Below are positions 1-64,000 of a stretch of DNA of 64,000 nt, piece by piece. The notes below the pieces were generated by a model. That model did no database searches and was not told the DNA's origin. It saw nothing but the letters and a program-made list of their open reading frames with translations. Made by a program: the position numbers and the translations under genes. The stretch is from Clostridiales bacterium CCNA10 (GTDB lineage Bacteria; Bacillota; Clostridia; Oscillospirales; Oscillospiraceae). How positions within the stretch are numbered: the stretch's first letter is position 1; each line of letters opens with the position of its first letter. Where the stretch lies: the NCBI GenBank assembly GCA_003573975.1, contig AP018533.1, positions 3,038,319 to 3,102,318 on the forward strand, read 5' to 3'.

Positions 1-454
1 GGAAAACACAACCGCTTTGGCAAAGGTGCGGGACAATGAAACCCTGAATGGACTGGAAAAGCTGCGGGCGATCTTTAAGGCAGCTCTTTTCAATTCCAAC
101 CAGAGCCTTATGTTGACTGTCACCCCCTGTCTATTGGATAACCCGCGCTTTTTGGCAATGCAGATAGCCCAGCTTTATGAGATTGTTGCGCCAAAGTTTA
201 TCGAGCCGATTTTGCAGCAGGGGATTGATGATGGCTCCATTCAGGCTGCAACGCCCCGCGAGCTGGCAGAGGCAATCATGGTTTTGTCCAATGTCTGGCT
301 CAATCCGTTGGTCAGCATGACGGACGAGGCAGGTATGCGTAATCGGTGCAAAACATTTAATGATCTGCTGCAAGGCGTTGGCATCAACCAGCTTTTAGAC
401 GACGAAATGATAGAAGGATATATCAATTACTGCAAATCCCAACACACGGCCTGA
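1..454 (+). CDS. TetR-family repressor, C-terminal part (start outside window)
   Basis: The frame is open from base 2 and ends with TGA at 452-454, so only about 150 C-terminal residues are present and the DNA-binding helix-turn-helix is cut off by the window edge. The helical ligand-binding style, with a conserved-looking WLNPLVSM segment, fits TetR C-terminal domains. It is followed after 93 bp by an MFS exporter gene on the same strand, with a perfect palindrome between them, which is the usual arrangement of a repressor controlling its efflux pump. The family call rests mostly on this context. A TTG at 17 is not taken as the start because the frame continues upstream. Confidence 0.7.
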   Translation, partial: ENTTALAKVRDNETLNGLEKLRAIFKAALFNSNQSLMLTVTPCLLDNPRFLAMQIAQLYEIVAPKFIEPILQQGIDDGSIQAATPRELAEAIMVLSNVWLNPLVSMTDEAGMRNRCKTFNDLLQGVGINQLLDDEMIEGYINYCKSQHTA

Positions 455-505
455 TATACCGAAATAAGCTGCTCTTTTATGAGCAGTTTATTTTGGACAC
501 ATAGC

Positions 506-522
506 AAACCGACGGTCGGTTT
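506..522. promoter_or_regulatory. Probable TetR operator palindrome
   Basis: Perfect 17-bp palindrome AAACCGAC-G-GTCGGTTT, 25 bp before the exporter start codon. Its size and place fit a binding site for the TetR-type protein encoded just upstream. Confidence 0.7.
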
Positions 523-547
523 AATTTGTTGATGACGGAGGTACTTT

Positions 548-1786
548 ATGCACGCAAAATTTTTTAGACGGGATTTCACTCTCGTTGTGATCGGCCAGAT
601 CATTTCCCTGTTTGGCAATGCCATTTTGCGCTTTGCCTTACCGCTGTACTTATTGCGGGAAACAGGTTCTTCCACGCTGTTTGGAGTTGTAACAGCCTGC
701 TCCTTTGCTCCAATGGTGGTCCTCTCAATGGTCGGAGGCGTATTGGCTGACCGAGTAAACAAGCGTGACATTATGGTGGGGCTGGACTTCTCCACAGCGG
801 CAATCATTATCCTGTTCTACTTTTCGCTGGGGAAGATACCGACAGTACCGCTTTTTATCATTGCCCTAATGCTGCTCTATGGAATTTCCGGCACATATCA
901 GCCAGCGGTACAGGCAAGTGTTCCTCTGTTGGTGGCAAAAGAAAAGTTAATGGCCGGAAATGCAGTCATCAATCAGGTAAATACCCTTTCCGGCTTGTTG
1001 GGGCCGGTGGTGGGTGGTGTGATGTTTACCCTTTGGGGGATTTACCCGATTTTGCTTTTGAGTGCAGCGTGCTTTACCTTTTCCGCTGTAATGGAGATTT
1101 TCATTCGTATTCCGCATGAAAAGCGTCCGCGTGAAGTCGGTGTGTTTCGGACGGTAGGAATAGACTTGAAAGAAAGCTATCAGTTTGTAAAGACGGAAAA
1201 GCCCATTTTCTTCTCGGTAGTATTCCTGGTGTCCATCTTCAATTTGGTTTTAAGTGCTGTGATGATCGTAGGCACTCCCATTTTGATTACGCAGGTGTTG
1301 GGGATGTCTGATACCATGTATGGCTTTACGCAGGGGGCGCTGGCGCTGGGCGGCCTATGTGGCGGAATTTTAACGGCGATCATCTCTCAAAAACTGAAAC
1401 TTCAAAAATCGTATGTGCTGCTTTTGGCCTGTTCTGTGGCTGTGGCCGTGATGGGGATTTCTTTATTCCTGAATATGCCCGCCATCATATCTTATTGGGC
1501 AATCACTACCATGAGTTTTGCGGCAATGGGGGCATCTACGCTCTTTATGGTTCAGATTTACACGATGGTTCAGACGCAGACTCCGCCGCAGTTGGTGGGT
1601 AAAATCATGGCGGCGCTGATTTCCATTGCCATGTGCGGGCAGCCCATTGGACAGGCGATTTATGGAGTCTTGTTTGATGTTTTTGCCACAGATACATGGG
1701 TGGTTTTGATTGGAGCAGCCGCTGCCGCACTTCTGATTTCCCTGTATTCAAAGAAGGTCTTTGATAAGTTGGAAGATAGCAAATAA
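548..1786 (+). CDS. MFS transporter (drug exporter type)
   Basis: A 412-residue protein with about 12 hydrophobic segments. The loop after the second segment reads GGVLADRVNKRDIM, the classic MFS motif A region (G-x3-D-R-x-x-R/K). Length and fold match MFS efflux proteins of the MFS_3/enterobactin-exporter-like group. The ATG at 548 has a GGAGG ribosome site seven bases upstream. The gene follows a TetR-type regulator and a palindromic operator, so it probably exports a toxic compound that also releases the repressor. The substrate cannot be read from sequence. It appears to be the cargo of the transposon whose recombinase lies at 3.3-5.0 kb. Confidence 0.85.
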   Translation: MHAKFFRRDFTLVVIGQIISLFGNAILRFALPLYLLRETGSSTLFGVVTACSFAPMVVLSMVGGVLADRVNKRDIMVGLDFSTAAIIILFYFSLGKIPTVPLFIIALMLLYGISGTYQPAVQASVPLLVAKEKLMAGNAVINQVNTLSGLLGPVVGGVMFTLWGIYPILLLSAACFTFSAVMEIFIRIPHEKRPREVGVFRTVGIDLKESYQFVKTEKPIFFSVVFLVSIFNLVLSAVMIVGTPILITQVLGMSDTMYGFTQGALALGGLCGGILTAIISQKLKLQKSYVLLLACSVAVAVMGISLFLNMPAIISYWAITTMSFAAMGASTLFMVQIYTMVQTQTPPQLVGKIMAALISIAMCGQPIGQAIYGVLFDVFATDTWVVLIGAAAAALLISLYSKKVFDKLEDSK

Positions 1787-1959
1787 CCGTTCATTGAAAA
1801 AAAGCTGGACTTAATCTGCCCGGCGGCAGAAAAGAAAAAAACCGCCGCAGAGCAGACGGCTTTCTGCGCGCAAAAGTAGCTTTCACGGCGGTTCAATTCG
1901 AGCCGCCGTTTTTCTTTGCCCTGACAGCTCACACGGCGGCATAGAAGGAGGATGCCGCC

Positions 1960-2070
1960 ATGCTGCGCCGGATACTGTCCCCGCCTGATCTGACAAAGGC
2001 TAGCCGCTCAAAAAAAGCCCGTTCCAGTCGGCGGAGAGGTTCGTCCATGAGTATGAACTATACCGTGTAA
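1960..2070 (+). CDS. Small basic peptide, possible leader ORF of transposon regulators
   Basis: A 36-residue ORF with a strong AAGGAGG ribosome site nine bases before the ATG. The peptide is rich in Arg, Lys and Ser (for example SKKARSSRRRG) and ends MSMNYTV. A strong intrinsic terminator starts 24 bp after its stop, and the sigma-like gene follows. The arrangement of short ORF, hairpin and regulator suggests a leader peptide that controls read-through, but this is inference from layout. No function is recognised for the peptide itself. Confidence 0.5.
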   Translation: MLRRILSPPDLTKASRSKKARSSRRRGSSMSMNYTV

Positions 2071-2094
2071 ATAAACTTCATATTGCTTGCTATT

Positions 2095-2130
2095 GCGCCC
2101 GGTGGGTCTGTGACCTGCCGGGCGCTTTTT
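2095..2130 (+). terminator. Intrinsic terminator or attenuator
   Basis: Perfect 8-bp stem GCGCCCGG/CCGGGCGC with a 15-base loop followed by five T. It lies between the small basic ORF and the sigma-like gene, so it may work as an attenuator. Confidence 0.75.
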
Positions 2131-2283
2131 GTCGTTTCCTGCGGTCGGGCTGGCTGGCCGTTGATTTTCTCAAATTTTCTTCAAAAAGGAGGCGCTTAGC
2201 GGGCAGAACACGCTCTCGCAGGATTGGTAGTAGCGGAAAGGGAGAGAACCACCTGATCCCCCCACGGAAAGGGGGTGAAACTG

Positions 2284-2715
2284 ATGGAATCTAACCCTCG
2301 CGACTATGGCGAGCAATGCCGGTTCGATGCTTTTTGCAAGAAGGTATTGCGAAACGAGGCCAGAGCCTACCTGCGGAACATGAAACGCCAAAGAGAGCGT
2401 GAAGCCTTCTTTAGCGACTTGTCCCAGGCGGAACTGGACAAGCTCTGCGTCGTGGATTGTTACCCCAGCGACAGCATTGTGTTCTCGTCGCATGGTTACG
2501 ATCTACATATCGACAACGAGCTTGTAGCCGAGGCTTTCTCCGCATTGCCGCAGATGGAGCAGAGCATTTTGATTTTGCACTGCACTCTGGACCTGGCAGA
2601 CGGTGAGATCGGCAATCTCGTTGGGATGTCCCGGAGCGCCGTTCAGCGGCACCGGACGAAGGCGCTGCAGGAGCTGTGCGAAGCATTGTCGGCGCTGATG
2701 CCGAAAGGAGGCTGA
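2284..2715 (+). CDS. Sigma-70 region 4-like transcription factor of a mobile element
   Basis: A 143-residue protein whose C-terminal half reads as a sigma-70 region 4 helix-turn-helix (LPQMEQSILILHCTLDLADG then IGNLVGMSRSAVQRH). The N-terminal half is charged and resembles small sigma-like regulators carried by clostridial conjugative and mobilizable elements. The ATG at 2284 is preferred over the upstream in-frame GTG at 2275 because it is eight bases from a GGGGG-type ribosome site. The next gene starts six bases after its stop, so the two are probably cotranscribed. Its likely role is to switch on excision or transfer genes. Confidence 0.7.
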   Translation: MESNPRDYGEQCRFDAFCKKVLRNEARAYLRNMKRQREREAFFSDLSQAELDKLCVVDCYPSDSIVFSSHGYDLHIDNELVAEAFSALPQMEQSILILHCTLDLADGEIGNLVGMSRSAVQRHRTKALQELCEALSALMPKGG

Positions 2716-2720
2716 GGAAG

Positions 2721-2954
2721 ATGACAGAGCCCATCCACAAGGGAAAGGACCTGCCGCCCGTTTGGGTGATCCATGCGGCCTCCGGCGGTGACAGCGAGGC
2801 CATGGAGCAAGTGCTGCGGTACTACGACGACTATATGAGCCGCCTGTGTACCCGTACGCTCTATGACAAGGATGGAACGCCTCATGTGTGCGTGGATACC
2901 CACATGAAACGCTGTCTGGAAACCCGACTGATTCGGGCTGTCGTTCGGAAATAA
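2721..2954 (+). CDS. Helix-turn-helix protein of conjugative-transposon type
   Basis: A 77-residue protein starting six bases after the sigma-like gene, with a GGAGG-like site overlapping the end of that gene. It contains the ASGGDSEAMEQVLRYYDDYM pattern typical of the short HTH_16-like proteins that travel next to sigma-like regulators in Tn916/Tn1549-like and related elements. It probably acts with the upstream factor on element genes. The family call is from pattern memory, so the domain name is moderately certain and the mobile-element association is more certain. Confidence 0.65.
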   Translation: MTEPIHKGKDLPPVWVIHAASGGDSEAMEQVLRYYDDYMSRLCTRTLYDKDGTPHVCVDTHMKRCLETRLIRAVVRK

Positions 2955-2959
2955 CTGCA

Positions 2960-3018
2960 CCAGCCCAAGTGTCGGCGGACGGTTTCCCCTTTCTGCGTCC
3001 GTCGACAACTTGGGCTGG
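2960..3018. repeat. Inverted repeat between HTH and tnpW genes
   Basis: Arms CCAGCCCAAGT and ACTTGGGCTGG enclose a 37-base interior that holds a second partial pair (GGCGGACGG and CCGTC). A short T run follows on the plus strand. It may be a terminator or a regulatory RNA hairpin ahead of tnpW. Confidence 0.55.
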
Positions 3019-3055
3019 ATTCATTTTTCGATGCAAGAGGAAAGGATGACAATCT

Positions 3056-3235
3056 ATGAAAGAGAAGCCTGCTCCCCCAGATATCCCGAAGCAACGTCAA
3101 GTACAACTTGAAAAAATGACCTATCGCTTCGGTAACAGGGCGTTTATCGTAGAGTCTGTTTTCAAAGAGGAAAGCCCGGATACCTTGGGCAACATTCTTC
3201 TTCGATTGATGAAGGCCGAACATGAGAAACTGTAA
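3056..3235 (+). CDS. tnpW: TnpW-like transposon-encoded protein
   Basis: A 59-residue ORF with an AGGAAAGG ribosome site. The core LEKMTYRFGNRAFIVESVF followed by a short helical tail matches the small TnpW family that sits directly upstream of TnpX-type recombinases in Tn4451-like elements. Here the recombinase start codon is about 97 bp downstream. The role of TnpW proteins is not well defined. Its main value is as a marker that this is a Tn4451-related mobilizable transposon. Confidence 0.75.
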   Translation: MKEKPAPPDIPKQRQVQLEKMTYRFGNRAFIVESVFKEESPDTLGNILLRLMKAEHEKL

Positions 3236-3331
3236 ACTCTACATACCCGGCTGACACGGGCAGAGGGCGGCGGTATAATTGTATTGGGAATACAAGATAT
3301 GCACTGTTCGGCTGTCCGGAAAGGAGGACTT

Positions 3332-5041
3332 ATGAGACAGTCGAATTACAAAAAATCCCGTGACACGACCGCTTTCCTCTATGAGCGGCTTTCTCGTGAC
3401 GATAATCTGGAGGGTGAGAGTTACAGCATCGGCAACCAGAAAAAGCTGCTGACCAAAGTAGCAAAGGAGAAAGGCTACACCAACCTGGTCCATTTCCTGG
3501 ATGACGGTATTTCCGGTGTCACGATGGACCGCCCTGGTTTCGTGGAGCTGATCCGGCAGCTTGAACAGGGACGGGCCGCCGCGGTATTTGTCAAAGACCT
3601 TTCCCGCCTGGGCCGTAACTACATCGAGGTCGGCAGGCTGACCGAGGAATTTTTCCCGGAGCATGACATTCGCCTGGTGGCGGTATCCGATAACATCGAC
3701 ACCGCCGAGGGCGAGAATGAGTTGGCGCCGATCCGCAACCTGTTCAATGAGTGGTACGCCCGCGATATCAGCAAGAAACGGCGTATCAGCAACAAGATCA
3801 AGGGGAATGCGGGCGAGCCGATGGGGCAGCCTCCCTACGGTTACATCAAAGACCCCGGCAATCCGAAGCGTTGGATCGTGGACAATGAGGCCGCCCAGGT
3901 GGTTCGGCGGATTTACAGCATGACCCTGGAGGGCTACGGGACAGAGCAGATTGCCACGCAGCTTGAACGGGATGAAATCCTTACCCCTCGTGCTTATTGG
4001 CTGAAAAAGGGCATCAAGCGGCCCGGAAAGGGTAAACAGAATCCTGCTACCAAGTGGAACAGTTCCACTGTGACCAAAATCCTGTCTTTGCAGGAGTATT
4101 GCGGTGACATTCTCAACTTCAAGACCTACTCCAAATCCTACAAGAACAAAAAGAGGTTGGAGAATGACCGTGAGAATTGGGTCATCTTCAAGGACGTCCA
4201 CGAGCCGATCATCGAACGGTCCGTATTTGAGCAGGTGCAGCAGAAGCGGGGAAAAATCCGCAAGCGCCGCACCAACGAAGGCGAGCACAACATGTTCTCG
4301 GGTCTGCTGGTCTGTGCTGACTGCGGCTGCAATCTTCACTTCCACTTCAATCAGGGAAACCCGGAGATCAAATATTTCAACTGCTCCAACTACAAGGGCA
4401 ACCGTGGGAGTTGTGCTTCCACCCACTATGTCCGAGTGGATTTTCTGGAACAGGTGGTGCTTGGTGAAATCCGGCGCCTGACGAAGTTCGCCAGCCTCTA
4501 TGAGGACGAATTTCTGAAAGCGGTGATCGGGCACTCTCAGCAAGCAGCGGAGACCGACCGCAAGCTGAAGGAGAAGGAATTGAAAGCCCTGCTTGCCCGT
4601 GACGAGGAACTGGACGGGCTGTTTGAACGCATCTATGAGGACAATGTTTCCGGCAAGCTCTCCGATGACCGTTTTGCGAAAATGTCCAGACGGTATGAGG
4701 ACGAGCAAAAGAAACTGGCGGAGAAAATCAAAAAGCTCCGCTCCAAAATCGAGAAACAGAGCAGTCAGGCTATGACCACGGACATGTTCATCTCTTTGGT
4801 GCGAAAGTATACCCGCGCACGAAAACTCACACCTCGGATGCTCAACGAATTGGTTGAGAAGATTGAGGTTTACCATGCGGAGAAAATTGACGAGGTGTGG
4901 GAGCAGAGGCTTCGCATCCACTATAACTGTGTGGGAGAAATCACGATTCCTAAAATGCTGCCCCTGCCAATCCCTGATGTGACCGTCAATACCCGGAAGG
5001 GCGTGTTCGTCAATTATGCCCCAGCAGAGATTGCCGGATGA
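3332..5041 (+). CDS. tnpX: Large serine recombinase, TnpX/TndX type
   Basis: A 569-residue large serine recombinase that should excise and insert the transposon. The resolvase domain occupies about residues 13-165 with catalytic Ser21 in YERLSRDD and the VKDLSRLGRNY helix. It is followed by the recombinase DNA-binding domain, a zinc ribbon (CADCG near 325, then FNCSNY and CAS) and a Lys/Glu-rich coiled coil (about 410-490). ATG 3332 is chosen over 3284 because a GGAGGA site lies just before it. The stop codon is only about seven bases before the terminator of the neighbouring tRNA-Leu gene, so the transposon end must lie at or next to this stop. Confidence 0.9.
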   Translation: MRQSNYKKSRDTTAFLYERLSRDDNLEGESYSIGNQKKLLTKVAKEKGYTNLVHFLDDGISGVTMDRPGFVELIRQLEQGRAAAVFVKDLSRLGRNYIEVGRLTEEFFPEHDIRLVAVSDNIDTAEGENELAPIRNLFNEWYARDISKKRRISNKIKGNAGEPMGQPPYGYIKDPGNPKRWIVDNEAAQVVRRIYSMTLEGYGTEQIATQLERDEILTPRAYWLKKGIKRPGKGKQNPATKWNSSTVTKILSLQEYCGDILNFKTYSKSYKNKKRLENDRENWVIFKDVHEPIIERSVFEQVQQKRGKIRKRRTNEGEHNMFSGLLVCADCGCNLHFHFNQGNPEIKYFNCSNYKGNRGSCASTHYVRVDFLEQVVLGEIRRLTKFASLYEDEFLKAVIGHSQQAAETDRKLKEKELKALLARDEELDGLFERIYEDNVSGKLSDDRFAKMSRRYEDEQKKLAEKIKKLRSKIEKQSSQAMTTDMFISLVRKYTRARKLTPRMLNELVEKIEVYHAEKIDEVWEQRLRIHYNCVGEITIPKMLPLPIPDVTVNTRKGVFVNYAPAEIAG

Positions 5042-5048
5042 AAACAAT

Positions 5049-5100
5049 AAAAAAAGACGAGTGTTCTTACAGCTTTTCAAAAGCTATAAGAACACTCGCC
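5049..5100 (-). terminator. Terminator of the tRNA-Leu gene
   Basis: On the minus strand a long hairpin (GCGAGTGTTCTTA paired with TAAGAACACTCG, with AGCTTTT/AAAAGCT inside) is followed by a run of seven T. It lies directly 3' of the tRNA CCA end. Confidence 0.85.
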
Positions 5101-5101
5101 A

Positions 5102-5188
5102 TGGTGCCGGTGACCGGACTCGAACCGGTACGCTGTCGCCAGCGGTGGATTTTGAGTCCACTACGTCTACCAATTCCATCACACCGGC
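5102..5188 (-). tRNA. tRNA-Leu(CAA)
   Basis: Class II tRNA of 87 bases including an encoded CCA. The acceptor GCCGGTG pairs with CACCGGC, the anticodon loop CTCAAAA gives CAA, a long variable arm is present, and the T arm contains GGTTCGAGTCC. It reads UUG codons. The gene is followed by its own terminator and then by the transposon border. Confidence 0.97.
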
Positions 5189-5264
5189 CGGTACAGGTCA
5201 CATTATACAAGAAACCTTCTCGATTTGCAAGAACAAAATTCCACCGCAGACTGGATCGGTCACT

Positions 5265-5296
5265 GAGCCGGCCGCCCTGTCCAGGGCGGCCGGCTC
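5265..5296. terminator. Strong G+C hairpin between the endopeptidase and tRNA-Leu genes
   Basis: Perfect 15-bp stem GAGCCGGCCGCCCTG/CAGGGCGGCCGGCTC with a two-base spacer. It lies 48 bp after the endopeptidase stop codon on the minus strand. There is no good T run, so termination strength is uncertain. Confidence 0.6.
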
Positions 5297-5343
5297 AGGC
5301 CTTCCAGTCTCTGTGCTCCCGTTCCCGGAAACGCACCATCCAA

Positions 5344-6858
5344 TCAGGGCAGATAGGACAGGGGGTTGACCGAGGAACCGCGGACCCGTACCTCAAAGTG
5401 GCAGTGGACGCCGGTAGAGCGCCCGGTACTGCCCGCCTTAGCGATCTGCTGGCCCTTGTACACTTTCTGCCCCGCGGAGACCAGCAGGGAGGAGTTATGG
5501 CCGTAATAGGTCTGCGTCCCATTGTCATGGGTGATGATGACCAGCTTGCCATAGCTGCCCTTATAACCCGCATAGGTGACTGTACCGCCATCGGCAGCCC
5601 GGATGGCCGCACCATAAGAGGCGGAAATATCGATCCCGGAGTGATAGCTGTAGCTGCCAAAAATATACCGGCCGCCGAAGTAGGAGGTGATCCGCCCCCG
5701 AATGGGCCACTGGTAGCTTCCGGAGGAGGCCGTCTTGGGCTTCTCCTTGGTGCCCACCGCCTTCACCGTCTTGGTGGGCTCCCGCAGGGTGGTCGTGCTG
5801 TTGATGACCCGCCCAGTCTCCTGACCATTGACATAGGTGATGGTGGCGTCCACCTGGGCCTCGCCCTCCACTCCCTGGGTGACGATCTTGCTGCTCCCTT
5901 TGTACAAGGAGGAGTCCTTGACCTCTTCCACCGGGCAGGGAATCGACTCCACATAGGTCACATCGTCCACCGTCTCCACCGAAAGCAGGGGGGTGAGCTC
6001 CTTGACATTGAGCACATCGCCCACCATCAGGCGGTTGATGTCCACTGAGGGGTTCAGCGCCTTCAGATCGCTCACCGACATATCGTTGGCATAGGCGATG
6101 GCGTTGAAGGTGTCTCCCGCCACCACGGTGTAGGTCGTGGAGCCGTTGCCGTTGGCCTGAAGCGCCTGCTCCATCTCCCGGATGGTCATCAGGTCGTTCA
6201 CCTCATAAACCGGCTCGGTGGCCACCGTGTCCAGGAACCGCACCGACACCGTGTTTTCCGTGGTGTAGCGGTCCTTCATGCTGTCCAGCAGCTGATTCAG
6301 GGAGTCCTCGTCCTTGACCACTCCCACCGCCTGGCCATCCACCAAGACCTGGTACTTCCTCAGTTCACCGCTGACCGCGTCCAGCTGGTTATAGAAGTAA
6401 TTCTGAAGCTCCTCCGGGGTGGTCAGGTCGGAGCGCAGGCTCAGGGCAAACTCATACTCCAGATCGCCCTCCACCCGGTAGTCATAGCCCAGCAGCTGGC
6501 TGCCGGTCTCCTCCACGCTCCGAATGGCCTGCTGTACCATGCCCTCGTCGGCTACCACACCCACAGTTTCTCCGTCCAGCGTCACCGCATAGCTGGGGGA
6601 GTACAGCGTTGTCAGGGTCAGCGCCACCGCCAGGGCCGCGGAGCAGACCAAAAAGGACACCGGGCCCGCAGCCCGATTGCCCGCTACCACATTATGGACC
6701 CGGTGGGCTGCACGTCGCCCATGGATCCGGCTCCACTCCTGAAACGCTTTCCAATAGATGGGTGCCTCCCGCCTGAGGTGCTCCCATCGCTCCCGCAGCG
6801 CCTGCCCCTCCGGGCGGCGGGGCTGTTCCGTATTTGACTGTTTCATTGCATTCTCCAT
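5344..6858 (-). CDS. Membrane-anchored M23 peptidase with LysM and G5 domains
   Basis: A 504-residue envelope protein. A transmembrane segment at about 67-92 follows a basic cytoplasmic stretch. A repeated beta-rich region, a LysM module (TYTVVAGDTFNAIAYANDMS, about 240-285), a G5 domain (about 290-365) and a C-terminal M23 domain (from about 380) follow. The metal and catalytic motifs YHSGIDIS, YYGHNSS and GVHCHFEV are intact. Proteins of this design cut or remodel peptidoglycan cross-links, often in growth or sporulation. The start is ambiguous between ATG 6858 and an in-frame ATG four codons later with a GGAG site. It stands alone between tRNA-Leu and prfB. Confidence 0.88.
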   Translation of the reverse strand: MENAMKQSNTEQPRRPEGQALRERWEHLRREAPIYWKAFQEWSRIHGRRAAHRVHNVVAGNRAAGPVSFLVCSAALAVALTLTTLYSPSYAVTLDGETVGVVADEGMVQQAIRSVEETGSQLLGYDYRVEGDLEYEFALSLRSDLTTPEELQNYFYNQLDAVSGELRKYQVLVDGQAVGVVKDEDSLNQLLDSMKDRYTTENTVSVRFLDTVATEPVYEVNDLMTIREMEQALQANGNGSTTYTVVAGDTFNAIAYANDMSVSDLKALNPSVDINRLMVGDVLNVKELTPLLSVETVDDVTYVESIPCPVEEVKDSSLYKGSSKIVTQGVEGEAQVDATITYVNGQETGRVINSTTTLREPTKTVKAVGTKEKPKTASSGSYQWPIRGRITSYFGGRYIFGSYSYHSGIDISASYGAAIRAADGGTVTYAGYKGSYGKLVIITHDNGTQTYYGHNSSLLVSAGQKVYKGQQIAKAGSTGRSTGVHCHFEVRVRGSSVNPLSYLP

Positions 6859-7082
6859 ATATGCCTCATGCGCGCACTTCTCAAGTCTAAAAAATGACAG
6901 ACCGGAAAAGAAAAGATTACAAATTGGTTACAAACGCAACTATACACGGAAATGCGCCCCCCGTCAAGTCCTTTTCCCGGTAGAAATATGAACTTTTAAA
7001 GAATCTGCGTAAATTTGTGCATTTTCTACCAGCAACTGCGGTACGGGCCGCCGCCCCGCATATCTCTTCTCTTGGACCATGT

Positions 7083-7110
7083 AAAAAGGGCGGCCGCAGA
7101 CGGCCGCCCC
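7083..7110 (-). terminator. prfB terminator
   Basis: The minus strand reads GGGCGGCCG, a short loop, CGGCCGCCC and then TTTTT, 48 bp after the prfB stop codon. Confidence 0.88.
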
Positions 7111-7157
7111 TTGGGGATGTGCTCGTGGGATCCGGGATCTCAGCCCCGCTCCAGGTT

Positions 7158-8279
7158 TTACTTGGTCGCCCAGTTCCCAGTAGCCTCTGCTGTCAGGTAT
7201 GCGTTGATGAAGCCATCCAGGTCGCCATCCATCACGCTGCTGATGGCGCTGGTCTCATAGGCCGTGCGGTTGTCCTTCACCAGCTGATAGGGCATGAACA
7301 CATAGGAGCGGATCTGGCTGCCCCACTCGATCTTCAGCTGGACGCCCTTCAGGTCGGAGATCTTCTCCGCCTTCTCCTGCATCTGAAGCTCCACCAGCTT
7401 GGCCCGCAGCATCTTCATACAGTTGTCCTTATTCTGGAACTGGCTGCGCTCCTGCTGGCTCGCCACCACCACGCCGGTGGGCTTGTGGATCAGGCGGACG
7501 GCGGAGGAGGTTTTGTTGACGTGCTGGCCGCCAGCGCCGGACGCGCGGTAGACCTGCATCTCGATGTCCTCCGGCCGGATCTCGACCTCCACATCCTCCG
7601 GCAGGTCGGGCATGACCTCCACCGAGGCGAAGGAGGTCTGCCGCCGGGCGTTGGCATCAAATGGAGATACCCGCACCAGGCGGTGGACACCGTGCTCTCC
7701 CCGGAGGTAGCCGTAGGCGTTCTCCCCCTCGATCATAATGGTGGCCGACTTGATGCCCGCCTCGTCACCGTCCTGATAGTCCATGATCTGATAGGTAAAG
7801 CCGTGGCGCTCCGTCCAGCGGGTGTACATCCGATAGAGCATCTGGGCCCAGTCCTGGGCCTCCGTGCCACCAGCGCCGGGGTGGATGGTCAGGATGACGT
7901 TGGAGCTGTCGTACTCGCCGGTCAGCAAGGTCTGGAGGCGCGCCTCCTCCATGTCCCGCTCCAGCTGGGCAAAGCCCTCCTCCAGCTCCGGCACCAGGGA
8001 CTCGTCCTCAAACTCATTTCCCATCTCGCACAGAGCCATCAGATCGTCCCACTCCTGACAGCGCTTGTGCTGCTTATCCACCTTGTTTTGGAGGGTCTTG
8101 ATGCGCTGCTGTACCTTCTGGGCTTTTTCTAAATTATTCCAAAACCCATCGGCGGCAGACTCCGCCTGGAGCATATCCAGCTCCCGCTCCGCCCCCTCCA
8201 GATCCAGGGCCTGGCCCAGCTCCTCCAGGGTGGGAGCCAAATTATTCAGCTTGACCTTATATTCGTCGAATTGAAGCAT
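7158..8279 (-). CDS. prfB: Peptide chain release factor 2
   Basis: A 373-residue RF2 that ends translation at UGA and UAA. The SPF codon-recognition tripeptide is in VRVSPFDANARRQTSF and the catalytic GGQ in ASGAGGQHVNKTSS. ATG 8279 is chosen because GTGAGGA lies seven bases upstream, while the longer frame starting at 8297 has no site. In many bacteria prfB has an internal UGA near codon 25 with a programmed +1 frameshift. Here the region LGQALDLEGAERELD is read in one frame with no stop, so this copy does not use that autoregulation. No partner gene is seen in the operon. Confidence 0.96.
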   Translation of the reverse strand: MLQFDEYKVKLNNLAPTLEELGQALDLEGAERELDMLQAESAADGFWNNLEKAQKVQQRIKTLQNKVDKQHKRCQEWDDLMALCEMGNEFEDESLVPELEEGFAQLERDMEEARLQTLLTGEYDSSNVILTIHPGAGGTEAQDWAQMLYRMYTRWTERHGFTYQIMDYQDGDEAGIKSATIMIEGENAYGYLRGEHGVHRLVRVSPFDANARRQTSFASVEVMPDLPEDVEVEIRPEDIEMQVYRASGAGGQHVNKTSSAVRLIHKPTGVVVASQQERSQFQNKDNCMKMLRAKLVELQMQEKAEKISDLKGVQLKIEWGSQIRSYVFMPYQLVKDNRTAYETSAISSVMDGDLDGFINAYLTAEATGNWATK

Positions 8280-8437
8280 AATGGTCCTCACTCTCATTCC
8301 ATCTCAGTTATTGAAAATCCAAATTCAGCCCAATTATTATATCCGAAGCCGAAGAAAAAGTAAAGAAGCAGCCGGACGAAAAAGGCAGTTTCCCGTTTCC
8401 ACGGTCCCGATCCGGCCGCATTTGGCGACAGCGGGAT

Positions 8438-9148
8438 CTATTCTCCCTCCGCCATCCGATAACCCACTCCGACCTCTGTGAAAATATACTGCGGTTTTCC
8501 TGGATTTTTCTCCAGCTTCCGGCGGATCTTGGCCATATTGGCCCGCAGATTCTGTGTATCGCCGGTAGCCTTCTCTCCCCAGATCTCCCGAATGATGAAG
8601 TCATAGGTCAGTACCTTGCCCGCATACCGGGTCAACAGTGAGACGATCTTATACTCACTCTGGGTCAGGTGGACATCCTGCCCTTCCAGCTGCACCAAAT
8701 GCCGGTCAAAGTCGATGCACAGCTCTCCAGCACGGTATACTCCAGTCTGGGTATAGCTGGGCCCCGCCACCTGGTTCCTGGCGTGCCGCAGCGCGGCACG
8801 GACCCGCGCCAGCAGTTCTCCGCCCCCAAACGGCTTTGTGATATAGTCATCCGCCCCCAGATCGAGGGCCTCGATCTTATCCCGCTCCCGGGTCCGGGCC
8901 GAGACTACCACAATGGGCGCTGTACCCCGGCTCCGAACGCGGCGGATGATGTCCACCCCATCCATATCCGGCAGTCCCAGATCCAGCAGGATCAGGTCCG
9001 GACAATAGGCGTCCAGCATCTCACAGGCCTCTGTTCCCGTATAGGCCTTGATCACGTCATAACCATTGGCCGTGAGCACGGTCCCCAGAAGGTAGCTGAT
9101 GCTCTTCTCATCCTCGATCACCAATATTTTATCCTTTATGAGCGCCAT
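8438..9148 (-). CDS. OmpR-family response regulator, KdpE-like
   Basis: A 236-residue regulator with a receiver domain (acidic pocket IEDE near residues 11-14, phospho-acceptor Asp in LILLDLGLPDMDG, Lys in YITKPFGGG) and a winged-helix DNA-binding domain ending IFTEVGVGYRM. Sequence style is that of KdpE. Its start lies within the last 20 bases of the kinase gene, so the pair is translationally coupled. No kdpFABC potassium pump genes are near, so the regulon may differ from the classical one or lie elsewhere. An AAAGGAGG ribosome site supports the start. Confidence 0.88.
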   Translation of the reverse strand: MALIKDKILVIEDEKSISYLLGTVLTANGYDVIKAYTGTEACEMLDAYCPDLILLDLGLPDMDGVDIIRRVRSRGTAPIVVVSARTRERDKIEALDLGADDYITKPFGGGELLARVRAALRHARNQVAGPSYTQTGVYRAGELCIDFDRHLVQLEGQDVHLTQSEYKIVSLLTRYAGKVLTYDFIIREIWGEKATGDTQNLRANMAKIRRKLEKNPGKPQYIFTEVGVGYRMAEGE

Positions 9149-10253
9149 GCTGCCGCTCCTCCTTTAGTGGGAGAGTAAAGCAAAATTCTGTGCCGCCCTC
9201 TCTCAGATTCCGTGCCTCCATGGCTCCGCCGTGGACCGTCACGATGTCACGGCACAGCGCCAGCCCCAATCCCATGTTTTGCTTTTTGTCTCCTCCGCCG
9301 CGTTCTGCCAATTCCATATAGTCCCCCCATAGCAGCGCCAGCCGCTCCTGCGGGATCCCGGTCCCATCATCCCGGACAGAAAAACGGGCCCAGCCCTTTT
9401 CCCGGGATACCTGGAGGATCACTGTATTTGCCTCTCCATGGATCACAGCATTTTCCATCAAATTATAGAGGACCTGCTCCACGAGCATCGCATCCATCGG
9501 CACCTCCAGCCACGCCTGGGGCAGCACCACTTCCACTTCGATGTGCGGAAAGTGCTTCTGAAATTTTCCAACAGCCTCCCCGATGACCTCCTCCGGAGCC
9601 TCCATGCTTTTTTGAAGATGACAGGCACTCCTTCCCATCCGGGTAATGGACAACAGGTTCTCCACCATTCGGATCAGCCATTCCCCTTCGCTGCGCACAT
9701 TCTCCAGCAGGGTATGCTCCTCCTCCGGTGTAAAATGGTTTTCCGGATCCAGCATTGCCTCCGCAGAACCGATGATGGACGTCAGAGGGGTACGCAGATC
9801 ATGTCCCACGGCCCGCAGAAGATTTGCCCTCAGCCGCTCCCGCTCCGCCTCGATCCGGATCTCCTCCTGCTCCTTGATATGTGTTGTCAGGGTACTGGTT
9901 ACAATAGAGACCAGAAAGAGAGTGGCAAAGGTCAGGAGATAACCTGGCTCCTGGAGTTCAAACTGATAGTAGGGGGATAAAAACGCATAGTTTACCACGA
10001 TCGCCGCCGTCAGGCTGGCAGCGATCCCATAGAGGTAGCCGTTTGTGTACCGGGCGACCAGGAGCACTCCTGCCACAAAAATCAGCGCAGCGTGGCTGTC
10101 ATCCGCCCCCACAGGCTGAAGCAGCAGACCCATATCCAGGGCAATTGTCATCACCACCACGAGGATCACAGTATCCTGCCAGCAGACAGGGCACAGTTCC
10201 TTCATCTTCCTGCGCACCGCTTCCACCCTCTCCTGTTTTGTATAGTGTATCAT
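9129..10253 (-). CDS. Sensor histidine kinase, KdpD-like without N-terminal sensor domains
   Basis: A 374-residue membrane kinase. Four transmembrane segments of the DUF4118 type (about 25-120) precede a dimerization domain with phospho-acceptor His in VGHDLRTPLTS and an ATPase domain with the N box LYNLMENAVIHGE, G1 DDGTGIP and G2 MGLGLAL. Full-length KdpD is about 900 residues with a KdpD and a universal-stress domain at the N-terminus. Both are absent here, which is a common short form in Clostridia. It phosphorylates the regulator encoded immediately downstream, with which it overlaps. Confidence 0.87.
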   Translation of the reverse strand: MIHYTKQERVEAVRRKMKELCPVCWQDTVILVVVMTIALDMGLLLQPVGADDSHAALIFVAGVLLVARYTNGYLYGIAASLTAAIVVNYAFLSPYYQFELQEPGYLLTFATLFLVSIVTSTLTTHIKEQEEIRIEAERERLRANLLRAVGHDLRTPLTSIIGSAEAMLDPENHFTPEEEHTLLENVRSEGEWLIRMVENLLSITRMGRSACHLQKSMEAPEEVIGEAVGKFQKHFPHIEVEVVLPQAWLEVPMDAMLVEQVLYNLMENAVIHGEANTVILQVSREKGWARFSVRDDGTGIPQERLALLWGDYMELAERGGGDKKQNMGLGLALCRDIVTVHGGAMEARNLREGGTEFCFTLPLKEERQHGAHKG

Positions 10254-10295
10254 GTATCCTCTCCGCTTTCAAGCAACGGCAGCCCGTGTCCCACA

Positions 10296-10327
10296 CAAAA
10301 AGAACGGGACTGCAAGCAGTCCCGCTC
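10296..10327 (-). terminator. Terminator of the permease-acetamidase operon
   Basis: Minus strand CGGGACTGC, two-base loop, GCAGTCCCG followed by TTCTTTTT, 27 bp after the acetamidase stop. Confidence 0.88.
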
Positions 10328-10353
10328 TGTTCCTTCCTTCATTTGTTCCAACT

Positions 10354-11247
10354 TTACAGGGTCTCGATTTTGGTATCCAGCTTGGGGCAGCGCACCCGCA
10401 CAGTCTTCCAGTCGTTTACCACCTGGCTGATCTGGATGTCACAGGTGGCGCTGAGCAGGCGGTAGGCGTCCGGAAAATCCAGCCCCAGCTTCTTCTCCAA
10501 AAAGGCCGCCGTATCGGATACCGCCAGGCGGATCGACTCCTCCAAAGTCTCCGCGGAGGCCACGAAGTACAGGGCATCCGCCGTTTCAATGACAGGGCGC
10601 TCCACAGGCCGGTCCCGGTATACCGTCGTCTTGATGCAGATCCGGCCGGGGGTCTCGATCCCCGTGCCGCTCAGCTCCCCGTCGCCCATACAGGCGTGGA
10701 GGTCGCCCACCGCCAGACCGGCCCCCGGGACCGCAACGGGCAGATAGACCCGGGATCCCACCTTGATCATCTTGGTATCCAGGTTGGAGCCGTGGTCGCC
10801 CGGCACCGCGCAGTGCACGTCCAGCCCCGGCTTGGGTGCCACACCGCACACCCCCACCATGGGGGTCAGGGGCAGGCGGATGGTATCGGAGAAGTGGGCA
10901 AATCCATCCCGGATAGGAATGACCTTCGTATCCGGCTCGGTGATCCGGTCGCCCAGGACTCCCAGGCCCTTCGAGGTCACCATGACCCCCTGTGGACCGA
11001 ATTCAATAGCCAGGATCTCCACACACAATGTGTCCCCCGGCTGGGCTCCCTGGACCGCAATAGGGCCCACCGAGCAGTCCATAATGGAGATGTCGATGTC
11101 GGGGCGCTTGACGGATGCGTCCGTGATCTGGCCGCTGTAACAGTCGTCCGTCTCGACCCAGAAGGTCTCTCCGTCCTGAACCGTATACTGGCAGGGATGC
11201 TCCGCATTGAAGCTGAAGATCACCTTGTCCTTTGGAATCACACGCAT
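10354..11247 (-). CDS. Acetamidase/formamidase family protein
   Basis: A 297-residue member of the acetamidase/formamidase (FmdA/AmdA) family, which hydrolyses short amides to the acid and ammonia. Family landmarks include the GPIAVQGAQPGDTL loop, the GVAPKPG segment and GDLHACMGDGELSGTG, where His and acidic residues line the metal site. It starts after a GGAGGG ribosome site only 12 bp downstream of the amino-acid permease stop, so the two form an operon. Together they suggest uptake and deamidation of a nitrogen source. The true substrate is not evident. Confidence 0.88.
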   Translation of the reverse strand: MRVIPKDKVIFSFNAEHPCQYTVQDGETFWVETDDCYSGQITDASVKRPDIDISIMDCSVGPIAVQGAQPGDTLCVEILAIEFGPQGVMVTSKGLGVLGDRITEPDTKVIPIRDGFAHFSDTIRLPLTPMVGVCGVAPKPGLDVHCAVPGDHGSNLDTKMIKVGSRVYLPVAVPGAGLAVGDLHACMGDGELSGTGIETPGRICIKTTVYRDRPVERPVIETADALYFVASAETLEESIRLAVSDTAAFLEKKLGLDFPDAYRLLSATCDIQISQVVNDWKTVRVRCPKLDTKIETL

Positions 11248-11259
11248 GTTTTTCCCTCC

Positions 11260-12492
11260 TTACCAGGCAGAAGGCAGTACGCCCATCAGATCGAAGATGG
11301 CGTACAGGGCGGCGGCACAGAACAGGACGATGATAATGGCCTGGACCCAGTGGGCAGCATACCATCCGCATTTCCACGCCGGCTCCATATCGCCGTTCTT
11401 CCGGGCGCTGTTCACCATCATTGCGGGCAGGATGGACATGATCACACCGCCAAAGGTACCGGCCAGATAGATGGCGTCCACGAAGCTCACCAGGCCGCTG
11501 TATGCCAGCGCAAAGGGAGGCAGCGCCACGCAGACCAGAGAAATGAGACGGGTCGGGACGTGATTCTCGCTCTTAAACTTGAACATATCGACGATGTTGG
11601 TCAGCATGGAGCCACCCACAGCCCAATAGGAGCTCATCATTGCGCACAGCGCAAAAATATTGGCGGTATACAAGGCCCAGGTCCCAAGCGCCTGGCCCCA
11701 TGCCAGGGTAGCCACTTCCGTAACATGATCCGGACCGGTGAGGGAAATCACAGCAAGAGGGACCAGGGCCAGCAGGATCCCGGTGATCAGCATTCCAACG
11801 GTGACCGCCTTGGGCAGGGCGGGGGCGTTGTGGCGCAGGCCGCGGGCCAGCTCGGGGACCGCATACTGGGCGATGTAGCAGAAGATGGAAACATTGAATA
11901 CGGGCACCGCATAAGTCCAGTTGGTGTAGATCGCCCGGCTCACATCCGCCTTGCCGGAGAAAAAGGAGACGCCGATAATGACAGCCAGCAAAACGATCAT
12001 GCCGGAGCTGAGGAACTTTTCCGCCAGGCCAGTGGCCTTCAGACCAAACCAGACGACCAGGACCGCGGGGATGGTAAAGAGCAGACTGCCCACTGCGGGA
12101 GGAAGTCCCAGCAGCTCACACAGAATATTGCCGCTGCCGGAGGTGTAAGAAATCATGCATCCGATCGAGTTGGCGCACACCGAGATAAAGACCAGAACAG
12201 CGCCCAGCTTTCCAACATAGCGCTCCGCCAGACCGGGCAGCTGCATGGGCTTCTTGGTGCGGAGGGTGGTCTCCGCCACATACAGCATGGAGATGGTGGT
12301 ACATACACCGGCCGCGATCAGCCACATCAGCAGAATGGGCCAGCCGGCCTTTCGCGTGGAATAGGCCAGCCCCAGGATCCCTGCGCCGATGTTGGCGCCG
12401 ACAATGATCATGGCCGCCTCCCAAAATGTGAGCTTCTTGACGCTTAATGCGCCCTCCTCGGTTGTGACGACGTTTTTCGTGCCTTCACTCAT
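11260..12492 (-). CDS. Amino acid permease (aromatic/neutral amino acid, HAAAP/APC type)
   Basis: A 410-residue transporter with about 11 hydrophobic segments. The first, AAMIIVGANIGAGILGLAYS, has the unwound GxNIGAG helix of the TyrP/TnaB-like hydroxy and aromatic amino acid permease group. ATG 12492 is used because AAGGAGAG precedes it at good spacing, and the frame upstream to 12537 has no ribosome site. The acetamidase gene follows in the same operon. The 240 bases upstream are A+T-rich and probably hold the promoter. Confidence 0.83.
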   Translation of the reverse strand: MSEGTKNVVTTEEGALSVKKLTFWEAAMIIVGANIGAGILGLAYSTRKAGWPILLMWLIAAGVCTTISMLYVAETTLRTKKPMQLPGLAERYVGKLGAVLVFISVCANSIGCMISYTSGSGNILCELLGLPPAVGSLLFTIPAVLVVWFGLKATGLAEKFLSSGMIVLLAVIIGVSFFSGKADVSRAIYTNWTYAVPVFNVSIFCYIAQYAVPELARGLRHNAPALPKAVTVGMLITGILLALVPLAVISLTGPDHVTEVATLAWGQALGTWALYTANIFALCAMMSSYWAVGGSMLTNIVDMFKFKSENHVPTRLISLVCVALPPFALAYSGLVSFVDAIYLAGTFGGVIMSILPAMMVNSARKNGDMEPAWKCGWYAAHWVQAIIIVLFCAAALYAIFDLMGVLPSAW

Positions 12493-12730
12493 ATCTGTCT
12501 CTCCTTTAAGATCAGTTTCCCCTCCGAAGCCGCTCATTTCTCCGTCAGGTTGTTTCCATTATACCCCTCCTTTCGCCCTGCTTCCATTGATATTGTTCAC
12601 AAGATTTCAACTTGTTTTCTGTTATTTGCAACAAAATCGCAACATCCATTTCAGCAAGTTTTCTCTCCCGTCAGACTATTTCAGACCAATTTTCCCACCA
12701 GAACACCGCATATTTTCCGCATAACCGCAC

Positions 12731-12767
12731 AAAAACGCACCCCTTCTCCTTGGAAAAGGGGTGCGTT
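12731..12767 (-). terminator. Terminator of the TAXI-TRAP operon
   Basis: A 12-bp stem AACGCACCCCTT/AAGGGGTGCGTT followed on the minus strand by TTTTT, 24 bp after the TRAP permease stop. Confidence 0.88.
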
Positions 12768-12790
12768 GGGATCATACAGACAACCGGATG

Positions 12791-14947
12791 TTATGCCGTC
12801 GCCGCATGACGCTTCTCAGAGATGACCTGATAGGCCAGAATCGCAATCAGGATCGCAATGCCGATGACATCCGTCAGGGCCCCGGGATGGATCATCATCA
12901 GACCGGCAGCCACGCTGACCAGACGGAGCACAATGTTCAGCTTCTGGAGCATGAAGCCAATCAGGCCGGCGGCGATGAGGAACATACCACCGAAGGAGGT
13001 GATGACCACACGGATCACGTTGATCGCGTTCACATCATCACCAATGAACAGCATGATGGGGCTGTACGCAAAGATGTAGGGAATGATAAAGGCGGCGATG
13101 GCCAGACGGGTGGCATTGAGCGCAGTCTTCATGGGAGGCGCCTTGGCAATGGCAGAGCCAGCATAGGCAGCCAGGGCCACGGGGGGCGTAATGTCGGCCA
13201 CGATGCCGAAGTAGAACACGAAGAAGTGAGCGGCCAGGACCGGCAGCCCCATCTGGATCAGGATAGGCGCACAGGTGGTGGCCATGATGATGTAGTTGGC
13301 GGTGGTAGGTACGCCCATGCCCAGGATCACGCAGCAGACCATGGTCAGGACCAGCGCGATGATCAGGTGTCCGCCCGCAATGCCCACGATGGCGTTGATC
13401 AGGATCTGACCCAGGCCGGTGTAGGTCACCACGCCGGCGATGATGCCGGCCATGCCACAGGCCACGCCCACGGACAGGGTGCTCTTAGTGCCACTCTCAA
13501 GGGCGTTGATATAAGTGCCGACATTCTGCATATTGGGCTTGCTGATCAGGTGGCAGGCCACCACCAGCACGAAGAAGATCCCGAAGCAGACCAGAGTGAA
13601 GGTCTCCTGCATCTCCAGAGAATCAGCGAAGGCGGGAATGACGTCCGGCAGATAGACCTTGCCCAGCGCATAGACCAGCAGGGGGATCGCCGGGACCATC
13701 ATCACAAACTTCTTGGAACCAGTTTCCCGGTCGGCCATGCCGGCCACGATGGCCACCAGGCAGGCGACAACGGCGCTGTACGCCATGGTAAAGGTACCGC
13801 TCTGGATTACCATGAACACCAGGACGATCAGAGGCAGCAGCAGGTAGAGCTTGGGGAAGATGTCCTTGCCCTTGGGCAGGGAATCCTTATCCAAGCCCTT
13901 CAGGCCGATGGACTTGGCCTTGAAGTGGACCATCAGGAAAATACCGGTGAAGTACAGGGCGGCGGGCAGGATCGCACGCACCAGGATGTCGGCGTACTCC
14001 GTATCCGTCATCTCGGCCATCAGGAAGGCCGCAGCGCCCATGATGGGGGGCATGATCTGACCGCCGGTGGAAGCGGCCGCCTCGACGGCGCCGGCAAACT
14101 CGGGGGGATAGCCGGTCCGCTTCATCAAGGGGATAGTGACCGCGCCGGTGGTCACGGTGTTGCCCACGGAGGAGCCGGACACCATGCCGCACAGGGCGGA
14201 GGAAATGACAGCCACCTTAGCGGGGCCGCCGGTGGCCGCGCCGGCGATACTGTTGGCGCAGTCAATAAAGAACGCAGCGATACCGGTGGCCTCCAGGAAG
14301 GATCCGAACAGCACGAACAGGAAGATGTACGTGGAGCAGACCTGGATGGGGGTACCAATGATGCCGTTGGTGGTATAGACCAGGTTATAGATGGTGCCCT
14401 GAAGGGGCTTGTCAGCACCCATCGGCAGCAGGGTGTAGGCCACAAAGGTGGCCGCCACAATGATGATGGGGATGCCGACGACCCGGCGGCAGGCCTCTAC
14501 CAGCACCAGGATCGCAATGATGCCGATGATAATCTGGGGGGTGCCGATGCGGCGGCCCATGGCGATCAGCTCTTCTTTGAAGATGATCTGATAGAAATAA
14601 ACGCCAACTGCCACCACAAGCAGGACAACGTCGTAAATAGGAATATGATTGGGCTTGAGCTTCATATTCTTTTTGATGGGGTACATGATGAAGACAAACG
14701 CCAGTACGATGCCCAGGAAGAAACAGCGGCGCACGCTGCCCTCCGCAGTGGAAAACATACTGACCCAGATCATCGTCAGCATGAATAGAGCCATCCCATA
14801 CCGGACCAGCCGGGCAGGAAAGCCCGTCCAAATCCGGACATTGGATTCACGGTCATATTTTTTCATGACCGCTTCCACGTCTTCCGCAGAACCAACCTCC
14901 ACATCCGCTGGAGCGGTGTTTACGGCCTGCTTCTCATGTTCAGCCAT
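12791..14947 (-). CDS. TRAP transporter fused permease subunit (TAXI type)
   Basis: A 718-residue membrane protein with roughly 18 hydrophobic segments that combines the small (DctQ) and large (DctM) TRAP permeases in one chain, as is typical for TAXI systems. The large-subunit signatures GSSVGNTVTTGAVTIPLMKR, ASTGGQIMPPIMGAAAFLMA and GMGVPTTANYIIMATTCAP are clear. It imports an organic acid or amino acid delivered by the TAXI binding protein encoded two genes upstream, driven by an ion gradient. It is the last gene of a three-gene operon closed by a terminator. Confidence 0.95.
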   Translation of the reverse strand: MAEHEKQAVNTAPADVEVGSAEDVEAVMKKYDRESNVRIWTGFPARLVRYGMALFMLTMIWVSMFSTAEGSVRRCFFLGIVLAFVFIMYPIKKNMKLKPNHIPIYDVVLLVVAVGVYFYQIIFKEELIAMGRRIGTPQIIIGIIAILVLVEACRRVVGIPIIIVAATFVAYTLLPMGADKPLQGTIYNLVYTTNGIIGTPIQVCSTYIFLFVLFGSFLEATGIAAFFIDCANSIAGAATGGPAKVAVISSALCGMVSGSSVGNTVTTGAVTIPLMKRTGYPPEFAGAVEAAASTGGQIMPPIMGAAAFLMAEMTDTEYADILVRAILPAALYFTGIFLMVHFKAKSIGLKGLDKDSLPKGKDIFPKLYLLLPLIVLVFMVIQSGTFTMAYSAVVACLVAIVAGMADRETGSKKFVMMVPAIPLLVYALGKVYLPDVIPAFADSLEMQETFTLVCFGIFFVLVVACHLISKPNMQNVGTYINALESGTKSTLSVGVACGMAGIIAGVVTYTGLGQILINAIVGIAGGHLIIALVLTMVCCVILGMGVPTTANYIIMATTCAPILIQMGLPVLAAHFFVFYFGIVADITPPVALAAYAGSAIAKAPPMKTALNATRLAIAAFIIPYIFAYSPIMLFIGDDVNAINVIRVVITSFGGMFLIAAGLIGFMLQKLNIVLRLVSVAAGLMMIHPGALTDVIGIAILIAILAYQVISEKRHAATA

Positions 14948-14971
14948 ATTGAGTCTCCTCCTCCAGGTTTC

Positions 14972-15547
14972 TTAAAACAACCGATGTTCATATTGAAATG
15001 ACACGATTGACCTTCTTCCACACAAATTGCTCAGACTGATGATCTTCACATCGCCTACCTGCTGCTCCAGCTGGTCGGTAAACACCCCCACAAGCGGCTT
15101 GATTGCCGGGTAATCCGGATGAATGTCTCCCAGCATCAGGGTCCGGTCCGACACCATTCCCACCGAGCAGGTAAACTTCTCAAAGCCTTGATGGATATTT
15201 CCTACGATGATCGCGCCGTCCTCGCCCAGGGTCATGGTCTCTCCCTCGCCCACTTCCGTCTGGACTCCTGCGCCAAACTGATAATAGATCGTCTCTTCGG
15301 CATACATCCTGCCGTCCTCCGACACCTCATAAACGTCGATCAAGGGCCGAAGATTGACAGAATGGATGAACCCGACAGCAAATTGCTCCCCAGGCTCCAG
15401 GGGATAGCTGGCCAGCTCCTCGCCGCTCTTCCCGTCCGATACGACAAGATACCATCCAGCATTGGATGCCAGAAAGAGAATGGCCGCCGCAGCCATAGCA
15501 CCCAGTGCTACCACTGCGGCGGCCAGCTTTCTATGTGTCCGAAACAA
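14972..15547 (-). CDS. DUF1850 protein of TAXI-TRAP operon
   Basis: A 191-residue protein with one N-terminal transmembrane segment (about 9-30) and an extracytoplasmic domain with the DUF1850 hallmark FAVGFIHSVNLRPLIDVYEV. DUF1850 proteins are commonly encoded between the TAXI binding protein and the fused permease. Their role is unknown but they probably assist the transporter outside the membrane. The likely start is TTG 15547, 21 bases after the stop of the upstream gene. No strong ribosome site is visible, so translation may be coupled. Confidence 0.8.
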   Translation of the reverse strand: MFRTHRKLAAAVVALGAMAAAAILFLASNAGWYLVVSDGKSGEELASYPLEPGEQFAVGFIHSVNLRPLIDVYEVSEDGRMYAEETIYYQFGAGVQTEVGEGETMTLGEDGAIIVGNIHQGFEKFTCSVGMVSDRTLMLGDIHPDYPAIKPLVGVFTDQLEQQVGDVKIISLSNLCGRRSIVSFQYEHRLF

Positions 15548-15567
15548 ATCAGTTTCTGCTGTAAGGA

Positions 15568-16590
15568 TTACAGCAGGCCGATCTCCTTGTAGTACTTCTC
15601 AGCGCCGGGATGCATGGGGACGGAACCGTTCTCGGCAGCCTTCTCCGCGCTGACCAGCTGGAACTTGGCGTGGGAAGTGCCCAGCTCCTCCAGGTTCTCG
15701 AACATGGTCTTGGTCAGCTCATACACGGCGTCCTCGCTCATGTCGGTGGAAGCGACCAGGGCGGCCTCGACGGCCACACAGATGGTCTCAGTGTCAACAC
15801 CCTCATAGGTGCCGGCGGGCAGGTTCTCCTGAACCAGGAAGGGGTACTTTTCATGCAGGGCGTCGACGTGCTCCTGATCAAGGCTGACCAGGGAGAAGTC
15901 CATGCCGCTGGTCGCCAGCTCGGTGATGGCGGTGGTGGGGGCGCCGGCCACGGTGAAGGCGGCGTCGATCTGGCCGTTCTTCAGCATCTCAGAGGCCTCG
16001 CCGAAGTTGGCGTGGACGACCTTGATGTCATCGGCGGTCATGCCGTAGGCTTCCAGCACCTGATAGGCGTTGAACTCCGTGCCGGAGCCCTGGTCGCCCA
16101 CGCAGACAGCCTTGCCCTTCAATTGGTCCACGCTGGTGATGCCGCCCTTGGCGGTGATCTGAACGGTCTCATTGTACAGGCCGGCCACCCACAGGGCGTC
16201 CGTCTCAGGAGTGCTGAATACGTTGGTGCCCTCGTGAGCATAGGTCAGAACGTCAGACTGAAGGATGGCCAGGCCATACTCGTCGTCGGTGATGCCCTCG
16301 ACGTTGTCCTTGGACGCACCAGTAGAGGTGACGTTCAGCTCGGTCAGGGTCAGCAGGGGATTCAGGACGTTCATCATGGCGGAGCCGACACCGTAGTAAG
16401 TACCGGTGGTGCCGCCAGTGGCCAGGACCTGGGTGGTCTTCTCCGCAGGCGCGGGAGCACTGGAGCCAGCGCCGGAACCGGACGCGGCACCAGAGCCGGA
16501 ACCGGAATCGCCGCCGTTGCCGCAGCCGGTCAGAGCCAGGCTGGCGGTCATGGCCATCGCCAGGACAAGGGCAAGCTTCTTCTTCATCAT
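15568..16590 (-). CDS. TAXI family TRAP transporter solute-binding lipoprotein
   Basis: A 340-residue binding protein. The N-terminus MMKKKLALVLAMAMTASLAL ends in the lipobox LTGC, and a Gly/Ser/Ala linker follows, so it is a lipid-anchored surface protein. The mature part has TAXI family features: ATGGTTGTYYGVGSAM, the domain with STGASKDNVEGI, and GKAVCVGDQGSGTEFNA. It captures the substrate for the downstream permease. ATG 16590 is eight bases from GGAGGAA. The frame extends further upstream without a ribosome site. First gene of the operon. Confidence 0.93.
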   Translation of the reverse strand: MMKKKLALVLAMAMTASLALTGCGNGGDSGSGSGAASGSGAGSSAPAPAEKTTQVLATGGTTGTYYGVGSAMMNVLNPLLTLTELNVTSTGASKDNVEGITDDEYGLAILQSDVLTYAHEGTNVFSTPETDALWVAGLYNETVQITAKGGITSVDQLKGKAVCVGDQGSGTEFNAYQVLEAYGMTADDIKVVHANFGEASEMLKNGQIDAAFTVAGAPTTAITELATSGMDFSLVSLDQEHVDALHEKYPFLVQENLPAGTYEGVDTETICVAVEAALVASTDMSEDAVYELTKTMFENLEELGTSHAKFQLVSAEKAAENGSVPMHPGAEKYYKEIGLL

Positions 16591-16725
16591 TACTGATTCC
16601 TCCAATTCAAAATTATATTTGCTGGGGAACTGTACTTGCAGGCTTATTATAGTATATTTGCTGCAAAAATGCAAGGTTCTTTTTCTGAAAAACAGATGTT
16701 TTGCACAATGTCTTGCGTATCGCGC

Positions 16726-16752
16726 AAAATCGTTAGTATTTTAACGATTTTT
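16726..16752. terminator. Bidirectional terminator between sigK 3' end and TAXI operon
   Basis: Stem AAAATCGTTA/TAACGATTTT with a short loop. It would end sigK transcription on the minus strand, and the plus strand carries a longer T run. Confidence 0.65.
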
Positions 16753-16805
16753 TCTTTTTCTTCACTTGTGTTGCAGCGCTTCCTGCATTTTTATTCACCG
16801 CGCTC

Positions 16806-17171
16806 CTATGGCTCCCACCCCTCCATCGCCTCGCCCAGCTTTTCCAGCGCCCGCTTCTCAATTCGGGATACATAGGACCGGCTGATCCCACATTGGGCCG
16901 CAATCTCCCGCTGGGTGCGCGGCGGCCGCTCATCCAGTCCATACCGCAGGGTGATGACCAGCCGCTCCCGCGGGGTCAGGCAGGTCTGGACACAGCGGCG
17001 GACTTTTCGGCAGGCGTCCCGCGTGTCCAGCTCCTCCAGCAGGTCGTCGTCCACGGCAAGTACGTCCATCAGAGACAGGGAGTTCCCATCCCCACCGGTC
17101 TCCAGCGTCTCGGTCAGCGAGACCTCGCCCTGGAGCTTGCGCTGGGAACGGAAGTACATCAGGATCTCATT
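16806..17171 (-). CDS. sigK: RNA polymerase sigma-K, C-terminal half (interrupted gene)
   Basis: The minus-strand frame reads NEILMYFRSQRKLQGEVSLTE and continues through region 3 to a region 4 helix-turn-helix (TPRERLVITLRYGLDE, then QREIAAQCGISRSYVSRIEK). This is the C-terminal half of the late mother-cell sporulation factor sigma-K. Everything before the Asn-Glu codons is replaced by the recombinase gene, and no N-terminal half occurs elsewhere in the window. In B. subtilis the skin element splits sigK at the same NEILM codons, so the gene is expected to be rebuilt by excision during sporulation. ATG 17159 could start a 117-residue product but has no good ribosome site. Confidence 0.85.
   Translation of the reverse strand, partial: NEILMYFRSQRKLQGEVSLTETLETGGDGNSLSLMDVLAVDDDLLEELDTRDACRKVRRCVQTCLTPRERLVITLRYGLDERPPRTQREIAAQCGISRSYVSRIEKRALEKLGEAMEGWEP
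17167..17171. other. Putative sigK-element attachment core AATGA (C-terminal side)
   Basis: The minus strand reads GCGAATGAGATCCTGATG. The five bases AATGA equal the core I recall for B. subtilis skin excision and lie at the equivalent sigK codons. The same bases form the last codons and TGA stop of the recombinase gene. Confidence 0.65.
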
Positions 17172-18882
17172 CGCTATCCTCTCCTGACGGACACATAAGC
17201 TGCCCTATGGGCGGCAAATTCAGCTCTCCATCCTCCGCAAAGAGGTATACATAGACGTTTTTGCCGTCCCAAACCACTTTTTTGACGATAGTACGCAGCA
17301 GGCGACGCCGTTCTTCAATAGTAGTCGAATCCACCGTGTCGGCGAATGACTCAATCATATCTCTATAGAAAAATAGATTTTGGCTCAGAGCATTACTCTG
17401 CCTAGCAAGCTTTTCCAATTCAGCAATTCTTGTCTGCTCCTGTTCGCTCTGCCGGTGCAGCTCATCGATCTGCTCCATGACGTATTTGGCCGAGGTCTCG
17501 CTGGCAACGGACAGAGATTCCACCAGTCGTTTGATGCGGGCTTCTGTTTCAGCATGGTTCTTCACTAATAAAGTCAACTCAGCTTCATAACTTGCTTTGT
17601 TGTCATTGATTACTTTCTTGGTTTTTGACAGTAACTGGCCAAAGTCTTTTTTGTCGGTGGCAACCTTACGTATTTCCTCAACAATCTTAGCATCTAGAGT
17701 GTTGCCGTTGCAGTTTTTCATACTACAGACAGTACCATGACTGCGCTCTTTGGTGGAGCACATATAGGTGTAAATCAACTCCCCATTAGCATTAGTGCGA
17801 CCAGTCAGTTTCGGGCGCATATAGTCACCGCACTCGCCACAACGCAGAAGGCCGGACAAAAGCGCCACATTGCTGCGCGGTTTGCGATAGCTCTTGGATT
17901 TGTTCACGTCCAGCATAGACTGTACTCGTACCCAGTTTGCACCGGAGATAATGCCGGGATGTTTCCCCACTGCCACAATCCAATCTTCCATCGGGCGAAT
18001 CTGAGTAGCCTTGCCAGGGCGTTGGAGCGTGCGGTTGTAGGCCATAATACCGTGCTCACCGTCAAACTCCGATGGCTCAGCAAAAAGGTCTACGTTGTTC
18101 TCCTTGAGATACTGATACGCCGTATCGTCAGCAATCATATAAACCGGATTTGTCAGAATACCCCGGATGGCAAAGCGTGTGAACTGCTTGCCGCGCTTTG
18201 TGACACAGCGGTGCTCTAATAAGTACTGGTCAGTTTTACTGAGGGAGCCACTTTCCGTGAACACAGAAAAAATTGTCTTTACCAGCTGAATCTCCTCCGG
18301 AATAGGTTTGAGCTTACAAGCTTTTTTTACCTTGCCATCTACTGTTACGCTGGACAAGCTTTCCGAAGCGTAGCCAGTTGGTGTCGTCCCACCCAGCCAG
18401 CGTCCGGTCTTGGACAGCTCATGCATGTTGTCGCGGATACGCTCGGCTATGGTTTCTCGCTCCAGCTGGGAGAACACTGACGCGATATACATCATTGCAC
18501 GCCCCATTGGAGAGGACGTGTCGAACTGTTCCCGGATGGAAATGAAGTCAATGTGCCGGTCACCCAGATCCTCGATGAGCTTTGCAAAGTCACCAATATT
18601 GCGGCTGATACGGTCAAGGCGATAGACGACAATAGCAGCGAACTCAATCTTCTGGGAATCCTTCATCATCTGCTTGAACTGCGGACGCTCCAGATTGCCG
18701 CCGGAAAACCCCTCGTCCTCATATACAAGCGCATGCTCCGCCTCGTCTTCGCCAAAGTGCATTGCAATATATTGGCGGCACAGCTCAATCTGGTTCTCAA
18801 TACTTTCGCCTTTCCCGGTAAATTTGGATTTGCGGGAATAGATGACGTATTGCTTCACCTGCGGCTGGTCTGTTGTTTTCAT
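17167..18882 (-). CDS. Large serine recombinase, SpoIVCA-like (sigK element excisionase)
   Basis: A 571-residue large serine recombinase. Catalytic Ser19 lies in YSRKS, the helix VVYRLDRISRNIGDF follows near 90-105, then a recombinase domain, a zinc ribbon (CGECGDYM and later CSTKERS and CSMKNC) and a coiled coil. ATG 18882 is preferred because CGAGGTG lies seven bases upstream. The gene abuts and overlaps the attachment core, and its stop codon is part of it, so after excision the 3' end would be joined to the other arm of the element. It should cut out the element in the sporulating mother cell. Role is inferred from position in sigK. Confidence 0.87.
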   Translation of the reverse strand: MKTTDQPQVKQYVIYSRKSKFTGKGESIENQIELCRQYIAMHFGEDEAEHALVYEDEGFSGGNLERPQFKQMMKDSQKIEFAAIVVYRLDRISRNIGDFAKLIEDLGDRHIDFISIREQFDTSSPMGRAMMYIASVFSQLERETIAERIRDNMHELSKTGRWLGGTTPTGYASESLSSVTVDGKVKKACKLKPIPEEIQLVKTIFSVFTESGSLSKTDQYLLEHRCVTKRGKQFTRFAIRGILTNPVYMIADDTAYQYLKENNVDLFAEPSEFDGEHGIMAYNRTLQRPGKATQIRPMEDWIVAVGKHPGIISGANWVRVQSMLDVNKSKSYRKPRSNVALLSGLLRCGECGDYMRPKLTGRTNANGELIYTYMCSTKERSHGTVCSMKNCNGNTLDAKIVEEIRKVATDKKDFGQLLSKTKKVINDNKASYEAELTLLVKNHAETEARIKRLVESLSVASETSAKYVMEQIDELHRQSEQEQTRIAELEKLARQSNALSQNLFFYRDMIESFADTVDSTTIEERRRLLRTIVKKVVWDGKNVYVYLFAEDGELNLPPIGQLMCPSGEDSE

Positions 18883-18985
18883 AGCAACACCTCGCATTAC
18901 ATTGTTAGGTTGTTAGATATATTGTAACGGATTGGAACCCATTTGAAAAGGTGCAAATAAGATTTTTTGAAAAGTTCTCCAAAGA

Positions 18986-19036
18986 ACGTTATACCCCTTT
19001 ATACCCCTTTCAAAAGGGTATAAAGGGGTATAACGT
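18986..19036. repeat. Long inverted repeat between recombinase and DUF2442-HTH genes
   Basis: Arms ACGTTATACCCCTTTATACC and its complement (23 paired bases with one bulge, TATACCCCTTT itself repeated twice in each arm) around a three-base centre. It lies a few bases after the stop of the HTH gene. No T run follows directly, so it may be a binding site or processing hairpin rather than a simple terminator. Confidence 0.75.
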
Positions 19037-19040
19037 ATTC

Positions 19041-19856
19041 TCACTGCCAGTTTCGTTTCAGGACTTCACTTTTGAGATACAGCGTGCTCTTCTCCGATGT
19101 TTTGATTGGATGCAGCTTCCCGCGTTTTGTAAGGTCAATGATGTTCTGCCGGGAGCAACCCAATATCTCCGCCGCTTCCGATGCGTTGATGATTCTGTGC
19201 GCGGCAAAGTTCCGGAAGTCTTCCATCGTCAGCGGAACACTTTTGCCAATTCGGTAGAGCATCGTGTCCGAAATGGTCATGTTCACATCCCATGCAACAC
19301 CGTATCCGCCGGTCTGCATCTGTACATACTGAAAATAGTCCGGCTTCTTGAGAAGAACTTGAAATGTCTTCGTCTTTTCAAAATGCTTCTGCAAATCGCA
19401 CTTCTTCACTACGCCATCCCGGAAAAATACCAGCAGGCAATGGTTCTCCAGCGGCAGCACATCTTCAATTCTCTTTGAGAGCCGCCGCGTAATTTCTTCC
19501 GGAAGCTCCTTCTCGTTAATGGGAACAAGGTAGTAATCATCCTGTGCGCATCGCCCCATTGCCAGCATCAGAAGCTCGTACTCATCATATTCCTTCAGAT
19601 GATTGTCGCGCAGAATCTCACCGATGTTCTGGCGGTCGATCGGAACGATCCGCTGCTGAACCCAGATCTTGCTCCAATAGGAATTGACTGTGGTTTCCCC
19701 ACGCTTCACAAAGGAGTCCAGCAACAGCGGCGTTTCCCATGCATCCGCATTTTCAGGCAGCTCAATATAGAACTGCTTTTCCTGCTTGTAATACAGGAGG
19801 TACGCCAGATCCTTCTGCTCCTGCGTCGATTCATCTCGAATTGCAAAAATCTTCAT
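19041..19856 (-). CDS. DUF2442-like protein with C-terminal helix-turn-helix
   Basis: A 271-residue protein. The middle (about 150-215) has the DUF2442 pattern: LLVFFRDGVVKKCDL, a Phe/Leu stretch, a Tyr-Phe pair and GVAWDVNMTISDTMLY. The C-terminus is a MerR/excisionase-like helix-turn-helix (NASEAAEILGCSRQNIIDLT, then GKLHPIKT). The N-terminal 140 residues are unrecognised. It is the gene next to the sigK recombinase and separated from it by a striking inverted repeat, so it is a candidate directionality or regulatory factor for excision. That role is inference only. Confidence 0.65.
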   Translation of the reverse strand: MKIFAIRDESTQEQKDLAYLLYYKQEKQFYIELPENADAWETPLLLDSFVKRGETTVNSYWSKIWVQQRIVPIDRQNIGEILRDNHLKEYDEYELLMLAMGRCAQDDYYLVPINEKELPEEITRRLSKRIEDVLPLENHCLLVFFRDGVVKKCDLQKHFEKTKTFQVLLKKPDYFQYVQMQTGGYGVAWDVNMTISDTMLYRIGKSVPLTMEDFRNFAAHRIINASEAAEILGCSRQNIIDLTKRGKLHPIKTSEKSTLYLKSEVLKRNWQ

Positions 19857-20043
19857 ATGCGCTCCACCTTTTCCAAATCATTTCCCATACGCCTTCAGAA
19901 AAGACCCACCAATTTCGATAGAATTACGGTGGACAGACCATGACAAATGGGTCAACTCCTGTTTTTCCTTCATAAGCTGCATATGTACATTCTCACTCCC
20001 CATTATCGTACTTCATTACTTGTCATACGTCAAGCTATAATGC

Positions 20044-20080
20044 AAAAAGCCGCCACCCTGATTTCACTCAGGGCGGCAGC
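20044..20080 (-). terminator. Terminator of the element replication operon
   Basis: Imperfect stem GCCGCCACCCTGA with TCAGGGCGGCAGC followed on the minus strand by TTTTT. It lies 40 bp after the last small gene of the minus-strand block. Confidence 0.8.
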
Positions 20081-20119
20081 TTAAACTTGTTTATAGCAAA
20101 TCGGATAAACAAGTTGACA

Positions 20120-20296
20120 CTATTGCTTGGAACGTAAATGTTCAACTACTGCATCGATAAGCTCCAACTTTTGTTCCGTGGGACAGGGCAACTTCTGCAC
20201 CATCTTTAGTGCTTGTTCCGCATGGAACTTGGCCAGTTCCTTGCTGAGTTTTGCCTTTCCTTCCGGCGTGGTCGGCATAATCAAAAATACTTCCAT
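20120..20296 (-). CDS. Small helical protein, unrecognised
   Basis: A 58-residue ORF starting MEVFLIMPTTPEGKAKLSKE with an AAAGGAA site upstream of ATG 20296. It is highly charged and predicted helical. The frame is open further upstream to 20434 but without a ribosome site. It is the last gene before a terminator in the minus-strand block that includes primase and helicase. No function is recognised. Confidence 0.55.
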   Translation of the reverse strand: MEVFLIMPTTPEGKAKLSKELAKFHAEQALKMVQKLPCPTEQKLELIDAVVEHLRSKQ

Positions 20297-20381
20297 ATCT
20301 ATTGTTCCTTTCAGCAAATTATGTGTGTGCTGTAGCAAATTGCTGTAGCTCTCGTTCGTTATCCTCAAATCTCCGAGTGTT

Positions 20382-20519
20382 TTACGGCTCCGGCTTTTCA
20401 ACAACGAAAAGCGGGAATAGGTCATAGTTTCCATCCTTATCAGAACTCAAATTGAGCTCAGATAGAACCTGCTCCTGAACCTCAGGTTTAAGATCACAAA
20501 TATATATTTCAACGCTCAT
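20382..20519 (-). CDS. Small acidic protein, unrecognised
   Basis: A 45-residue ORF, MSVEIYICDLKPEVQEQVLS followed by an acidic tail ending VVEKPEP. GGAGG lies eight bases before ATG 20519. The pattern of a short beta strand followed by a helix resembles small phage accessory proteins, but no family is assigned. It lies 70 bp after the primase stop. Confidence 0.55.
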   Translation of the reverse strand: MSVEIYICDLKPEVQEQVLSELNLSSDKDGNYDLFPLFVVEKPEP

Positions 20520-20588
20520 GCGTCGTCCTCCATATAAGATTTTGCAAATTAATGGAGAGAGCTGCAGCAACCCGCTGCAGCTCTCAAA

Positions 20589-21680
20589 TCATTTGTCTCG
20601 GAAAAGGTGCCTGTAAAGGTCATCCACACCCTTTTGCTTTTGTGTCCAGGTAATCGGTGCCATTTCAAAACCAGCAGCCGCCCCCATCTCAATATATCGG
20701 TCGCGTGCTTTCCGAACTTCCTCTTTGACCTGATAATCCGAATCAACCATGACGTTGATCCTCTTCACGCCAATGGAGTCTAGTTCTTCAAGGGCTCGTT
20801 CGTACTGAGAATAGCTCGGTATGCCTGTAAGGCCCACAAAACCACACTCATAAGGTGAACCCTGCGCAAAGCTGTAGGCAAGGTCGGATTTCATAACTCC
20901 CTCTGTAAGGCAAACCACTTCATCGCCTTCATGAACACCGACATAATGCGGGCAGCACTTCGACTGTGTTCCGTAGTACTGGTCAACACTCGTCAGGTTA
21001 TAGAATTTCTGGTTGTAGACCTTATCAAGCCGAACCTGAATGGCTTCAATTTGGCCGAGCAGGTTTCGGTCGGGTAGCATGATTCCTGAGCCTCGGATAT
21101 CCAATACCCATTGGCCAGAGTCCTTCTGACAGTAAAATCCGGGAACCCCATCAAGAATGCAGCCACGCTCCAACAGCTCTGTAACAATCCGTTTCAAACG
21201 TGTTGTGGGTGTCGTTCGATAGCATAGCCGCTCCATCTCCTCTGATTTTAGCCCGCGCTCTTTCAAAGCGGATTGATGTGTTGGGCATAGAGTCAATAAT
21301 GAGAGAAGATTGGAATAAGTATTATCCCGCACCTCAGCTGAGGCAATTGGGAGTTCTACCGTTTCTATGGGGCGAGACTTCCGATTATATTTGTGTACTG
21401 GTTCACTCCCATCTGGCCCGAATATCTTGCAGAGTTCTTCGTAAGCCGTATGGAGATTGACATCACAGTACTCTGCATAAAGATGGAGGATGCCTCCACC
21501 TTTACCACAGCGATTACACCGAAACACATTATCGCGGATCTTGACATTCATATGAGCTTTCCGATCTGCACAGAATGGACACCTGCAATGCAGTTGAGTC
21601 CCGGTATCTCGTATGACTTCGATGCCAAGAAGATCAACCACTTGCTCAATATCACATGGCAGATCAGGTATTCTGCCCAT
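20589..21680 (-). CDS. DnaG-like DNA primase (CHC2 zinc finger and Toprim domains)
   Basis: A 363-residue primase that would make RNA primers for element replication. The N-terminal zinc finger is CRCPFCADRKAH...FRCNRCGKGG (about residues 32-64). The Toprim part includes CLTEGVMKSDLAYS (Glu) and VKRINVMVDSDYQVK (Asp-x-Asp). It is shorter than chromosomal DnaG (about 600 residues) and lacks the C-terminal helicase-binding domain, as in many phage and plasmid primases. ATG 21680 follows GGGAGGTGG. It lies downstream of a RecD2-like helicase gene in the same direction. Confidence 0.87.
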   Translation of the reverse strand: MGRIPDLPCDIEQVVDLLGIEVIRDTGTQLHCRCPFCADRKAHMNVKIRDNVFRCNRCGKGGGILHLYAEYCDVNLHTAYEELCKIFGPDGSEPVHKYNRKSRPIETVELPIASAEVRDNTYSNLLSLLTLCPTHQSALKERGLKSEEMERLCYRTTPTTRLKRIVTELLERGCILDGVPGFYCQKDSGQWVLDIRGSGIMLPDRNLLGQIEAIQVRLDKVYNQKFYNLTSVDQYYGTQSKCCPHYVGVHEGDEVVCLTEGVMKSDLAYSFAQGSPYECGFVGLTGIPSYSQYERALEELDSIGVKRINVMVDSDYQVKEEVRKARDRYIEMGAAAGFEMAPITWTQKQKGVDDLYRHLFRDK

Positions 21681-21710
21681 CTAAACCACCTCCCTTAGCT
21701 AGGGGAAGAA

Positions 21711-22535
21711 TCAGCTGGCCATCTGGCCTACCGTTTCCAAAAGCTTTGTAGCCCCTGCTTTCAGTGCGAGATTATGGCCGGAATAGTTCTTCACATACCA
21801 CGCGAGGTCACCTGGGCTCTTCATAGCGATTTCGCCAAGAGACCATCCACTAAAGCGGCCAAAATCAACCTTGACGGCTTTCGCCTGTTCAATGGTCATG
21901 ACACGCAAGTACTCATCCAGCGTTTTGGGGGGCTCCGGAGCAGGAGCATGAGACTGCTGCACAGGAGGGTGAACCTGCTGCTGAGCAGGCTGGGTAGATT
22001 TAGGCGCTGTCGCCGTCTGAGAGAAGACTGGAGGATCCGCTGTCGGTTGAGCGGTAAAACTCGCCACGACACTACCAGGGTGTCCTGCATCTTCATCAGG
22101 TGGCATCTTGATTGGGGCATCCGCGATAATACCGGCCAGCGCATCACCATTCATACAGAACTGCGTACCATAACCTGCATCAGCCAAAGCGCGGCCCTTT
22201 GCGACTGTTTCGGCGATCTCCAAGAAGCGATCGCCAAAGCGGTCTTCCGTTGAGAAACGCTGAGAATACGCCTTCCCAATGAACTGGTCAGCTGGGTCAG
22301 CCTTATCGGCATAGATCCTGCAGCATACGATTGCATTCTTCTCATCAACTCGGATAAGCTCCGGGGCGATCTTTCCATTCGGATGGTGCAGGCGGAACCA
22401 AAGAAGGCGATATTTGACATCAAGGTAGAGATCGTTTTCGCCTTCCTCACCCACGGTAGTACGCACGAAATCAGCGGGGTTAAAACCATCGACAGCGTTG
22501 ATGGCAGGGATCACATTAGAGTTCGATTCACTCAT
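21711..22535 (-). CDS. Phage-type recombination accessory protein, uncertain family
   Basis: A 274-residue protein in three parts. The first (about 1-140) is a compact domain with YLDVKYRLLWFRLHHPNGK and an ETVAKGRALADAGYG helix, similar in style to phage single-strand annealing or Rad52-like proteins. The second is a Pro/Gln-rich linker (about 165-205). The third (about 206-274) has VDFGRFSGWSLGEIAMKSPG and LAWYVKNYSG, a pattern seen in the QSregVF/DUF3820-type domain attached to phage nucleases. It lies between primase and RecD2-like helicase, which supports a DNA-processing role. The exact family is not secure. Confidence 0.5.
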   Translation of the reverse strand: MSESNSNVIPAINAVDGFNPADFVRTTVGEEGENDLYLDVKYRLLWFRLHHPNGKIAPELIRVDEKNAIVCCRIYADKADPADQFIGKAYSQRFSTEDRFGDRFLEIAETVAKGRALADAGYGTQFCMNGDALAGIIADAPIKMPPDEDAGHPGSVVASFTAQPTADPPVFSQTATAPKSTQPAQQQVHPPVQQSHAPAPEPPKTLDEYLRVMTIEQAKAVKVDFGRFSGWSLGEIAMKSPGDLAWYVKNYSGHNLALKAGATKLLETVGQMAS

Positions 22536-22601
22536 GGTAATTGTCCTTTCACAATAAATGTAGAAACGAGGCAGCTTTTGACCACCCCGTTTCCCAAATA
22601 A

Positions 22602-24812
22602 TCACGCTACTCGCCGACTCAGCTCGCGGTTATAATAAGCCACGATTCGATCCGCGAGCACCGTATTTCTTTGACCCACATCACATTTATGGATCGCAAC
22701 AAAGACTGCCTGCTTTTGCCCAATCAGGATGACCTTCGCCTTGGCTCTGGTCACAGCAGTATAGAGCAAATTCCGCCGCAGCATGATATAGTGCTCTTTC
22801 AAAAGAGGAACAATGATGACAGGATACTCTTGCCCTTGGCTCTTATGAATGGTCGTACAGTAGGAGAACTCCAAATCCTCCAGCATTTCCTGCGTGTACT
22901 GTAGTGTCCTTCCATCCAAAAGCCTCACGCATGTGATCGTCTCATCATCCTCTTTCTTCATGTCGGTTATGACGCCGACATCGCCATTTGACACATTGAT
23001 TCGATTTGCCGTCTGCATAATGCGGTCACCAACACGAAATACTCGACTGCCACACTTAACCTCTTTCTTCAGGTTGTTTGGCGGGTTGACAAGGTCTCGA
23101 ATGGTCTCATTCAACGCATTTGCCGCAACCGCACCTCGCTTACGGAGAGGTGAGAGAATCTGCACGTCCTCAATACCATGCAAAGAGACTTCCTGCAGAT
23201 AGTTCTTGATGACCAACTGCGCAGCCTCTTCCGAGTTCTGAACTTCCAAAAACTGAAAGTCATCCCCGAACTGAAGATGTGTGTCGTTGTGGTTGATGGC
23301 ATAGGCGTTTGTGATGATACGGCTATTAGATGCCTGGCGGAAAACAGTCTCTAAGACTGCCGTAGGAACCTTTTCACTTCGAATCATCTCTCGCAGCACA
23401 TTACCCGCGCCAACAGATGGGAGCTGGTCAGCATCACCGACAATAATCAGCTGAGCGCCCGACTTGATACGATCAAGGAGGATATACGCAAGGCGCATGT
23501 CCACCATTGAAAACTCATCAACGACTACCAAGTCTGCTGATAGTAACTCTTTGTCGTTCAGCGGGCTGTCTTCATCCGTCACAAGGCCAAGCGCCGAGTG
23601 AAGTGTAGATGCGTGCATTCCTGTCTGTTCTGCCATGCGCCGACTGGCACGGCCAGTAGGTGCAGCCAAGAGGACTTCATTCGCAGGGAACGCAGCTTTA
23701 TAGATATCCAGTATGAATCGTAGTGTTGTGGTCTTTCCGCTGCCGGGGCCTCCGGTCATGATGGAGATCGGATACGAGAGGCACAGCTTCACAGCATTAC
23801 GTTGCGAAGGAGCCAGTCTTTGATGCAAGGTCCTCTCCGCATTGTCGATTTTGCTGTCCAGATCGTCGATCTTTGTAAAGCCCTCTTGGAGTATCATGGA
23901 CACAATGCGCTTAGCTGACTTAACTTCGCACATGCGCTCGTAACTCAGGTATACACGGCTTCCCTCAACATAGATACGGGATTCCACACGTTCATTTGAG
24001 ATCGCTTGGCGGATTTCCTCTTCGGAAACCACTTCATCATCGCAGCCCATATTGAGAAGCTCATAGCACTGGCCAACCGTCTCATCAACGGATAGAAAAA
24101 GATGCCCAGATACGCGTGCCTCATCCAGCACATAGTTGATCGCACCGGAGTATCGCAAAGGGTGCTTTAAGCTAACTTTTGTTTTACGGGCAACGGAATC
24201 GACTGTCATGAAGCCAAAGCCTTTGATCTTACAGAGTTGGAATGGATCCGTCTTCACGATTCTCAGGCTGTTATCTCCGAACTCTTCTCGGATCATCGCA
24301 ACCTTTTTCATCGAAACACCGAAAGGCGCCAAGTATATCATGAGATCACTCAAGGCTTTCGTTTCCCCGTAGGATTTGATGATAGCCTTGAGTTTTTTCT
24401 GGGCAATCCCCTTGACGCTAAGCAGCTTGTCCGGCTCTTTCTCCAAAACCTCCATCGTCTTATCGCCAAAGCGAGCGACAATGGCCTTTGCGGTCTCAGG
24501 GCCAATTCCCTTGATGATACCGCTGCTCAGGTAAGCAAGGATGCCGGCTTGATCTCTCGGCACGACTTCCTTACACATTGAAACCGACAGCTGTAAACCG
24601 TGTTTGGAATTCTCCCATGTGCCATCCAGTTCCACTTCCACGGCATCTGTAGCAATCAGATGATAGCCAATTGCCGTGAAATGAATCTTGTCGTCATGGT
24701 AGTAAGACCGATTACGGGCTTCCTTTGGAACAGACTCATCAGAAGTACTGTAGGCAAAAATGCAGAAGCCCTTATCGGACTTAAAGATGGTTCTTTCATA
24801 TCGACATAGCAT
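22602..24812 (-). CDS. RecD2-like DNA helicase (SF1)
   Basis: A 736-residue superfamily 1B helicase of the RecD2/YrrC type, which unwinds DNA 5' to 3' in repair and recombination. The N-terminal half has an OB-like start and tandem helix-hairpin-helix segments (SSGIIKGIGPETAKAIVARF and SVKGIAQKKLK). The motor has Walker A MTGGPGSGKTT, Walker B LVVVDEFSMVD, motif III VGDADQLPSVGAGNVL and a late motif TIHKSQGQEYPV. Length matches RecD2. It lies 11 bp after the YqaJ nuclease gene, so nuclease and helicase are coexpressed. Confidence 0.93.
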   Translation of the reverse strand: MLCRYERTIFKSDKGFCIFAYSTSDESVPKEARNRSYYHDDKIHFTAIGYHLIATDAVEVELDGTWENSKHGLQLSVSMCKEVVPRDQAGILAYLSSGIIKGIGPETAKAIVARFGDKTMEVLEKEPDKLLSVKGIAQKKLKAIIKSYGETKALSDLMIYLAPFGVSMKKVAMIREEFGDNSLRIVKTDPFQLCKIKGFGFMTVDSVARKTKVSLKHPLRYSGAINYVLDEARVSGHLFLSVDETVGQCYELLNMGCDDEVVSEEEIRQAISNERVESRIYVEGSRVYLSYERMCEVKSAKRIVSMILQEGFTKIDDLDSKIDNAERTLHQRLAPSQRNAVKLCLSYPISIMTGGPGSGKTTTLRFILDIYKAAFPANEVLLAAPTGRASRRMAEQTGMHASTLHSALGLVTDEDSPLNDKELLSADLVVVDEFSMVDMRLAYILLDRIKSGAQLIIVGDADQLPSVGAGNVLREMIRSEKVPTAVLETVFRQASNSRIITNAYAINHNDTHLQFGDDFQFLEVQNSEEAAQLVIKNYLQEVSLHGIEDVQILSPLRKRGAVAANALNETIRDLVNPPNNLKKEVKCGSRVFRVGDRIMQTANRINVSNGDVGVITDMKKEDDETITCVRLLDGRTLQYTQEMLEDLEFSYCTTIHKSQGQEYPVIIVPLLKEHYIMLRRNLLYTAVTRAKAKVILIGQKQAVFVAIHKCDVGQRNTVLADRIVAYYNRELSRRVA

Positions 24813-24823
24813 TTGATCACTCC

Positions 24824-25861
24824 TTATGCGATGGCCGATTTGACCACCTTAAAGATTCTTGATTCCGTCTGATCCACAAACTCATCATAGATATCAGGAT
24901 ACTGAGCTCGTAGAGCAGATAAACGATCTTTCGATATACCTTCCCGATACAGAGGGTTGTAGGAAACTTTGAAGCACTCGCCGCCCTGTTCACAGGTTCC
25001 TTTGCACGCAGTACCCATCTCTTCGACGATGGGAGCATAGAGGGATTTGATGCGAGTCTCAAGTGCTTTTACCTGAGCATCTAAAGCTCTCTTTTCCTCT
25101 TTGAGGGTCAGAATCTCTTTGAGGTTCACCACAAACTTGCGGTCAAGATCTACAGTCGGTTCAGACTTGTCAGCAGGGCCGAAATAGCGACGAAGAGACT
25201 CCAGAACCGCATCTGGCTTTTCGACCAGAGGCGGCTCCACACGAGCCATGACGTGATTATTCCAGAATGCCGACAGCTCCATGATCGTGTTCTCTTCTTC
25301 CTCGAGGTCACGCTCAATCTTTTGCCATACAAAGTCATTCTCATTATTTGAGAACAGGCAGGCAATGAATGCAACATCGATATTCATCACCGACATGTAG
25401 TGCCGAACCTGCAATTCATAGTGGCGAGGGACTGCGCCGTTCGCCCACTTGAATTGCATGTCATAGTGCGCCGTTTTGCACTCTAAGATGGCCTTACGTC
25501 CATCCGGCAGGGTTACAAAACGATCCACATCGGCAATCAGGAAGGGGAAAAACGGGTGTTGGTACATCCAGTGGTCTTCATACACAGATAGTCCGGTCTT
25601 CTTTGCGAAGATTTGAGCTACCACATCTTCGAGCAAATGCCCAATCTGGAATGTGATGCTTCTGTCCGGCCCATCATCTGACATGACGACCCCGATTTTG
25701 TCATAATAAAGGTCTCGTGCCGTGCGATATGGGGAGGAATTAAGGGCGACAGCTACATCGCTGCCGCCAATTCCTTTTCGCCTCCAACTGAGCCATTGAT
25801 CCTCTGTTAGAGTTGTGATGTCCACCAATCTGTTTGGCGTGTAGTTCAGGTTCAGGCCCAT
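24824..25861 (-). CDS. yqaJ: YqaJ-family viral recombinase (lambda exonuclease-like nuclease)
   Basis: A 345-residue nuclease with the YqaJ signature RKGIGGSDVAVALN near residues 29-42 and the PD-(D/E)xK active site IADVDRFVTLPDGR then AILECKTA. These enzymes resect double-strand ends for annealing-type recombination in phages. YqaJ was named from the B. subtilis skin element, an apt parallel because this gene also lies in a sigK element. The last third is a coiled region with two Cys (CKGTCEQGGECF). AGGAGG precedes ATG 25861. Confidence 0.88.
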   Translation of the reverse strand: MGLNLNYTPNRLVDITTLTEDQWLSWRRKGIGGSDVAVALNSSPYRTARDLYYDKIGVVMSDDGPDRSITFQIGHLLEDVVAQIFAKKTGLSVYEDHWMYQHPFFPFLIADVDRFVTLPDGRKAILECKTAHYDMQFKWANGAVPRHYELQVRHYMSVMNIDVAFIACLFSNNENDFVWQKIERDLEEEENTIMELSAFWNNHVMARVEPPLVEKPDAVLESLRRYFGPADKSEPTVDLDRKFVVNLKEILTLKEEKRALDAQVKALETRIKSLYAPIVEEMGTACKGTCEQGGECFKVSYNPLYREGISKDRLSALRAQYPDIYDEFVDQTESRIFKVVKSAIA

Positions 25862-25864
25862 AGC

Positions 25865-26407
25865 CTACACCTCCTCGCAGCAATCAAACCCACAATTGCC
25901 GCATTCTGGGCATTCCTGATCATCAGGATCCTCGAACGAGGCAAAGCTTGTTATCTCCCCGCAATGCCGACACTTATAAGCAAGTAGATCTTTTTCGGTG
26001 TGCTCTACCGTCCCTGTGTCATCGCAGGTAATGTGTTCCTCAAAACATATTCCCGGCTCTGAGGTCTGGATCATGACAGAAACGCCATCTTCTGCGCAGG
26101 CCTCTGAGAGAGTCAGGCACTCACTAGGAGAATTCTGAGGATATCCACCGATCAAGCAACTGTATGCTGACCATGCGAACGACGCGACAAACGAGTAACT
26201 TGCTTTGGCATCGACGGCAGGCTCGGAGAATTCTTTCATAGCCTCATCAATGAATGCCTGTCTTTTCGACTGGATGAAGCTCCGTGCAAAGAAACGCTTG
26301 CCTGGAATGGTTGAAGGATCGTCTTCGCTGACAAACCGTTCAATGAACGACTTAATGCCATCCCGTGTACCGGTGACATTTACATACCCAAACGCCCAAT
26401 TAGGCAT
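25865..26407 (-). CDS. Ferredoxin-like-fold phage protein with C-terminal zinc ribbon
   Basis: A 180-residue protein. It begins MPNWAFGYVNVTGTRDGIKS, typical of the DUF1281/API92-like ferredoxin-fold proteins of phages and plasmids. The C-terminus has two CxxC pairs (YKCRHCGE and CPECGNCG) plus a final CC, a rubredoxin-like zinc site. It sits three bases before the yqaJ start and shares its operon. Function of the family is unknown. Confidence 0.65.
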   Translation of the reverse strand: MPNWAFGYVNVTGTRDGIKSFIERFVSEDDPSTIPGKRFFARSFIQSKRQAFIDEAMKEFSEPAVDAKASYSFVASFAWSAYSCLIGGYPQNSPSECLTLSEACAEDGVSVMIQTSEPGICFEEHITCDDTGTVEHTEKDLLAYKCRHCGEITSFASFEDPDDQECPECGNCGFDCCEEV

Positions 26408-26419
26408 AATCTATCCTCC

Positions 26420-26680
26420 TTACTCTTCAAAATCAGTATTGTAGTGCTCGACGATCTCAGTCGGCTCGTCAGATGCACAGTTGCCGTAGACAACAGTCTG
26501 AAGTGCTTCCTTGTTTGGATCGTATTCTACGCAAGCCAGGATCGCTGTAGCGCCATCCTTGCGTACATAGTCGATGAAAACGCCTGGATAGTCTGCTGCG
26601 CAGTCAGTCTTATCGTGCTTAGCGTAAATCGCGAGTTGTCCTACTGGCGTATCAACAATAAAATGCCGAGTCTTTTCCAT
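26420..26680 (-). CDS. Small acidic protein, unrecognised
   Basis: An 86-residue acidic protein, MEKTRHFIVDTPVGQLAIYA with later GVFIDYVRKDG and ACVEYDP segments, suggesting alternating beta strands. The ATG at 26680 is ten bases from GGAG. A TTG two codons earlier is the alternative. It overlaps the 3' end of the upstream gene by about 29 bases in another frame, a compact phage-like arrangement. No family is recognised. Confidence 0.55.
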   Translation of the reverse strand: MEKTRHFIVDTPVGQLAIYAKHDKTDCAADYPGVFIDYVRKDGATAILACVEYDPNKEALQTVVYGNCASDEPTEIVEHYNTDFEE

Positions 26681-27224
26681 ATTCAATCCGCTCCTTGTTT
26701 TCGGTGATATCTTTTATGACTGAATCCATAGCGGAGAGTACTACCTCAACTCCCTCGAAGATGTGGTCACTATCTAATGCCCACATCATGTCATGGAATT
26801 CGCCCTCTGGCGTATAGACAAAGCACTCCCACCAGTTGTTGTGTTCCATATCGAGTCGATACCGTTTATGCGTATCACCCATGGCAGCATATAAGGCATG
26901 GTCCGTCTTCAGATATGGCAAAACATCAACGCCAAAACGTCCAGAGTTACTCTTATCTTTGACATAGAGTAATTCTGTACCATCACTCTTATCGTAAAGT
27001 GTGGCGTAGATATCTCCGCAGGCGTGAATGGCAAAAACACACCCGCGCACCTTGATAGATACCACCAGGCCGCCGTACCAGAGGGAAGAATACTGCTTGC
27101 GGCAAATCGGCTGATGGAATTCAACTTTGATAGGTTGATGTATCTTTCCAATCTGCTTTCTGATCTGCCAGCAAAGGTGTAGACGTTGTAAGGTGCTGAT
27201 GCCTTCGAAGGTTATATTCTTCAT
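26652..27224 (-). CDS. Unrecognised 190-residue element protein
   Basis: A 190-residue protein with a basic N-terminus (LQRLHLCWQIRKQIGKIHQP) and a beta-rich middle, for example GGLVVSIKVRGCVFAIHACG. It ends in a helical, Glu-rich segment with the last Cys at the C-terminus. It lies 16 bp after the 383-residue gene and overlaps the next gene, so it is part of the same transcript. No domain is recognised. Confidence 0.5.
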   Translation of the reverse strand: MKNITFEGISTLQRLHLCWQIRKQIGKIHQPIKVEFHQPICRKQYSSLWYGGLVVSIKVRGCVFAIHACGDIYATLYDKSDGTELLYVKDKSNSGRFGVDVLPYLKTDHALYAAMGDTHKRYRLDMEHNNWWECFVYTPEGEFHDMMWALDSDHIFEGVEVVLSAMDSVIKDITENKERIEYGKDSAFYC

Positions 27225-27240
27225 GTGAGATCACCACCTC

Positions 27241-28392
27241 TTACCACTTAAAGTCGCCGGGATGATCATACTCATGCCAATTCACATTCAAGGCACGAGA
27301 TACAATCTCCTCCAACTGAGCAATCCTCAGCCCAGAGGCACCGTCACACTGCGCAGAGAAGATCACATCGCTCATCTGCATGAAGAGTTCATAGGCCGTG
27401 CAAGGACTGTCTCCATGAATTGCTACGAAATAGTCCATAGCTTCATAGGAGGCTTTCTTCGGGGCCTTGATTCTTTTCAGAACACGCATGAGTGTTGTGA
27501 CGGGATAGCGGATCTCGATGTTCATAAGCTGCACTTGCTTGTCCAGTGCCTTTTCAAATTGCGCATAGACCAATCCGAGCTGTTCCTCAAAATACTGCAT
27601 ATCCACGCCATTCTTGTGTTCGGTGCGAATGGAGTATCCCAATGGAACAATACGACTCTCGGCACCAACCAGAAAGATCGGATAGAGATTTGCACCGCTC
27701 ATGCCCACATCGGAGGTGGAAAAGCGCAGCGCAGGAACCATTTTCTCAGTTTGCAAGCCTTTGGCAGCAATCTCCCTATGATATGTATCGAGAAGCTTGT
27801 CTGCCTGCCCATCCAGACGCCAGATTGCTGTCGCAATGGAGTGATCGAAGTGGGCTGTCATGAAAGTGTTTCCGGGATACTCACGGTTGAGAAAGTCGCT
27901 CGTTGCTTTGAATAGTGGCAGCATCTCCATGACGGTATAGTCTTTCGGATCACCACCATGTACTGCCGATACTTTCTCATCCGCGATTTTGATCAGGCTG
28001 TCACCGGAGGCGACGCCCATGCAGTAGTTGAGGATCTCAGCGAATACCGTCTTGGAAACTTTGTTGAGTGCATGCCCAGAGATGCGGGCTCGCTCGAGAA
28101 CTGTTTTGATCGCGCAGGAACGAACCGGATAGTCCTTACCATCCACCTTCAGCAGGAGGCTGGTATTCTCCATTGTGTCTTCGAGAATCTCAGCGGCACC
28201 ATTGTGGTCATAGATCTGCATGTACAGATTCCCAAGCGTGGAGCCTCGTTCCACCGGTTCGAACTGTAGTTCTCTGGATGGAGCGGTCATCCATTTGCTG
28301 CGGGCTTTCCGGTCACTCAGGAATTGAAAAAAATCCCCAGGCTCCGTAAAGCTACGACTGAAGTTGTCCGTGAATACTTTGCTTTCTGTCAT
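27241..28392 (-). CDS. Large phage-like protein, unrecognised family
   Basis: A 383-residue soluble protein. Visible features are a short acidic start, KTVLERARISGHALNKVSKT, a central MTAHFDHSIATAIWRL segment and a C-terminal helix ending WHEYDHPGDFKW. The overall pattern recalls phage and plasmid DUF932-like proteins, but this is only a resemblance. AAAGGTGG precedes ATG 28392. It is the first gene of the transcript that continues through YqaJ, RecD2 and primase, with a terminator just upstream. Confidence 0.5.
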   Translation of the reverse strand: MTESKVFTDNFSRSFTEPGDFFQFLSDRKARSKWMTAPSRELQFEPVERGSTLGNLYMQIYDHNGAAEILEDTMENTSLLLKVDGKDYPVRSCAIKTVLERARISGHALNKVSKTVFAEILNYCMGVASGDSLIKIADEKVSAVHGGDPKDYTVMEMLPLFKATSDFLNREYPGNTFMTAHFDHSIATAIWRLDGQADKLLDTYHREIAAKGLQTEKMVPALRFSTSDVGMSGANLYPIFLVGAESRIVPLGYSIRTEHKNGVDMQYFEEQLGLVYAQFEKALDKQVQLMNIEIRYPVTTLMRVLKRIKAPKKASYEAMDYFVAIHGDSPCTAYELFMQMSDVIFSAQCDGASGLRIAQLEEIVSRALNVNWHEYDHPGDFKW

Positions 28393-28450
28393 TTGCTTGT
28401 TCCACCTTTCAAATAATTATTTCTCAAACCCGCTAAAGCGGTATTTGGAC

Positions 28451-28490
28451 AAAAAAAGAGCACCTTGATCTGAAATTCAAATCAAAGCGC
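28451..28490 (-). terminator. Terminator upstream of the 383-residue gene
   Basis: Minus strand GCGCTTTGAT pairs with ATCAAGGTGC (with G-U pairs) and is followed by seven T. Confidence 0.75.
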
Positions 28491-28542
28491 AAAATGAGAG
28501 GCGAAACATATTGTTCGCCCAGAAGTGCCAATATGAATTGGC

Positions 28543-28617
28543 TCACAGCTTATGAAGCTCCGCATCGGAGATGAAATCTAATAAGTACGGAGACAGGATA
28601 CCATTAGATCCATCCAT
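28543..28617 (-). CDS. Possible very small ORF between two terminators
   Basis: A 24-residue ORF MDGSNGILSPYLLDFISDAE plus four residues. The same frame is open upstream as RKQKWVFWR without a clear start. It lies between the terminators at 28451-28490 and 28649-28680, so the unit would need its own promoter, which I cannot point to. It may be a gene remnant. Apart from this ORF the 296-base gap holds only the two terminators. Confidence 0.25.
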   Translation of the reverse strand: MDGSNGILSPYLLDFISDAELHKL

Positions 28618-28648
28618 TCGCCAGAATACCCATTTCTGCTTTCTGGAC

Positions 28649-28680
28649 AAAAAGGCGCTAATCCATTTGGATTAGCGCCT
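28649..28680 (-). terminator. Terminator of the ImmA/XRE transcript
   Basis: Perfect 12-bp stem AGGCGCTAATCC/GGATTAGCGCCT with a four-base loop followed on the minus strand by TTTTT, eight bases after the stop of the last gene. Confidence 0.92.
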
Positions 28681-28688
28681 AAATCACA

Positions 28689-29180
28689 TTATTTGAACTT
28701 AAATAGTTTCAAGTCAACCACTATTGGGGAAGCAAGCTCGGCCTCCATATGGCGAGTACATTCCTCCATCTCTGAAGCTACCTCACTAATTACCATATGC
28801 GTATGATCCGCATTCCATCCGCATAGGAGAAAGCTACCCCGCTCCGTCAACTCGACTGTACGCCATATGGGGCAACTGCCATCGAACTTGATAGAGCAGC
28901 CGATCATCTTACAGTGCAATGGCATTGTAGGTTCCGGAAGCCTCATAACCACGCAGACTCGGTCAGCAGAATGGAAATCCGTTACAGTAAAGTCGGCAGA
29001 AGAATATTCAACGAAGTCTCTTGTGCCTTTCGCATCCGGCTCGATATAGTTATACGCTGTTGCCAAAAGCTCGCCTCTCTTTTCTATCGCATACTGAGTG
29101 AAGCGTTTTGGCTGAGCATAAAAGGTGTATGGCAAATGCTCGTGCTCGTTATAGTACCTCTGTAATGCAGCGCTATACAT
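28689..29180 (-). CDS. Unrecognised element protein of 163 residues
   Basis: ATG 29180 has an AGGAGGG ribosome site six bases upstream, better than the in-frame starts before it. The product begins MYSAALQRYYNEHEHLPYTF and has a beta-rich centre (TVTDFHSADRVCVVMRLPEP) and three Cys. It ends the transcript that begins with the XRE repressor. No domain is recognised. Confidence 0.55.
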   Translation of the reverse strand: MYSAALQRYYNEHEHLPYTFYAQPKRFTQYAIEKRGELLATAYNYIEPDAKGTRDFVEYSSADFTVTDFHSADRVCVVMRLPEPTMPLHCKMIGCSIKFDGSCPIWRTVELTERGSFLLCGWNADHTHMVISEVASEMEECTRHMEAELASPIVVDLKLFKFK

Positions 29181-29218
29181 TTTTTCCCTCCTCACAAGTT
29201 TCTCCAATGTCATGGGCT

Positions 29219-29515
29219 CTAAAGTAGATCCCTCAATGGCACCTTTCGTTCCACAAACCAACGGCCTATCGTATTACCCGTTAGATTGGTGGATCGTTCA
29301 AAATAGAGATATGTTCTTGCACCATTGACTTGGATGGTGTAACGATCGCCTTGCCCGCCGGCTTTTGCAGCATAGGCTGGGCGAATATCGATCACGCGGT
29401 CTATTTCATATTTCTGGCCATCCTCCCAGATGATTTCCCTAGGCAGCATTGTCCCATCCGAACGATGCTCTACAAAAACGCTCACATAGACCTTATAAGC
29501 CTCACCTGACAGCAT
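29219..29515 (-). CDS. Small beta-rich protein downstream of ImmA
   Basis: A 98-residue protein beginning MLSGEAYKVYVSVFVEHRSD. The pattern REIIWEDGQKYEIDRVIDIR followed by YTIQVNGARTYLYFE and ending in WFVERKV is shared with many short proteins encoded next to ImmA/IrrE or Y-family polymerases in Firmicutes elements, whose function is unknown. ATG 29515 is three bases after the ImmA stop, so translation is coupled. The frame also runs upstream into the ImmA gene. Confidence 0.55.
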   Translation of the reverse strand: MLSGEAYKVYVSVFVEHRSDGTMLPREIIWEDGQKYEIDRVIDIRPAYAAKAGGQGDRYTIQVNGARTYLYFERSTNLTGNTIGRWFVERKVPLRDLL

Positions 29516-29517
29516 AC

Positions 29518-30057
29518 TTAACTCAACGGCTGCTCCAGATCTCGCTTGAGGAAATCCCCATGCGCGATATACGGAGCTATGATTCTTACACCTTGGCATT
29601 GTAGAATCCGGAGCTTGAAGTCCAGTAACTCAGGTGGCACATACAAACACTTCGCTGTCTGATAAAAGTCCATTTGCATCTCCAGCGCTTCTAAGACGGT
29701 GTCATCGCTGAGCATGAACTCCGCAGCAAACACATTTGCCTCATACTCCATTCGATTTGTATCCTCAAACATCGCAAACTCATGGAAGGTGTTAATGGCA
29801 GAATCGCTGTGGAGGACTGCATGCCCCAGCTCGTGCGCAATGATGATCCGTTGAATGCTGTCGGGCAAATCACTGTTGATTACAATCAGTTTGCACCGAG
29901 AAGAAACCAGGAAAAAACCCTTGCAGGAACGGGGACTCTTTCCCATTGGACGTTCCATCACCTGGATATCCAAATACTCGCAGATCTCATACGGGTCATC
30001 TGTCTGATATTTCATTTTCAATCGACTTACTTCCTGCCTAATCGTCATCGTCAGCAA
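29518..30057 (-). CDS. immA: ImmA/IrrE-family metallopeptidase
   Basis: A 179-residue zinc peptidase with the active site IIAHELGHAVLH (HExxH) near residues 73-84 and the downstream acidic helix MEYEANVFAAEFMLSDD. In ICEBs1 and related elements ImmA cleaves the XRE repressor ImmR after DNA damage or other signals and so induces the element. Here the XRE repressor gene lies 95 bp upstream on the same strand, which supports the same pairing. Confidence 0.92.
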   Translation of the reverse strand: MLTMTIRQEVSRLKMKYQTDDPYEICEYLDIQVMERPMGKSPRSCKGFFLVSSRCKLIVINSDLPDSIQRIIIAHELGHAVLHSDSAINTFHEFAMFEDTNRMEYEANVFAAEFMLSDDTVLEALEMQMDFYQTAKCLYVPPELLDFKLRILQCQGVRIIAPYIAHGDFLKRDLEQPLS

Positions 30058-30152
30058 TCCACTCGCCTCACTTCAGAAAGTAGTTTTCTATTATACAGCC
30101 TGACAGTACCACAAGGGTTGTCCAAAAATCCGTACACTCAGAATATTCCTGC

Positions 30153-30590
30153 TTACTTTTTGTAGTCTTTACGGGTGAACTTCTCGCTGGCTCGCTGCTT
30201 ATTAGCAAAATACGCCTCAGTGACTGCTTGGAAGAAAAGCTCCTTATCCTGCTCAGGGACATCTCCACCAGCAAAGAGAGCACGCGTTTGTGTCAGCAGC
30301 TGCTCTACATCAGTTGCCCCTTTACGGCCATAGGCTGCTCTTGCGCTCTCGATGTATGGTGCCTCTTCAAGTCCATAGTTGGGATCTACGATCTCATCGT
30401 TGCTTAGATATGCCGTGGAAACACCCAGCACCTCTGCCAACCTCTGAAGATTTACACCGCGAGGCATTACACCTTGTTTTTCGTATTTGGTAATCGTGCG
30501 CAGCGTGACACCAATCTTATCGGCCAGCTCTGTTTGCGTAAGGCCCAGATGCGTGCGGCTCTCTCGAATCTTTTCACCAGTCGTTTTCAT
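30153..30590 (-). CDS. XRE-family repressor (ImmR-like)
   Basis: A 145-residue regulator. The N-terminal helix-turn-helix is KIRESRTHLGLTQTELADKI followed by GVTLRTITKYEKQG. The C-terminal part is helical and charged. It is divergent from the Y-family polymerase operon across an array of GAACTT repeats and is followed by an ImmA-type peptidase. This is the layout of an SOS-like lysogeny switch where the repressor blocks the divergent genes until it is cleaved. A strong minus-strand promoter (TTGACA, 17 bp, TATAAT) lies inside the repeat region. Confidence 0.88.
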   Translation of the reverse strand: MKTTGEKIRESRTHLGLTQTELADKIGVTLRTITKYEKQGVMPRGVNLQRLAEVLGVSTAYLSNDEIVDPNYGLEEAPYIESARAAYGRKGATDVEQLLTQTRALFAGGDVPEQDKELFFQAVTEAYFANKQRASEKFTRKDYKK

Positions 30591-30633
30591 AACCGTCTCC
30601 TCTCGCAGGTTTGGAAAGTTTTTGAAAGTTCTA

Positions 30634-30663
30634 TTGACAAACCATTTTCTGACCTGCTATTTT
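30634..30663 (+). promoter_or_regulatory. Candidate plus-strand promoter for the polymerase operon
   Basis: TTGACA at 30634-30639 and TATTTT at 30658-30663 with 18 bp between. It faces the Y-family polymerase gene, and the first group of GAACTT repeats begins eight bases after its -10 box. Confidence 0.6.
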
Positions 30664-30670
30664 GTTATTA

Positions 30671-30772
30671 GAACTTATTGGAACTTAATAGAACTCGGTT
30701 AGAACTTTAGGCTCATTATATTCTGCGAATTGGAACTTGTCAATAGGAACTTTTAGGAACTTGATGGAACTA
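30671..30772 (+). repeat. Phased GAACTT repeat array (operator-like or iteron-like)
   Basis: GAACTT or one-base variants occur at 30671, 30681, 30691, 30702, 30733, 30747, 30757 and 30767, mostly 10-11 bp apart (one helical turn). An inverted copy (AAGTTC) lies at 30627. The array fills the intergenic space between the XRE repressor and the polymerase operon and overlaps both promoters. Multiple binding sites for the XRE repressor are the simplest reading. A replication origin is the alternative. Confidence 0.85.
30715..30743 (-). promoter_or_regulatory. Promoter of the XRE-ImmA transcript
   Basis: On the minus strand TTGACA (30743-30738), 17 bp, TATAAT (30720-30715): full consensus sigma-A boxes. 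One GAACTT repeat lies in the spacer, so the repressor could control its own gene. Confidence 0.82.
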
Positions 30773-30807
30773 TTTCTTGAAGGTTATGGACAGGAGGTAT
30801 GCCGAAT

Positions 30808-32052
30808 ATGGAAGGCCGAGTTGTATTGCATAGTGACCTCAACAACTGCTATGCGAGTATTGAATGTATGCTGCATCCGGAATTGCGTGGAAAGTACATT
30901 GCGGTTTGCGGCAGCACAGAGGATCGACATGGGATCGTTCTTGCGAAGAACCAATTGGCAAAGCAATGTGGGGTGAAGACAGGTGAAGTGATTTGGGAGG
31001 CAAAGCAAAAATGTCCGCAACTGACGATTGTAGAACCGCATATGGAACAATATCTGAAATTCTCCAAAATTGTCCGCTCTATCTATTTGCGATACTCTCC
31101 GGAAGTCGAGTCATTTGGCATTGATGAGAGCTGGATTGAACTGACTGGGTCTCCGCTTCTCCAGCAGAAAACTCCGCTTGAAATCGCCAACGAGATTCGG
31201 ACTACTGTGAAAGAAGAAGTCGGACTCACCGTTTCCATTGGCGTCAGCTTCAATAAGATTTTTGCGAAACTTGGCTCAGACATGAAGAAGCCAGATGCCG
31301 TAACTGTCATAACGTGGGAATCCTTCAAAGATCAAATCTGGCCGCTCCCCGTTTCAGACCTGCTCTATGTGGGGCGAGCAACGACGGAAAAGCTTCGGCT
31401 CTACGGGATCCGCACCATCGGAGATCTGGCTCAAGCGGATCGGGCAATGCTAATTCGCCGGCTTGGCGTCAATGGTGAAAAGCTGTGGGTGTTTGCCAAT
31501 GGACTGGATCAATCGCGCGTTATGCCATGCGACTACGAAATCCCCATCAAAAGCGTTGGTCACGGCATTACCTGCACGGATGACTTGCTCTCGAAAGATG
31601 AAGTGCGCCATGTTTTCATGGAGCTTTCTCAGGAAGTTGGGCTGAAGCTCCGGAAGAATAAGCTGGCTGCCACACGGGTCCGCATCAGCGTCCGCGACAA
31701 CACCCTCTCGCAACGGGAATACCAAGGAAAACTGACATTTCCAACGCAGAGCTACACGGAAATTGCAGCGGCAGGCTTTGAGCTGTTCTGCAAGAAGCAT
31801 ACCTGGAACAACAATATCCGGTCTCTGACCATCAGCGCAATCGACCTTATCCCGTCTGACACGCCGATCCAGCTCAATCTCTGGTCAGACTTTACCAAGC
31901 ACAACAAGCGCCTCATCCTGGAGCGCACCATGGAAGACATCCGTCGCCGCTATGGCCTCCATGCCATCAATTTCGCCGCACTCACCACGGGGCTGAAGAT
32001 GCCTGCCCATCGGGAGGTTGAATACAAGATGCCCTCTGTTATGTACCACTAA
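30808..32052 (+). CDS. Y-family DNA polymerase (DinB/UmuC type)
   Basis: A 414-residue translesion polymerase. The catalytic motifs HSDLNNCYASIE (first Asp) and ESFGIDESWIEL (Asp-Glu) are intact. ASIGVSFNKI-like palm sequence (VSIGVSFNKIFAKLGSDMKK) and the IRTIGDLAQAD finger follow. ATG 30808 is preferred because AGGAGG is ten bases upstream. The ATG at 30799 is only one base from it. It is the first gene after the GAACTT array and so is probably induced when the XRE repressor is removed. A UmuD-like gene follows directly. Confidence 0.92.
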   Translation: MEGRVVLHSDLNNCYASIECMLHPELRGKYIAVCGSTEDRHGIVLAKNQLAKQCGVKTGEVIWEAKQKCPQLTIVEPHMEQYLKFSKIVRSIYLRYSPEVESFGIDESWIELTGSPLLQQKTPLEIANEIRTTVKEEVGLTVSIGVSFNKIFAKLGSDMKKPDAVTVITWESFKDQIWPLPVSDLLYVGRATTEKLRLYGIRTIGDLAQADRAMLIRRLGVNGEKLWVFANGLDQSRVMPCDYEIPIKSVGHGITCTDDLLSKDEVRHVFMELSQEVGLKLRKNKLAATRVRISVRDNTLSQREYQGKLTFPTQSYTEIAAAGFELFCKKHTWNNNIRSLTISAIDLIPSDTPIQLNLWSDFTKHNKRLILERTMEDIRRRYGLHAINFAALTTGLKMPAHREVEYKMPSVMYH

Positions 32053-32065
32053 GGAGGGACTGATT

Positions 32066-32416
32066 TTGATAACCAAAGTTGAGGAATTCCGGGACAAGCA
32101 TACGGTCTCGGGCAACAACAAGGGCGATATCCTTATCACGGGCTTCGCCAACGTGGAAAATAAGAAGTGCTTCTGCATCATGGCAGACGGCCATCGCTAC
32201 CATGAGTATGGCATCTCCACCGGCAGTCTCCTTCTCTGCCAGCGTGGCGCCGCCATTAATGATGGAGAGCTCATCATCGTGAAAGAAGACGGAGCTTTTG
32301 CAATTTATCTCTATCTGAAAGACCGCAAAATCAAGGAGGATGGCGATAAGCGCATTCTCCATAGCAAGTCCAAGGCCTACGCCAAAGTGATTGGCTCGTT
32401 CAACTTCTTTGAGTAA
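32066..32416 (+). CDS. Degenerate UmuD/LexA-fold (S24-like) protein
   Basis: A 116-residue protein starting at TTG 32066, seven bases after AAGGAGGG. The stretch MADGHRYHEYGISTGSLLLC, then INDGELIIVKEDG, follows the LexA/UmuD C-terminal pattern (G-[D/N]-S-M...GI..GD, then DGdivv). The catalytic Ser position is His/Arg, and no Lys sits at the usual place in the final strand, so self-cleavage is unlikely. It lies 13 bp after the polymerase gene, as UmuD lies with UmuC. It may act as a non-cleavable partner of the polymerase. The fold assignment is from pattern reading only. Confidence 0.55.
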   Translation: MITKVEEFRDKHTVSGNNKGDILITGFANVENKKCFCIMADGHRYHEYGISTGSLLLCQRGAAINDGELIIVKEDGAFAIYLYLKDRKIKEDGDKRILHSKSKAYAKVIGSFNFFE

Positions 32417-32441
32417 TCAGGTCTGGCAGAAAGGACGGATC

Positions 32442-32993
32442 ATGAGCAAATTCCAAAACTACCTGAAAACATTTGACATTACCAGCACGCTGACCGAGGA
32501 AGATATTGAAAAGACGATGGCATTGCTCCAAATCTATGGGCCCACCGTTAGACGGACAGCCGCAAGAATCGACGAATTTGAGGAAGAGTGCTATGAGAGC
32601 CGGCGGCAATCCATCTCAGACTTCATCAATTTAGCCATCGACTATGATCGCGACACCGACCGCAAACGCATTTCGGACCGTTTGGCGGAGATGGGACACT
32701 GCATGGAGCTGCTTTCCGTTATGGAAGAGGCCTTGGTATTGGTGAAGGGCACCCCGCCAAACGGCGGTACCTACTATAGCATCCTGCAGGCCCGCTACTT
32801 TGATGTCTACTGCACTTCAAATGAGGAAGCATATCTCAACCTCGGAATCTCCTCATCTACATACTATCGGCACATCAAGCCCGCTATCCGTGCCTATGCA
32901 GCAAACCTCTGGTGTGTCGTAATCCCCGATCTGATCATCAGGGAGCACCTGCAGCAAAGCGGTAGCGTCACCGCTCAGGTGGAAGTCTCGTGA
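32442..32993 (+). CDS. Phage transcriptional regulator, ArpU/RinA-like
   Basis: A 183-residue helical protein beginning MSKFQNYLKTFDITSTLTEE. The C-terminal part has the helix-turn-helix LNLGISSSTYYRHIKPAIRA typical of phage late regulators of the ArpU/DUF1492 group, which switch on packaging genes. AAAGGAC precedes ATG 32442. Short TGAGAGACAA repeats follow its stop. It shares the direction of the polymerase operon. The family call is moderate because the N-terminal half is not recognised. Confidence 0.55.
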   Translation: MSKFQNYLKTFDITSTLTEEDIEKTMALLQIYGPTVRRTAARIDEFEEECYESRRQSISDFINLAIDYDRDTDRKRISDRLAEMGHCMELLSVMEEALVLVKGTPPNGGTYYSILQARYFDVYCTSNEEAYLNLGISSSTYYRHIKPAIRAYAANLWCVVIPDLIIREHLQQSGSVTAQVEVS

Positions 32994-33074
32994 GAGACAA
33001 ATGAGAGACAATGTGGCAGTCAGATGAGAGAAAACATGATAGAAAATCGGGAGGAAATTGAGAGCCAAACGAAA

Positions 33075-33103
33075 TTGTAGTGTAGAGACTCAGCAGGTAT
33101 AAT
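33075..33103 (+). promoter_or_regulatory. Candidate promoter followed at once by a terminator
   Basis: TTGTAG, 17 bp, TATAAT. A transcript from here would meet the first terminator after about 45 bases, so it would be a short RNA or an attenuated leader for the sigma-like gene. Confidence 0.5.
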
Positions 33104-33125
33104 GGATTATGCTGGAGCACCTATA

Positions 33126-33158
33126 GCCTCTCGGGTCTATGATCCGAGGGGCTTTTTT
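33126..33158 (+). terminator. Intrinsic terminator 1 before the sigma-like gene
   Basis: GCCTCTCGG pairs with CCGAGGGGC (one G-U) and is followed by six T. Confidence 0.88.
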
Positions 33159-33193
33159 CATACCCTTGTGCGCCAGCCAATACCGGAACAAAG

Positions 33194-33232
33194 AGCCGAC
33201 CATTCTCGAAAATGAGAGTGGCCGGCTTTTTT
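33194..33232 (+). terminator. Intrinsic terminator 2 before the sigma-like gene
   Basis: AGCCGACCATTCTC pairs with GAGAGTGGCCGGCT (two wobble positions) around GAAAAT, followed by six T. Confidence 0.85.
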
Positions 33233-33340
33233 GTTGCCTTGACTGGGAGCATGATCCATGTCCGGCGCTGGCAATCGGGCTCGTGGCCCGCCTTCAAGTC
33301 GTTCGTCCGCATCCGCAAACGAAACGACTTGGAGGTAAAA

Positions 33341-33745
33341 ATGAAAACTATCAGAATCAAAGACTACTATGGCATTTATCAGGAAATTCCTGTCAGCGAT
33401 GAGCTGTATGAAGAATGGCGCGCTCTTCAGAATGAAACGCAGCGCGTCCATCGCAAAGAAGTATATCACCGTGATTGGACACCAATCGAGGACCTTTTCG
33501 AAATGCCGAAGTCTTATGAGCAGAACCCGATGGAAGATACGTTGCTGTGGGATGAGCAGGTCGCTGCGCTGTATGCAGCGATCGCGCAACTCACCCCGAT
33601 CCAGCAGCGCAGGATCCACATGCTGATGGAGAATATGACGATCCGTGAGATTGCCCGTCAGGAAGGGTGCCATATGAACGCAGCGCTGAAATCTGTCAAC
33701 GGTGCGCTCAAAAAGCTCCACGATCTTCTGAAAGACTGGGCATAA
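33341..33745 (+). CDS. Sigma-70 region 4-like phage regulator
   Basis: A 134-residue protein starting MKTIRIKDYYGIYQEIPVSD with GGAGG eight bases upstream. The N-terminal 60 residues have the short beta hairpin and RALQNETQRVHRKE helix common to phage sigma-like proteins. The C-terminus is a sigma region 4 helix-turn-helix (LTPIQQRRIHMLMENMTIRE, then IARQEG). It stands after two tandem terminators and before the ParM/ParR pair. It probably controls part of the element, but its targets are unknown. Confidence 0.7.
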   Translation: MKTIRIKDYYGIYQEIPVSDELYEEWRALQNETQRVHRKEVYHRDWTPIEDLFEMPKSYEQNPMEDTLLWDEQVAALYAAIAQLTPIQQRRIHMLMENMTIREIARQEGCHMNAALKSVNGALKKLHDLLKDWA

Positions 33746-33869
33746 ATGCCTAAATGGAAAACATTTAGTGTAGTTGTTGTTCTATGAGAACACTATGCGT
33801 AATTTCTTTTAGATGCTTCGAGTGCACATTACACGCACTTTGTTAAACGAAATGAGGAGGTTCCAATCC

Positions 33870-34796
33870 ATGATTATCTCTGTCGATCACGGCAATAAAT
33901 CGATCAAGACCCCGAACACGCTTTTTACCTCCGGCCTGATTTCGTCTGAGGGGCTGCAAGGCTTCAAAACGGACTATATCTGCTGGAACGGGCGCTACTA
34001 TACGCTGACAGAACAGCGCATTTCTTATCTGCGCGACAAAACCGAAGACGAGCGGTTCTATGTCCTGACGCTCTTCGCTATCGCTAAGGAACTGGAGCGG
34101 CGCAAGGCAGCTGAAACGCTGGATCCGATTGACATCACACTACTGATTGGATTGCCCCCGGCGCACTATGAACAGCTCCACAGTCGCTTTGAGCAGTACT
34201 TTCTGCGGCGCCGTGAGGCCATTGACTTCGAGTACAATGGAAAATACTACTCGATCCGCATTAGCAAAGTCCTCAGCTATCCTCAGGCATTTGCGGCTGC
34301 TGTAACACAGTACAGTACGCTCAAGACCTATTCTGTTGCCTACATCATCGACATTGGCGGCTTTACCATTGACGTTCTCAAGCTGCGTAACGGACGTCCT
34401 GACCTGGCGGTGGTCGAAAGTTTTGAAAAGGGGGTCATCACCCTCTACAACAGCATTACAAGCAAATGCAATGCGCTCTATGCCCGGATCTTGGAGGACT
34501 GCGATATTGATGAGGTCATTCGCAATCAGCCTACTGTCCTTCCTGGTGAAGTGCAACAGCTGATTCGCAGCATGACTGGAGAGTTCCTTTCGGAGTTCTA
34601 TAACTTCCTGCGTGAGCGTGGAATCGATGTAACGACCAGCAAATGCGTGTTTGCTGGTGGTGGCTCTCTTCTCCTGAGAGGAATGATTGAGAGGGGAAAT
34701 AAAGTAGCATTCCCCATTTTCATCGAAGATATTCATGCCAATGCACACGGCTATGAACTCCTCTATCAGAGTGAGGTAGCGTCGAATGGGCAGTAA
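33870..34796 (+). CDS. ParM/StbA-like actin-family segregation protein
   Basis: A 308-residue actin-fold ATPase. The phosphate 1 loop is ISVDHGNKSIK at the N-terminus, phosphate 2 is YIIDIGGFTIDVLKL near residue 160, and the adenosine motif is CVFAGGGSLLL near 275. These match plasmid ParM/Alp proteins that push DNA copies apart as filaments. ATG 33870 follows AGGAGG at nine bases. The next gene overlaps by 11 bp and encodes a small DNA-binding-like protein, the expected ParR partner. A type II partition pair implies that the element spends time as an extrachromosomal replicon. Confidence 0.87.
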   Translation: MIISVDHGNKSIKTPNTLFTSGLISSEGLQGFKTDYICWNGRYYTLTEQRISYLRDKTEDERFYVLTLFAIAKELERRKAAETLDPIDITLLIGLPPAHYEQLHSRFEQYFLRRREAIDFEYNGKYYSIRISKVLSYPQAFAAAVTQYSTLKTYSVAYIIDIGGFTIDVLKLRNGRPDLAVVESFEKGVITLYNSITSKCNALYARILEDCDIDEVIRNQPTVLPGEVQQLIRSMTGEFLSEFYNFLRERGIDVTTSKCVFAGGGSLLLRGMIERGNKVAFPIFIEDIHANAHGYELLYQSEVASNGQ

Positions 34797-35124
34797 TAGT
34801 AAGTCTCGTGTTGTGCTCCAGTTCAATGAAATGGACTTTCGGCACCGGCGCGCACTCGATATTTTACGGCAACGACCACGCAGCATGTCCGAATTGGTCG
34901 TCAATGCGATCCTGCACTACACAAGCTGCCCAGAAGCGGCCAACGAGTTTGGCCGCGACTGGGTGGTGAGCATCGTCAAGGATGTCGTTCGCGATATGGT
35001 CACAAATGGAGAACTCCAAGCTGTATCACAACCCACGTCCCCAAAGTCGGAGAGTCCAACGCTGGCGGCTGATGATCTTGCGGATCTCGGTGGTGTCATG
35101 GGTATGTTCCGGTCTAAGGAGTAA
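34786..35124 (+). CDS. Probable ParR-like partition adaptor
   Basis: A 112-residue protein overlapping the ParM gene. The N-terminal part, SKSRVVLQFNEMDFRHRRAL with the helix ILRQRPRSMSELVVNAILHY, fits a ribbon-helix-helix DNA-binding fold. The C-terminus is a flexible acidic tail, which in ParR proteins contacts ParM filaments. Size and position agree with ParR. The call is mostly from context. No obvious centromere-like direct repeats were found in the 125 bases before the ParM start. Confidence 0.65.
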   Translation: MGSNSKSRVVLQFNEMDFRHRRALDILRQRPRSMSELVVNAILHYTSCPEAANEFGRDWVVSIVKDVVRDMVTNGELQAVSQPTSPKSESPTLAADDLADLGGVMGMFRSKE

Positions 35125-35128
35125 TGCC

Positions 35129-35743
35129 ATGAGCAATAAGAAATTTGGATATGCTCGTGTATCCACAGCTGAGCAAAATGAGGATCGTCAGGTCCTTGAA
35201 TTGCTCGAGTACGGCATTGAAGAGCGTGATATCTATGTGGACAAGCAGAGCGGCCGTAGTTTTGAGCGAACAAACTACATGTCGCTACGAAATAGCATTT
35301 TGCGTAATGGTGATATCTTGGTCGTTAAAAGCATTGATCGTTTTGGCCGTAATTACTCTGGAATTCGCACCGAGTGGGAATATCTTACCAAAACGCTTGG
35401 TGTGGACATCGTTGTCCTGGACACGCCCATTTTGGATACGACCCGATACAAAGATCTGCTCGGTAGTGTAATCACGGATATTGTCCTCGCCGTACTATCT
35501 TTCGGCGCTCAGCTGGAAGTTGATACCAAGTCGAAGGCACAGGCGGAAGGTATTGCCGCCGCGCATCTAAAGGGTGTCAAATTTGGGCGGCCAAAGTGTT
35601 CTGTAAAGGATTGGGATATCTATTACCCCAAGTGGAAGCAAGGAGAAATCACGGCTGTCGAGTGCTATAGGCAGTTGGGCGTCAGCGCATCGACATTTTA
35701 TCGGTTGGTGCATAAGTTTGAGTCGGAGGAAAAAGCACGATGA
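35129..35743 (+). CDS. Small serine recombinase (resolvase/invertase)
   Basis: A 204-residue resolvase. Catalytic Ser is in GYARVSTAEQNEDRQ, the helix KSIDRFGRNYSGI is intact, and the C-terminal helix-turn-helix is GEITAVECYRQLGVSASTFY. AAGGAG precedes ATG 35129. It is the first of three consecutive serine recombinase-family genes and overlaps the next by four bases (ATGA). It could resolve dimers of the element circle, which would fit the neighbouring ParM/ParR pair. Confidence 0.9.
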   Translation: MSNKKFGYARVSTAEQNEDRQVLELLEYGIEERDIYVDKQSGRSFERTNYMSLRNSILRNGDILVVKSIDRFGRNYSGIRTEWEYLTKTLGVDIVVLDTPILDTTRYKDLLGSVITDIVLAVLSFGAQLEVDTKSKAQAEGIAAAHLKGVKFGRPKCSVKDWDIYYPKWKQGEITAVECYRQLGVSASTFYRLVHKFESEEKAR

Positions 35744-36147
35744 AACGCTGCATTATATACGCAAGAATTGGAGGGCCAGCTTCGGAGGTAAATAACAGCC
35801 TCATGCAAGCACAGCTGGCCGGACTCCGCACAACCGCAAAAGGCCTCGGCTTGGAGGTCGTAGCAGAGCTCCCTGTTTTTGAGTATGGCACTGATGGGAA
35901 CCGGCAAAGCATCAAGACGCTGGCTCGGGATAGGCGGCATGGCCTTTACGAATGTGTGCTGGTAAAGAATTTGTTACGTTTGGCCCGTGGAGAGGCCATT
36001 CTCGAAGTTGGCCGCAAATTCGCAAGTGCCGGGCTTTCGGTCTACACACCTTCCGGTCGTGCTGAACTGATTCCGCCTGTTTATGCCTTCTACTCTAGAT
36101 ATCGCACAGAAGGAGGTCCTGCATTTGGCTCGCGAAACAAAAAATGA
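35740..36147 (+). CDS. Catalytically degenerate serine recombinase-like protein
   Basis: A 135-residue protein that looks like only the catalytic domain of a serine recombinase. It begins MKRCIIYARIGGPASEVNNS, where the usual YARVS reads YARIGG, so the nucleophilic Ser is missing. The helix that is normally DRfgR is LVKNLLRLARGEAIL. No DNA-binding domain follows. The reading frame is intact and overlaps both neighbours, which argues for a kept function, perhaps as a regulator or partner of the two active recombinases. Confidence 0.65.
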   Translation: MKRCIIYARIGGPASEVNNSLMQAQLAGLRTTAKGLGLEVVAELPVFEYGTDGNRQSIKTLARDRRHGLYECVLVKNLLRLARGEAILEVGRKFASAGLSVYTPSGRAELIPPVYAFYSRYRTEGGPAFGSRNKK

Positions 36148-37186
36148 GGATCGAAAGCAAAGAATTCGTGACGCTTTCCAAGAGGGGCAAGCAGTAGAAC
36201 GGATGCCAGCTCGCGAGGACATGCAGCCTCAGAACTCCGAAGATGTTGAGCTGAGGGTAGCTCCATATTGCCGTGTCAGTACCATGTCTGAAATGCAAGC
36301 GGAGAGTTTTGAAATTCAACAGCAATACTACTCCGAGTGTATTGCAAAGCATCCAAACTGGGTGCTGGTTCGGATCTATGCCGATGAGGGAATTTCGGCG
36401 ACTTCCGTGAAAAACCGCAAGGAATTCAATCAGATGATTGAAGATTGCCAAGCTGGAAAGATCGACATGATCATCACGAAGTCTGTCTCTCGATTTGCTC
36501 GTAATGTCGTTGACTGCATCAAATATGCCCGTATGCTAAGGTCCCTGTCTCCGCCTGTCTCTATCTACTTCGAGACGGAGAACATCAACACACTCTCTCA
36601 AAATGGCGAATTGCTTCTCACCGTTCTTGCGGCATTTGCGCAGGACGAGAGCGTCAATAAGTCCATCAGCGTAGCATGGGGCATCCGCCAGCGCTTTGCG
36701 AAGGGAATTCCGAAATTAGTCAAGCCCTATGGCTATCAGCTTGAAGACAACAAGCTGATCGTGGATGAAGATGAGGCCGGCGTAGTTATTCGGATCTTTG
36801 CATTCTACCTTGGAGGGAAAACGCCATACGAAATCGCGAAGATTTTAACTTCAGAAGGGATTCCCTCTCCAGCCGGGAAATCGCATTGGACGGTATCGTC
36901 TGTCACCTATATTCTTGGCAATGACCGCTACTGTGGCGATATCATCATGCAAAAGAGCATTTGCGTAGATCTGTTCGCTCATAAGCGTGTGCGCAACTTA
37001 GGTCAGGCTGAGCGGTTTCGAGTGAGGGACGCTCACACGCCGCTGGTTTCCAAAGAGGATTGGCGAGAGGTAAAAAACAGAGTTTCTATGCCAGATCGTG
37101 AGGCTGTAATTTTGGAAGATATTACGGGCGAAGGAGTTTTAGCCGAACTCCACCCAATTCAGTTCAAGGAGGATGTCGATATATGA
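36125..37186 (+). CDS. Large serine recombinase
   Basis: A 353-residue recombinase. After about 45 linker residues the catalytic domain starts at VAPYCRVSTMSEMQAESFEI with the nucleophilic Ser, followed by ITKSVSRFARNVVDC and a recombinase domain (GIRQRFAKGIPKLVKPYGYQ, then SHWTVSSVTYILGNDRYCGD). It lacks the zinc ribbon and coiled coil of larger members. TTG 36125 is the likely start because AGGAGG is eight bases upstream. The frame runs back to an ATG at 36083 without a ribosome site. It overlaps both neighbours in a tight cassette. Confidence 0.85.
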   Translation: MARETKNEDRKQRIRDAFQEGQAVERMPAREDMQPQNSEDVELRVAPYCRVSTMSEMQAESFEIQQQYYSECIAKHPNWVLVRIYADEGISATSVKNRKEFNQMIEDCQAGKIDMIITKSVSRFARNVVDCIKYARMLRSLSPPVSIYFETENINTLSQNGELLLTVLAAFAQDESVNKSISVAWGIRQRFAKGIPKLVKPYGYQLEDNKLIVDEDEAGVVIRIFAFYLGGKTPYEIAKILTSEGIPSPAGKSHWTVSSVTYILGNDRYCGDIIMQKSICVDLFAHKRVRNLGQAERFRVRDAHTPLVSKEDWREVKNRVSMPDREAVILEDITGEGVLAELHPIQFKEDVDI

Positions 37187-37755
37187 ACGCTTGCCTTTCT
37201 GACTTTCGTGTTGTGAACCCGACGCTGCGGACATTCAGCGCAGCAGAGGCGCGCATTGCGCAATCGTCTATTCGCTTTAATAATCTGAGTGCGGCAGAAC
37301 TTGGATACCCCGAAAATGTTCGGCTCCTGATCAGTTCCGAAGGCACTACTCTGGCTATTCAGGCGTGTGATAAAGACGATCCATGCGCCGTTCCCTTTAT
37401 GTCTGGAAGAACCGCAGAGGATCTGAAAGGGCAGAAAAAGTGGACAACTGTGAGTAACCGAATGCTGATGCACATCATCCGCACAAAACTCGGTTGGGAT
37501 AGCGGCAAGACGCCTCGCCGCTTCTACGGTGTACCTTGGCCTGAGCAGTATGCGATCCTGTTCGATCTGACCCGTGCAGCCCCTCCGCGCACCCGTACTC
37601 CTAATCTGTCGGTTGAAGATATGCTGCGCACCTACGAGCTGGCGGCATCTGGCACCTTGATGCCTGTGGGGGACAACACATGGGCAAAAACAAACAAGTT
37701 TGCTTCTGTGCCGCCGAGTAGAGTGATTGAGGCTCAGTTTGTAAATGTGACTTAA
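37183..37755 (+). CDS. Unrecognised protein linked to the recombinase cassette
   Basis: A 190-residue protein whose ATG overlaps the recombinase stop (ATATGA), so the two are coupled. It contains VRLLISSEGTTLAIQACDKD near residue 45-65 and a helical segment around MLMHIIRTKLGW. No catalytic motif is evident. Its place as fourth gene of the recombinase cassette suggests a DNA-binding or directionality role, which is only inference. Confidence 0.5.
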   Translation: MNACLSDFRVVNPTLRTFSAAEARIAQSSIRFNNLSAAELGYPENVRLLISSEGTTLAIQACDKDDPCAVPFMSGRTAEDLKGQKKWTTVSNRMLMHIIRTKLGWDSGKTPRRFYGVPWPEQYAILFDLTRAAPPRTRTPNLSVEDMLRTYELAASGTLMPVGDNTWAKTNKFASVPPSRVIEAQFVNVT

Positions 37756-37899
37756 AGCGAATGGCCTTCGGTATGTGTCGTACCGGAGGTCATTCGTTTA
37801 CGTACCATTTCAGTACGGTAAATACCATAATGCTCATTTCTGATTTTCTGCCATCCCTCTATACTGTGAGAAAGTACAGAATAGGTAGGAGAAGATCAA

Positions 37900-38232
37900 A
37901 TGAGTACGAGATTGCAAATCATGGGCAGCCGGATTCGGACTGCACGGCAGTTCCGCCGCCTAACTGGTGAACAGCTCGCTGAGAAGATTGGTATTGCTGT
38001 AGACTCACTTCGACACATAGAAAATGGAGTCAGATCACCAAGTTTCCAGCTCATTGAGCGCATCTCGGATATTCTAGACGTTTCACTCGACTACTTAGCT
38101 GGGAAGACGGATTCTCCTCTGGAGCATAGAGTTCGCAAGGAACTTGAAAACTCTGGACTAACGAAGGAGCAAGAAGATGCCATTGTTGAGTTGGCATTAA
38201 ATTCGATCCCGATCATCAAAAAACACATTTGA
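37900..38232 (+). CDS. XRE-family regulator
   Basis: A 110-residue protein with an N-terminal helix-turn-helix (RIRTARQFRRLTGEQLAEKI, then GIAVDSLRHIENGVRSPSF) and the common LDVSLDYLAGKTD linker. The C-terminal helix probably dimerizes. TAGGAG precedes ATG 37900. The gene is preceded by 145 bases without a gene, containing a short CGGTATGTGTCGTACCG dyad just after the previous stop. A palindrome before the next gene may be its target. Confidence 0.82.
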   Translation: MSTRLQIMGSRIRTARQFRRLTGEQLAEKIGIAVDSLRHIENGVRSPSFQLIERISDILDVSLDYLAGKTDSPLEHRVRKELENSGLTKEQEDAIVELALNSIPIIKKHI

Positions 38233-38327
38233 GCAATGCACCTGTCGATCTGGCAGGTGCAATTTTATTTTTCATTCTCCCTTAATCCGACTGTTTTCGC
38301 GCTTTCACTCATGTAATATGTACTTAC

Positions 38328-38345
38328 TTGATACGATTGTATCAA
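38328..38345. promoter_or_regulatory. Operator-like palindrome
   Basis: TTGATAC, four bases, GTATCAA, 22 bp before the start of the next gene. It is a likely site for the XRE protein encoded just upstream. Confidence 0.6.
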
Positions 38346-38367
38346 ATCTGTACGGAGGGATGAAGAC

Positions 38368-39018
38368 ATGACAGTACAAAACGCATTAGAGGAAATGAAA
38401 GAACGCGCATTTGCCCCTGCTTTTCAAAAGTATTTGTTCGATACATACAAGGTACTGGCGCAAACAGATTTTTCCGAAGAGGAAAAGGACTACACAGCGG
38501 CTGAGTACTATTTCACCACCACATTGGAGCAGTCCGAGAACGAGATCCTAAGCCAGATCAAAACCAATTACGAGGCAAAACTGCGGTATGCATCCCGGTA
38601 TGCTTTCAACGCCGGCCTGTATTCTGGGTTCGTCCAGCACTTTTCCAATCAAGATCTTGTTGTCGATGGATTTGAAAAGCATCTCATGCAGGCTCTCTTT
38701 GAGATGCCCGGTATGCAGCGCCATACTCTGTTTTTGCAGATGCATGACGAAAACCAGAAGCTTATCGAACAGCTCGAGATTGATGGTGATGAAGAGCGAC
38801 GAAAGCATTTGACCTCGATTGAGTGTGCGTGGGAGCAACGCGTTCATTGGGCGGCCTGCCACAGCTTCTACTGCGGTTATCGTGCTGCGGTCAAAGTTCT
38901 TACTGCTGTTGATGGCGTTAATGCCTTTGACATGATTCCTCACACCTTGCTGTTGGAATATCACTTGGGATATACGAAGTCCTATGACCAAACGGAACAG
39001 CAGCATATTGATAGGTAG
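38368..39018 (+). CDS. Unrecognised helical protein
   Basis: A 216-residue protein with many charged helices, for example YYFTTTLEQSENEILSQIKT and HLMQALFEMPGMQRHTLFLQ. GGAGG precedes ATG 38368. A palindromic operator sits just upstream, so it is probably repressed by the preceding XRE regulator. No domain is recognised. The following gap to 39252 holds a two-part hairpin at 39101-39140 and a strong terminator. Confidence 0.55.
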   Translation: MTVQNALEEMKERAFAPAFQKYLFDTYKVLAQTDFSEEEKDYTAAEYYFTTTLEQSENEILSQIKTNYEAKLRYASRYAFNAGLYSGFVQHFSNQDLVVDGFEKHLMQALFEMPGMQRHTLFLQMHDENQKLIEQLEIDGDEERRKHLTSIECAWEQRVHWAACHSFYCGYRAAVKVLTAVDGVNAFDMIPHTLLLEYHLGYTKSYDQTEQQHIDR

Positions 39019-39173
39019 CGTAGTTCAACGGCAGTAGCACAATACAAAGGGATCGATTCAATAGGTTCTCAACGATTTCACACTAATAACATGAAAAAGC
39101 ACACCGATCTACGGGAATGATCTATTCCATAGATTGGTGTGTCTTTCGCTTCGAGTAAAATACTGAAGGCAGC

Positions 39174-39204
39174 GAGGTGTCCGTTCTTTCGGACACCTCT
39201 TTTT
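39174..39204 (+). terminator. Intrinsic terminator before the exonuclease-Ada gene
   Basis: GAGGTGTCCG pairs perfectly with CGGACACCTC around six bases, followed by TTTTT. An additional hairpin (ACACCGATCT with AGATTGGTGT, inner GGAAT/ATTCC) lies at 39101-39140. Confidence 0.88.
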
Positions 39205-39252
39205 GTATGATTACAGTAGAATTTGAAGAAAGAACTAACGGAGGTGTCGAAG

Positions 39253-40875
39253 ATGTATGTGCTCGTTGATATGGAATGGATCTCGAATCAGCATGGTAAT
39301 CATTGGCCAACACAGTTGGCCGCTGCCCGTGTAGATGCGCAATGGAATACAGTTGATACTTTTTCCGTGCTATTTCGCCCGAGAGACTTCTCCTTGCAGC
39401 AATGGGGGCATATGGCTTTTTCCGGCTGGAGCAGGGAGCAGTTCCTCGATGGAGAAAGCCTTTATGCTGGATTGGACGCTTTCCGCCTTTGGCTGCAACC
39501 AGAGGATACGATATGCTGGTGGCATCAGGAAGCAAGTGACCTGTTCAATATGTTCTCCAAGGTATCCGGTGTTCCTGATATGACTCAGCACGTCGTGTTG
39601 CTCTGTGATTACATTTACGGTTACTTAGCAGGACAAGAGGCATCTGTTGGTAGCCCTTATAAGATCTGTGCAGCGCGCAATATCGTCACACCTTCTCCAG
39701 CGCACTGCTCCGTCAACGATGTAGCAACCATGCAACTGCTTGCGCAGGACATTGGCTTTGAGCAGAAGTATTTACTTGAGCCACCGAAAAGATGGGGCAA
39801 AGACGCAATGGCACAGAAAGGTTCTTCTGCCTATAAGCTGCTCTATGATCCGCAGGCCAAGCTTCTTCATCAATCCGACTGTGAGCTACTACCTGATAAT
39901 CGGCATTTCCCGGCATTCCTCACATTCAAGCTCCCAATTCGACGTAAGTACAAACCTTGTAGCTGCTGTAGGGATGAATTCTTAGATGCGCTGTGGGACC
40001 GCAATCAGGACTCTATCGCTCGCTCTGAATATAACTATGTATACTCCAAGCAGTCCAAAATCTTTCACACCAGAAAGTGCAGTCATGTTCTACTGGCCTA
40101 TGATATTCAGGGAACCGTTTCCTACGACACCTGCCTTAAAAGCGGGCGACGGCCTTGTAAGCACTGCAATCCGGAGCCGATTGAGCGCAAGACGATTGCT
40201 TTTCCAGTTCTTCCAAAGAAGCCGCAATCCCCTCAGGAGCGTTCTTTGAGCAAGGACGAACAAAGTGCCATCGGACGCTTTAATCGTGCTAAACAGGAGC
40301 GTGAAGCTGCATTCAAGAAAGGCTCCCTTTCCGATGCCGAGAAAAGCAACATTATGGCACTCTCGCAGCCAGGGCTGGCATTCTGGGCAAGTAAGGGGTA
40401 TCGGACATTCCACCGCAGAAACTGCCCGCAAATCACAGGGCTCAACCAGTTGGTCGGCTTTCCTCGTTATCAGGACGCTGTCCGTGCCGGCTACTGACCA
40501 TGCCGGCATTGTAAGCCAAGTCCGAAGCAAGATGTCGTCTATTCGATCCCTATCACCAACAAAAAGCGTGCGGGAGAAAGTGTCGAAACATTAGTGCAAC
40601 TCTGTACGGAACATTGTCTGCCGTTTCACCACGACAATCGATATTTCGAGATGCAGACGATGGTTGGCAAGTGGAAAATTGATATGGACATGCGGCCAGT
40701 CCGATTGGAACACATAAACCTCGTTTCTCAGCAAGAGAACACAAAGAAATATCATGTACAGCCTCGTCTGTTTCTCTCCCTGAAAGATACATTCGATTAC
40801 ATTATGCGACATGATAATGCCCTCATGAAACGGATTGAAGGGACAAGCCAAGAAGTACAACTTCAAATGGGATAA
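39253..40875 (+). pseudogene. DEDDh exonuclease with three Ada-like zinc modules, one in-frame TGA
   Basis: One frame runs from ATG 39253 (GGAGG site) to 40875 with a single TGA at 40495-40497. The N-terminus is an exonuclease-like domain: LVDMEWI supplies Asp and Glu and AHCSVNDVATM fits the HxxxxD motif. Three modules follow, each with His-x3-Cys and then Cys-x2-Cys, as in the Ada zinc domain: LLHQSDC/CSCC, IFHTRKC/PCKHC and TFHRRNC/PCRHC. The TGA falls in the third, in AGY-stop-PCRHCKP, where Ada-type modules have Arg (AGyRPCk). A CGA to TGA change explains it. The 414-residue product before the stop would lack the last Cys pair and about 125 residues of unrecognised C-terminus. Confidence 0.75.
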
Positions 40876-40950
40876 TTGTTGTTTTCCACTCCTTCTATCC
40901 GTAAATACCGTTGGGGAGTGTATCCCCAGAAGCTAATAAAGGAGTGAAAA

Positions 40951-41871
40951 ATGATGACGCGAGAAGAAGCGGAGAAAGAACTGATTGCCATGCTGGAAGA
41001 AGCAGAGGGCGGCCCTTCATACTCCATGGAAGAAGTAGACGCTTATATGCGTGAGCTGCTGCATCCGAAAAACCAGATCTATCTAACAGGTGATACACAT
41101 GGTCAGTTTGAGCGGATCATCTCTTTCTGTGAGAGGCAGCAGGTCCAACCCGAAAGCACTTTCATTATCTTGGGTGACGTCGGATTGAACTACTACGGAG
41201 ATCGGAGAGACAACCGAGGCAAAGATAATCTGACGAAGATTCCGATCACTTTCTTCTGCATTCACGGCAACCATGAAATGCGCCCATCTAAAGAGTTGGG
41301 CTATCAGGTGAAAGAGTACCACGGTGGGAAGGTATGGGTTCAGCCCGAGTATCCAAACCTCGTATTTGCCATTGACGGAGAGATCTATGATTTCTTTGGC
41401 CATTCCTGTATTGTCATCGGCGGTGCGTATAGCGTCGATAAATACTACCGATTGGCAAGAGGTTATAACTGGTTTGAAGACGAACAACCGTCCGATGAGA
41501 TCAAAGAGAAAGTTGAGCGTGTGCTATCTGAGCGTGATTGGAAGATTGATGTTGTGCTGTCGCACACCTGCCCGCTCAGGTACGAGCCGGCGGAAGTATT
41601 CCTATCCATGATCGACCAGTCGAGTGTGGATAAGAGCACTGAGCAATGGCTTGGTACGATTGAGTCAAGGCTGCACTACGAGCGCTGGTTCTGCGGTCAC
41701 TATCATACGGACAAGGAGATCGACAAGATCCGTTTCATGTTTCAGGATTATACGATGCTGCCACATCAGATTTCCCTTTCTGCAGAGAAAGAAATGATCC
41801 GACGGATGCAGCGGCAGGCCGAAATTGTCGAAGCTCTGGGTCTGATGGATGAGGCTCAGGAGGAGAAATAA
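40951..41871 (+). CDS. Calcineurin-like metallophosphoesterase
   Basis: A 306-residue phosphoesterase. The metal motifs are in order: IYLTGDTHGQFE, IILGDVGLNY, CIHGNHEM, VVLSHTCP and FCGHYHTD. The first 40 residues form a helical extension. AAAGGAG precedes ATG 40951. It begins a plus-strand series of five closely packed genes that ends before the tRNA array. The substrate is unknown. Phage enzymes of this kind act on nucleotides, RNA ends or phosphoproteins. Confidence 0.88.
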   Translation: MMTREEAEKELIAMLEEAEGGPSYSMEEVDAYMRELLHPKNQIYLTGDTHGQFERIISFCERQQVQPESTFIILGDVGLNYYGDRRDNRGKDNLTKIPITFFCIHGNHEMRPSKELGYQVKEYHGGKVWVQPEYPNLVFAIDGEIYDFFGHSCIVIGGAYSVDKYYRLARGYNWFEDEQPSDEIKEKVERVLSERDWKIDVVLSHTCPLRYEPAEVFLSMIDQSSVDKSTEQWLGTIESRLHYERWFCGHYHTDKEIDKIRFMFQDYTMLPHQISLSAEKEMIRRMQRQAEIVEALGLMDEAQEEK

Positions 41872-41882
41872 GAGGGTTTTAC

Positions 41883-42491
41883 ATGAGCACATATTACGAC
41901 TTTATGGTCGAGGCCAAGTATAAAGACAAATGGCACAACATCGACCTACATACAAAGGATTTTGACGGAAAGCTGCGGCATCAATACCTTGCAACCTTCT
42001 CCCGCAGCTTTGTTGGCCAATTGGAAAGCCTGATCGATGGCGCATGGAGGATCGGTTTTGATGATCTAGCGGAAAGTACACAGAATCTCCTCCTATCCAG
42101 TATCCCTGCAGAGTGTGAAGATAGCGTTCGACTGGAGCAATTCTATGTTGCCGGTAATCTTGCGGATTTCGAGAAACTCCTGAAGGCGCCATACCAAAAC
42201 GAATACTATGTGACGCGGAATCAGATTGCCGCATATGAGTCCCATGAGATCGATGACATCTGTGACTATTTAACTGCTCATGAGGTGCTTGAGCTTCCCT
42301 ATACGGCTCGCAGCGAGTATGTCCTATATCGTTGGAATGATGTCTTTGATAATGCAGAGAAGATCCGCTCGATGGTAGATCGCCTGCGATTTCAGGTAGA
42401 ATGCTTCAACGAAGCGCTTCCCTATGAGGCAGGTCAGTCCTATGGAGATCGTGCGGCTTCGCAAGTCCGTGTGATCTACCGGATTTCATGA
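41883..42491 (+). CDS. Unrecognised element protein
   Basis: A 202-residue protein beginning MSTYYDFMVEAKYKDKWHNI, followed by helices such as SFVGQLESLIDGAWRIGFDD. It lies 11 bp after one metallophosphoesterase and 13 bp before another, so it is cotranscribed with both. The opening strand pattern resembles phage proteins of unknown function. No catalytic motif is evident. Confidence 0.5.
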   Translation: MSTYYDFMVEAKYKDKWHNIDLHTKDFDGKLRHQYLATFSRSFVGQLESLIDGAWRIGFDDLAESTQNLLLSSIPAECEDSVRLEQFYVAGNLADFEKLLKAPYQNEYYVTRNQIAAYESHEIDDICDYLTAHEVLELPYTARSEYVLYRWNDVFDNAEKIRSMVDRLRFQVECFNEALPYEAGQSYGDRAASQVRVIYRIS

Positions 42492-42504
42492 GGAGGTCTA
42501 TCAC

Positions 42505-43110
42505 ATGAACTACTTCATTGGAGACCTCCATCTCTTCAACCGGAATCAGACGGGTGAGGGTGTGAACTATGACGGGAGACCGTTCGCCACCGTGGCTGAA
42601 ATGAACCAGTATATCATTGAGCAATGGAACGCCAAGATCACCAACGGCGATACCGTTTATATTCTTGGGGATATGGCCATGCGGGGTAGAAACGAAGCAC
42701 TCATCGCATTGGTCGCGCAGCTTAAAGGTCAGAAGATTTTGTTCCGAGGGAATCACGATGATCTGTCTGATTACAGGTATCGGAAGCTCTTCGCTGACAT
42801 CACCGATTATCGCGAGATCAGCGAAAGCTTTGACGGACAGTCGTATAAGCTCTGTTTGATGCACTATCCCATTCTGATGTGGAATGGGCAGCATCGCGGA
42901 TCAATCCTTCTCTACGCCCATACTCACAATACTGTGGAAGAGGCATTCTTCCAGAAGTGCGTCAAAGAGCTCAACGAGAATAAGAAGCTGAATGTTCAAC
43001 AAGGAAAGCCCATTCGCGCCATCAATGTCGGCTGCATGATGCCGTACATGAATTATGAGCCAAGAACACTCAAGGAAATTCTCTCCGCACAGAACGCAAG
43101 AAAGGAATAA
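42505..43110 (+). CDS. Second calcineurin-like metallophosphoesterase
   Basis: A 201-residue phosphoesterase of the compact phage and bacterial type. Motifs are MNYFIGDLHLFN, VYILGDMAMRG, LFRGNHDD, CLMHYPIL and LYAHTHNT, all intact. AGGAGG precedes ATG 42505. It is smaller than and not closely similar to the first phosphoesterase 0.6 kb upstream, so they are not a simple duplication. It could process phosphate ends of RNA or nucleotides. This is a guess from the nearby RNA-related genes. Confidence 0.88.
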   Translation: MNYFIGDLHLFNRNQTGEGVNYDGRPFATVAEMNQYIIEQWNAKITNGDTVYILGDMAMRGRNEALIALVAQLKGQKILFRGNHDDLSDYRYRKLFADITDYREISESFDGQSYKLCLMHYPILMWNGQHRGSILLYAHTHNTVEEAFFQKCVKELNENKKLNVQQGKPIRAINVGCMMPYMNYEPRTLKEILSAQNARKE

Positions 43111-43115
43111 GGCCT

Positions 43116-43463
43116 ATGTTACCGAAAGAGCTATTCCTCAGCACGCTAGAGAAGATTCAAAAGCAAGAAGCTCGCATTGACGAGTTTAATACCGCGCTAT
43201 CAAAGATCTGCGATGGGGTCCCTGTGTTTGATTCGGAGAATCAGTACCTGATTGCGCTCCGGGAGCTGCTGAAATACACAATGCAAGATCAATATGACTA
43301 CATCGGATGGTGGCTATATGAAGCGCCGGATGCCGGATACACAGTCTGGTGGGATGATGAGGACGGTAAAGAAATCCGCGTGGACTTGACAGAACCTGGT
43401 GCGCTCTATGACTATCTGGTGGAGTATGCCGCGCCGGAAGGAGTTCAGGAGGATGAGCTGTGA
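43116..43463 (+). CDS. Acidic phage-like protein, unrecognised
   Basis: A 115-residue protein with an N-terminal helix (FLSTLEKIQKQEARIDEFNT) and an acidic, aromatic part (YDYIGWWLYEAPDAGYTVWW). It starts five bases after the phosphoesterase stop and overlaps the next gene by four bases. The WWLYE pattern is frequent in small phage proteins of unknown role. Confidence 0.55.
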   Translation: MLPKELFLSTLEKIQKQEARIDEFNTALSKICDGVPVFDSENQYLIALRELLKYTMQDQYDYIGWWLYEAPDAGYTVWWDDEDGKEIRVDLTEPGALYDYLVEYAAPEGVQEDEL

Positions 43464-43858
43464 GCACACAATATTCTGTTGTTAATACACGGATCACCGA
43501 AGAAGTCGCCGAATTCCAGAAAAAGGTCTCAGCAATCCGAGCAGAATGTCTCCGAATGATGTGTGAGGCCTCTGTATCTGCTGACTTGCAGGAGATCAAA
43601 GAGGATCTCATAGACAAGCTTTCTGAACGTGCGCTATTCTCTGTTGAGGAACCAGAAGGGACATCCATTGTAATCGGAACGGCAAGAGCGGGCCATTTTT
43701 CATGGCGCACTGAGAATGGCTTCCATGACCTTGACTCAGTCATGCGTTGGCTCCAGTCACACCCGGACTACACAATCTGTGATGAGTATGGAACAATCAA
43801 AACGGCAGAAGAATTCAAGTATGTATTAGACTCGTGCAGGATTTATAGTTCCTCATAG
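43460..43858 (+). CDS. Unrecognised element protein
   Basis: A 132-residue protein starting at GTG 43460, which overlaps the previous stop (GTGA). A long N-terminal helix (VAEFQKKVSAIRAECLRMMC) is followed by a smaller domain with WRTENGFHDLDSVMRWLQSH. It is the last gene of the phosphoesterase transcript. No domain is recognised. Confidence 0.5.
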   Translation: MSTQYSVVNTRITEEVAEFQKKVSAIRAECLRMMCEASVSADLQEIKEDLIDKLSERALFSVEEPEGTSIVIGTARAGHFSWRTENGFHDLDSVMRWLQSHPDYTICDEYGTIKTAEEFKYVLDSCRIYSSS

Positions 43859-43901
43859 TTGGATTGCGTACAGAATTTTCAGTCTTTTAACTACAAGTTG
43901 A

Positions 43902-43930
43902 ATGACAAATGCCAAAGCTTGTGATATAGT
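43902..43930 (+). promoter_or_regulatory. Promoter of a small ORF
   Basis: ATGACA, 17 bp, TATAGT, 47 bp before the 44-codon ORF that ends ahead of a terminator. Confidence 0.6.
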
Positions 43931-43977
43931 ACAGTCAGAAACCAAGAACAACTACTTTACAGAAAGGACGCAGCACC

Positions 43978-44112
43978 ATGAAGACCATTTCTTCCGCTAT
44001 CTTCTATATGAGCGAATGGCAGGCTATCTTCCAGTGTGAGGAATATAGCTTCAGCGAAGCATGCCCATATCAAGATAAGCAGAAGAATTTGATTGGAATG
44101 AGTAACTGTTAG
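43978..44112 (+). CDS. Small protein of 44 residues
   Basis: An ORF with its own promoter and terminator. It begins MKTISSAIFYMSEWQAIFQC, is acidic in the middle and has three Cys, ending MSNC. AAAGGAC lies before the ATG. A self-contained unit of this size next to a tRNA array could encode an anti-defence or regulatory peptide, but nothing in the sequence proves this. The rest of the 43859-44235 gap holds only the promoter and terminator. Confidence 0.5.
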   Translation: MKTISSAIFYMSEWQAIFQCEEYSFSEACPYQDKQKNLIGMSNC

Positions 44113-44154
44113 ACTGGCAGAGCATTTGCCTGTAACTCCTTCCCTGAATCATTG

Positions 44155-44190
44155 AAGCCGCTTGTCTTGTGTATAGACAAGCGGCTTTTT
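44155..44190 (+). terminator. Terminator of the small ORF
   Basis: AAGCCGCTTGTC pairs perfectly with GACAAGCGGCTT around a short loop, followed by TTTT. Confidence 0.9.
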
Positions 44191-44235
44191 CATGCCTATG
44201 AGCTCAAATGATTTGGAGAGGAGGTGTCATTCGAA

Positions 44236-44472
44236 ATGGGGTTCCCGACGATCGACTTAATGCGCACTGGCGCAAATATTGTGCGGCTACGGAAAGCAGC
44301 AGGCCTCACCGTACATGACCTGCAAATGGTGTTCGGCTTCAATTCCCCGCAAGCTATTTACAAATGGCAGAATGGAGCTGCGTTGCCGACGGTAGACAAT
44401 CTAATCGTTCTTGCGGCGCTGCTGCATGTCCGCATCGACGATATTCTCGTTACCGACAACGCCGTCGCTTAA
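44236..44472 (+). CDS. Small XRE-family regulator next to the tRNA array
   Basis: A 78-residue protein that is almost entirely a helix-turn-helix (NIVRLRKAAGLTVHDLQMVF, then SPQAIYKWQNGAALPTVDNL). ATG 44236 is used. A GTG four codons earlier is the alternative and the AGGAGG site fits either imperfectly. It ends 28 bp before the first tRNA, so it may share a transcript with the tRNA genes. Confidence 0.8.
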   Translation: MGFPTIDLMRTGANIVRLRKAAGLTVHDLQMVFGFNSPQAIYKWQNGAALPTVDNLIVLAALLHVRIDDILVTDNAVA

Positions 44473-44500
44473 ATGCGAGAAGCTCTGCTTCTCGCCATAC

Positions 44501-44577
44501 GGTCCGCTCGTCTAAATGGTTAGGACACAGCCCTTTCACGGCTGCAATGACCGGTTCGAGTCCGGCGCGGATCTCCA
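44501..44577 (+). tRNA. tRNA-Glu(UUC)
   Basis: Acceptor GGTCCGC/GCGGATC, anticodon stem CAGCC/GGCTG with loop CTTTCAC, T arm CCGGTTCGAGTCCGG, encoded CCA. First of eight tRNAs in the array. Confidence 0.95.
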
Positions 44578-44583
44578 AAATAA

Positions 44584-44658
44584 TGGGATATGGCCAAGCG
44601 GCTAAGGCACCGGCCTTTGACGCCGGCACCGTTGGTTCGAATCCAACTATCCCAACCA
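44584..44658 (+). tRNA. tRNA-Gln(UUG)
   Basis: Acceptor TGGGATA/TATCCCA, anticodon stem CCGGC/GCCGG with loop CTTTGAC, encoded CCA. Confidence 0.95.
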
Positions 44659-44659
44659 T

Positions 44660-44736
44660 GATACGGTACTCAAGAGGTTGAAGAGGACAGCCTGCAAAGC
44701 TGTTAATCGTCGGTTCGAATCCGACCCGTATCTCCA
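44660..44736 (+). tRNA. tRNA-Cys(GCA)
   Basis: Acceptor GATACGG/CCGTATC, anticodon stem ACAGC/GCTGT with loop CTGCAAA, T arm CGGTTCGAATCCG, encoded CCA. Confidence 0.93.
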
Positions 44737-44740
44737 ATAT

Positions 44741-44817
44741 GGTGCCTTCGTCTAATTGGTCAGGACGCAAGCCTCTCAAGCTTGTAATGCTGGGTTCGAG
44801 TCCCGCAGGCATCACCA
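44741..44817 (+). tRNA. tRNA-Glu(CUC)
   Basis: Acceptor GGTGCCT/AGGCATC, anticodon stem CAAGC/GCTTG with loop CTCTCAA, encoded CCA. Reads GAG and complements the Glu(UUC) gene upstream. Confidence 0.92.
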
Positions 44818-44826
44818 TCATCATAT

Positions 44827-44901
44827 AGGGGTATAGCTTAACTGGTAGAGCAGCGGTCTCCAAAACCGTCCGTGGGTGTTCAAGTCGCCCTATCCCTGCC
44901 A
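44827..44901 (+). tRNA. tRNA-Trp(CCA)
   Basis: Acceptor AGGGGTA/TATCCCT, anticodon stem CGGT/ACCG with loop CTCCAAA, encoded CCA. The anticodon is CCA, not UCA, so it is not a UGA suppressor by sequence. Confidence 0.94.
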
Positions 44902-44907
44902 TTTTAT

Positions 44908-44983
44908 TGGGGTGTCGCCAAGCGGTCAAGGCACCGGTCTCTGACACCGGCATTTGTTGGTTCGAATCCAACCACCGCAGCCA
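44908..44983 (+). tRNA. tRNA-Gln(CUG)
   Basis: Anticodon stem CCGGT/ACCGG with loop CTCTGAC, T arm TTGGTTCGAATCCAA, encoded CCA. The acceptor TGGGGTG/CACCGCA has a G-G mismatch at the third pair, which could weaken it. Confidence 0.9.
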
Positions 44984-44988
44984 TACTT

Positions 44989-45074
44989 GGAGAGTGAACC
45001 CAGAAGGTCTGGGGACCGCCCGCTAAGCGGATCGCACCGCATGGTGTCAGATTCGAGTTCTGCGCTCTCCGCCA
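44989..45074 (+). tRNA. tRNA-Ser(GCU), atypical
   Basis: Class II tRNA with acceptor GGAGAGT/GCTCTCC, a variable arm with CACC/GGTG and encoded CCA. The anticodon stem is CCGC/GCGG with loop CCGCTAA. Position 33 is C instead of the nearly universal U, and position 8 is G instead of U. Confidence 0.85.
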
Positions 45075-45077
45075 TAT

Positions 45078-45165
45078 GGGTCAGTACGCGTAGTTGGCGA
45101 GCGCAGCGGTCTGTAAAACCGTGACATGAGAAACATCGTTGGTTCAATTCCAACCTGGCCCACCA
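45078..45165 (+). tRNA. tRNA-Tyr(GUA)
   Basis: Class II tRNA with acceptor GGGTCAG/CTGGCCC, anticodon loop CTGTAAA, a long variable arm and encoded CCA. Last of the array. Confidence 0.94.
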
Positions 45166-45170
45166 ACAAG

Positions 45171-45203
45171 AAGAGGGATACCCGCTTCTGGGTGCCCCTC
45201 TTT
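45171..45203 (+). terminator. Terminator of the tRNA array
   Basis: AAGAGGGATACCC pairs with GGGTGCCCCTCTT followed by TTT, directly after tRNA-Tyr. Confidence 0.82.
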
Positions 45204-45298
45204 CATAATGGTCACATCATTGGCCGGGTGGTCGTAAAACAGTAAAATAAAAAAATGGTGAAAACCTTGAGTTTTCAAAGGGTGCGGCGTGACTTCGG

Positions 45299-46857
45299 TC
45301 ACGCCGTTTCCTCTTTCATCAGCTCATTCAGCGGGATGAAGCCCAGCCCATCGTAATGGATGTGAATGTGCTGCACACGCTTCCTGCTGGATTTGTCCGG
45401 TGCGTCCACATAGATGGCGGACACCAGTTCCCGCAGAGCGTAGCCGTCCAGCTTATCGATGCCCACATACTTGTGCGCCGTCTGAATGAACTTCTCAACG
45501 TTTTCGTTCTGTCGTTCCTGTACTTCAATTTCCTGTCGCAAAGTTACGCACTCGGTCTCCAACTGCTTCTGCTCCGTTTCATAGGTCAGGCTCAGCATAT
45601 CGAAGCGCTCATCACTCAGCCGTCCGCAGGCGTTGTCCTCGTAAATCCGGATGAACAGCCGTTTCAGTTCAGCGATGCTGTTTTCGTTCCGTTCCAGCCG
45701 TTTCCTTCGGATGCGGATCTACTCACTGCTTTCCAGCCAGAGTTGTTCCTCCATCACTGCACGGAAATGTGCCTCATGCCGCAGAATGTAGCCCGTCACA
45801 GCCTGAATGTGTTTCAGGACTATGTGGCTGAGTACGGTTTCCCGGATGTAATGAGTACCGCACTTGTCCTTGTGCTTCTAATGGAGAGAACAGTCAAAGA
45901 ACGCGCCCTCCGGTCGGTAATTGTTCGTCGCCCCGTAATACAGCTTCTCACCGCAGTCGGCACAGTACACCAGCCCGGAAAAGATGCTGCTTCGGCCTGT
46001 ACGGGTCTTGCGATGCCGCTGCTGGCGCACCTGCTGTACCTTCTCAAACACGGCTTCCTCGATGATGGCCTCATGTGTATTGGGGAAGATGGCTTGCTTC
46101 TCAAGGGGATTGTCCCGCTGCTTCTTGTCCCAGATGGAGTTGGTATAGGTCTTGAAGTTCACCGTACAGCCCGTGTACTCCCGCCGTTCCAGAATCGCCA
46201 CAACGGTACTGCTGTGCCAGTCGCAGGGGTCCTCCGGTTTCTTGTTTGGGGTCTTGATGCCCTGCAAGGCCCTGTATGCGCTGGGCGTTAGCACCTTGTC
46301 CGCTTTCAGTTGGTTGGCGATCTGCATGGGACCACGGCCCTTCATACACAGGTCGAAGATGCGTTTCACCACATCAGCGGCTACCGGGTCAACCACCCAG
46401 CGGCGGGGGTTCTCCAGGTCTTTTACATAGCCATAGGGCACATTGGGGGTCAGGGGTACGCCTCGCTCACCCTTGGCTTTCTGGACGGCTCTGATCTTGC
46501 GGCTGGTGTCCCGGGCATAGAACTCGTTGAACCAGTTTTTGATGCCCGCAAAATCGTTGTCCACACGGTTAGGGTCAATGGTGTCGTAGTTGTCGTTGAT
46601 GGCGATGAAACGAACACCGTTCTGCGGAAAGGTGAAGTTGGTGTAAAGCCCGGTCAGCGCGGAGTTGCGGCCCAGTCTGGAAAGGTCTTTGGCGATCGCC
46701 ACGGCCACCCGTCCCGCCTCGATTTCGGCCAGCATGGCCTGAAAGCCGGGACGGTCATAGGTCACACCGCTTACACCGTCATCCACGAAAAAGGTTGGGT
46801 TGGGGAAGTGATGCTCCCTGGCATACTGCAAAAGCATGGCCTTCTGAGACGAGATTT
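45299..46857 (-). pseudogene. Decayed TnpX-like serine recombinase with two in-frame TAG codons
   Basis: The minus-strand frame from about 46857 to 45299 encodes a large serine recombinase (AKDLSRLGRNSALT, FNEFYARDTSRKIRA, zinc ribbon YCADCGEKLYYG, coiled coil, C-terminal IYVDAPDKSS). It begins at SQKAMLLQYAREHHFPN, so the first 40 or so residues with the catalytic Ser are gone. Two TAG stops interrupt it at 45880-45878 (SLH-stop-KHKDKCG) and 45721-45719 (SSE-stop-IRIRRK), with the frame kept between them. It is a remnant of a mobile element. Identity to the active TnpX-like protein at 3.3-5.0 kb is only partial. Confidence 0.88.
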
Positions 46858-46911
46858 GTCAAGGTTATTTTCTCCCGCTGAATACAAATGTCCAACTTTA
46901 CTGTGAATAGC

Positions 46912-47130
46912 TCAGATATAATAAACACAGAGCCGCAGAATGGCCAGGGTTGCCATCACCGCCGCAATGATTAGGATGGTGTTTCGGTTTTCTCCGGCCA
47001 CTCCGATGTCAATCATACTGGCCAGGGCAGTAGGCAGCAGCATGGCTGTCACAGCGGAGAGCAGCATCAGCGCCAAGAGGGCGGCCACATGCTTTCCGCT
47101 GAGTTTTACACTGGAAAAAATCGTACCCAT
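46912..47130 (-). pseudogene. ABC transporter N-terminal fragment
   Basis: The fragment begins MGTIFSSVKLSGKHVAALLA, has the first transmembrane helix and the typical PTALASMIDIGVAGENRNT loop of a permease-ATPase fusion exporter, and stops after about 72 residues where the frame meets the junction with the recombinase remnant. Full proteins are near 580 residues. It is divergent from a TetR gene, which is the usual partner of such exporters, so an original exporter and regulator pair was cut here. Confidence 0.8.
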
Positions 47131-47166
47131 AGTTTTCCTTTCTGCTCGTCGTACTCGCATTTTAGC

Positions 47167-47225
47167 TTGACAGGGCAAATAGCAAATGATAGTATAAATG
47201 AAACGATAGTATCATAGATGCTATG
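47167..47225 (+). promoter_or_regulatory. Promoter and palindromes before the TetR-lipid operon
   Basis: TTGACA (47167-47172), 17 bp, TAGTAT. Downstream lie GATAGTATC (47205-47213) and the dyad CATAG-ATG-CTATG (47213-47225), likely sites for the TetR-type protein encoded just after. Confidence 0.65.
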
Positions 47226-47321
47226 AATATCACAGAAGCAGGCGTTGTCAATAGTCCGAGCGAAAGTGGAACAAATGACAATCCTTGTTTCAATGATACG
47301 CAATTAAAGGAGACGTTTCTT

Positions 47322-47849
47322 ATGCGAAGGACAACGGCTACAACAGACTATCTGAAAGAATGTATGGGTACAGCGTTGCTGGAACTAATGAAAGAAAAAC
47401 CCATTGAAAAAATCAGTATTGAGGAGATGACTGCCAAGGCAGATGTAGGTCGCTCCACTTATTTCCGTTATTTCAAAAGTAAAGATGAAGTTTTGTCTTT
47501 CAAAATCACATGTCTGTGGAAGCGCTTTTCCGACGAACACGGTGCTACCAACTTCGCCACTGGTAGTTATGACGGCATCAGGCTGTTTTTTGAATTTTGC
47601 CTTTCCACTCGTCCTATTTGTGATCTGCTCTACTCAGCTGATCGCCAATATGTGATTCTAAACTTCTATTTACAAGAAGCGGCATCCATTGTCGCTAATG
47701 CCGATGCCAAAACGCACTACTTTATCCAATTTATTACATATGGATTGTTTGGGCTTATGAATGCGTGGGTATTACGAGGCTATAAAGAAACCCCACAGGA
47801 AATGGCACAAATAGTTTGCGATTGGGAAGCATCTTCGGAGGAGAAATAA
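47322..47849 (+). CDS. TetR-family regulator of the lipid operon
   Basis: A 175-residue regulator. The helix-turn-helix is EKISIEEMTAKADVGRSTYF followed by RYFKSKDEVL. The C-terminal domain resembles the TetR_C_8/DhaS-like group. ATG 47322 follows AAGGAGA. The frame runs upstream to 47223 but overlaps the promoter region. It lies 19 bp before the cardiolipin synthase gene and diverges from a truncated ABC exporter gene. It may control both sides. Confidence 0.88.
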   Translation: MRRTTATTDYLKECMGTALLELMKEKPIEKISIEEMTAKADVGRSTYFRYFKSKDEVLSFKITCLWKRFSDEHGATNFATGSYDGIRLFFEFCLSTRPICDLLYSADRQYVILNFYLQEAASIVANADAKTHYFIQFITYGLFGLMNAWVLRGYKETPQEMAQIVCDWEASSEEK

Positions 47850-47868
47850 CATAGAGGGGGGTAAACAT

Positions 47869-49386
47869 ATGGGAAAAATCATTCGACGCATTCTAACAAT
47901 TATTCCAGCGGTGGCTTTACAATCGCTCTGGCTTTTGCTGTTGATGAAATGGCTGACCCCTTACGCACCGATTATTGTGTCACTGCTTTCCGTTGCAGCG
48001 TTTTTCTTGGTGGTATTTATTATTATAAAGAGAGATGAAACCGCTTATAAATTGCTTTGGCTGCTGGTTATTCTGTCACTACCTTTGGTAGGAGCGTTAC
48101 TATATCTGCTCTTTGGAAATAAACGGACGGCCCGCCCTCTAAAAAGGCGCTTGCAGCAAGTTCAAAAGAGTTGCAATCCGCAGCCTCTTCCAATAAAAGA
48201 AGCGCCCTTTGACGGCGAAAAACGCATGGGGCAAACAGTGCGGTGGCTGGAAGAAAAAACGCAATATCCGATGTGTGCAGTTGAGCAGGTTCGTTACTAT
48301 CCGTTGGGCGATAATATGTTCCCTGATATGCTTGCCGATTTGAAAAATGCAAGAAACTCGATTTACGTAGAATACTTCATTATTGAGCCGGGGCATATGT
48401 GGGACGCAATCGTGAACGAACTGGAAGTAAAAATGGAGCAGGGCGTTGATGTACGTGTGATATACGATGATCTTGGCAGTATTTCTTCGTTCAATTTCAG
48501 TAATGTCCGTGAACTGAAAAAGAAAGGCATTCCATGTATTCCTTTTAATCCTTTCCTTGCCTTAAAAGGAACTGCAAACTATCGCGATCATCGCAAAATG
48601 CTGATTATTGACAACGAAGTTGCTTATAGCGGAGGTATCAACTTATCAGATCGGTATATCAATTTGGAACATCCCTATGGACACTAGAAGGACACAGGCT
48701 TTCGGATTACTGGTGAGCCAGTAAAAAATTTTACCCATATGTTCTTGACCTTTTGGAACGCATTTTCGCTGGAAAAAGAAGCAGGACAGCTTGCAATGCC
48801 CACATATCCCAAAAGGTATCCTGCGCCGCCGCACACATTTGATGGTTATGTGCTTAGTTACTACGATTCGCCCCTTAACCATGAAGCTACCAGTAATCAG
48901 CTCTTTATTGACTTGCTTTCTCAAAGCACGGATTACGCATGGTTTTTTACACCGTATCTTATGCTTGGCGATGACTTGATGGATGCAATGATTTCCGCTG
49001 CTCAACGTGGTGTAGACGTGCGGATCATTATGCCCGGCATCCCTGATAAGAAGCTGATTTTCCGTATGTCTCGGAGCTTTTATCAGGTGTTGCTGACTGG
49101 CGGCATCAAGATTTATGAGTATACTCCCGGCTTCGTTCATGCAAAGAGCTTTGTATCAGACGACAAAGTTGCGACGATAGGAACTGTCAATCTGGACTAC
49201 CGCAGTCTCTTTCTCCACTTTGAAAACAATTCGTTCTTTTATCGTTCCAGTATTATTGCAGCAATAAAGGACGATTTCATCGCTACACAGGCAAAATGTA
49301 AAGAGGTAAAGCCCTATGATATGAAACATTATTCGCGCCGCTGGGTCGTAGATGGTGTCCTTCGTATTTTCGCACCGCTATGTTGA
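47869..49386 (+). pseudogene. cls: Cardiolipin synthase with one in-frame TAG
   Basis: A single frame of about 505 codons encodes a Firmicute cardiolipin synthase: two N-terminal transmembrane helices, a PLD domain with first motif HRKMLIIDNEVAYSGG and a second with HAKSFVSDDKVATIGTVN. A TAG at 48685-48687 breaks it between the two HKD motifs in HPYGH-stop-KDTGFRITG. Homologues have Trp here (GHWKDT), so TGG to TAG is the likely change. The enzyme needs both motifs, so without read-through it would be inactive. GGGGG precedes ATG 47869. The downstream lipid genes are intact. Confidence 0.85.
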
Positions 49387-49393
49387 GGTTTTT

Positions 49394-49855
49394 ATGAAGC
49401 ATTTTCTTATGTGTCTGCTATATATCGCGGCGTTAGGGGTTCTCTCCTTTGTAGTGGGGCGCTTGATCCCGAAGCATTGGTTTCACGCCGATCGTTTTCC
49501 TTGGGTCTGCCACCCGGCAGAGCAAAAACTATGGAAGCGGCTTCATGTTCGGAAATGGCAGGCAAAGATCCCCGATATGAGCCGCATATTCGTTAAAATC
49601 ATGCCGGAAAAGAAACTGACAAAGGAAAACTATGAGAACTTGCCGCGCATGATAGAAGAAACTTGCGTGGCAGAGTGGACACATATTCTGTTGTCTATCG
49701 CCGGTCTTGGACTGCTGAAAATATGGTCCGGTGTTGGCGGGGTATGTATAACGATTATCTACATTGTGCTGGGTAATTTGCCGTTTATTGTTGTCCAGCG
49801 CTATAATCGCCCACGCCTGCAAAAGCTGTTTGCTATGCAGCAAAGGAAAAAATAG
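49394..49855 (+). CDS. CrtO-like membrane acyltransferase family protein
   Basis: A 153-residue membrane protein with an N-terminal helix, a conserved stretch WKRLHVRKWQAKIPDMSRIF and a C-terminal double helix. This pattern matches the family annotated as glycosyl-4,4'-diaponeurosporenoate acyltransferase (CrtO). No carotenoid genes are nearby, and the neighbours are lipid enzymes, so it more likely modifies a glycolipid here. ATG 49394 is chosen. It starts eight bases after the cardiolipin synthase stop. Confidence 0.7.
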   Translation: MKHFLMCLLYIAALGVLSFVVGRLIPKHWFHADRFPWVCHPAEQKLWKRLHVRKWQAKIPDMSRIFVKIMPEKKLTKENYENLPRMIEETCVAEWTHILLSIAGLGLLKIWSGVGGVCITIIYIVLGNLPFIVVQRYNRPRLQKLFAMQQRKK

Positions 49856-49864
49856 GAGATTCAA

Positions 49865-50983
49865 ATGCAAACACTAATTCTAAGCTGCAACACTGGCGCA
49901 GGGCATAACTCCTGTGCGCAAGCAGTTCAGGAAGCCTACCACTCTCGCGGAGAAATCTGCAATATTACAGATTCTTTGCAGTTTATTTCAGAAAAAGCAT
50001 CCACGTTTATTTCTAATTGGCATACCCGAATTTACCGCCATGCTCCAAGGCTTTTTGATGCTGGGTATCAGCGTGCGGAATCTCACGAAGATATTTTTTG
50101 TGAGGGAACGCCGATCTATAAGCTACTTTCCTCCGGCGCAGAGCGGATGTATCAATACATCCGCTCTGCAGGCTACGATAATATTATCTGTACTCATGTA
50201 TTCCCAGCCTTGGCGTTGACAGAAATGCGCCGACAGCACCCATGCTTACAGCTTGTAACGAGCCACATTTCTACAGACTATACCTGCGCTCCCTGCACAG
50301 CGGATTCTGCGCTGGACTGGTATTTCATTCCGTCCACTTCGCTGTTAGGTGAGTTTGAACAATGTGGACTTCAACCTCAAAAGCTGATCGCCAGTGGAAT
50401 CCCTGTGCGGCAGCAATTCTACCAGCGTGTGTCACAAGAAGCAGGAAAAGCCAACGCCGGAATCTCTCCTGCTCATCAGCATATTTTAATGATGTGCGGT
50501 AGCATGGGCTGCGGTCCAATGGAGGAGATTATATCGTATCTCTGCCCTTACCTCACAACAGAACAAGAACTTAGTGTTGTATGCGGCACAAATGATGATT
50601 TACGCAAAAAACTCCAAAAAAGAACAGAAAAGTATTCTCAAGTTCATGTTCTGGGAACCGTCAATAATGTGCCACAGCTCATGCAAGCCTCAGACCTATT
50701 CCTGACAAAGCCCGGAGGTCTAAGTACATCTGAGGCAATGGCGGCAGAGTTACCAATGGTGCTTATCGATGCAGTGGCTGGCTGCGAGACACATAATCTG
50801 AATTTTTTTCTGCGTAATGGAATGGCCGTCACAGCCAATACGCCAAAAGCAATCGCAGACACCACAATAAAAACGCTAAATGCCCCAGTGCTTCTTTCTA
50901 AAATGCGCGCGGCAATGCGGTCGCAGACGGAATGTACGGCAGCCGATAAAATCTATGAATGGATATACAGTCATGCAAAGTAA
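49865..50983 (+). CDS. MGDG-synthase/UgtP-like glycosyltransferase
   Basis: A 372-residue GT28-type enzyme. The N-terminus LILSCNTGAGHNSCAQAVQE is the MGDG synthase acceptor domain start, and LFLTKPGGLSTSEAMAAELP near residue 285 is the nucleotide-sugar site. Such enzymes add a sugar from UDP-sugar to diacylglycerol, giving membrane glycolipids. AATAGGAGA precedes ATG 49865. It overlaps the following PAP2 gene, which could provide diacylglycerol from phosphatidic acid, so substrate supply and use are encoded together. Confidence 0.88.
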   Translation: MQTLILSCNTGAGHNSCAQAVQEAYHSRGEICNITDSLQFISEKASTFISNWHTRIYRHAPRLFDAGYQRAESHEDIFCEGTPIYKLLSSGAERMYQYIRSAGYDNIICTHVFPALALTEMRRQHPCLQLVTSHISTDYTCAPCTADSALDWYFIPSTSLLGEFEQCGLQPQKLIASGIPVRQQFYQRVSQEAGKANAGISPAHQHILMMCGSMGCGPMEEIISYLCPYLTTEQELSVVCGTNDDLRKKLQKRTEKYSQVHVLGTVNNVPQLMQASDLFLTKPGGLSTSEAMAAELPMVLIDAVAGCETHNLNFFLRNGMAVTANTPKAIADTTIKTLNAPVLLSKMRAAMRSQTECTAADKIYEWIYSHAK

Positions 50984-51674
50984 TCATATAAAGCCGGAAG
51001 TTAATTACCGTGAGTTCCGCATCCATAAACTTAATACACCTGAATTTTCTCACGTCAGGCTATTGCTTTACTGGCCAATTTTCGGCTTGCTGTTTTTGTT
51101 TCTTGAGCGGTTGCAACCGCAACGAAATTACTATCCCGTCTATTGTGGACTCGATGATATAATACCATTTTGTGAATGGGCGTTGATTCCGTATCTATTT
51201 TGGTTTGTCTTTCTAATCGGTACGTTGGTTTATACTTTTTTCGTCGATGTACCTGCATTTCGGCGTATGATGTATTTTGTGATAGTCACCTATACGATCA
51301 CGGTTTTGATTTACCTGTTCTTTCCAACCTGCCAAAATTTGCGGCCAGAAGCATTTGTACGCAATAATCTACTTACACGCTTTATTGAATTATTCTATAG
51401 TTTCGATACCAATACAAATGTTTGCCCCTCACTTCATGTAATAGGCTCTGTTGCCGCGATGTTTGGGTTATGGGATTGCAAGGCGCTCCAAAGCGTCGGA
51501 TGGAAAATCGCTGCTACATCAATCGCCGTGTGTATCAGTCTCTCCACCGTTTTTATGAAACAGCATTCTATCATGGATGTTCTCGCTGCATTGCCAGTCT
51601 GTTTCTTTGGTTGGTGGATTGCCTATAAGATACTCCCCAATAATAAAACAAACCGATTTCTTACGAGGATGTAA
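50973..51674 (+). CDS. PAP2-family membrane phosphatase
   Basis: A 233-residue protein with about six transmembrane helices. The PAP2 motifs NVCPSLHVIGS and STVFMKQHSIMDVLAALP carry the active-site His residues. It probably removes phosphate from phosphatidic acid or a related lipid phosphate. ATG 50973 lies inside the end of the glycosyltransferase gene. An earlier in-frame ATG at 50955 is possible. The next gene starts three bases after its stop region, so it is one transcript. Confidence 0.85.
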   Translation: MQSNHIKPEVNYREFRIHKLNTPEFSHVRLLLYWPIFGLLFLFLERLQPQRNYYPVYCGLDDIIPFCEWALIPYLFWFVFLIGTLVYTFFVDVPAFRRMMYFVIVTYTITVLIYLFFPTCQNLRPEAFVRNNLLTRFIELFYSFDTNTNVCPSLHVIGSVAAMFGLWDCKALQSVGWKIAATSIAVCISLSTVFMKQHSIMDVLAALPVCFFGWWIAYKILPNNKTNRFLTRM

Positions 51675-51676
51675 TC

Positions 51677-52819
51677 ATGGATAAATCCTACAAAAAGCCG
51701 CTTCTACTAATCACGTTTGGGGTGATCTTATTTGCGGCATTCAACAATCTAAACTATGTTGCCAACTTTCTAAAATCGTGTATTGGCTTGCTCGCTCCGA
51801 TTTTATCAGGCCTTTTGCTGGCCTTTGTTCTGAGTGTACCCGTGCGCGGACTGGCAAAGAGGCTTCGACGAAAGCTGACTAAAGCTACAGATCGGCAAAT
51901 AGACATGATAAGCCTGTTACTGACGCTGATATGTGTTATTGCGATTATTGCTCTTCTGTGTGTAATTGCGATTCCACAGCTCACTGCATCTGTAAAAAGC
52001 ATTGCTGCTCTTGTTCAAGAAAAATGGCCTGACTGGGTCGGCTTATTGCAAAGATACGGCATTGACACAGAGAAACTGTCGGCACATTTTGCTGCGCTCG
52101 ATTGGAAATCTATTCTGCAAAGCATTTCGAGCGAAATGAACACAGTGATTTCCTCAGTTGCCAATGTTGCTGGCTCTACGGTATCTGCGATTGCTGATGT
52201 TGCAATTTCACTTGTGATCACATTCTATGTGCTAATTGGATGGCGTGAATTGAGCAGTCAAAGCAAACGGGCACTGTATGCCTACTGTAAGGAATCCGTT
52301 GCAGATAGAATTTGCCATATTTCGAAACTTGCACATGACACCTATGCGAAGTTTCTTTCTGGTCAGTGTGTCGAGGTTATGATTCTTGGAACATTGATCT
52401 TTCTTTCGCTTTCTGTTGCAGGGATTCCATATGCGGGGCTAACAGCCGTTTTAACTGCCGCCTTTGCATTCGTTCCTTATATTGGAGCATTTCTCTCCTG
52501 CGCTTTCGGCATTTTATTTACTTTATTGGCGGCTCCGAACAAGGCGCTCCTATGCTTTATCGTCTATCAGGCAACTCAGTTTGTTGAAAATCAGTTCATC
52601 TATCCTCACGTCGTGGGAAACAGTGTAGGGCTATCCCCATTCTGGACGTTGTTGGCGGTTTTGCTGGGCGGTAAACTGTTCGGTGTCCTTGGCATGATCT
52701 TCTTTATTCCGTTAATGGCTCTTGTATCTCAGCTTCTACACGAATCAATCGAACGGCGGCTGCATACCCGCAAACCGGAGCTGTCCAATGTACAAAGCAA
52801 CTCAGACGAGAATATTTGA
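51677..52819 (+). CDS. AI-2E/PerM-family transporter
   Basis: A 380-residue membrane protein with about eight helices and the AI-2E family pattern: an N-terminal helix pair, a soluble middle (about 95-150), and the C-terminal FVPYIGAFLSCAFGILFTLL and ENQFIYPHVVGNSVGLSPFW segments. Members export or exchange small solutes. Some are sodium-proton antiporters. It is the last intact gene of the lipid operon. Its 3' end overlaps a fragment of a histidine kinase in another frame. Confidence 0.87.
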   Translation: MDKSYKKPLLLITFGVILFAAFNNLNYVANFLKSCIGLLAPILSGLLLAFVLSVPVRGLAKRLRRKLTKATDRQIDMISLLLTLICVIAIIALLCVIAIPQLTASVKSIAALVQEKWPDWVGLLQRYGIDTEKLSAHFAALDWKSILQSISSEMNTVISSVANVAGSTVSAIADVAISLVITFYVLIGWRELSSQSKRALYAYCKESVADRICHISKLAHDTYAKFLSGQCVEVMILGTLIFLSLSVAGIPYAGLTAVLTAAFAFVPYIGAFLSCAFGILFTLLAAPNKALLCFIVYQATQFVENQFIYPHVVGNSVGLSPFWTLLAVLLGGKLFGVLGMIFFIPLMALVSQLLHESIERRLHTRKPELSNVQSNSDENI

Positions 52820-52991
52820 CAAGTTCTATCAGGTAGATGGATCTCATAAAGCAGAAGGAAATGGCCTAGGTCTTGCACTTGTAAAACGGATTGTAGATAG
52901 TGCCGGAGGAACAATCAAAGCAGAAAACCGTGAATATGGTGGATGCAGATTTGTTATAGAGCTGCCAAAGCAGAAAGATGAGATTATCTAG
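52790..52991 (+). pseudogene. Histidine kinase C-terminal fragment
   Basis: The frame reads RIFDKFYQVDGSHKAEGNGL, then GLALVKRIVDSAGGTIKAEN to a stop at 52991. This is the last 60 or so residues of a sensor kinase ATPase domain (F and G2 boxes). It begins inside the end of the AI-2E gene, so a deletion joined the lipid operon to the tail of a kinase gene. No start or ribosome site of its own is convincing. Confidence 0.85.
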
Positions 52992-53024
52992 TTTTAAGAT
53001 AAATTAGAAGATGGGAGTATTTAT

Positions 53025-54089
53025 ATGACATTTTATCAGGAGTTGCAGTTAAATCAGGCAGGTTCTAAAAACCTGTTGAAAAAGAGTGAAACACTAAAAG
53101 AAAAACTATATCATATGTGGGTATATCTGGTGAAGATAGCTGCTACAATGGCATTTTGTTTTTTCTTTGTTAGTATTTTCAGCATCCTATTTGGAAATGA
53201 GAACAGCATTGTAGGTGTAGTAGTCTTATTATGTCTCATGGTGTTTAGGAATGCGGATCTGGGGATCCACACCGGACAATCTACGATGCTTTTGGCTTTG
53301 TTCTTTGTAATTATGACTGTATGTCCGCATTTAGCAAATCAGTTTTCACCGGTATTGGGAATGCTGTTAAATATTGCGGCACTGGCTGTGTTGATTCTGT
53401 TCGGATGCCATAATCCATCCATGTTTAATCAATCTACATTGGTTCTTGGGTATCTGCTGCTATATGGTTATGATGTTACGGGAAAAAGCTATCAGATGCG
53501 ATTAGTCGGAATGGCTTTAGGTGCAGCACTTACCTGCTTCGTATTTTATCGAAATCATAAAAACAGAACTTATAAAAGAAATCTGAAAGATCTGATACAA
53601 GAATTTGATATCACTTCTTCCAGAACAAAATGGCAGATATGTCAGATTTTATGCGTACCGATTGTCCTTTGCATTGCAGAACTTTGTAATATGCCACGTG
53701 CAATGTGGGCTGGTATTGCGGCCATGTCCGTGATTTTGCCGTCTATGGAAGATATGCACTACAGAGTCCGTAAAAGGATTGTCGGAAATATTGCAGGTGT
53801 TATATGTTTTACAGTATTATATTTTCTGCTTCCTTCGTCAATCTATGCATATATAGGAATTCTTGGTGGAATCGGTGTAGGATTTTCAGCACAATATGGC
53901 TGGCAGGCAGTATTTAACACATTTGGTGCTTTAGCCATTGCTGCAGAGACATATGGACTACAAGGAGCGGTTAGTCTTAGAGTGAGTCAAAATGTTTTTG
54001 GTGTTGTGTTTGCTTTAGCATTTTGTGTTATATTTTATTGGTTTATGCCTAAAAAAAAGGAAAGTGAGGTGACCGTACATGCAGAGTGA
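53025..54089 (+). CDS. FUSC-family membrane protein
   Basis: A 354-residue protein with about ten hydrophobic segments in two halves and a charged loop between (RNHKNRTYKRNLKDLIQEFD). The arrangement fits the FUSC/aromatic acid exporter-like superfamily. GGGAG precedes ATG 53025. Codon use is clearly A+T-rich compared with the lipid operon upstream. The substrate is unknown. Its stop overlaps the beginning of a broken CDP-alcohol phosphatidyltransferase gene. Confidence 0.75.
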   Translation: MTFYQELQLNQAGSKNLLKKSETLKEKLYHMWVYLVKIAATMAFCFFFVSIFSILFGNENSIVGVVVLLCLMVFRNADLGIHTGQSTMLLALFFVIMTVCPHLANQFSPVLGMLLNIAALAVLILFGCHNPSMFNQSTLVLGYLLLYGYDVTGKSYQMRLVGMALGAALTCFVFYRNHKNRTYKRNLKDLIQEFDITSSRTKWQICQILCVPIVLCIAELCNMPRAMWAGIAAMSVILPSMEDMHYRVRKRIVGNIAGVICFTVLYFLLPSSIYAYIGILGGIGVGFSAQYGWQAVFNTFGALAIAAETYGLQGAVSLRVSQNVFGVVFALAFCVIFYWFMPKKKESEVTVHAE

Positions 54090-54304
54090 AGTGAATCAGA
54101 AAGAAAATTTGAATAGAATTATTACGGTTCCTAATCTTCTTTCTTTTTTCGGCTTTGTCTGATTCCGGTAATTATATGGAGTTATTGTGTAAAGAAAAAT
54201 CCTCGAATGAATGCAGGGAAGTGACCGAAAAGTACCGCACAGGACGGAGTGCATATTTATGGCTCGGACAGTTGTTTATGAGATTGTTTGCAGGACTATT
54301 ATAG
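54079..54304 (+). pseudogene. CDP-alcohol phosphatidyltransferase N-terminal remnant
   Basis: The ATG at 54079 starts NLNRIITVPNLLSFF, the usual opening of phosphatidylglycerophosphate or cardiolipin synthases of the CDP-alcohol type. A frameshift in the run of T at about 54145 leads to a TGA at 54160. The other frame continues RLCLIPVIIWSYCVKKNPRM. The catalytic DGxxAR motif is missing. A short further frame (GRSAYLWLGQLFMRLFAGLL) ends at 54304 and may be the tail of another gene. Confidence 0.75.
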
Positions 54305-54325
54305 CAGAAAGAAGAGGTGTTCGAT

Positions 54326-55315
54326 ATGTGTACAGCAGCAACTTACAAAACAAAAGATTTTTATATGGGCAGAACGCTTGATTATGAATTTTCCTATGGG
54401 GAACAGATCACGATAACGCCAAGAAATTACGAATTTGATTTCCGGTTTGCCGGGAAGATAAAAAGCCATTATGCTTTGATCGGAATGGCATTTGTTGCAG
54501 GAGGTTATCCGCTTTATTATGATGCTGTTAATGAAAAAGGCCTTGGAATGGCAGGTCTTAATTTTGTCGGCAATGCGGCATATGAAGAAGCTTTGCCGGA
54601 AGATGAAACAGAAGTCAGCCAGGTGGCACAGTTCGAGTTCATCCCATGGATCCTTACACAGTGTGCTACTGTAGCAGAGGCGAGAGAGAAGCTGGCAGCA
54701 ATGAGACTGACAGGCACAGCATTCAGTGAACAGCTGCCGACAGCACAGCTTCACTGGATCATTGCAGACAAAGACTCCTGTATCGTTGTTGAGTCTATGA
54801 AAGATGGGCTGCATGTATATGATAATCCGGTAGGAGTGCTTACCAATAATCCACCATTCCCGAGTCAGATGTTTGCACTGAATAATTATGCCGGAGTATC
54901 CAGAAAACAGCCGGAGAGTACTTTTGCAGGAGTATTACAGCTTGATGCATATAGCAGAGGAATGGGTGGAATGGGAATACCTGGAGATCTTTCCAGCCAG
55001 TCAAGATTTGTGAAAGTTGCCTTTACAAAATTAAATTCGATCTCCGGTGAAGAAGAGGATGAGAGTGTAAGCCAGTTCTTCCATATCTTAGGATCCGTAG
55101 ATCAGCAGCGTGGATGCTGTGAGGTGACAGAAGGCAAATATGAGATCACGATATACACGTCCTGTTGTAATACAGCAAAAGGTATTTATTATTATACGAC
55201 TTATGATAATCATCAGATCACAGCGGTTGACATGCATGCGGAAAATCTGGATTCAGATCAGCTGATCTGTTATCCGCTTCTGTCCAAGGGCGAAGTCAGA
55301 TGGCAGAATAAATAA
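54326..55315 (+). CDS. bsh: Choloylglycine hydrolase (bile salt hydrolase)
   Basis: A 329-residue Ntn-hydrolase that cleaves taurine or glycine from conjugated bile acids in the cytoplasm. The start MCTAATYKTKDFYMGRTLDY gives nucleophile Cys2 plus Arg16 and Asp19. Asn79 (in GLGMAGLNF), the Asn pair at 174-175 (LTNNP) and Arg227 (SRFVK) complete the active site, so the enzyme should work. ATG 54326 is required because Cys must follow Met1, and an AGAGG site precedes it. The gene stands alone between fragments in the A+T-rich part of the composite insert, a sign of transfer between gut bacteria. Confidence 0.95.
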   Translation: MCTAATYKTKDFYMGRTLDYEFSYGEQITITPRNYEFDFRFAGKIKSHYALIGMAFVAGGYPLYYDAVNEKGLGMAGLNFVGNAAYEEALPEDETEVSQVAQFEFIPWILTQCATVAEAREKLAAMRLTGTAFSEQLPTAQLHWIIADKDSCIVVESMKDGLHVYDNPVGVLTNNPPFPSQMFALNNYAGVSRKQPESTFAGVLQLDAYSRGMGGMGIPGDLSSQSRFVKVAFTKLNSISGEEEDESVSQFFHILGSVDQQRGCCEVTEGKYEITIYTSCCNTAKGIYYYTTYDNHQITAVDMHAENLDSDQLICYPLLSKGEVRWQNK

Positions 55316-55710
55316 TACGAAAATGCACGGAGAAAGCATAACGCAGAACAACAGGAGGACAATATCGAGATTGTATGGAATGCAGATGTTAGGTTGATAA
55401 TTGTGCAAGCACCGCCTGCACAATTTGTGCAACAAAAAAGAGGAGCCAGTCCAGACTCCTCAAAGGTACGTTATTTCAAAAAGTTGCTCTTGTGTTCCAG
55501 CGCGTGCAGATTATGATAGTCCTCATAAATAAGTCAATTTTGCAGATAAAATTAGCAACTCAGGAAAAAATGATTTGCTTGGAGAAATCGAAACGATAAG
55601 CTGAGATAATGGTTTCTCTTCTTTAGTGAGCCTATGAAATTTTTTCTGTAAAATAACCTAAGTAAGGTCCTTCTATGATACAATAAATATCATTAGGAGG
55701 GCCTTTTACT
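55316..55710. other. Gene-free stretch after bsh
   Basis: No reading frame or RNA gene is supported here. A short hairpin (GAGGAGCC around 55440 with GGACTCCTC-like complement) may terminate bsh transcription, and the last 60 bases hold A+T-rich sequence and an AGGAGGG site that serve the IS256-family start at 55711. Confidence 0.5.
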
Positions 55711-55752
55711 ATGGCAAAACAAAAGAAACCTGTTCACAGAGTTGAAAGGTAG
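55711..55752 (+). pseudogene. IS256-family transposase, 5' fragment split by another IS
   Basis: The ORF MAKQKKPVHRVE is the N-terminus of an IS256-family transposase and is cut after 12 codons. The following codons of the same protein (GKRNIIRQLLEEYDIETAED) resume at about 57110 on the other side of the minus-strand element. Confidence 0.75.
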
Positions 55753-57100
55753 TGTCAAGGAATTTTCGCAAAATGGTTTGCAGGCCCTGGCATGAGAGAA
55801 GTCAGCCAGCAATGGAGGCGTCCTCAAGGGCAGCCTCCAGGTGCTTCATGTTCATGTACTTCTTGTTGCCCCACTGGGTGCCGGCCACATGGCGCAGCCG
55901 GGCGCAGACCAGCATGAGGGCGGAGTTGCCGTCTGGGAAACTGCCCACTACACGAGTGCGGCGGCGGATCTCCCGGTTGAGCCGTTCAATGACGTTATTG
56001 GTACGGATGCGAGTCCAGTGTTCGCTGGGAAAATCGCAGTAAGTCAGCGTTTCCTCAATGCCATCCTCCACCTTCTTGGCGGCCTCTTTCAACTTCATAG
56101 AGCGCAGTTGCTCCACCACGGCTTTGGCTTTCTCCCGGGCAGCTTTCTTGCTCTCCTGAGCATGGATCGCTTTGAGCATCTTTGCCACCAGCTTCACCTT
56201 GGAGCGAGGCGTTACGGAGAACACATTGCGGTAGAAGTGCACAGTACACCGCTGGTACTTGGCCTCTGGGAATACTTCTCCCACAGCTTCCAGCATACCA
56301 AGGCATTTGTCTCCAACCACCAGTTTAACCCCGTCCAGGCCGCGGCCGCGCAGCCACTGGAAGAAGCTGACCCAGCTGGACTTGTCCTCTTTCATCCCCT
56401 CGGCGGCACCAAGAACCTCACGGTATCCGTCCTCATTCACTGCAATCGCCACCAGAATGGCCACATTTTCAAACTCTCCGCCCCAATTTCGGCGCAGGTA
56501 GATCCCATCCACATAGACATACGGATAGCGCCCGCCTTGCAGAGGGCGGTTCCGCCAGTCTTCAATGTGGACATACGCTTTCTTGTTCAGCTCACTGATG
56601 GTGGCCGGAGACACCTTGCTGCCCCACAGAGCCTCAGTAATATCCTCCACACGTCGGACGGATACGCCTGCCAGGTACATCTCAATGAGAGCTTCTTCTA
56701 CACTGCTCTCCCGGCGGCGATACCGCTCAATGATGGCGGTCTCAAAGGAGATCCCCTTGAGCTTGGGCACCTTCAGGGTAACGTCCCCGGATGTAGTGGT
56801 GAGATTCCGGTTGTAGTGGCCGCTCCGGTACCCCTGGCGCTGCTCATTACGCTCGTACCGGGCAGCCTGGGTCAGCTTCTCTGCCTCGGCCTCCAGCAGC
56901 TTGTTGAGTGTCTCCTCTACGCTGCCACGCACAAGTTCCTTGAGCTGCCCCTTGATTACTTCCTCATTCAGCTGTACAATCTTTTCAGGCATGGTTTGCT
57001 CGCTCCTTTCAGAATGGTGTGTCGCGACTTCATTCTACCAGAGGGCTGCAAACCATGTCTTCTTTTGTTTGCTTTTCAATTTGCGAAAATTATTGTACCT
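55753..57100 (-). mobile_element. IS256-family insertion sequence
   Basis: About 1.35 kb holding one transposase gene. The 12-bp inverted motif AATTTTCGCAAA lies at 55761-55772 and, inverted, at 57080-57091, and GGTTTGCAG is also repeated in inverted form further inside. The exact ends and target duplication are not settled. It has split another IS256-family transposase gene. Confidence 0.8.
55802..56992 (-). CDS. IS256-family (mutator-type) transposase
   Basis: A 396-residue DDE transposase. The DDE residues lie in YVYVDGIYLRRNW (Asp), VKLVVGDKCLGMLEAV (Asp) and RTNNVIERLNREIRRRTRVV (Glu with the conserved Asn-Asn context). Length matches the family. The frame is intact, so the element may still move. 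AAAGGAGCGAGC-type sequence precedes the ATG on the minus strand. It is read toward the bile salt hydrolase gene. Confidence 0.95.
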   Translation of the reverse strand: MPEKIVQLNEEVIKGQLKELVRGSVEETLNKLLEAEAEKLTQAARYERNEQRQGYRSGHYNRNLTTTSGDVTLKVPKLKGISFETAIIERYRRRESSVEEALIEMYLAGVSVRRVEDITEALWGSKVSPATISELNKKAYVHIEDWRNRPLQGGRYPYVYVDGIYLRRNWGGEFENVAILVAIAVNEDGYREVLGAAEGMKEDKSSWVSFFQWLRGRGLDGVKLVVGDKCLGMLEAVGEVFPEAKYQRCTVHFYRNVFSVTPRSKVKLVAKMLKAIHAQESKKAAREKAKAVVEQLRSMKLKEAAKKVEDGIEETLTYCDFPSEHWTRIRTNNVIERLNREIRRRTRVVGSFPDGNSALMLVCARLRHVAGTQWGNKKYMNMKHLEAALEDASIAG

Positions 57101-57104
57101 TATC

Positions 57105-57207
57105 AAGGAAAAAGGAACATCATCCGCCAGCTTCTCGAAGAATACGATATCGAGACCGCAGAAGATATCCAGGATCGATTTGTTGCATTTTCGACCGTTA
57201 ATCCGTA
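57105..57207 (+). pseudogene. IS256-family transposase, second fragment fused to a host-gene tail
   Basis: The frame GKRNIIRQLLEEYDIETAED followed by IQD continues the fragment at 55711, then passes into RFVAFSTVNP and a TAA at 57207. The last part does not fit the transposase and is probably the 3' end of an element gene into which the composite insert went, marking its right border near 57180. Confidence 0.65.
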
Positions 57208-57233
57208 AGACTTACCAGAATGGAGGTATGTCT

Positions 57234-57647
57234 ATGTATCCGCGCACGATTATTGACTCACTATCGGCAGTTCCTAACAGAGATCAACTCACGCATAAAG
57301 ATCTACACGCACATTTCAGCACTGGTCAATCGATTCTTCTTTCTGGTTCTGGGAGAGATAAGAAGTACGGGTACCGCAATGGTATCCAGACGGATCTTGG
57401 AGACATCAGGAACGATGTCTGGCTCGATTTGGTGCGTGAGCTCATTGTCCGGAGCCACGAAGAAGACTTGTTCGATAAACTCCTGGAGTGGGAGAAGGAG
57501 CACACCTATTGGTTAAAGACGAAAGCAGAACTGGAGCATTACACGCTTGAGCTCTACGCTGCAAGGATCTTTGACAACCCGAAATGGGTTGACTATGAAG
57601 CTTTTGCCAAGCACTATGGCTACCAGCCGCAGTCCTATGAGGGGTAA
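57234..57647 (+). CDS. Unrecognised element protein
   Basis: A 137-residue protein beginning MYPRTIIDSLSAVPNRDQLT with a beta segment (GQSILLSGSGRDKKYGYRNG) and long acidic helices (WEKEHTYWLKTKAELEHYTL). ATG 57234 is seven bases from GGAGG, while ATG 57228 is only one base away. It is the first gene of the sigK element after the composite insert and is followed by a terminator. No family is recognised. Confidence 0.55.
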   Translation: MYPRTIIDSLSAVPNRDQLTHKDLHAHFSTGQSILLSGSGRDKKYGYRNGIQTDLGDIRNDVWLDLVRELIVRSHEEDLFDKLLEWEKEHTYWLKTKAELEHYTLELYAARIFDNPKWVDYEAFAKHYGYQPQSYEG

Positions 57648-57672
57648 ACGACTCAATGCATCGGATATACAT

Positions 57673-57709
57673 GAAAACGGCAATGCCACATTGTGGCACT
57701 GCCGTTTTC
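57673..57709. terminator. Hairpin terminator shared by convergent genes
   Basis: GAAAACGGCAATGCCACA pairs with TGTGGCACTGCCGTTTTC with one mismatch. T-rich sequence follows on the plus strand. It separates the gene at 57234 from the serpin gene and resembles the hairpin at 61035-61077. Confidence 0.88.
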
Positions 57710-57727
57710 TTATTGCCTTTTTTCAGT

Positions 57728-59116
57728 TCACGGTCTATTGACTACGCCAACAAAGAGTGGAAGTCCATCTGCACCAGTAATGGCGAATAAGAACGGTCGA
57801 TCCAATACGAAGTCCATTTCCTCTTCAGGTGGCGCCGCAGCACCAGCCATCATCATGACGGTATATGCCGCTGCGGTAACCCCCTCTTCATCGATGGCAA
57901 CGCGGGCTGCATGGTCGGCTTTGGAAAGAAATATCTCTGCAACTTTCGAAGTCATGGGACTGAAATCGGCCACCGTGGCATCGAATACACCGGTAATACC
58001 CAGCGCATTCAGGCCATCACGCAGGTCAAGATCAGAGACAACATCAAATTTGGGAACGGACATATTCACGATCAGGTGCTTGCTGTTCTCCCAGTTTCCA
58101 TTGCTGTTTAGGAACTCCATCGTTTGCTCATCGGCAAGCAGATCATCCATAGCCACGCCATCATCAGGCAGGAGGAACCACATTTTGCCGCTGCCCTCCA
58201 GGCTCAGAGCAACAGCGCCGAACTGATCTGCCCAGTAATAGGTTTTGCTGCCGCCCTTGTGCATGTAGTCGCACTCCACGGTCTCTCCATCAGCACTGAA
58301 CAGATGGAACAGGCCCTTTTCCGTTCCGGCCTCATTGAACTCACTGTGCCACTTGGCTCGGTAGTAGATGGTAGAGGCCAAAGCCATAACGGTCTCGGGG
58401 TCCATCGACAGGCCATCGGCCTGCGCTTCCAGCAGTCCTCCGGTCTGCTCATTGATCCAGTCCCGCAAGGCCTGATTAAATTCCTCGCTGCCCATCTCAC
58501 CACGGAAGGAGGACGCATAGTAATTCTTTGCCAGACTGTCCATTGTGGACTGGTTGAAATTTACGGACTCATTCAGCCACAGGGAGTTTGCCAGAATGCT
58601 TGTCACGGCGCCGTCATTGCTGTAATTGGCGTTCCAAACACTGGCCGCCTGGGAGCGCAGAGCCTCAATGCTTTCACTTCCTAGAAGGTCAAGGATCTGC
58701 TGGCGGCTTTCACTGTCCGTCACCTCTGCCAGCATGGCGAGGGCCATGTAAACACTCAGAGGAGAGTATACCTTGTTCTCCCCGTTGGAATTGCTGAGAA
58801 ACTCTCGGATTGAACTGGCGAAGAACGGTTTCAGACCGTCTGCATAGCCTTCCGGCTGACTGCATTGGGCCTTTCTGTCCGACTGCCAGGCGTCATAGAC
58901 CACATCAAAGCCATCGCTGTCAAACTCACCGGTCTTTTCATCAAAATACTCCATCTCGTTTGGGTAGGGAGCCATCTCCGGATAGCTAGCCAGTGCCAGA
59001 GCATAGGCCGATGCGGAGTTGTTTGGTTTCTTTTCGTCCATATTGGTATCTCCTGCGCAGCCTATCATAGAAATCAGGCAAGCCGCTGCGAGGCATAGCG
59101 CTACAATTCGTTTCAT
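57728..59116 (-). CDS. Serpin-family protease inhibitor lipoprotein
   Basis: A 462-residue serpin. The signal MKRIVALCLAAACLISMIGC has a lipobox, so it is anchored on the cell surface. Family landmarks are YSPLSVYMALAMLAEV, SILANSLWLNE and the C-terminal LDRPFLFAI. The reactive loop hinge EEGVTAAAYT leads to VMMMAGAAAPPEEE. Counting from the hinge Glu as P17 puts Ala at P1, which predicts inhibition of elastase-like proteases. AAGGAGGG precedes ATG 59116. It starts 14 bp after the gene for a membrane Ig-like protein. Gut bacterial serpins can block host or competitor proteases. Confidence 0.92.
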   Translation of the reverse strand: MKRIVALCLAAACLISMIGCAGDTNMDEKKPNNSASAYALALASYPEMAPYPNEMEYFDEKTGEFDSDGFDVVYDAWQSDRKAQCSQPEGYADGLKPFFASSIREFLSNSNGENKVYSPLSVYMALAMLAEVTDSESRQQILDLLGSESIEALRSQAASVWNANYSNDGAVTSILANSLWLNESVNFNQSTMDSLAKNYYASSFRGEMGSEEFNQALRDWINEQTGGLLEAQADGLSMDPETVMALASTIYYRAKWHSEFNEAGTEKGLFHLFSADGETVECDYMHKGGSKTYYWADQFGAVALSLEGSGKMWFLLPDDGVAMDDLLADEQTMEFLNSNGNWENSKHLIVNMSVPKFDVVSDLDLRDGLNALGITGVFDATVADFSPMTSKVAEIFLSKADHAARVAIDEEGVTAAAYTVMMMAGAAAPPEEEMDFVLDRPFLFAITGADGLPLFVGVVNRP

Positions 59117-59130
59117 ACTGCGTACCCTCC

Positions 59131-60822
59131 TTAGTCTACGATGGTGTCTGTGCAGATTACCTGCGTTATGATTTCCATAGCAGTCTCGCCGTAGCGTGAC
59201 CACCAGCTATTTACACCCTGGGTCGTTGCCACAAAGTTGCCTTTGCTGGCAGGGTAACTGATAAAGTTCCAGATAGCACCGCCATCGTAGGTGCCCATGG
59301 AACCATTTCCAAATTCCTTCATTGACAATCCGGTGCCACAGACGCCGAATGTAGGCCAATATTGGAAATCGATCCATCCATCTTCACCAGCGGGTCGGAA
59401 ACTGACGCCATAGCTCATGCCATCGGCACTGTATTCCTCAACCTTGTATTCCCAACCAGAAAGAAGCGGCACACTGACGCCAAATCCGCCGTGTTCGTAG
59501 GAAACATTACTTGTGTCAGCGGCGTCCACGAGATCAAAGCCTGCATAATAGGTTTTGGTGTCATAATCACCGGTACCCCGGAAATCCATAACCGATTTGC
59601 TGATCCGGTAGGAACCTGCGGGAAGCTCTCCGTACAGGCGGCTCCAATTCACTTCCCATTCTGTTTCCGCATTGTTAGGGATCATCCATGCTCCTGACGT
59701 CCAGGCAAGCTCATACTCCATAGGAAGCAGCTCGACCGCAACCCACTCGCCATCCTGCAGCATTTCGAGTCCGTAGTAACTGCCGGTCTGCAGCTCACCG
59801 GTTGGTTCTCCATCTTGCTGCGTACAAACAATGGTCAATCCAGACGGGGTAATATTCTTTGCAGTAAGCTTCACTCCCCAGGGATCCTGATAGGCGCTTA
59901 TCGACGGAGTACGACTGATACCAACAAGACCGGATATTGCCGGAGTGCGTTCGCTCTGTTTTCCATTGATCCAAACCTTGTCGGTGGCCTTGATCACATC
60001 GCCCATCTGCACTTCAAGGAATAGATGCCACTGAGCCATATCCTCTGTTCCTGCCTCAGGGACCTTACGGTCAATCGTAATGTCCCACCCATCCAATGCA
60101 CCGTTCTCAATACGGTGACGACGCACATCTGTAATCTCATGCCGAATTGATCCGCTACCTTCCTGCAGTACGATCAGAACAAGATTCTGCCGTTCAAAAT
60201 AGGCGTTATCGTATTTGTCGCAGGCATCCAAAAAGCCGATTGTGCTGTCGGAGTAGACTGTCTCTCTTCGTTCCAGACTATAAATGTCCTTGTATGCCTC
60301 GTAATAGGCTTCCAATTCCGCTCTGGAACTGATCACGGTGTGGTAAGGATAGCCATCTTCAGGTCCGCCATTGGTCCGGATGTACTGCGCCTCAAAAGCG
60401 TATGCTCCCGGTTCAGGCGTCACGGAATCTGGATCAGCTTCATTTCCTACAATGGTCCATCCGAGTTCCGTAAGCTCTTCTATGACCTGTTCCGGAATAT
60501 CGGCCTGCGTACCGTCTTCCAATTTCACACACCAATACGCACCGGTCCTGCCTGGATAGGTATCCGCAATCCCATCGTGGAAGATCAAAATCTTATCGCC
60601 GGTCCCCAAGCCAGAGAACAGACCTTCCTTATCCTTTCGGTTGCTCATAATAATGGGTGAGTTTCCATCGATGAACATATACGATCCGTTGTCCGCTACT
60701 AAGCAGCGTCCGACAGAGAAACTCATGGAGTGATTTATCATATACCAAAGGCCACCCGCACAAAGTAGCAGTATGACTCCTATCACACAGAGGGGAATAA
60801 CCCATTTCTTTTTCTGTTTCAT
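59131..60822 (-). CDS. Membrane-anchored protein with Ig-like domain
   Basis: A 563-residue protein with an N-terminal transmembrane anchor (WVIPLCVIGVILLLCAGGLW) and a large outer part rich in Trp, Tyr and Gly. A region at about 315-430 (DPWGVKLTAKNITPSGLTIV, then a VNWSRLYGELPAGSYRISK segment) matches bacterial Ig-like domains of clostridial lipoproteins. The C-terminal domain is rich in WSRYGETA-type aromatic motifs and is unrecognised. AAAGGAGG precedes ATG 60822. It is cotranscribed with the serpin and may place or regulate it on the surface. Confidence 0.75.
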   Translation of the reverse strand: MKQKKKWVIPLCVIGVILLLCAGGLWYMINHSMSFSVGRCLVADNGSYMFIDGNSPIIMSNRKDKEGLFSGLGTGDKILIFHDGIADTYPGRTGAYWCVKLEDGTQADIPEQVIEELTELGWTIVGNEADPDSVTPEPGAYAFEAQYIRTNGGPEDGYPYHTVISSRAELEAYYEAYKDIYSLERRETVYSDSTIGFLDACDKYDNAYFERQNLVLIVLQEGSGSIRHEITDVRRHRIENGALDGWDITIDRKVPEAGTEDMAQWHLFLEVQMGDVIKATDKVWINGKQSERTPAISGLVGISRTPSISAYQDPWGVKLTAKNITPSGLTIVCTQQDGEPTGELQTGSYYGLEMLQDGEWVAVELLPMEYELAWTSGAWMIPNNAETEWEVNWSRLYGELPAGSYRISKSVMDFRGTGDYDTKTYYAGFDLVDAADTSNVSYEHGGFGVSVPLLSGWEYKVEEYSADGMSYGVSFRPAGEDGWIDFQYWPTFGVCGTGLSMKEFGNGSMGTYDGGAIWNFISYPASKGNFVATTQGVNSWWSRYGETAMEIITQVICTDTIVD

Positions 60823-61034
60823 ATCAGCAGCCTCCTTTTCATATCAGCCATGAATCCCTTATTGATATAGACGCAAAAATAGGGAAAATGTTCCCTTGTG
60901 ATGCGATTTAGAGAGTTGCCGGAACAAGTGAGTAGCATAATCGAAGTCAAAGGCAACCTCACGATCGTCACTTTGCTTCATCACTCATTATACGACCATC
61001 GACAAAACCCTACAACCCACCTAAGTTCCTGTGC

Positions 61035-61077
61035 ATACCAAAACGGCAATACCTGCTTGGTATTGCCGTTTTGGTAT
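61035..61077 (-). terminator. Terminator of the RNA-repair operon
   Basis: Perfect 19-bp stem ATACCAAAACGGCAATACC with its complement around TGCTT. It begins inside the stop codon of the CCA enzyme gene. The core AAAACGGCAAT is shared with the hairpin at 57673-57709. Confidence 0.85.
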
Positions 61078-62411
61078 TAACTCTTCAGCTGTCTATCCTT
61101 TGCAAAGGCCATCAGCGCCTCATGCTCGTTGGGGATCTGCTCATCCAAGACTGCATCCAGGCATTCCTGCAGCACACGGCCAATGGTCGGTCCCTGAAAG
61201 CCCAATGTCATCATATCATGTCCATTAACTGCCAAGTCCTTGAGTGTGAAGCAGCTCTCTTCCTGCAGGATCTCATTGATCATTTGCGATACTTCCTCAA
61301 AGATTGCGATCCGGTGTCTGCAGATGGCCGATTGACCAAGCGTATCTGCCTTGTGCAGCTCGATCAGTTGCCGGGTAGCATCCTCACCGTGCTTGCTCAA
61401 AAGCCGTTTGATTGGCTTCCTGTCGGCCGTGATGGGCATGTCATGATAGCGAACGAGTCTTACAATTTGTTCTTTGCTGGCGTTATCGAAGCGAAGTCTA
61501 CTGAGGATACTCTCCGCCATTGAAGTACTCTGATCCGAGTGCCCGAAGAAGTGGCCAATGCCATCCTCGGCGAGCGAGAGACAGGAAGGCTTCCCAATGT
61601 CATGCAGCAGGGCTGCCCAACGAAGCACCGGTTCAGGGGTGATACTTTCAATGACCGCGATGGTATGGTCCCAGACATCCTTGTCATGATGTGGATTATG
61701 CTGCGGAAAGCCAAACATGGGTGTGAGCTCCGGGATCGGGACGGCCAGCACATCGGCGAAGTCCCGCAGAACACCTGCCGCGCCCTGAGCGCAGAGCATT
61801 TTGGTAAGCTCAACCAGAATGCGCTCCGCAGCGATACCTTTGAGCAAGTGCTTGTTCCTGTGGATGGCCGCTGCCGTGGCAGCTTCGATCGTCATGCCAT
61901 ACACGGAGGCGAAGCGAAGGGCTCTGAGCATTCTCAGGCCATCTTCCTGGAATCTCCGATCTGGATCTCCCACGCAGCGGACAAGGTCGCCGGCAATGTC
62001 CGCCTTGCCTCCTACGAAGTCAACAACACCTGTCCTGGGGTTGTAGGCCAGAGCGTTCATGGTGAAGTCCCGGCGCTCAAGATCGTCCTTCAGGCTGCGG
62101 GTAAAGCTGACTGAGTCCGGATGCCGATGGTCGGAGTAGTCCCCGTCAACGCGATAGGTCGTGATTTCTAGAGGCTCTTGGTCGATCACAACAGTTACAG
62201 TCCCATGCTTCAAGCCAGTCTCAATCAGGTGGTAGCCTGTAAAGATCTCCTCCACCTGCTCTGGGAGCGCGTTGGTGGTGATGTCCCAATCCTTCGCAGG
62301 ACTGTTGTCACGCACATAATCACGCACTGCGCCACCAACAAGGTACGCCTCATAGCCGGCCGCTTCAAGCATCTCAAATGCTGTATTCACTTGTGGTGGC
62401 AATTTCATCAT
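61077..62411 (-). CDS. cca: CCA-adding tRNA nucleotidyltransferase with HD domain
   Basis: A 444-residue enzyme that builds or repairs the CCA end of tRNA. The nucleotidyltransferase core is YLVGGAVRDYV followed by KDWDITTNALPEQ, with RRDFTMNALAYNP and the GDPDRRFQEDGLRMLRALRF helix, all typical of class II CCA enzymes. A C-terminal HD domain (WAALLHDIGKPSC) may remove phosphate ends. ATG 62411 or 62408 is the start, four bases after the RlaP-like gene. All eight tRNAs of this element encode CCA in DNA, so a repair role is more likely than maturation. Confidence 0.93.
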   Translation of the reverse strand: MMKLPPQVNTAFEMLEAAGYEAYLVGGAVRDYVRDNSPAKDWDITTNALPEQVEEIFTGYHLIETGLKHGTVTVVIDQEPLEITTYRVDGDYSDHRHPDSVSFTRSLKDDLERRDFTMNALAYNPRTGVVDFVGGKADIAGDLVRCVGDPDRRFQEDGLRMLRALRFASVYGMTIEAATAAAIHRNKHLLKGIAAERILVELTKMLCAQGAAGVLRDFADVLAVPIPELTPMFGFPQHNPHHDKDVWDHTIAVIESITPEPVLRWAALLHDIGKPSCLSLAEDGIGHFFGHSDQSTSMAESILSRLRFDNASKEQIVRLVRYHDMPITADRKPIKRLLSKHGEDATRQLIELHKADTLGQSAICRHRIAIFEEVSQMINEILQEESCFTLKDLAVNGHDMMTLGFQGPTIGRVLQECLDAVLDEQIPNEHEALMAFAKDRQLKS

Positions 62412-62415
62412 AAGA

Positions 62416-63180
62416 TCACATCTCCAGTGCGGCGAGGAACAGCGCATTGAGTTCCTCCCAGTCCTTCGTGATTTCTCTCGGATACTGCTCCACCAGAGCA
62501 CGCACCTCTGCAATGCTCCGATCCATGTAAGCGTTGAGGATATCGATTCTCGGGATCATCTTCACCTCAGGGGAGTTCATCTTCAGATCAAGCAGCTTCG
62601 CAACGGTTTTCTCCAGGTAGTCCGGAAGCTGGCTCGCCGCCAGTTCAGAAAAGAGCATTGGGGGCGGAGTACCTTTTTCAAGGATCCACCGGCAAGCAAG
62701 GATTGGCCGCAGTACATAGAAGTACTTCTTGGCCTTCACCATGTCGCCGCGCAGGTATTCTCGATAGTTTCCTTCCGCCATCTGCAGATAGTGCCAAAGG
62801 CCACTCTTGGACGAGAAGTAGCGCCGCATGACGGGCTTAAACGCCTCAGTGAAGTCAGTGGTCTGATACACGATGGGAGAGGAAAACCACTCAAATACGG
62901 TGGGGTTGGATTTATGGAGCAACTTCAGTGTCTTGTCCACATCCCAACCGTTGATGTCCAGAACACCATTGATGGGCAGCTCGATCACATCACGGACCCG
63001 GTTGAGCCTGAGATAGCTCTCTCTGGGGCGCACATAAATGAAGCGCACATCATAGTCGCTGTCCGGAGAAGCAAAGCCCCAAGCACGGCTACCGGACTCC
63101 ACGGCCAAAAGGATGCGGCAGTTCTCCCGCTGCTCGATTTCATGAAGCTTTTCTTTGATCAATGCTTCCACGGTCAACAC
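62416..63180 (-). CDS. RlaP-like nucleotidyltransferase (RNA-repair associated)
   Basis: A 254-residue polymerase-beta-fold nucleotidyltransferase. The active site ESGSRAWGFASPDSDYDVRF gives the GS motif and the two Asp, and the pattern is that of the YcgL/COG3541 family, also called RlaP because it is found in RNA-repair operons with RtcB. It lies 19 bp after the RtcB gene and four bases before the CCA enzyme gene. A nucleotidyltransferase between a ligase and a CCA enzyme suggests that it modifies broken RNA ends, though its reaction is not established. Confidence 0.85.
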   Translation of the reverse strand: MLTVEALIKEKLHEIEQRENCRILLAVESGSRAWGFASPDSDYDVRFIYVRPRESYLRLNRVRDVIELPINGVLDINGWDVDKTLKLLHKSNPTVFEWFSSPIVYQTTDFTEAFKPVMRRYFSSKSGLWHYLQMAEGNYREYLRGDMVKAKKYFYVLRPILACRWILEKGTPPPMLFSELAASQLPDYLEKTVAKLLDLKMNSPEVKMIPRIDILNAYMDRSIAEVRALVEQYPREITKDWEELNALFLAALEM

Positions 63181-63199
63181 CGCCTTTCATCATTGTATT

Positions 63200-64000
63200 T
63201 CAGTCTGCTGCCTTAAAGTTATAGACAGGACGGATCCGCTCAATAATCTCCGCAGTAGGGCCGATTTGAGCGACGATCTCCTCCATGCTCTTATAGGCCA
63301 TGGGAGACTCGTCCAGCGTGTCGGGCACAACACAGGTGGTGTAGATACCCTCCATTTCCTTCTGGAACTCCTCCATGGACAGAGCATTGAAGGCCGCCTT
63401 GCGGCTCATCAGCCGGCCGGCGCCATGAGGTGCGGAGCAATTCCAATCCTCGTTGCCCTTGCCGCTGCAGATCAGGCTACCGTCACGCATGTTGATGGGG
63501 ATCAGCAGCTTCTCGCCGGCCTTGGCGGAGACAGAGCCCTTACGCAGGATCATGGCGTCCGTATCAATATAGTTGTGGATGGTGGTGAAGGTCTCCACCG
63601 CCGTGAAGCCCATGCCAGTCATGATAACATCCACCATGGCCTTGCGGTTGAGCATGGCGAACTGCTGTGTCAGCTTCATATCGTGGATATAGTCCTCGAA
63701 CAGCTTACCCTCCACATAGGCCAGATCTTTTGGGATATTCAGCTCGTGCTCCTTCTTGAGCGCCTTGATGGTCTTCTGGATCTCCTGGAACCGGCCCTCG
63801 GCCTTCAGCTGGTCAATGGCGGCTTGAACTTGATGCTGGGCGCCGCCCCAAAGGGCACGCCGACCCTCATTCTGGTAGTGCTCAGCCACCTCGGTGCCCA
63901 GATGACGGCTGCCAGAGTGGACCACCAGGAACAACCGGCCATCCTCCGCGCGATCCACCTCAATGAAGTGGTTGCCGCCACCCAAAGAGCCGATGCTGCG
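63200..64000 (-). CDS. rtcB: RtcB RNA ligase, C-terminal part (start outside window)
   Basis: The minus-strand frame is open to the window edge and gives about 266 C-terminal residues of RtcB, which joins RNA 2',3'-cyclic phosphate or 3'-phosphate ends to 5'-OH ends using GTP and Mn. Visible signatures are SLGGGNHFIEVD, VVHSGSRHLGTEVA and APHGAGRLMSR, whose His is the GMP attachment site, and the C-terminus RPVYNFKAAD. The N-terminal metal-binding Cys/His lie beyond base 64000. It heads or precedes the RlaP-like and CCA enzyme genes in one operon. Confidence 0.95.
   Translation of the reverse strand, partial: RSIGSLGGGNHFIEVDRAEDGRLFLVVHSGSRHLGTEVAEHYQNEGRRALWGGAQHQVQAAIDQLKAEGRFQEIQKTIKALKKEHELNIPKDLAYVEGKLFEDYIHDMKLTQQFAMLNRKAMVDVIMTGMGFTAVETFTTIHNYIDTDAMILRKGSVSAKAGEKLLIPINMRDGSLICSGKGNEDWNCSAPHGAGRLMSRKAAFNALSMEEFQKEMEGIYTTCVVPDTLDESPMAYKSMEEIVAQIGPTAEIIERIRPVYNFKAAD

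What the first reader, a model, noticed from the sequence alone, without database searches (positions are those of the whole stretch)
16806..64000. sigK is split by a large skin-type intervening element carrying its own recombinase
The C-terminal half of sigma-K begins exactly at the Asn-Glu-Ile-Leu-Met codons, and upstream of it lies a SpoIVCA-like serine recombinase and at least 46.8 kb of mobile DNA. In B. subtilis and C. difficile, sigK is rebuilt by excision of a skin element during sporulation. Here the element would be unusually rich: partition genes, a tRNA array, RNA repair and host-interaction genes. The N-terminal half of sigK is not in the window and must lie to the right if the gene is still rescued.
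Basis: partly seen in the sequence, partly recalled or inferred. Interest (0 to 1): 0.85.

Follow-up and report, generated by a model that had tools for sequence, protein, structure and literature searches.

The report
Sporulation gene split by conjugation-type element
A gene that a spore-forming gut bacterium needs for late sporulation is cut in two by a 140-kilobase, conjugation-type mobile element that would have to cut itself out to restore it, and related species carry the same gene cut at three different places, sometimes at two of them at once.

Summary
Confirmed and extended. Joined at the shared AAT core, the halves give an open 231-aa SigK; the single-contig genome holds no other. 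The element is 139,743 bp, with one att pair and a SpoIVCA-type serine recombinase whose stop codon lies in the AATGA core. It carries a VirD4/VirB4-type mating block collinear with an element of Vescimonas that uses a tyrosine integrase: a skin recombination unit on an ICE-like backbone (no relaxase found). Its ends are 89-98% identical at DNA level in Oscillibacter genomes whose SigK C-halves are only 58-63% identical in protein: horizontal movement. A double-HTH gene just behind truncated sigK is a candidate directionality factor. Of 64 same-genus genomes, 25 have sigK intact, 30 interrupted and 9 gave none. Three sites are used (codons 65/66, 111, 211); six genomes are cut at two, one of them with all three pieces in order on one contig. 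All 12 split genes I joined are open, with protein divergence as low as between intact genes. Excision itself is inferred, not observed.

The parts
16806..17171 (-). C-terminal part of sigK, from the core AAT (Asn111) to the stop codon
17169..17171 (-). Recombination core AAT (site AAT-GA) at the sigK C-half; its partner is at genome 3195230-3195232, 139,743 bp away
   Evidence: single pair
17167..18897 (-). SpoIVCA-type serine recombinase, 576 aa; its stop codon is the TGA of the AATGA core
   Evidence: 69 of 80 named relatives directly precede a sigK C-half
18921..18949 (-). Sigma-A-like promoter of the recombinase (TTTTCA-17-TACAAT); consensus match only
   Evidence: 4 such matches in the region, 1.1 +/- 1.2 expected; TATAAT-like box in 11 of 11 aligned relatives
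19041..19856 (-). 271-aa protein, DUF2442 plus C-terminal HTH_17; weaker candidate directionality factor
   Evidence: homologue near the recombinase in 5 of 80 loci
17169..64000 (.). In-window part of the 139.7-kb element (it continues to genome 3195232). Beyond the window: mating block, SpaA-repeat surface protein, type I restriction system, and the double-HTH gene at genome 3194625-3195146 (-) just behind the sigK N-half
20589..21680 (-). CHC2 zinc-finger primase-like protein
22602..24812 (-). RecD2-type helicase
24824..25861 (-). YqaJ-type recombinase/exonuclease
33870..34796 (+). ParM-like actin homologue (partition)
44501..45165 (+). Array of seven tRNA genes (Glu, Gln, Cys, Glu, Trp, Gln, Tyr)

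Best explanation
A skin-type element: an ICE-like conjugative element that uses the sporulation gene sigK as its attachment site. In growing cells it sits in sigK and no SigK can be made (shown: the gene is in two halves). In the mother cell the sigK promoter (a conserved block that resembles a sigma-E promoter; inferred) would transcribe the truncated N-half together with the double-HTH gene just behind it. I propose that the HTH protein is the recombination directionality factor: with the recombinase, made from a sigma-A-like promoter (inferred), it recombines the two ends at the AAT core, releases a 139.7-kb circle and rebuilds sigK, which also removes the HTH gene from the sigK transcript and so ends the pulse. 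As excision would occur only in the cell that dies, the spore keeps the element. The unit (recombinase, HTH gene, att sites) is a cassette carried on different bodies, here one with a mating apparatus, which would explain its spread among gut genera.
For: Halves on one strand in the right order, shared core, open joined gene, no other sigK. Joined SigK against three intact relatives: dN 0.082-0.103, dS 1.0-1.3 (dS near saturation). 69 of 80 named recombinase relatives directly precede a sigK C-half. DNA of the ends 89-98% identical in three Oscillibacter genomes whose SigK C-halves are 58-63% identical in protein. VirD4 of the CD1115 family (409.7 bits, cut-off 250), VirB4-like ATPase, C39 peptidase and SpaA-repeat protein. 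23 proteins match the Vescimonas element, 11 of them collinear in the mating block. Double-HTH gene behind the sigK N-half in 13 of 29 split loci, and a shortened copy in a unit integrated outside sigK. Spo0A and a SpoIIID-like protein present.
Against: No excision product was seen: the exact attP string is absent from viral contigs, and no reads were available. No relaxase: PF03432 has 11 matches in the genome but none in the element, PF02486 none, so self-transfer is unproven. The HTH gene was not found in 16 of 29 split loci (one too short to judge) and is broken in L175. The promoter readings rest on recalled consensus. Whether this strain sporulates is unknown. A transposase and a further, shortened serine recombinase inside the element suggest that part of its length is later accretion.
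Confidence: 0.85

Rival explanations
1. The element is a one-way insertion that killed sigK, and this lineage no longer sporulates.
For: No excision was observed; the element is very large and carries nested insertions; 9 of 64 same-genus genomes gave no sigK at E 1e-18 (most of these are drafts).
Against: Both halves keep the frame at a shared core and join to an open gene; dN of split genes (0.017-0.132 over 12 genomes and three references) overlaps that of intact genes (0.028-0.115); the recombinase is an open frame; Spo0A and a SpoIIID-like protein are present.
Confidence: 0.1
2. The element is a large prophage or prophage remnant, like the skin elements of B. subtilis and C. tetani.
For: tRNA array, YqaJ and RecD-type genes also occur in phages; some proteins match PHROG families of nucleic-acid enzymes.
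Against: 54 of the 168 ORFs were scanned and gave no capsid, portal, terminase or tail protein but a mating apparatus; the closest phage recombinase is 38% identical.
Confidence: 0.04
3. The split is an assembly or binning artefact.
For: Many genomes of the census are drafts, and in one (G003) the pieces lie in an order that excision cannot explain.
Against: The window genome is one contig; the same junction, core and end repeats recur in other genomes of the genus and in named isolates of other genera; in G060 both halves and in G013 all three pieces lie on one contig.
Confidence: 0.01
4. The directionality factor is the HTH_17/DUF2442 protein beside the recombinase (19041-19856), not the double-HTH protein.
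For: HTH_17 is an excisionase-like fold (recalled); the gene lies next to the recombinase and is 92-94% identical in three Oscillibacter loci.
Against: Found in only 5 of 80 recombinase loci, one of them partial, whereas the double-HTH gene occurs in 13 of 29 split N-side loci.
Confidence: 0.2

Closest known systems
skin element of Bacillus subtilis (SpoIVCA)
   Same: Same gene and AATGA core, element-encoded recombinase beside a sigK half, inverted repeat at the junction (PMC10745906, passages).
   Different: 48 kb and phage-like there; here 139.7 kb with a conjugation apparatus and no phage structural gene among the 54 ORFs scanned.
skinCd of Clostridioides difficile (CD1231/CD1234)
   Same: Recombinase from a sigma-A promoter plus a separate small factor under mother-cell control is the logic proposed here (PMC5025042, passages).
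   Different: 14.6 kb (PMC10745906, passage); its site lies in a different region of sigK than that of B. subtilis (PMC6957869, passage); CD1234 was not compared in sequence here.
sigK insertions of the Bacillus cereus group (biovar anthracis island IV; AH820)
   Same: Island IV: non-phage 22 kb at sigK nt 195, the position that our codon-65/66 site has in our numbering; AH820: AATGA site; excision shown (PMC10745906, passages). The two genes were not aligned here.
   Different: One insertion per sigK; no conjugation genes mentioned in the passages read.
gin element in gerE of B. cereus ATCC10987
   Same: Non-viral intervening element excised by a serine recombinase (PMC5595907, passages).
   Different: 28.6 kb, another gene, and stated to have no structural genes for conjugation.
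sigK-integrated phages of Alicyclobacillus (MMB025) and Clostridium tetani
   Same: Large mobile elements in sigK, 105 kb and about 57 kb (PMC13141910, PMC5553647, passages).
   Different: They are phages; this one is longer and conjugation-type.
ICE-like element in Vescimonas fastidiosa NZ_AP023417.1
   Same: Collinear mating block and primase-RecD-YqaJ block, ParM pair.
   Different: Has an excisionase and a tyrosine integrase beside ychF instead of a skin unit in sigK.

Membership tests
skin (sigK-intervening) element | sigK divided into N and C halves that flank the element in the same orientation | tested here: met
skin (sigK-intervening) element | short shared core that restores the reading frame | tested here: met
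   AAT core, 231-codon open frame
skin (sigK-intervening) element | element-encoded large serine recombinase beside a sigK half | tested here: met
skin (sigK-intervening) element | no second complete sigK in the genome | tested here: met
skin (sigK-intervening) element | excision as a circle in the mother cell during sporulation | not testable with these tools
   needs cultures or reads; attP string not in viral contigs
skin (sigK-intervening) element | directionality factor under mother-cell control | tested here: inconclusive
   candidate double-HTH gene in 13 of 29 loci; sigK promoter block conserved in 19 of 19 aligned genomes; sigma-E reading recalled
integrative and conjugative element (ICE) | coupling protein and VirB4-type mating apparatus | tested here: met
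   VirD4 over its cut-off, VirB4-like below cut-off but E 1e-74
integrative and conjugative element (ICE) | site-specific recombinase with att sites | tested here: met
integrative and conjugative element (ICE) | relaxase | tested here: inconclusive
   PF03432 and PF02486 not in the element; loose Pfam scan of ten mostly unassigned proteins gave none; other relaxase classes not searched
integrative and conjugative element (ICE) | transfer between cells | tested here: inconclusive
   ends shared across genera; route not shown
prophage | capsid, portal, terminase or tail genes | tested here: inconclusive
   none in the 54 of 168 ORFs scanned

The most novel reading that the evidence does not exclude
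In one genus of gut spore-formers sigK is a hot spot for DNA-level splicing: three attachment sites in a gene of about 700 bp, each with its own core and end repeats, used by elements from 2.4 to 140 kb, one of them conjugation-type, so that some species must excise two elements in the mother cell, as from a gene with two introns, before the last sporulation sigma factor can exist. The site-2 unit is wired so that the truncated sigK transcript itself carries the gene that triggers excision.
Probability: 0.55. Interest if true: 0.88.

Novelty: new variant of a known kind. Interest (0 to 1): 0.73.

Why it matters
Intervening elements of sporulation genes have been described as prophages or small non-viral islands. 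A 140-kb conjugation-type element in sigK, in a genus where 30 of the 55 genomes with a detected sigK have it interrupted at one or two of three sites, suggests that sigK is a safe harbour for any element able to leave in the dying mother cell. It is a natural counterpart to the laboratory exchange of recombination units between phages and ICEs (PMC6957869). It makes the order and control of two excisions in one gene directly testable, and it warns that annotation may score such sigK genes as missing or truncated and the bacteria as unable to sporulate.

Tried and rejected
Excised form in public viral contigs: exact attP string, 0 matches; a degenerate string gave 8 stretches that I did not examine; the recombinase scan of viral contigs kept 80 of 92 relatives, one at 93% cut off by a contig end and the others at 32-59% identity, not pursued. 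Relaxase: PF03432, 11 matches in the genome, none in the element; PF02486, none; a loose Pfam scan of ten mostly unassigned proteins showed none. Two elements in tandem at site 2: rejected, one att pair. A complete second sigK: rejected. The census hits ending at residues 212-224, first counted as intact, were moved to 'interrupted at site 3' after DNA inspection. Literature: searches of the held open library for conjugative skin elements or a doubly interrupted sigK listed nothing whose title, abstract start or passages I saw reports them; most subscription papers are not held, so the negative is limited.
Full report
1. Observation. The minus-strand ORF at window 16806-17159 is the C-terminal part of SigK; read back to the core it begins Asn-Glu-Ile-Leu-Met. 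A 576-aa recombinase ORF ends on it, its stop codon TGA being part of the AATGA core. The window is bases 3038319-3102318 of a single-contig genome of 3,558,314 bp. Searching that genome with the SigK family TIGR02846 gave 13 matches, the best three being a full-length paralogue (read as SigE) and the two SigK halves (profile positions 4-125 and 109-224); none passes the family cut-off. The N-half reads ...LATYASRCIEN, then leaves the SigK sequence and soon stops. Core to core the element is 139,743 bp and the joined gene is an open frame of 231 codons. The predicted circle junction has perfect 7-bp inverted arms around a 6-bp centre (AGGATAG-CGAATA-CTATCCT; sequence). Only one pair of such ends was found in the 164-kb stretch.

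2. What the element is. My simple gene call gave 168 ORFs over a slightly wider stretch; 54 of them were scanned against at least one family library. The right part carries a VirD4-like coupling protein of the CD1115 family (409.7 bits, cut-off 250), a VirB4-like ATPase (E 1e-74, below that family's cut-off), a C39-peptidase protein and a 1561-aa SpaA-repeat protein. The two best plasmid-collection relatives of the coupling protein are about 47.5% identical and lie in large Oscillospiraceae records. In one, NZ_AP023417.1 of Vescimonas fastidiosa, fetched whole, 23 of the 168 query proteins have matches; 11 of them form the mating block in conserved order, four the primase-RecD-YqaJ block, two a ParM pair. 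That copy has an excisionase and a tyrosine integrase beside ychF. So the window's element shows the same backbone with a different integration unit. No capsid, portal, terminase or tail protein turned up in the 54 ORFs. No relaxase of PF03432 or PF02486 lies in the element, so 'ICE-like' is as far as I go. Cargo includes a choloylglycine-hydrolase family protein, a type I restriction system, seven tRNA genes, a tRNA/poly(A) nucleotidyltransferase, and macro-domain and HipA-like proteins.

3. The recombination unit is tied to sigK and mobile. A scan of one genome per species kept the 80 best of 436 relatives of the recombinase. In 69 of 80 a sigK C-half follows directly, in 3 of 80 an N-half lies there in inverted orientation, and 8 of 80 show neither; of these 8, four stop at or just past the recombinase (L129, L139, L153, L157), one reads like the start of a sigK C-half but was below threshold (L168), L100 is integrated elsewhere, and L144 and L152 I did not resolve. 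The recombinase is 100% identical in protein in O. valericigenes An907 and 99.8% in Oscillibacter sp. CAG:155, 89% in Oscillibacter sp. ER4; their SigK C-halves are 63%, 58% and 61% identical in protein. The left end is 98.2% identical in DNA over 8.3 kb in CAG:155 (to the contig edge), 96.8% over 3.1 kb in An907 and 88.9% over 2.7 kb in ER4. The right end is 97%, 94% and 93% identical in CAG:155, An907 and ER4. Host gene and element histories therefore differ. In An907 and ER4 the left-end similarity stops although the contig goes on, so different bodies are carried between similar ends. In Hominifimenecus (L100) a 5.4-kb unit with the recombinase and a shortened HTH gene sits outside sigK, near what I read by eye as a tRNA-Asn gene, with the AAT core still visible.

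4. Control. Just behind the truncated sigK, same strand, lies a 173-aa protein with two HTH stretches. Of 33 N-side loci given, four were set aside by my filter because the residue after the core read as Glu (L142, L151, L154, L166); in 13 of the other 29 a homologue lies at that place. In L175 it is broken into two frames; L053 offers only 168 bp; the three inverted loci and most of the distant ones lack it. Upstream of sigK the block ATA-N-GGAC ... GAATA is conserved in all 19 genomes aligned, split or intact; I read it as sigma-E-type from a recalled consensus. Upstream of the recombinase a TATAAT-like box (TACAAT, TATAAT or TATGAT) is present in 11 of 11 aligned; the consensus scan found 4 matches in the region where 1.1 +/- 1.2 are expected, so it is weak support. 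This would be the C. difficile logic (sigma-A recombinase, mother-cell directionality factor; PMC5025042, passages) with a different factor. It is inference.

5. The genus. The same-genus search returned 64 genomes, many of them drafts. SigK intact: 25. Interrupted at site 1 only (codons 65/66): 8, of which three show only the N piece and one only the C piece. Site 2 only (codon 111, the window's site): 7, of which two show only the N piece and one only the C piece. Site 3 only (codon 211): 9. Sites 1+2: 4 (G008, G020, G031, G086; in the last two no C-half was found). Sites 1+3: 2 (G013, G061; in G061 no tail was found). No sigK at E 1e-18: 9. G071 has an intact gene plus a short N fragment and 8% contamination; it is counted intact. 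So 30 of the 55 genomes with a detected sigK carry it interrupted. In G013 all three pieces lie in order on one contig; in G008 two are on one contig and the third on another; in G020 they lie on three contigs. Junction DNA was inspected at site 1 on both sides in 6 genomes, at site 2 on at least one side in 9, and at site 3 on the left side in 11 of 11, with right-hand tails in 5 (G005, G006, G010, G013, G016) and elements of about 2.4 to 8.7 kb. Site-2 elements measured: 139.7 kb in G000, about 14.7 kb in G060 and about 57 kb in G062. The sites differ in core and end repeats. G060 has the contig length of Pseudoflavonifractor phocaeensis An901 (278,150 bp), which places the window's genus; I did not name the species. 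Against the reading: in G003 the two pieces lie in an order that excision cannot explain.

6. Are split genes in use? I joined pieces for 12 of the 30 split genomes: all 12 are open, two of them taken only to residue 224. Against three intact references their dN is 0.017-0.132 with dS from 0.85 up to saturation; intact-intact pairs give dN 0.028-0.115 with dS from 0.63. Decay is not seen, though saturated dS makes this a coarse test. Spo0A (289.7 bits, cut-off 200) and a SpoIIID-like protein (108 bits, just under its cut-off of 111.5) are in the genome.

7. Literature. I saw passages of PMC10745906, PMC13141910, PMC5595907, PMC10747680, PMC5025042, PMC5553647 and PMC6957869 (of the last also outline and abstract); no paper was read whole. 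They establish sigK insertions at more than one position across species (nt 195 in B. cereus biovar anthracis; AATGA in B. subtilis and B. cereus AH820; elsewhere in C. difficile), phage and non-phage bodies (the largest I saw was 105 kb), and exchangeability of recombination units in the laboratory. Codon 65 of our gene ends at nt 195, the number given for biovar anthracis; I did not align the two genes. In the searches I saw no report of a conjugation-type skin element nor of two elements in one sigK. Whether site 3 equals the C. difficile site I could not determine.

8. Verdict. Real, and a new variant of a known kind: a skin element on an ICE-like backbone, in a genus where sigK is often and sometimes doubly interrupted. 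Excision, timing, the directionality factor and self-transfer remain to be shown at the bench.

Noticed in passing
G003 contig C8: C-part 45285-45797 (+), N-part 111974-112183 (+); L058, L089: The two sigK pieces lie in the order C then N on one strand, opposite to what excision needs: rearrangement or misassembly. The C-side flank matches that of G007; the N-side flank shows only a 44-bp match.
   Followed up: partly
L099 (Faecalibacterium prausnitzii APC923/61-1) 10001-12059: A record named for a reputed non-sporeformer (recalled) has a sigK-like C-half beside an 85% identical recombinase; an N-side end lies in the same genome.
   Followed up: no
L067 6925-9324 (G006): A site-3 element of about 2.4 kb holds a 550-aa recombinase-like ORF and two smaller ORFs: a very small sigK-intervening element.
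   Followed up: partly
L117, L136, L146: The recombinase lies beside the sigK N-half in inverted orientation, so the unit has changed polarity relative to the gene.
   Followed up: no
L100 about 140-5534 (Hominifimenecus microfluidus): The skin recombination unit integrated outside sigK, near what looks like a tRNA-Asn gene.
   Followed up: partly
NZ_AP023417.1 (L184-L186): Labelled plasmid pMM35_02 but linear and carrying prfB, selD, ychF and other genes that look chromosomal.
   Followed up: no
window 18988-19034: A 20-pair inverted repeat of TATACCCCTTT units between the HTH_17 gene and the recombinase promoter region.
   Followed up: no
genome 3112700-3123700 (L010, start of L011): Type I restriction system with a 267-aa integrase-like ORF and several specificity-type ORFs by N-terminal look: perhaps an invertible hsdS locus inside the element.
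   Followed up: no
window 54326-55315: A choloylglycine-hydrolase (bile salt hydrolase) family gene as cargo of the element.
   Followed up: no
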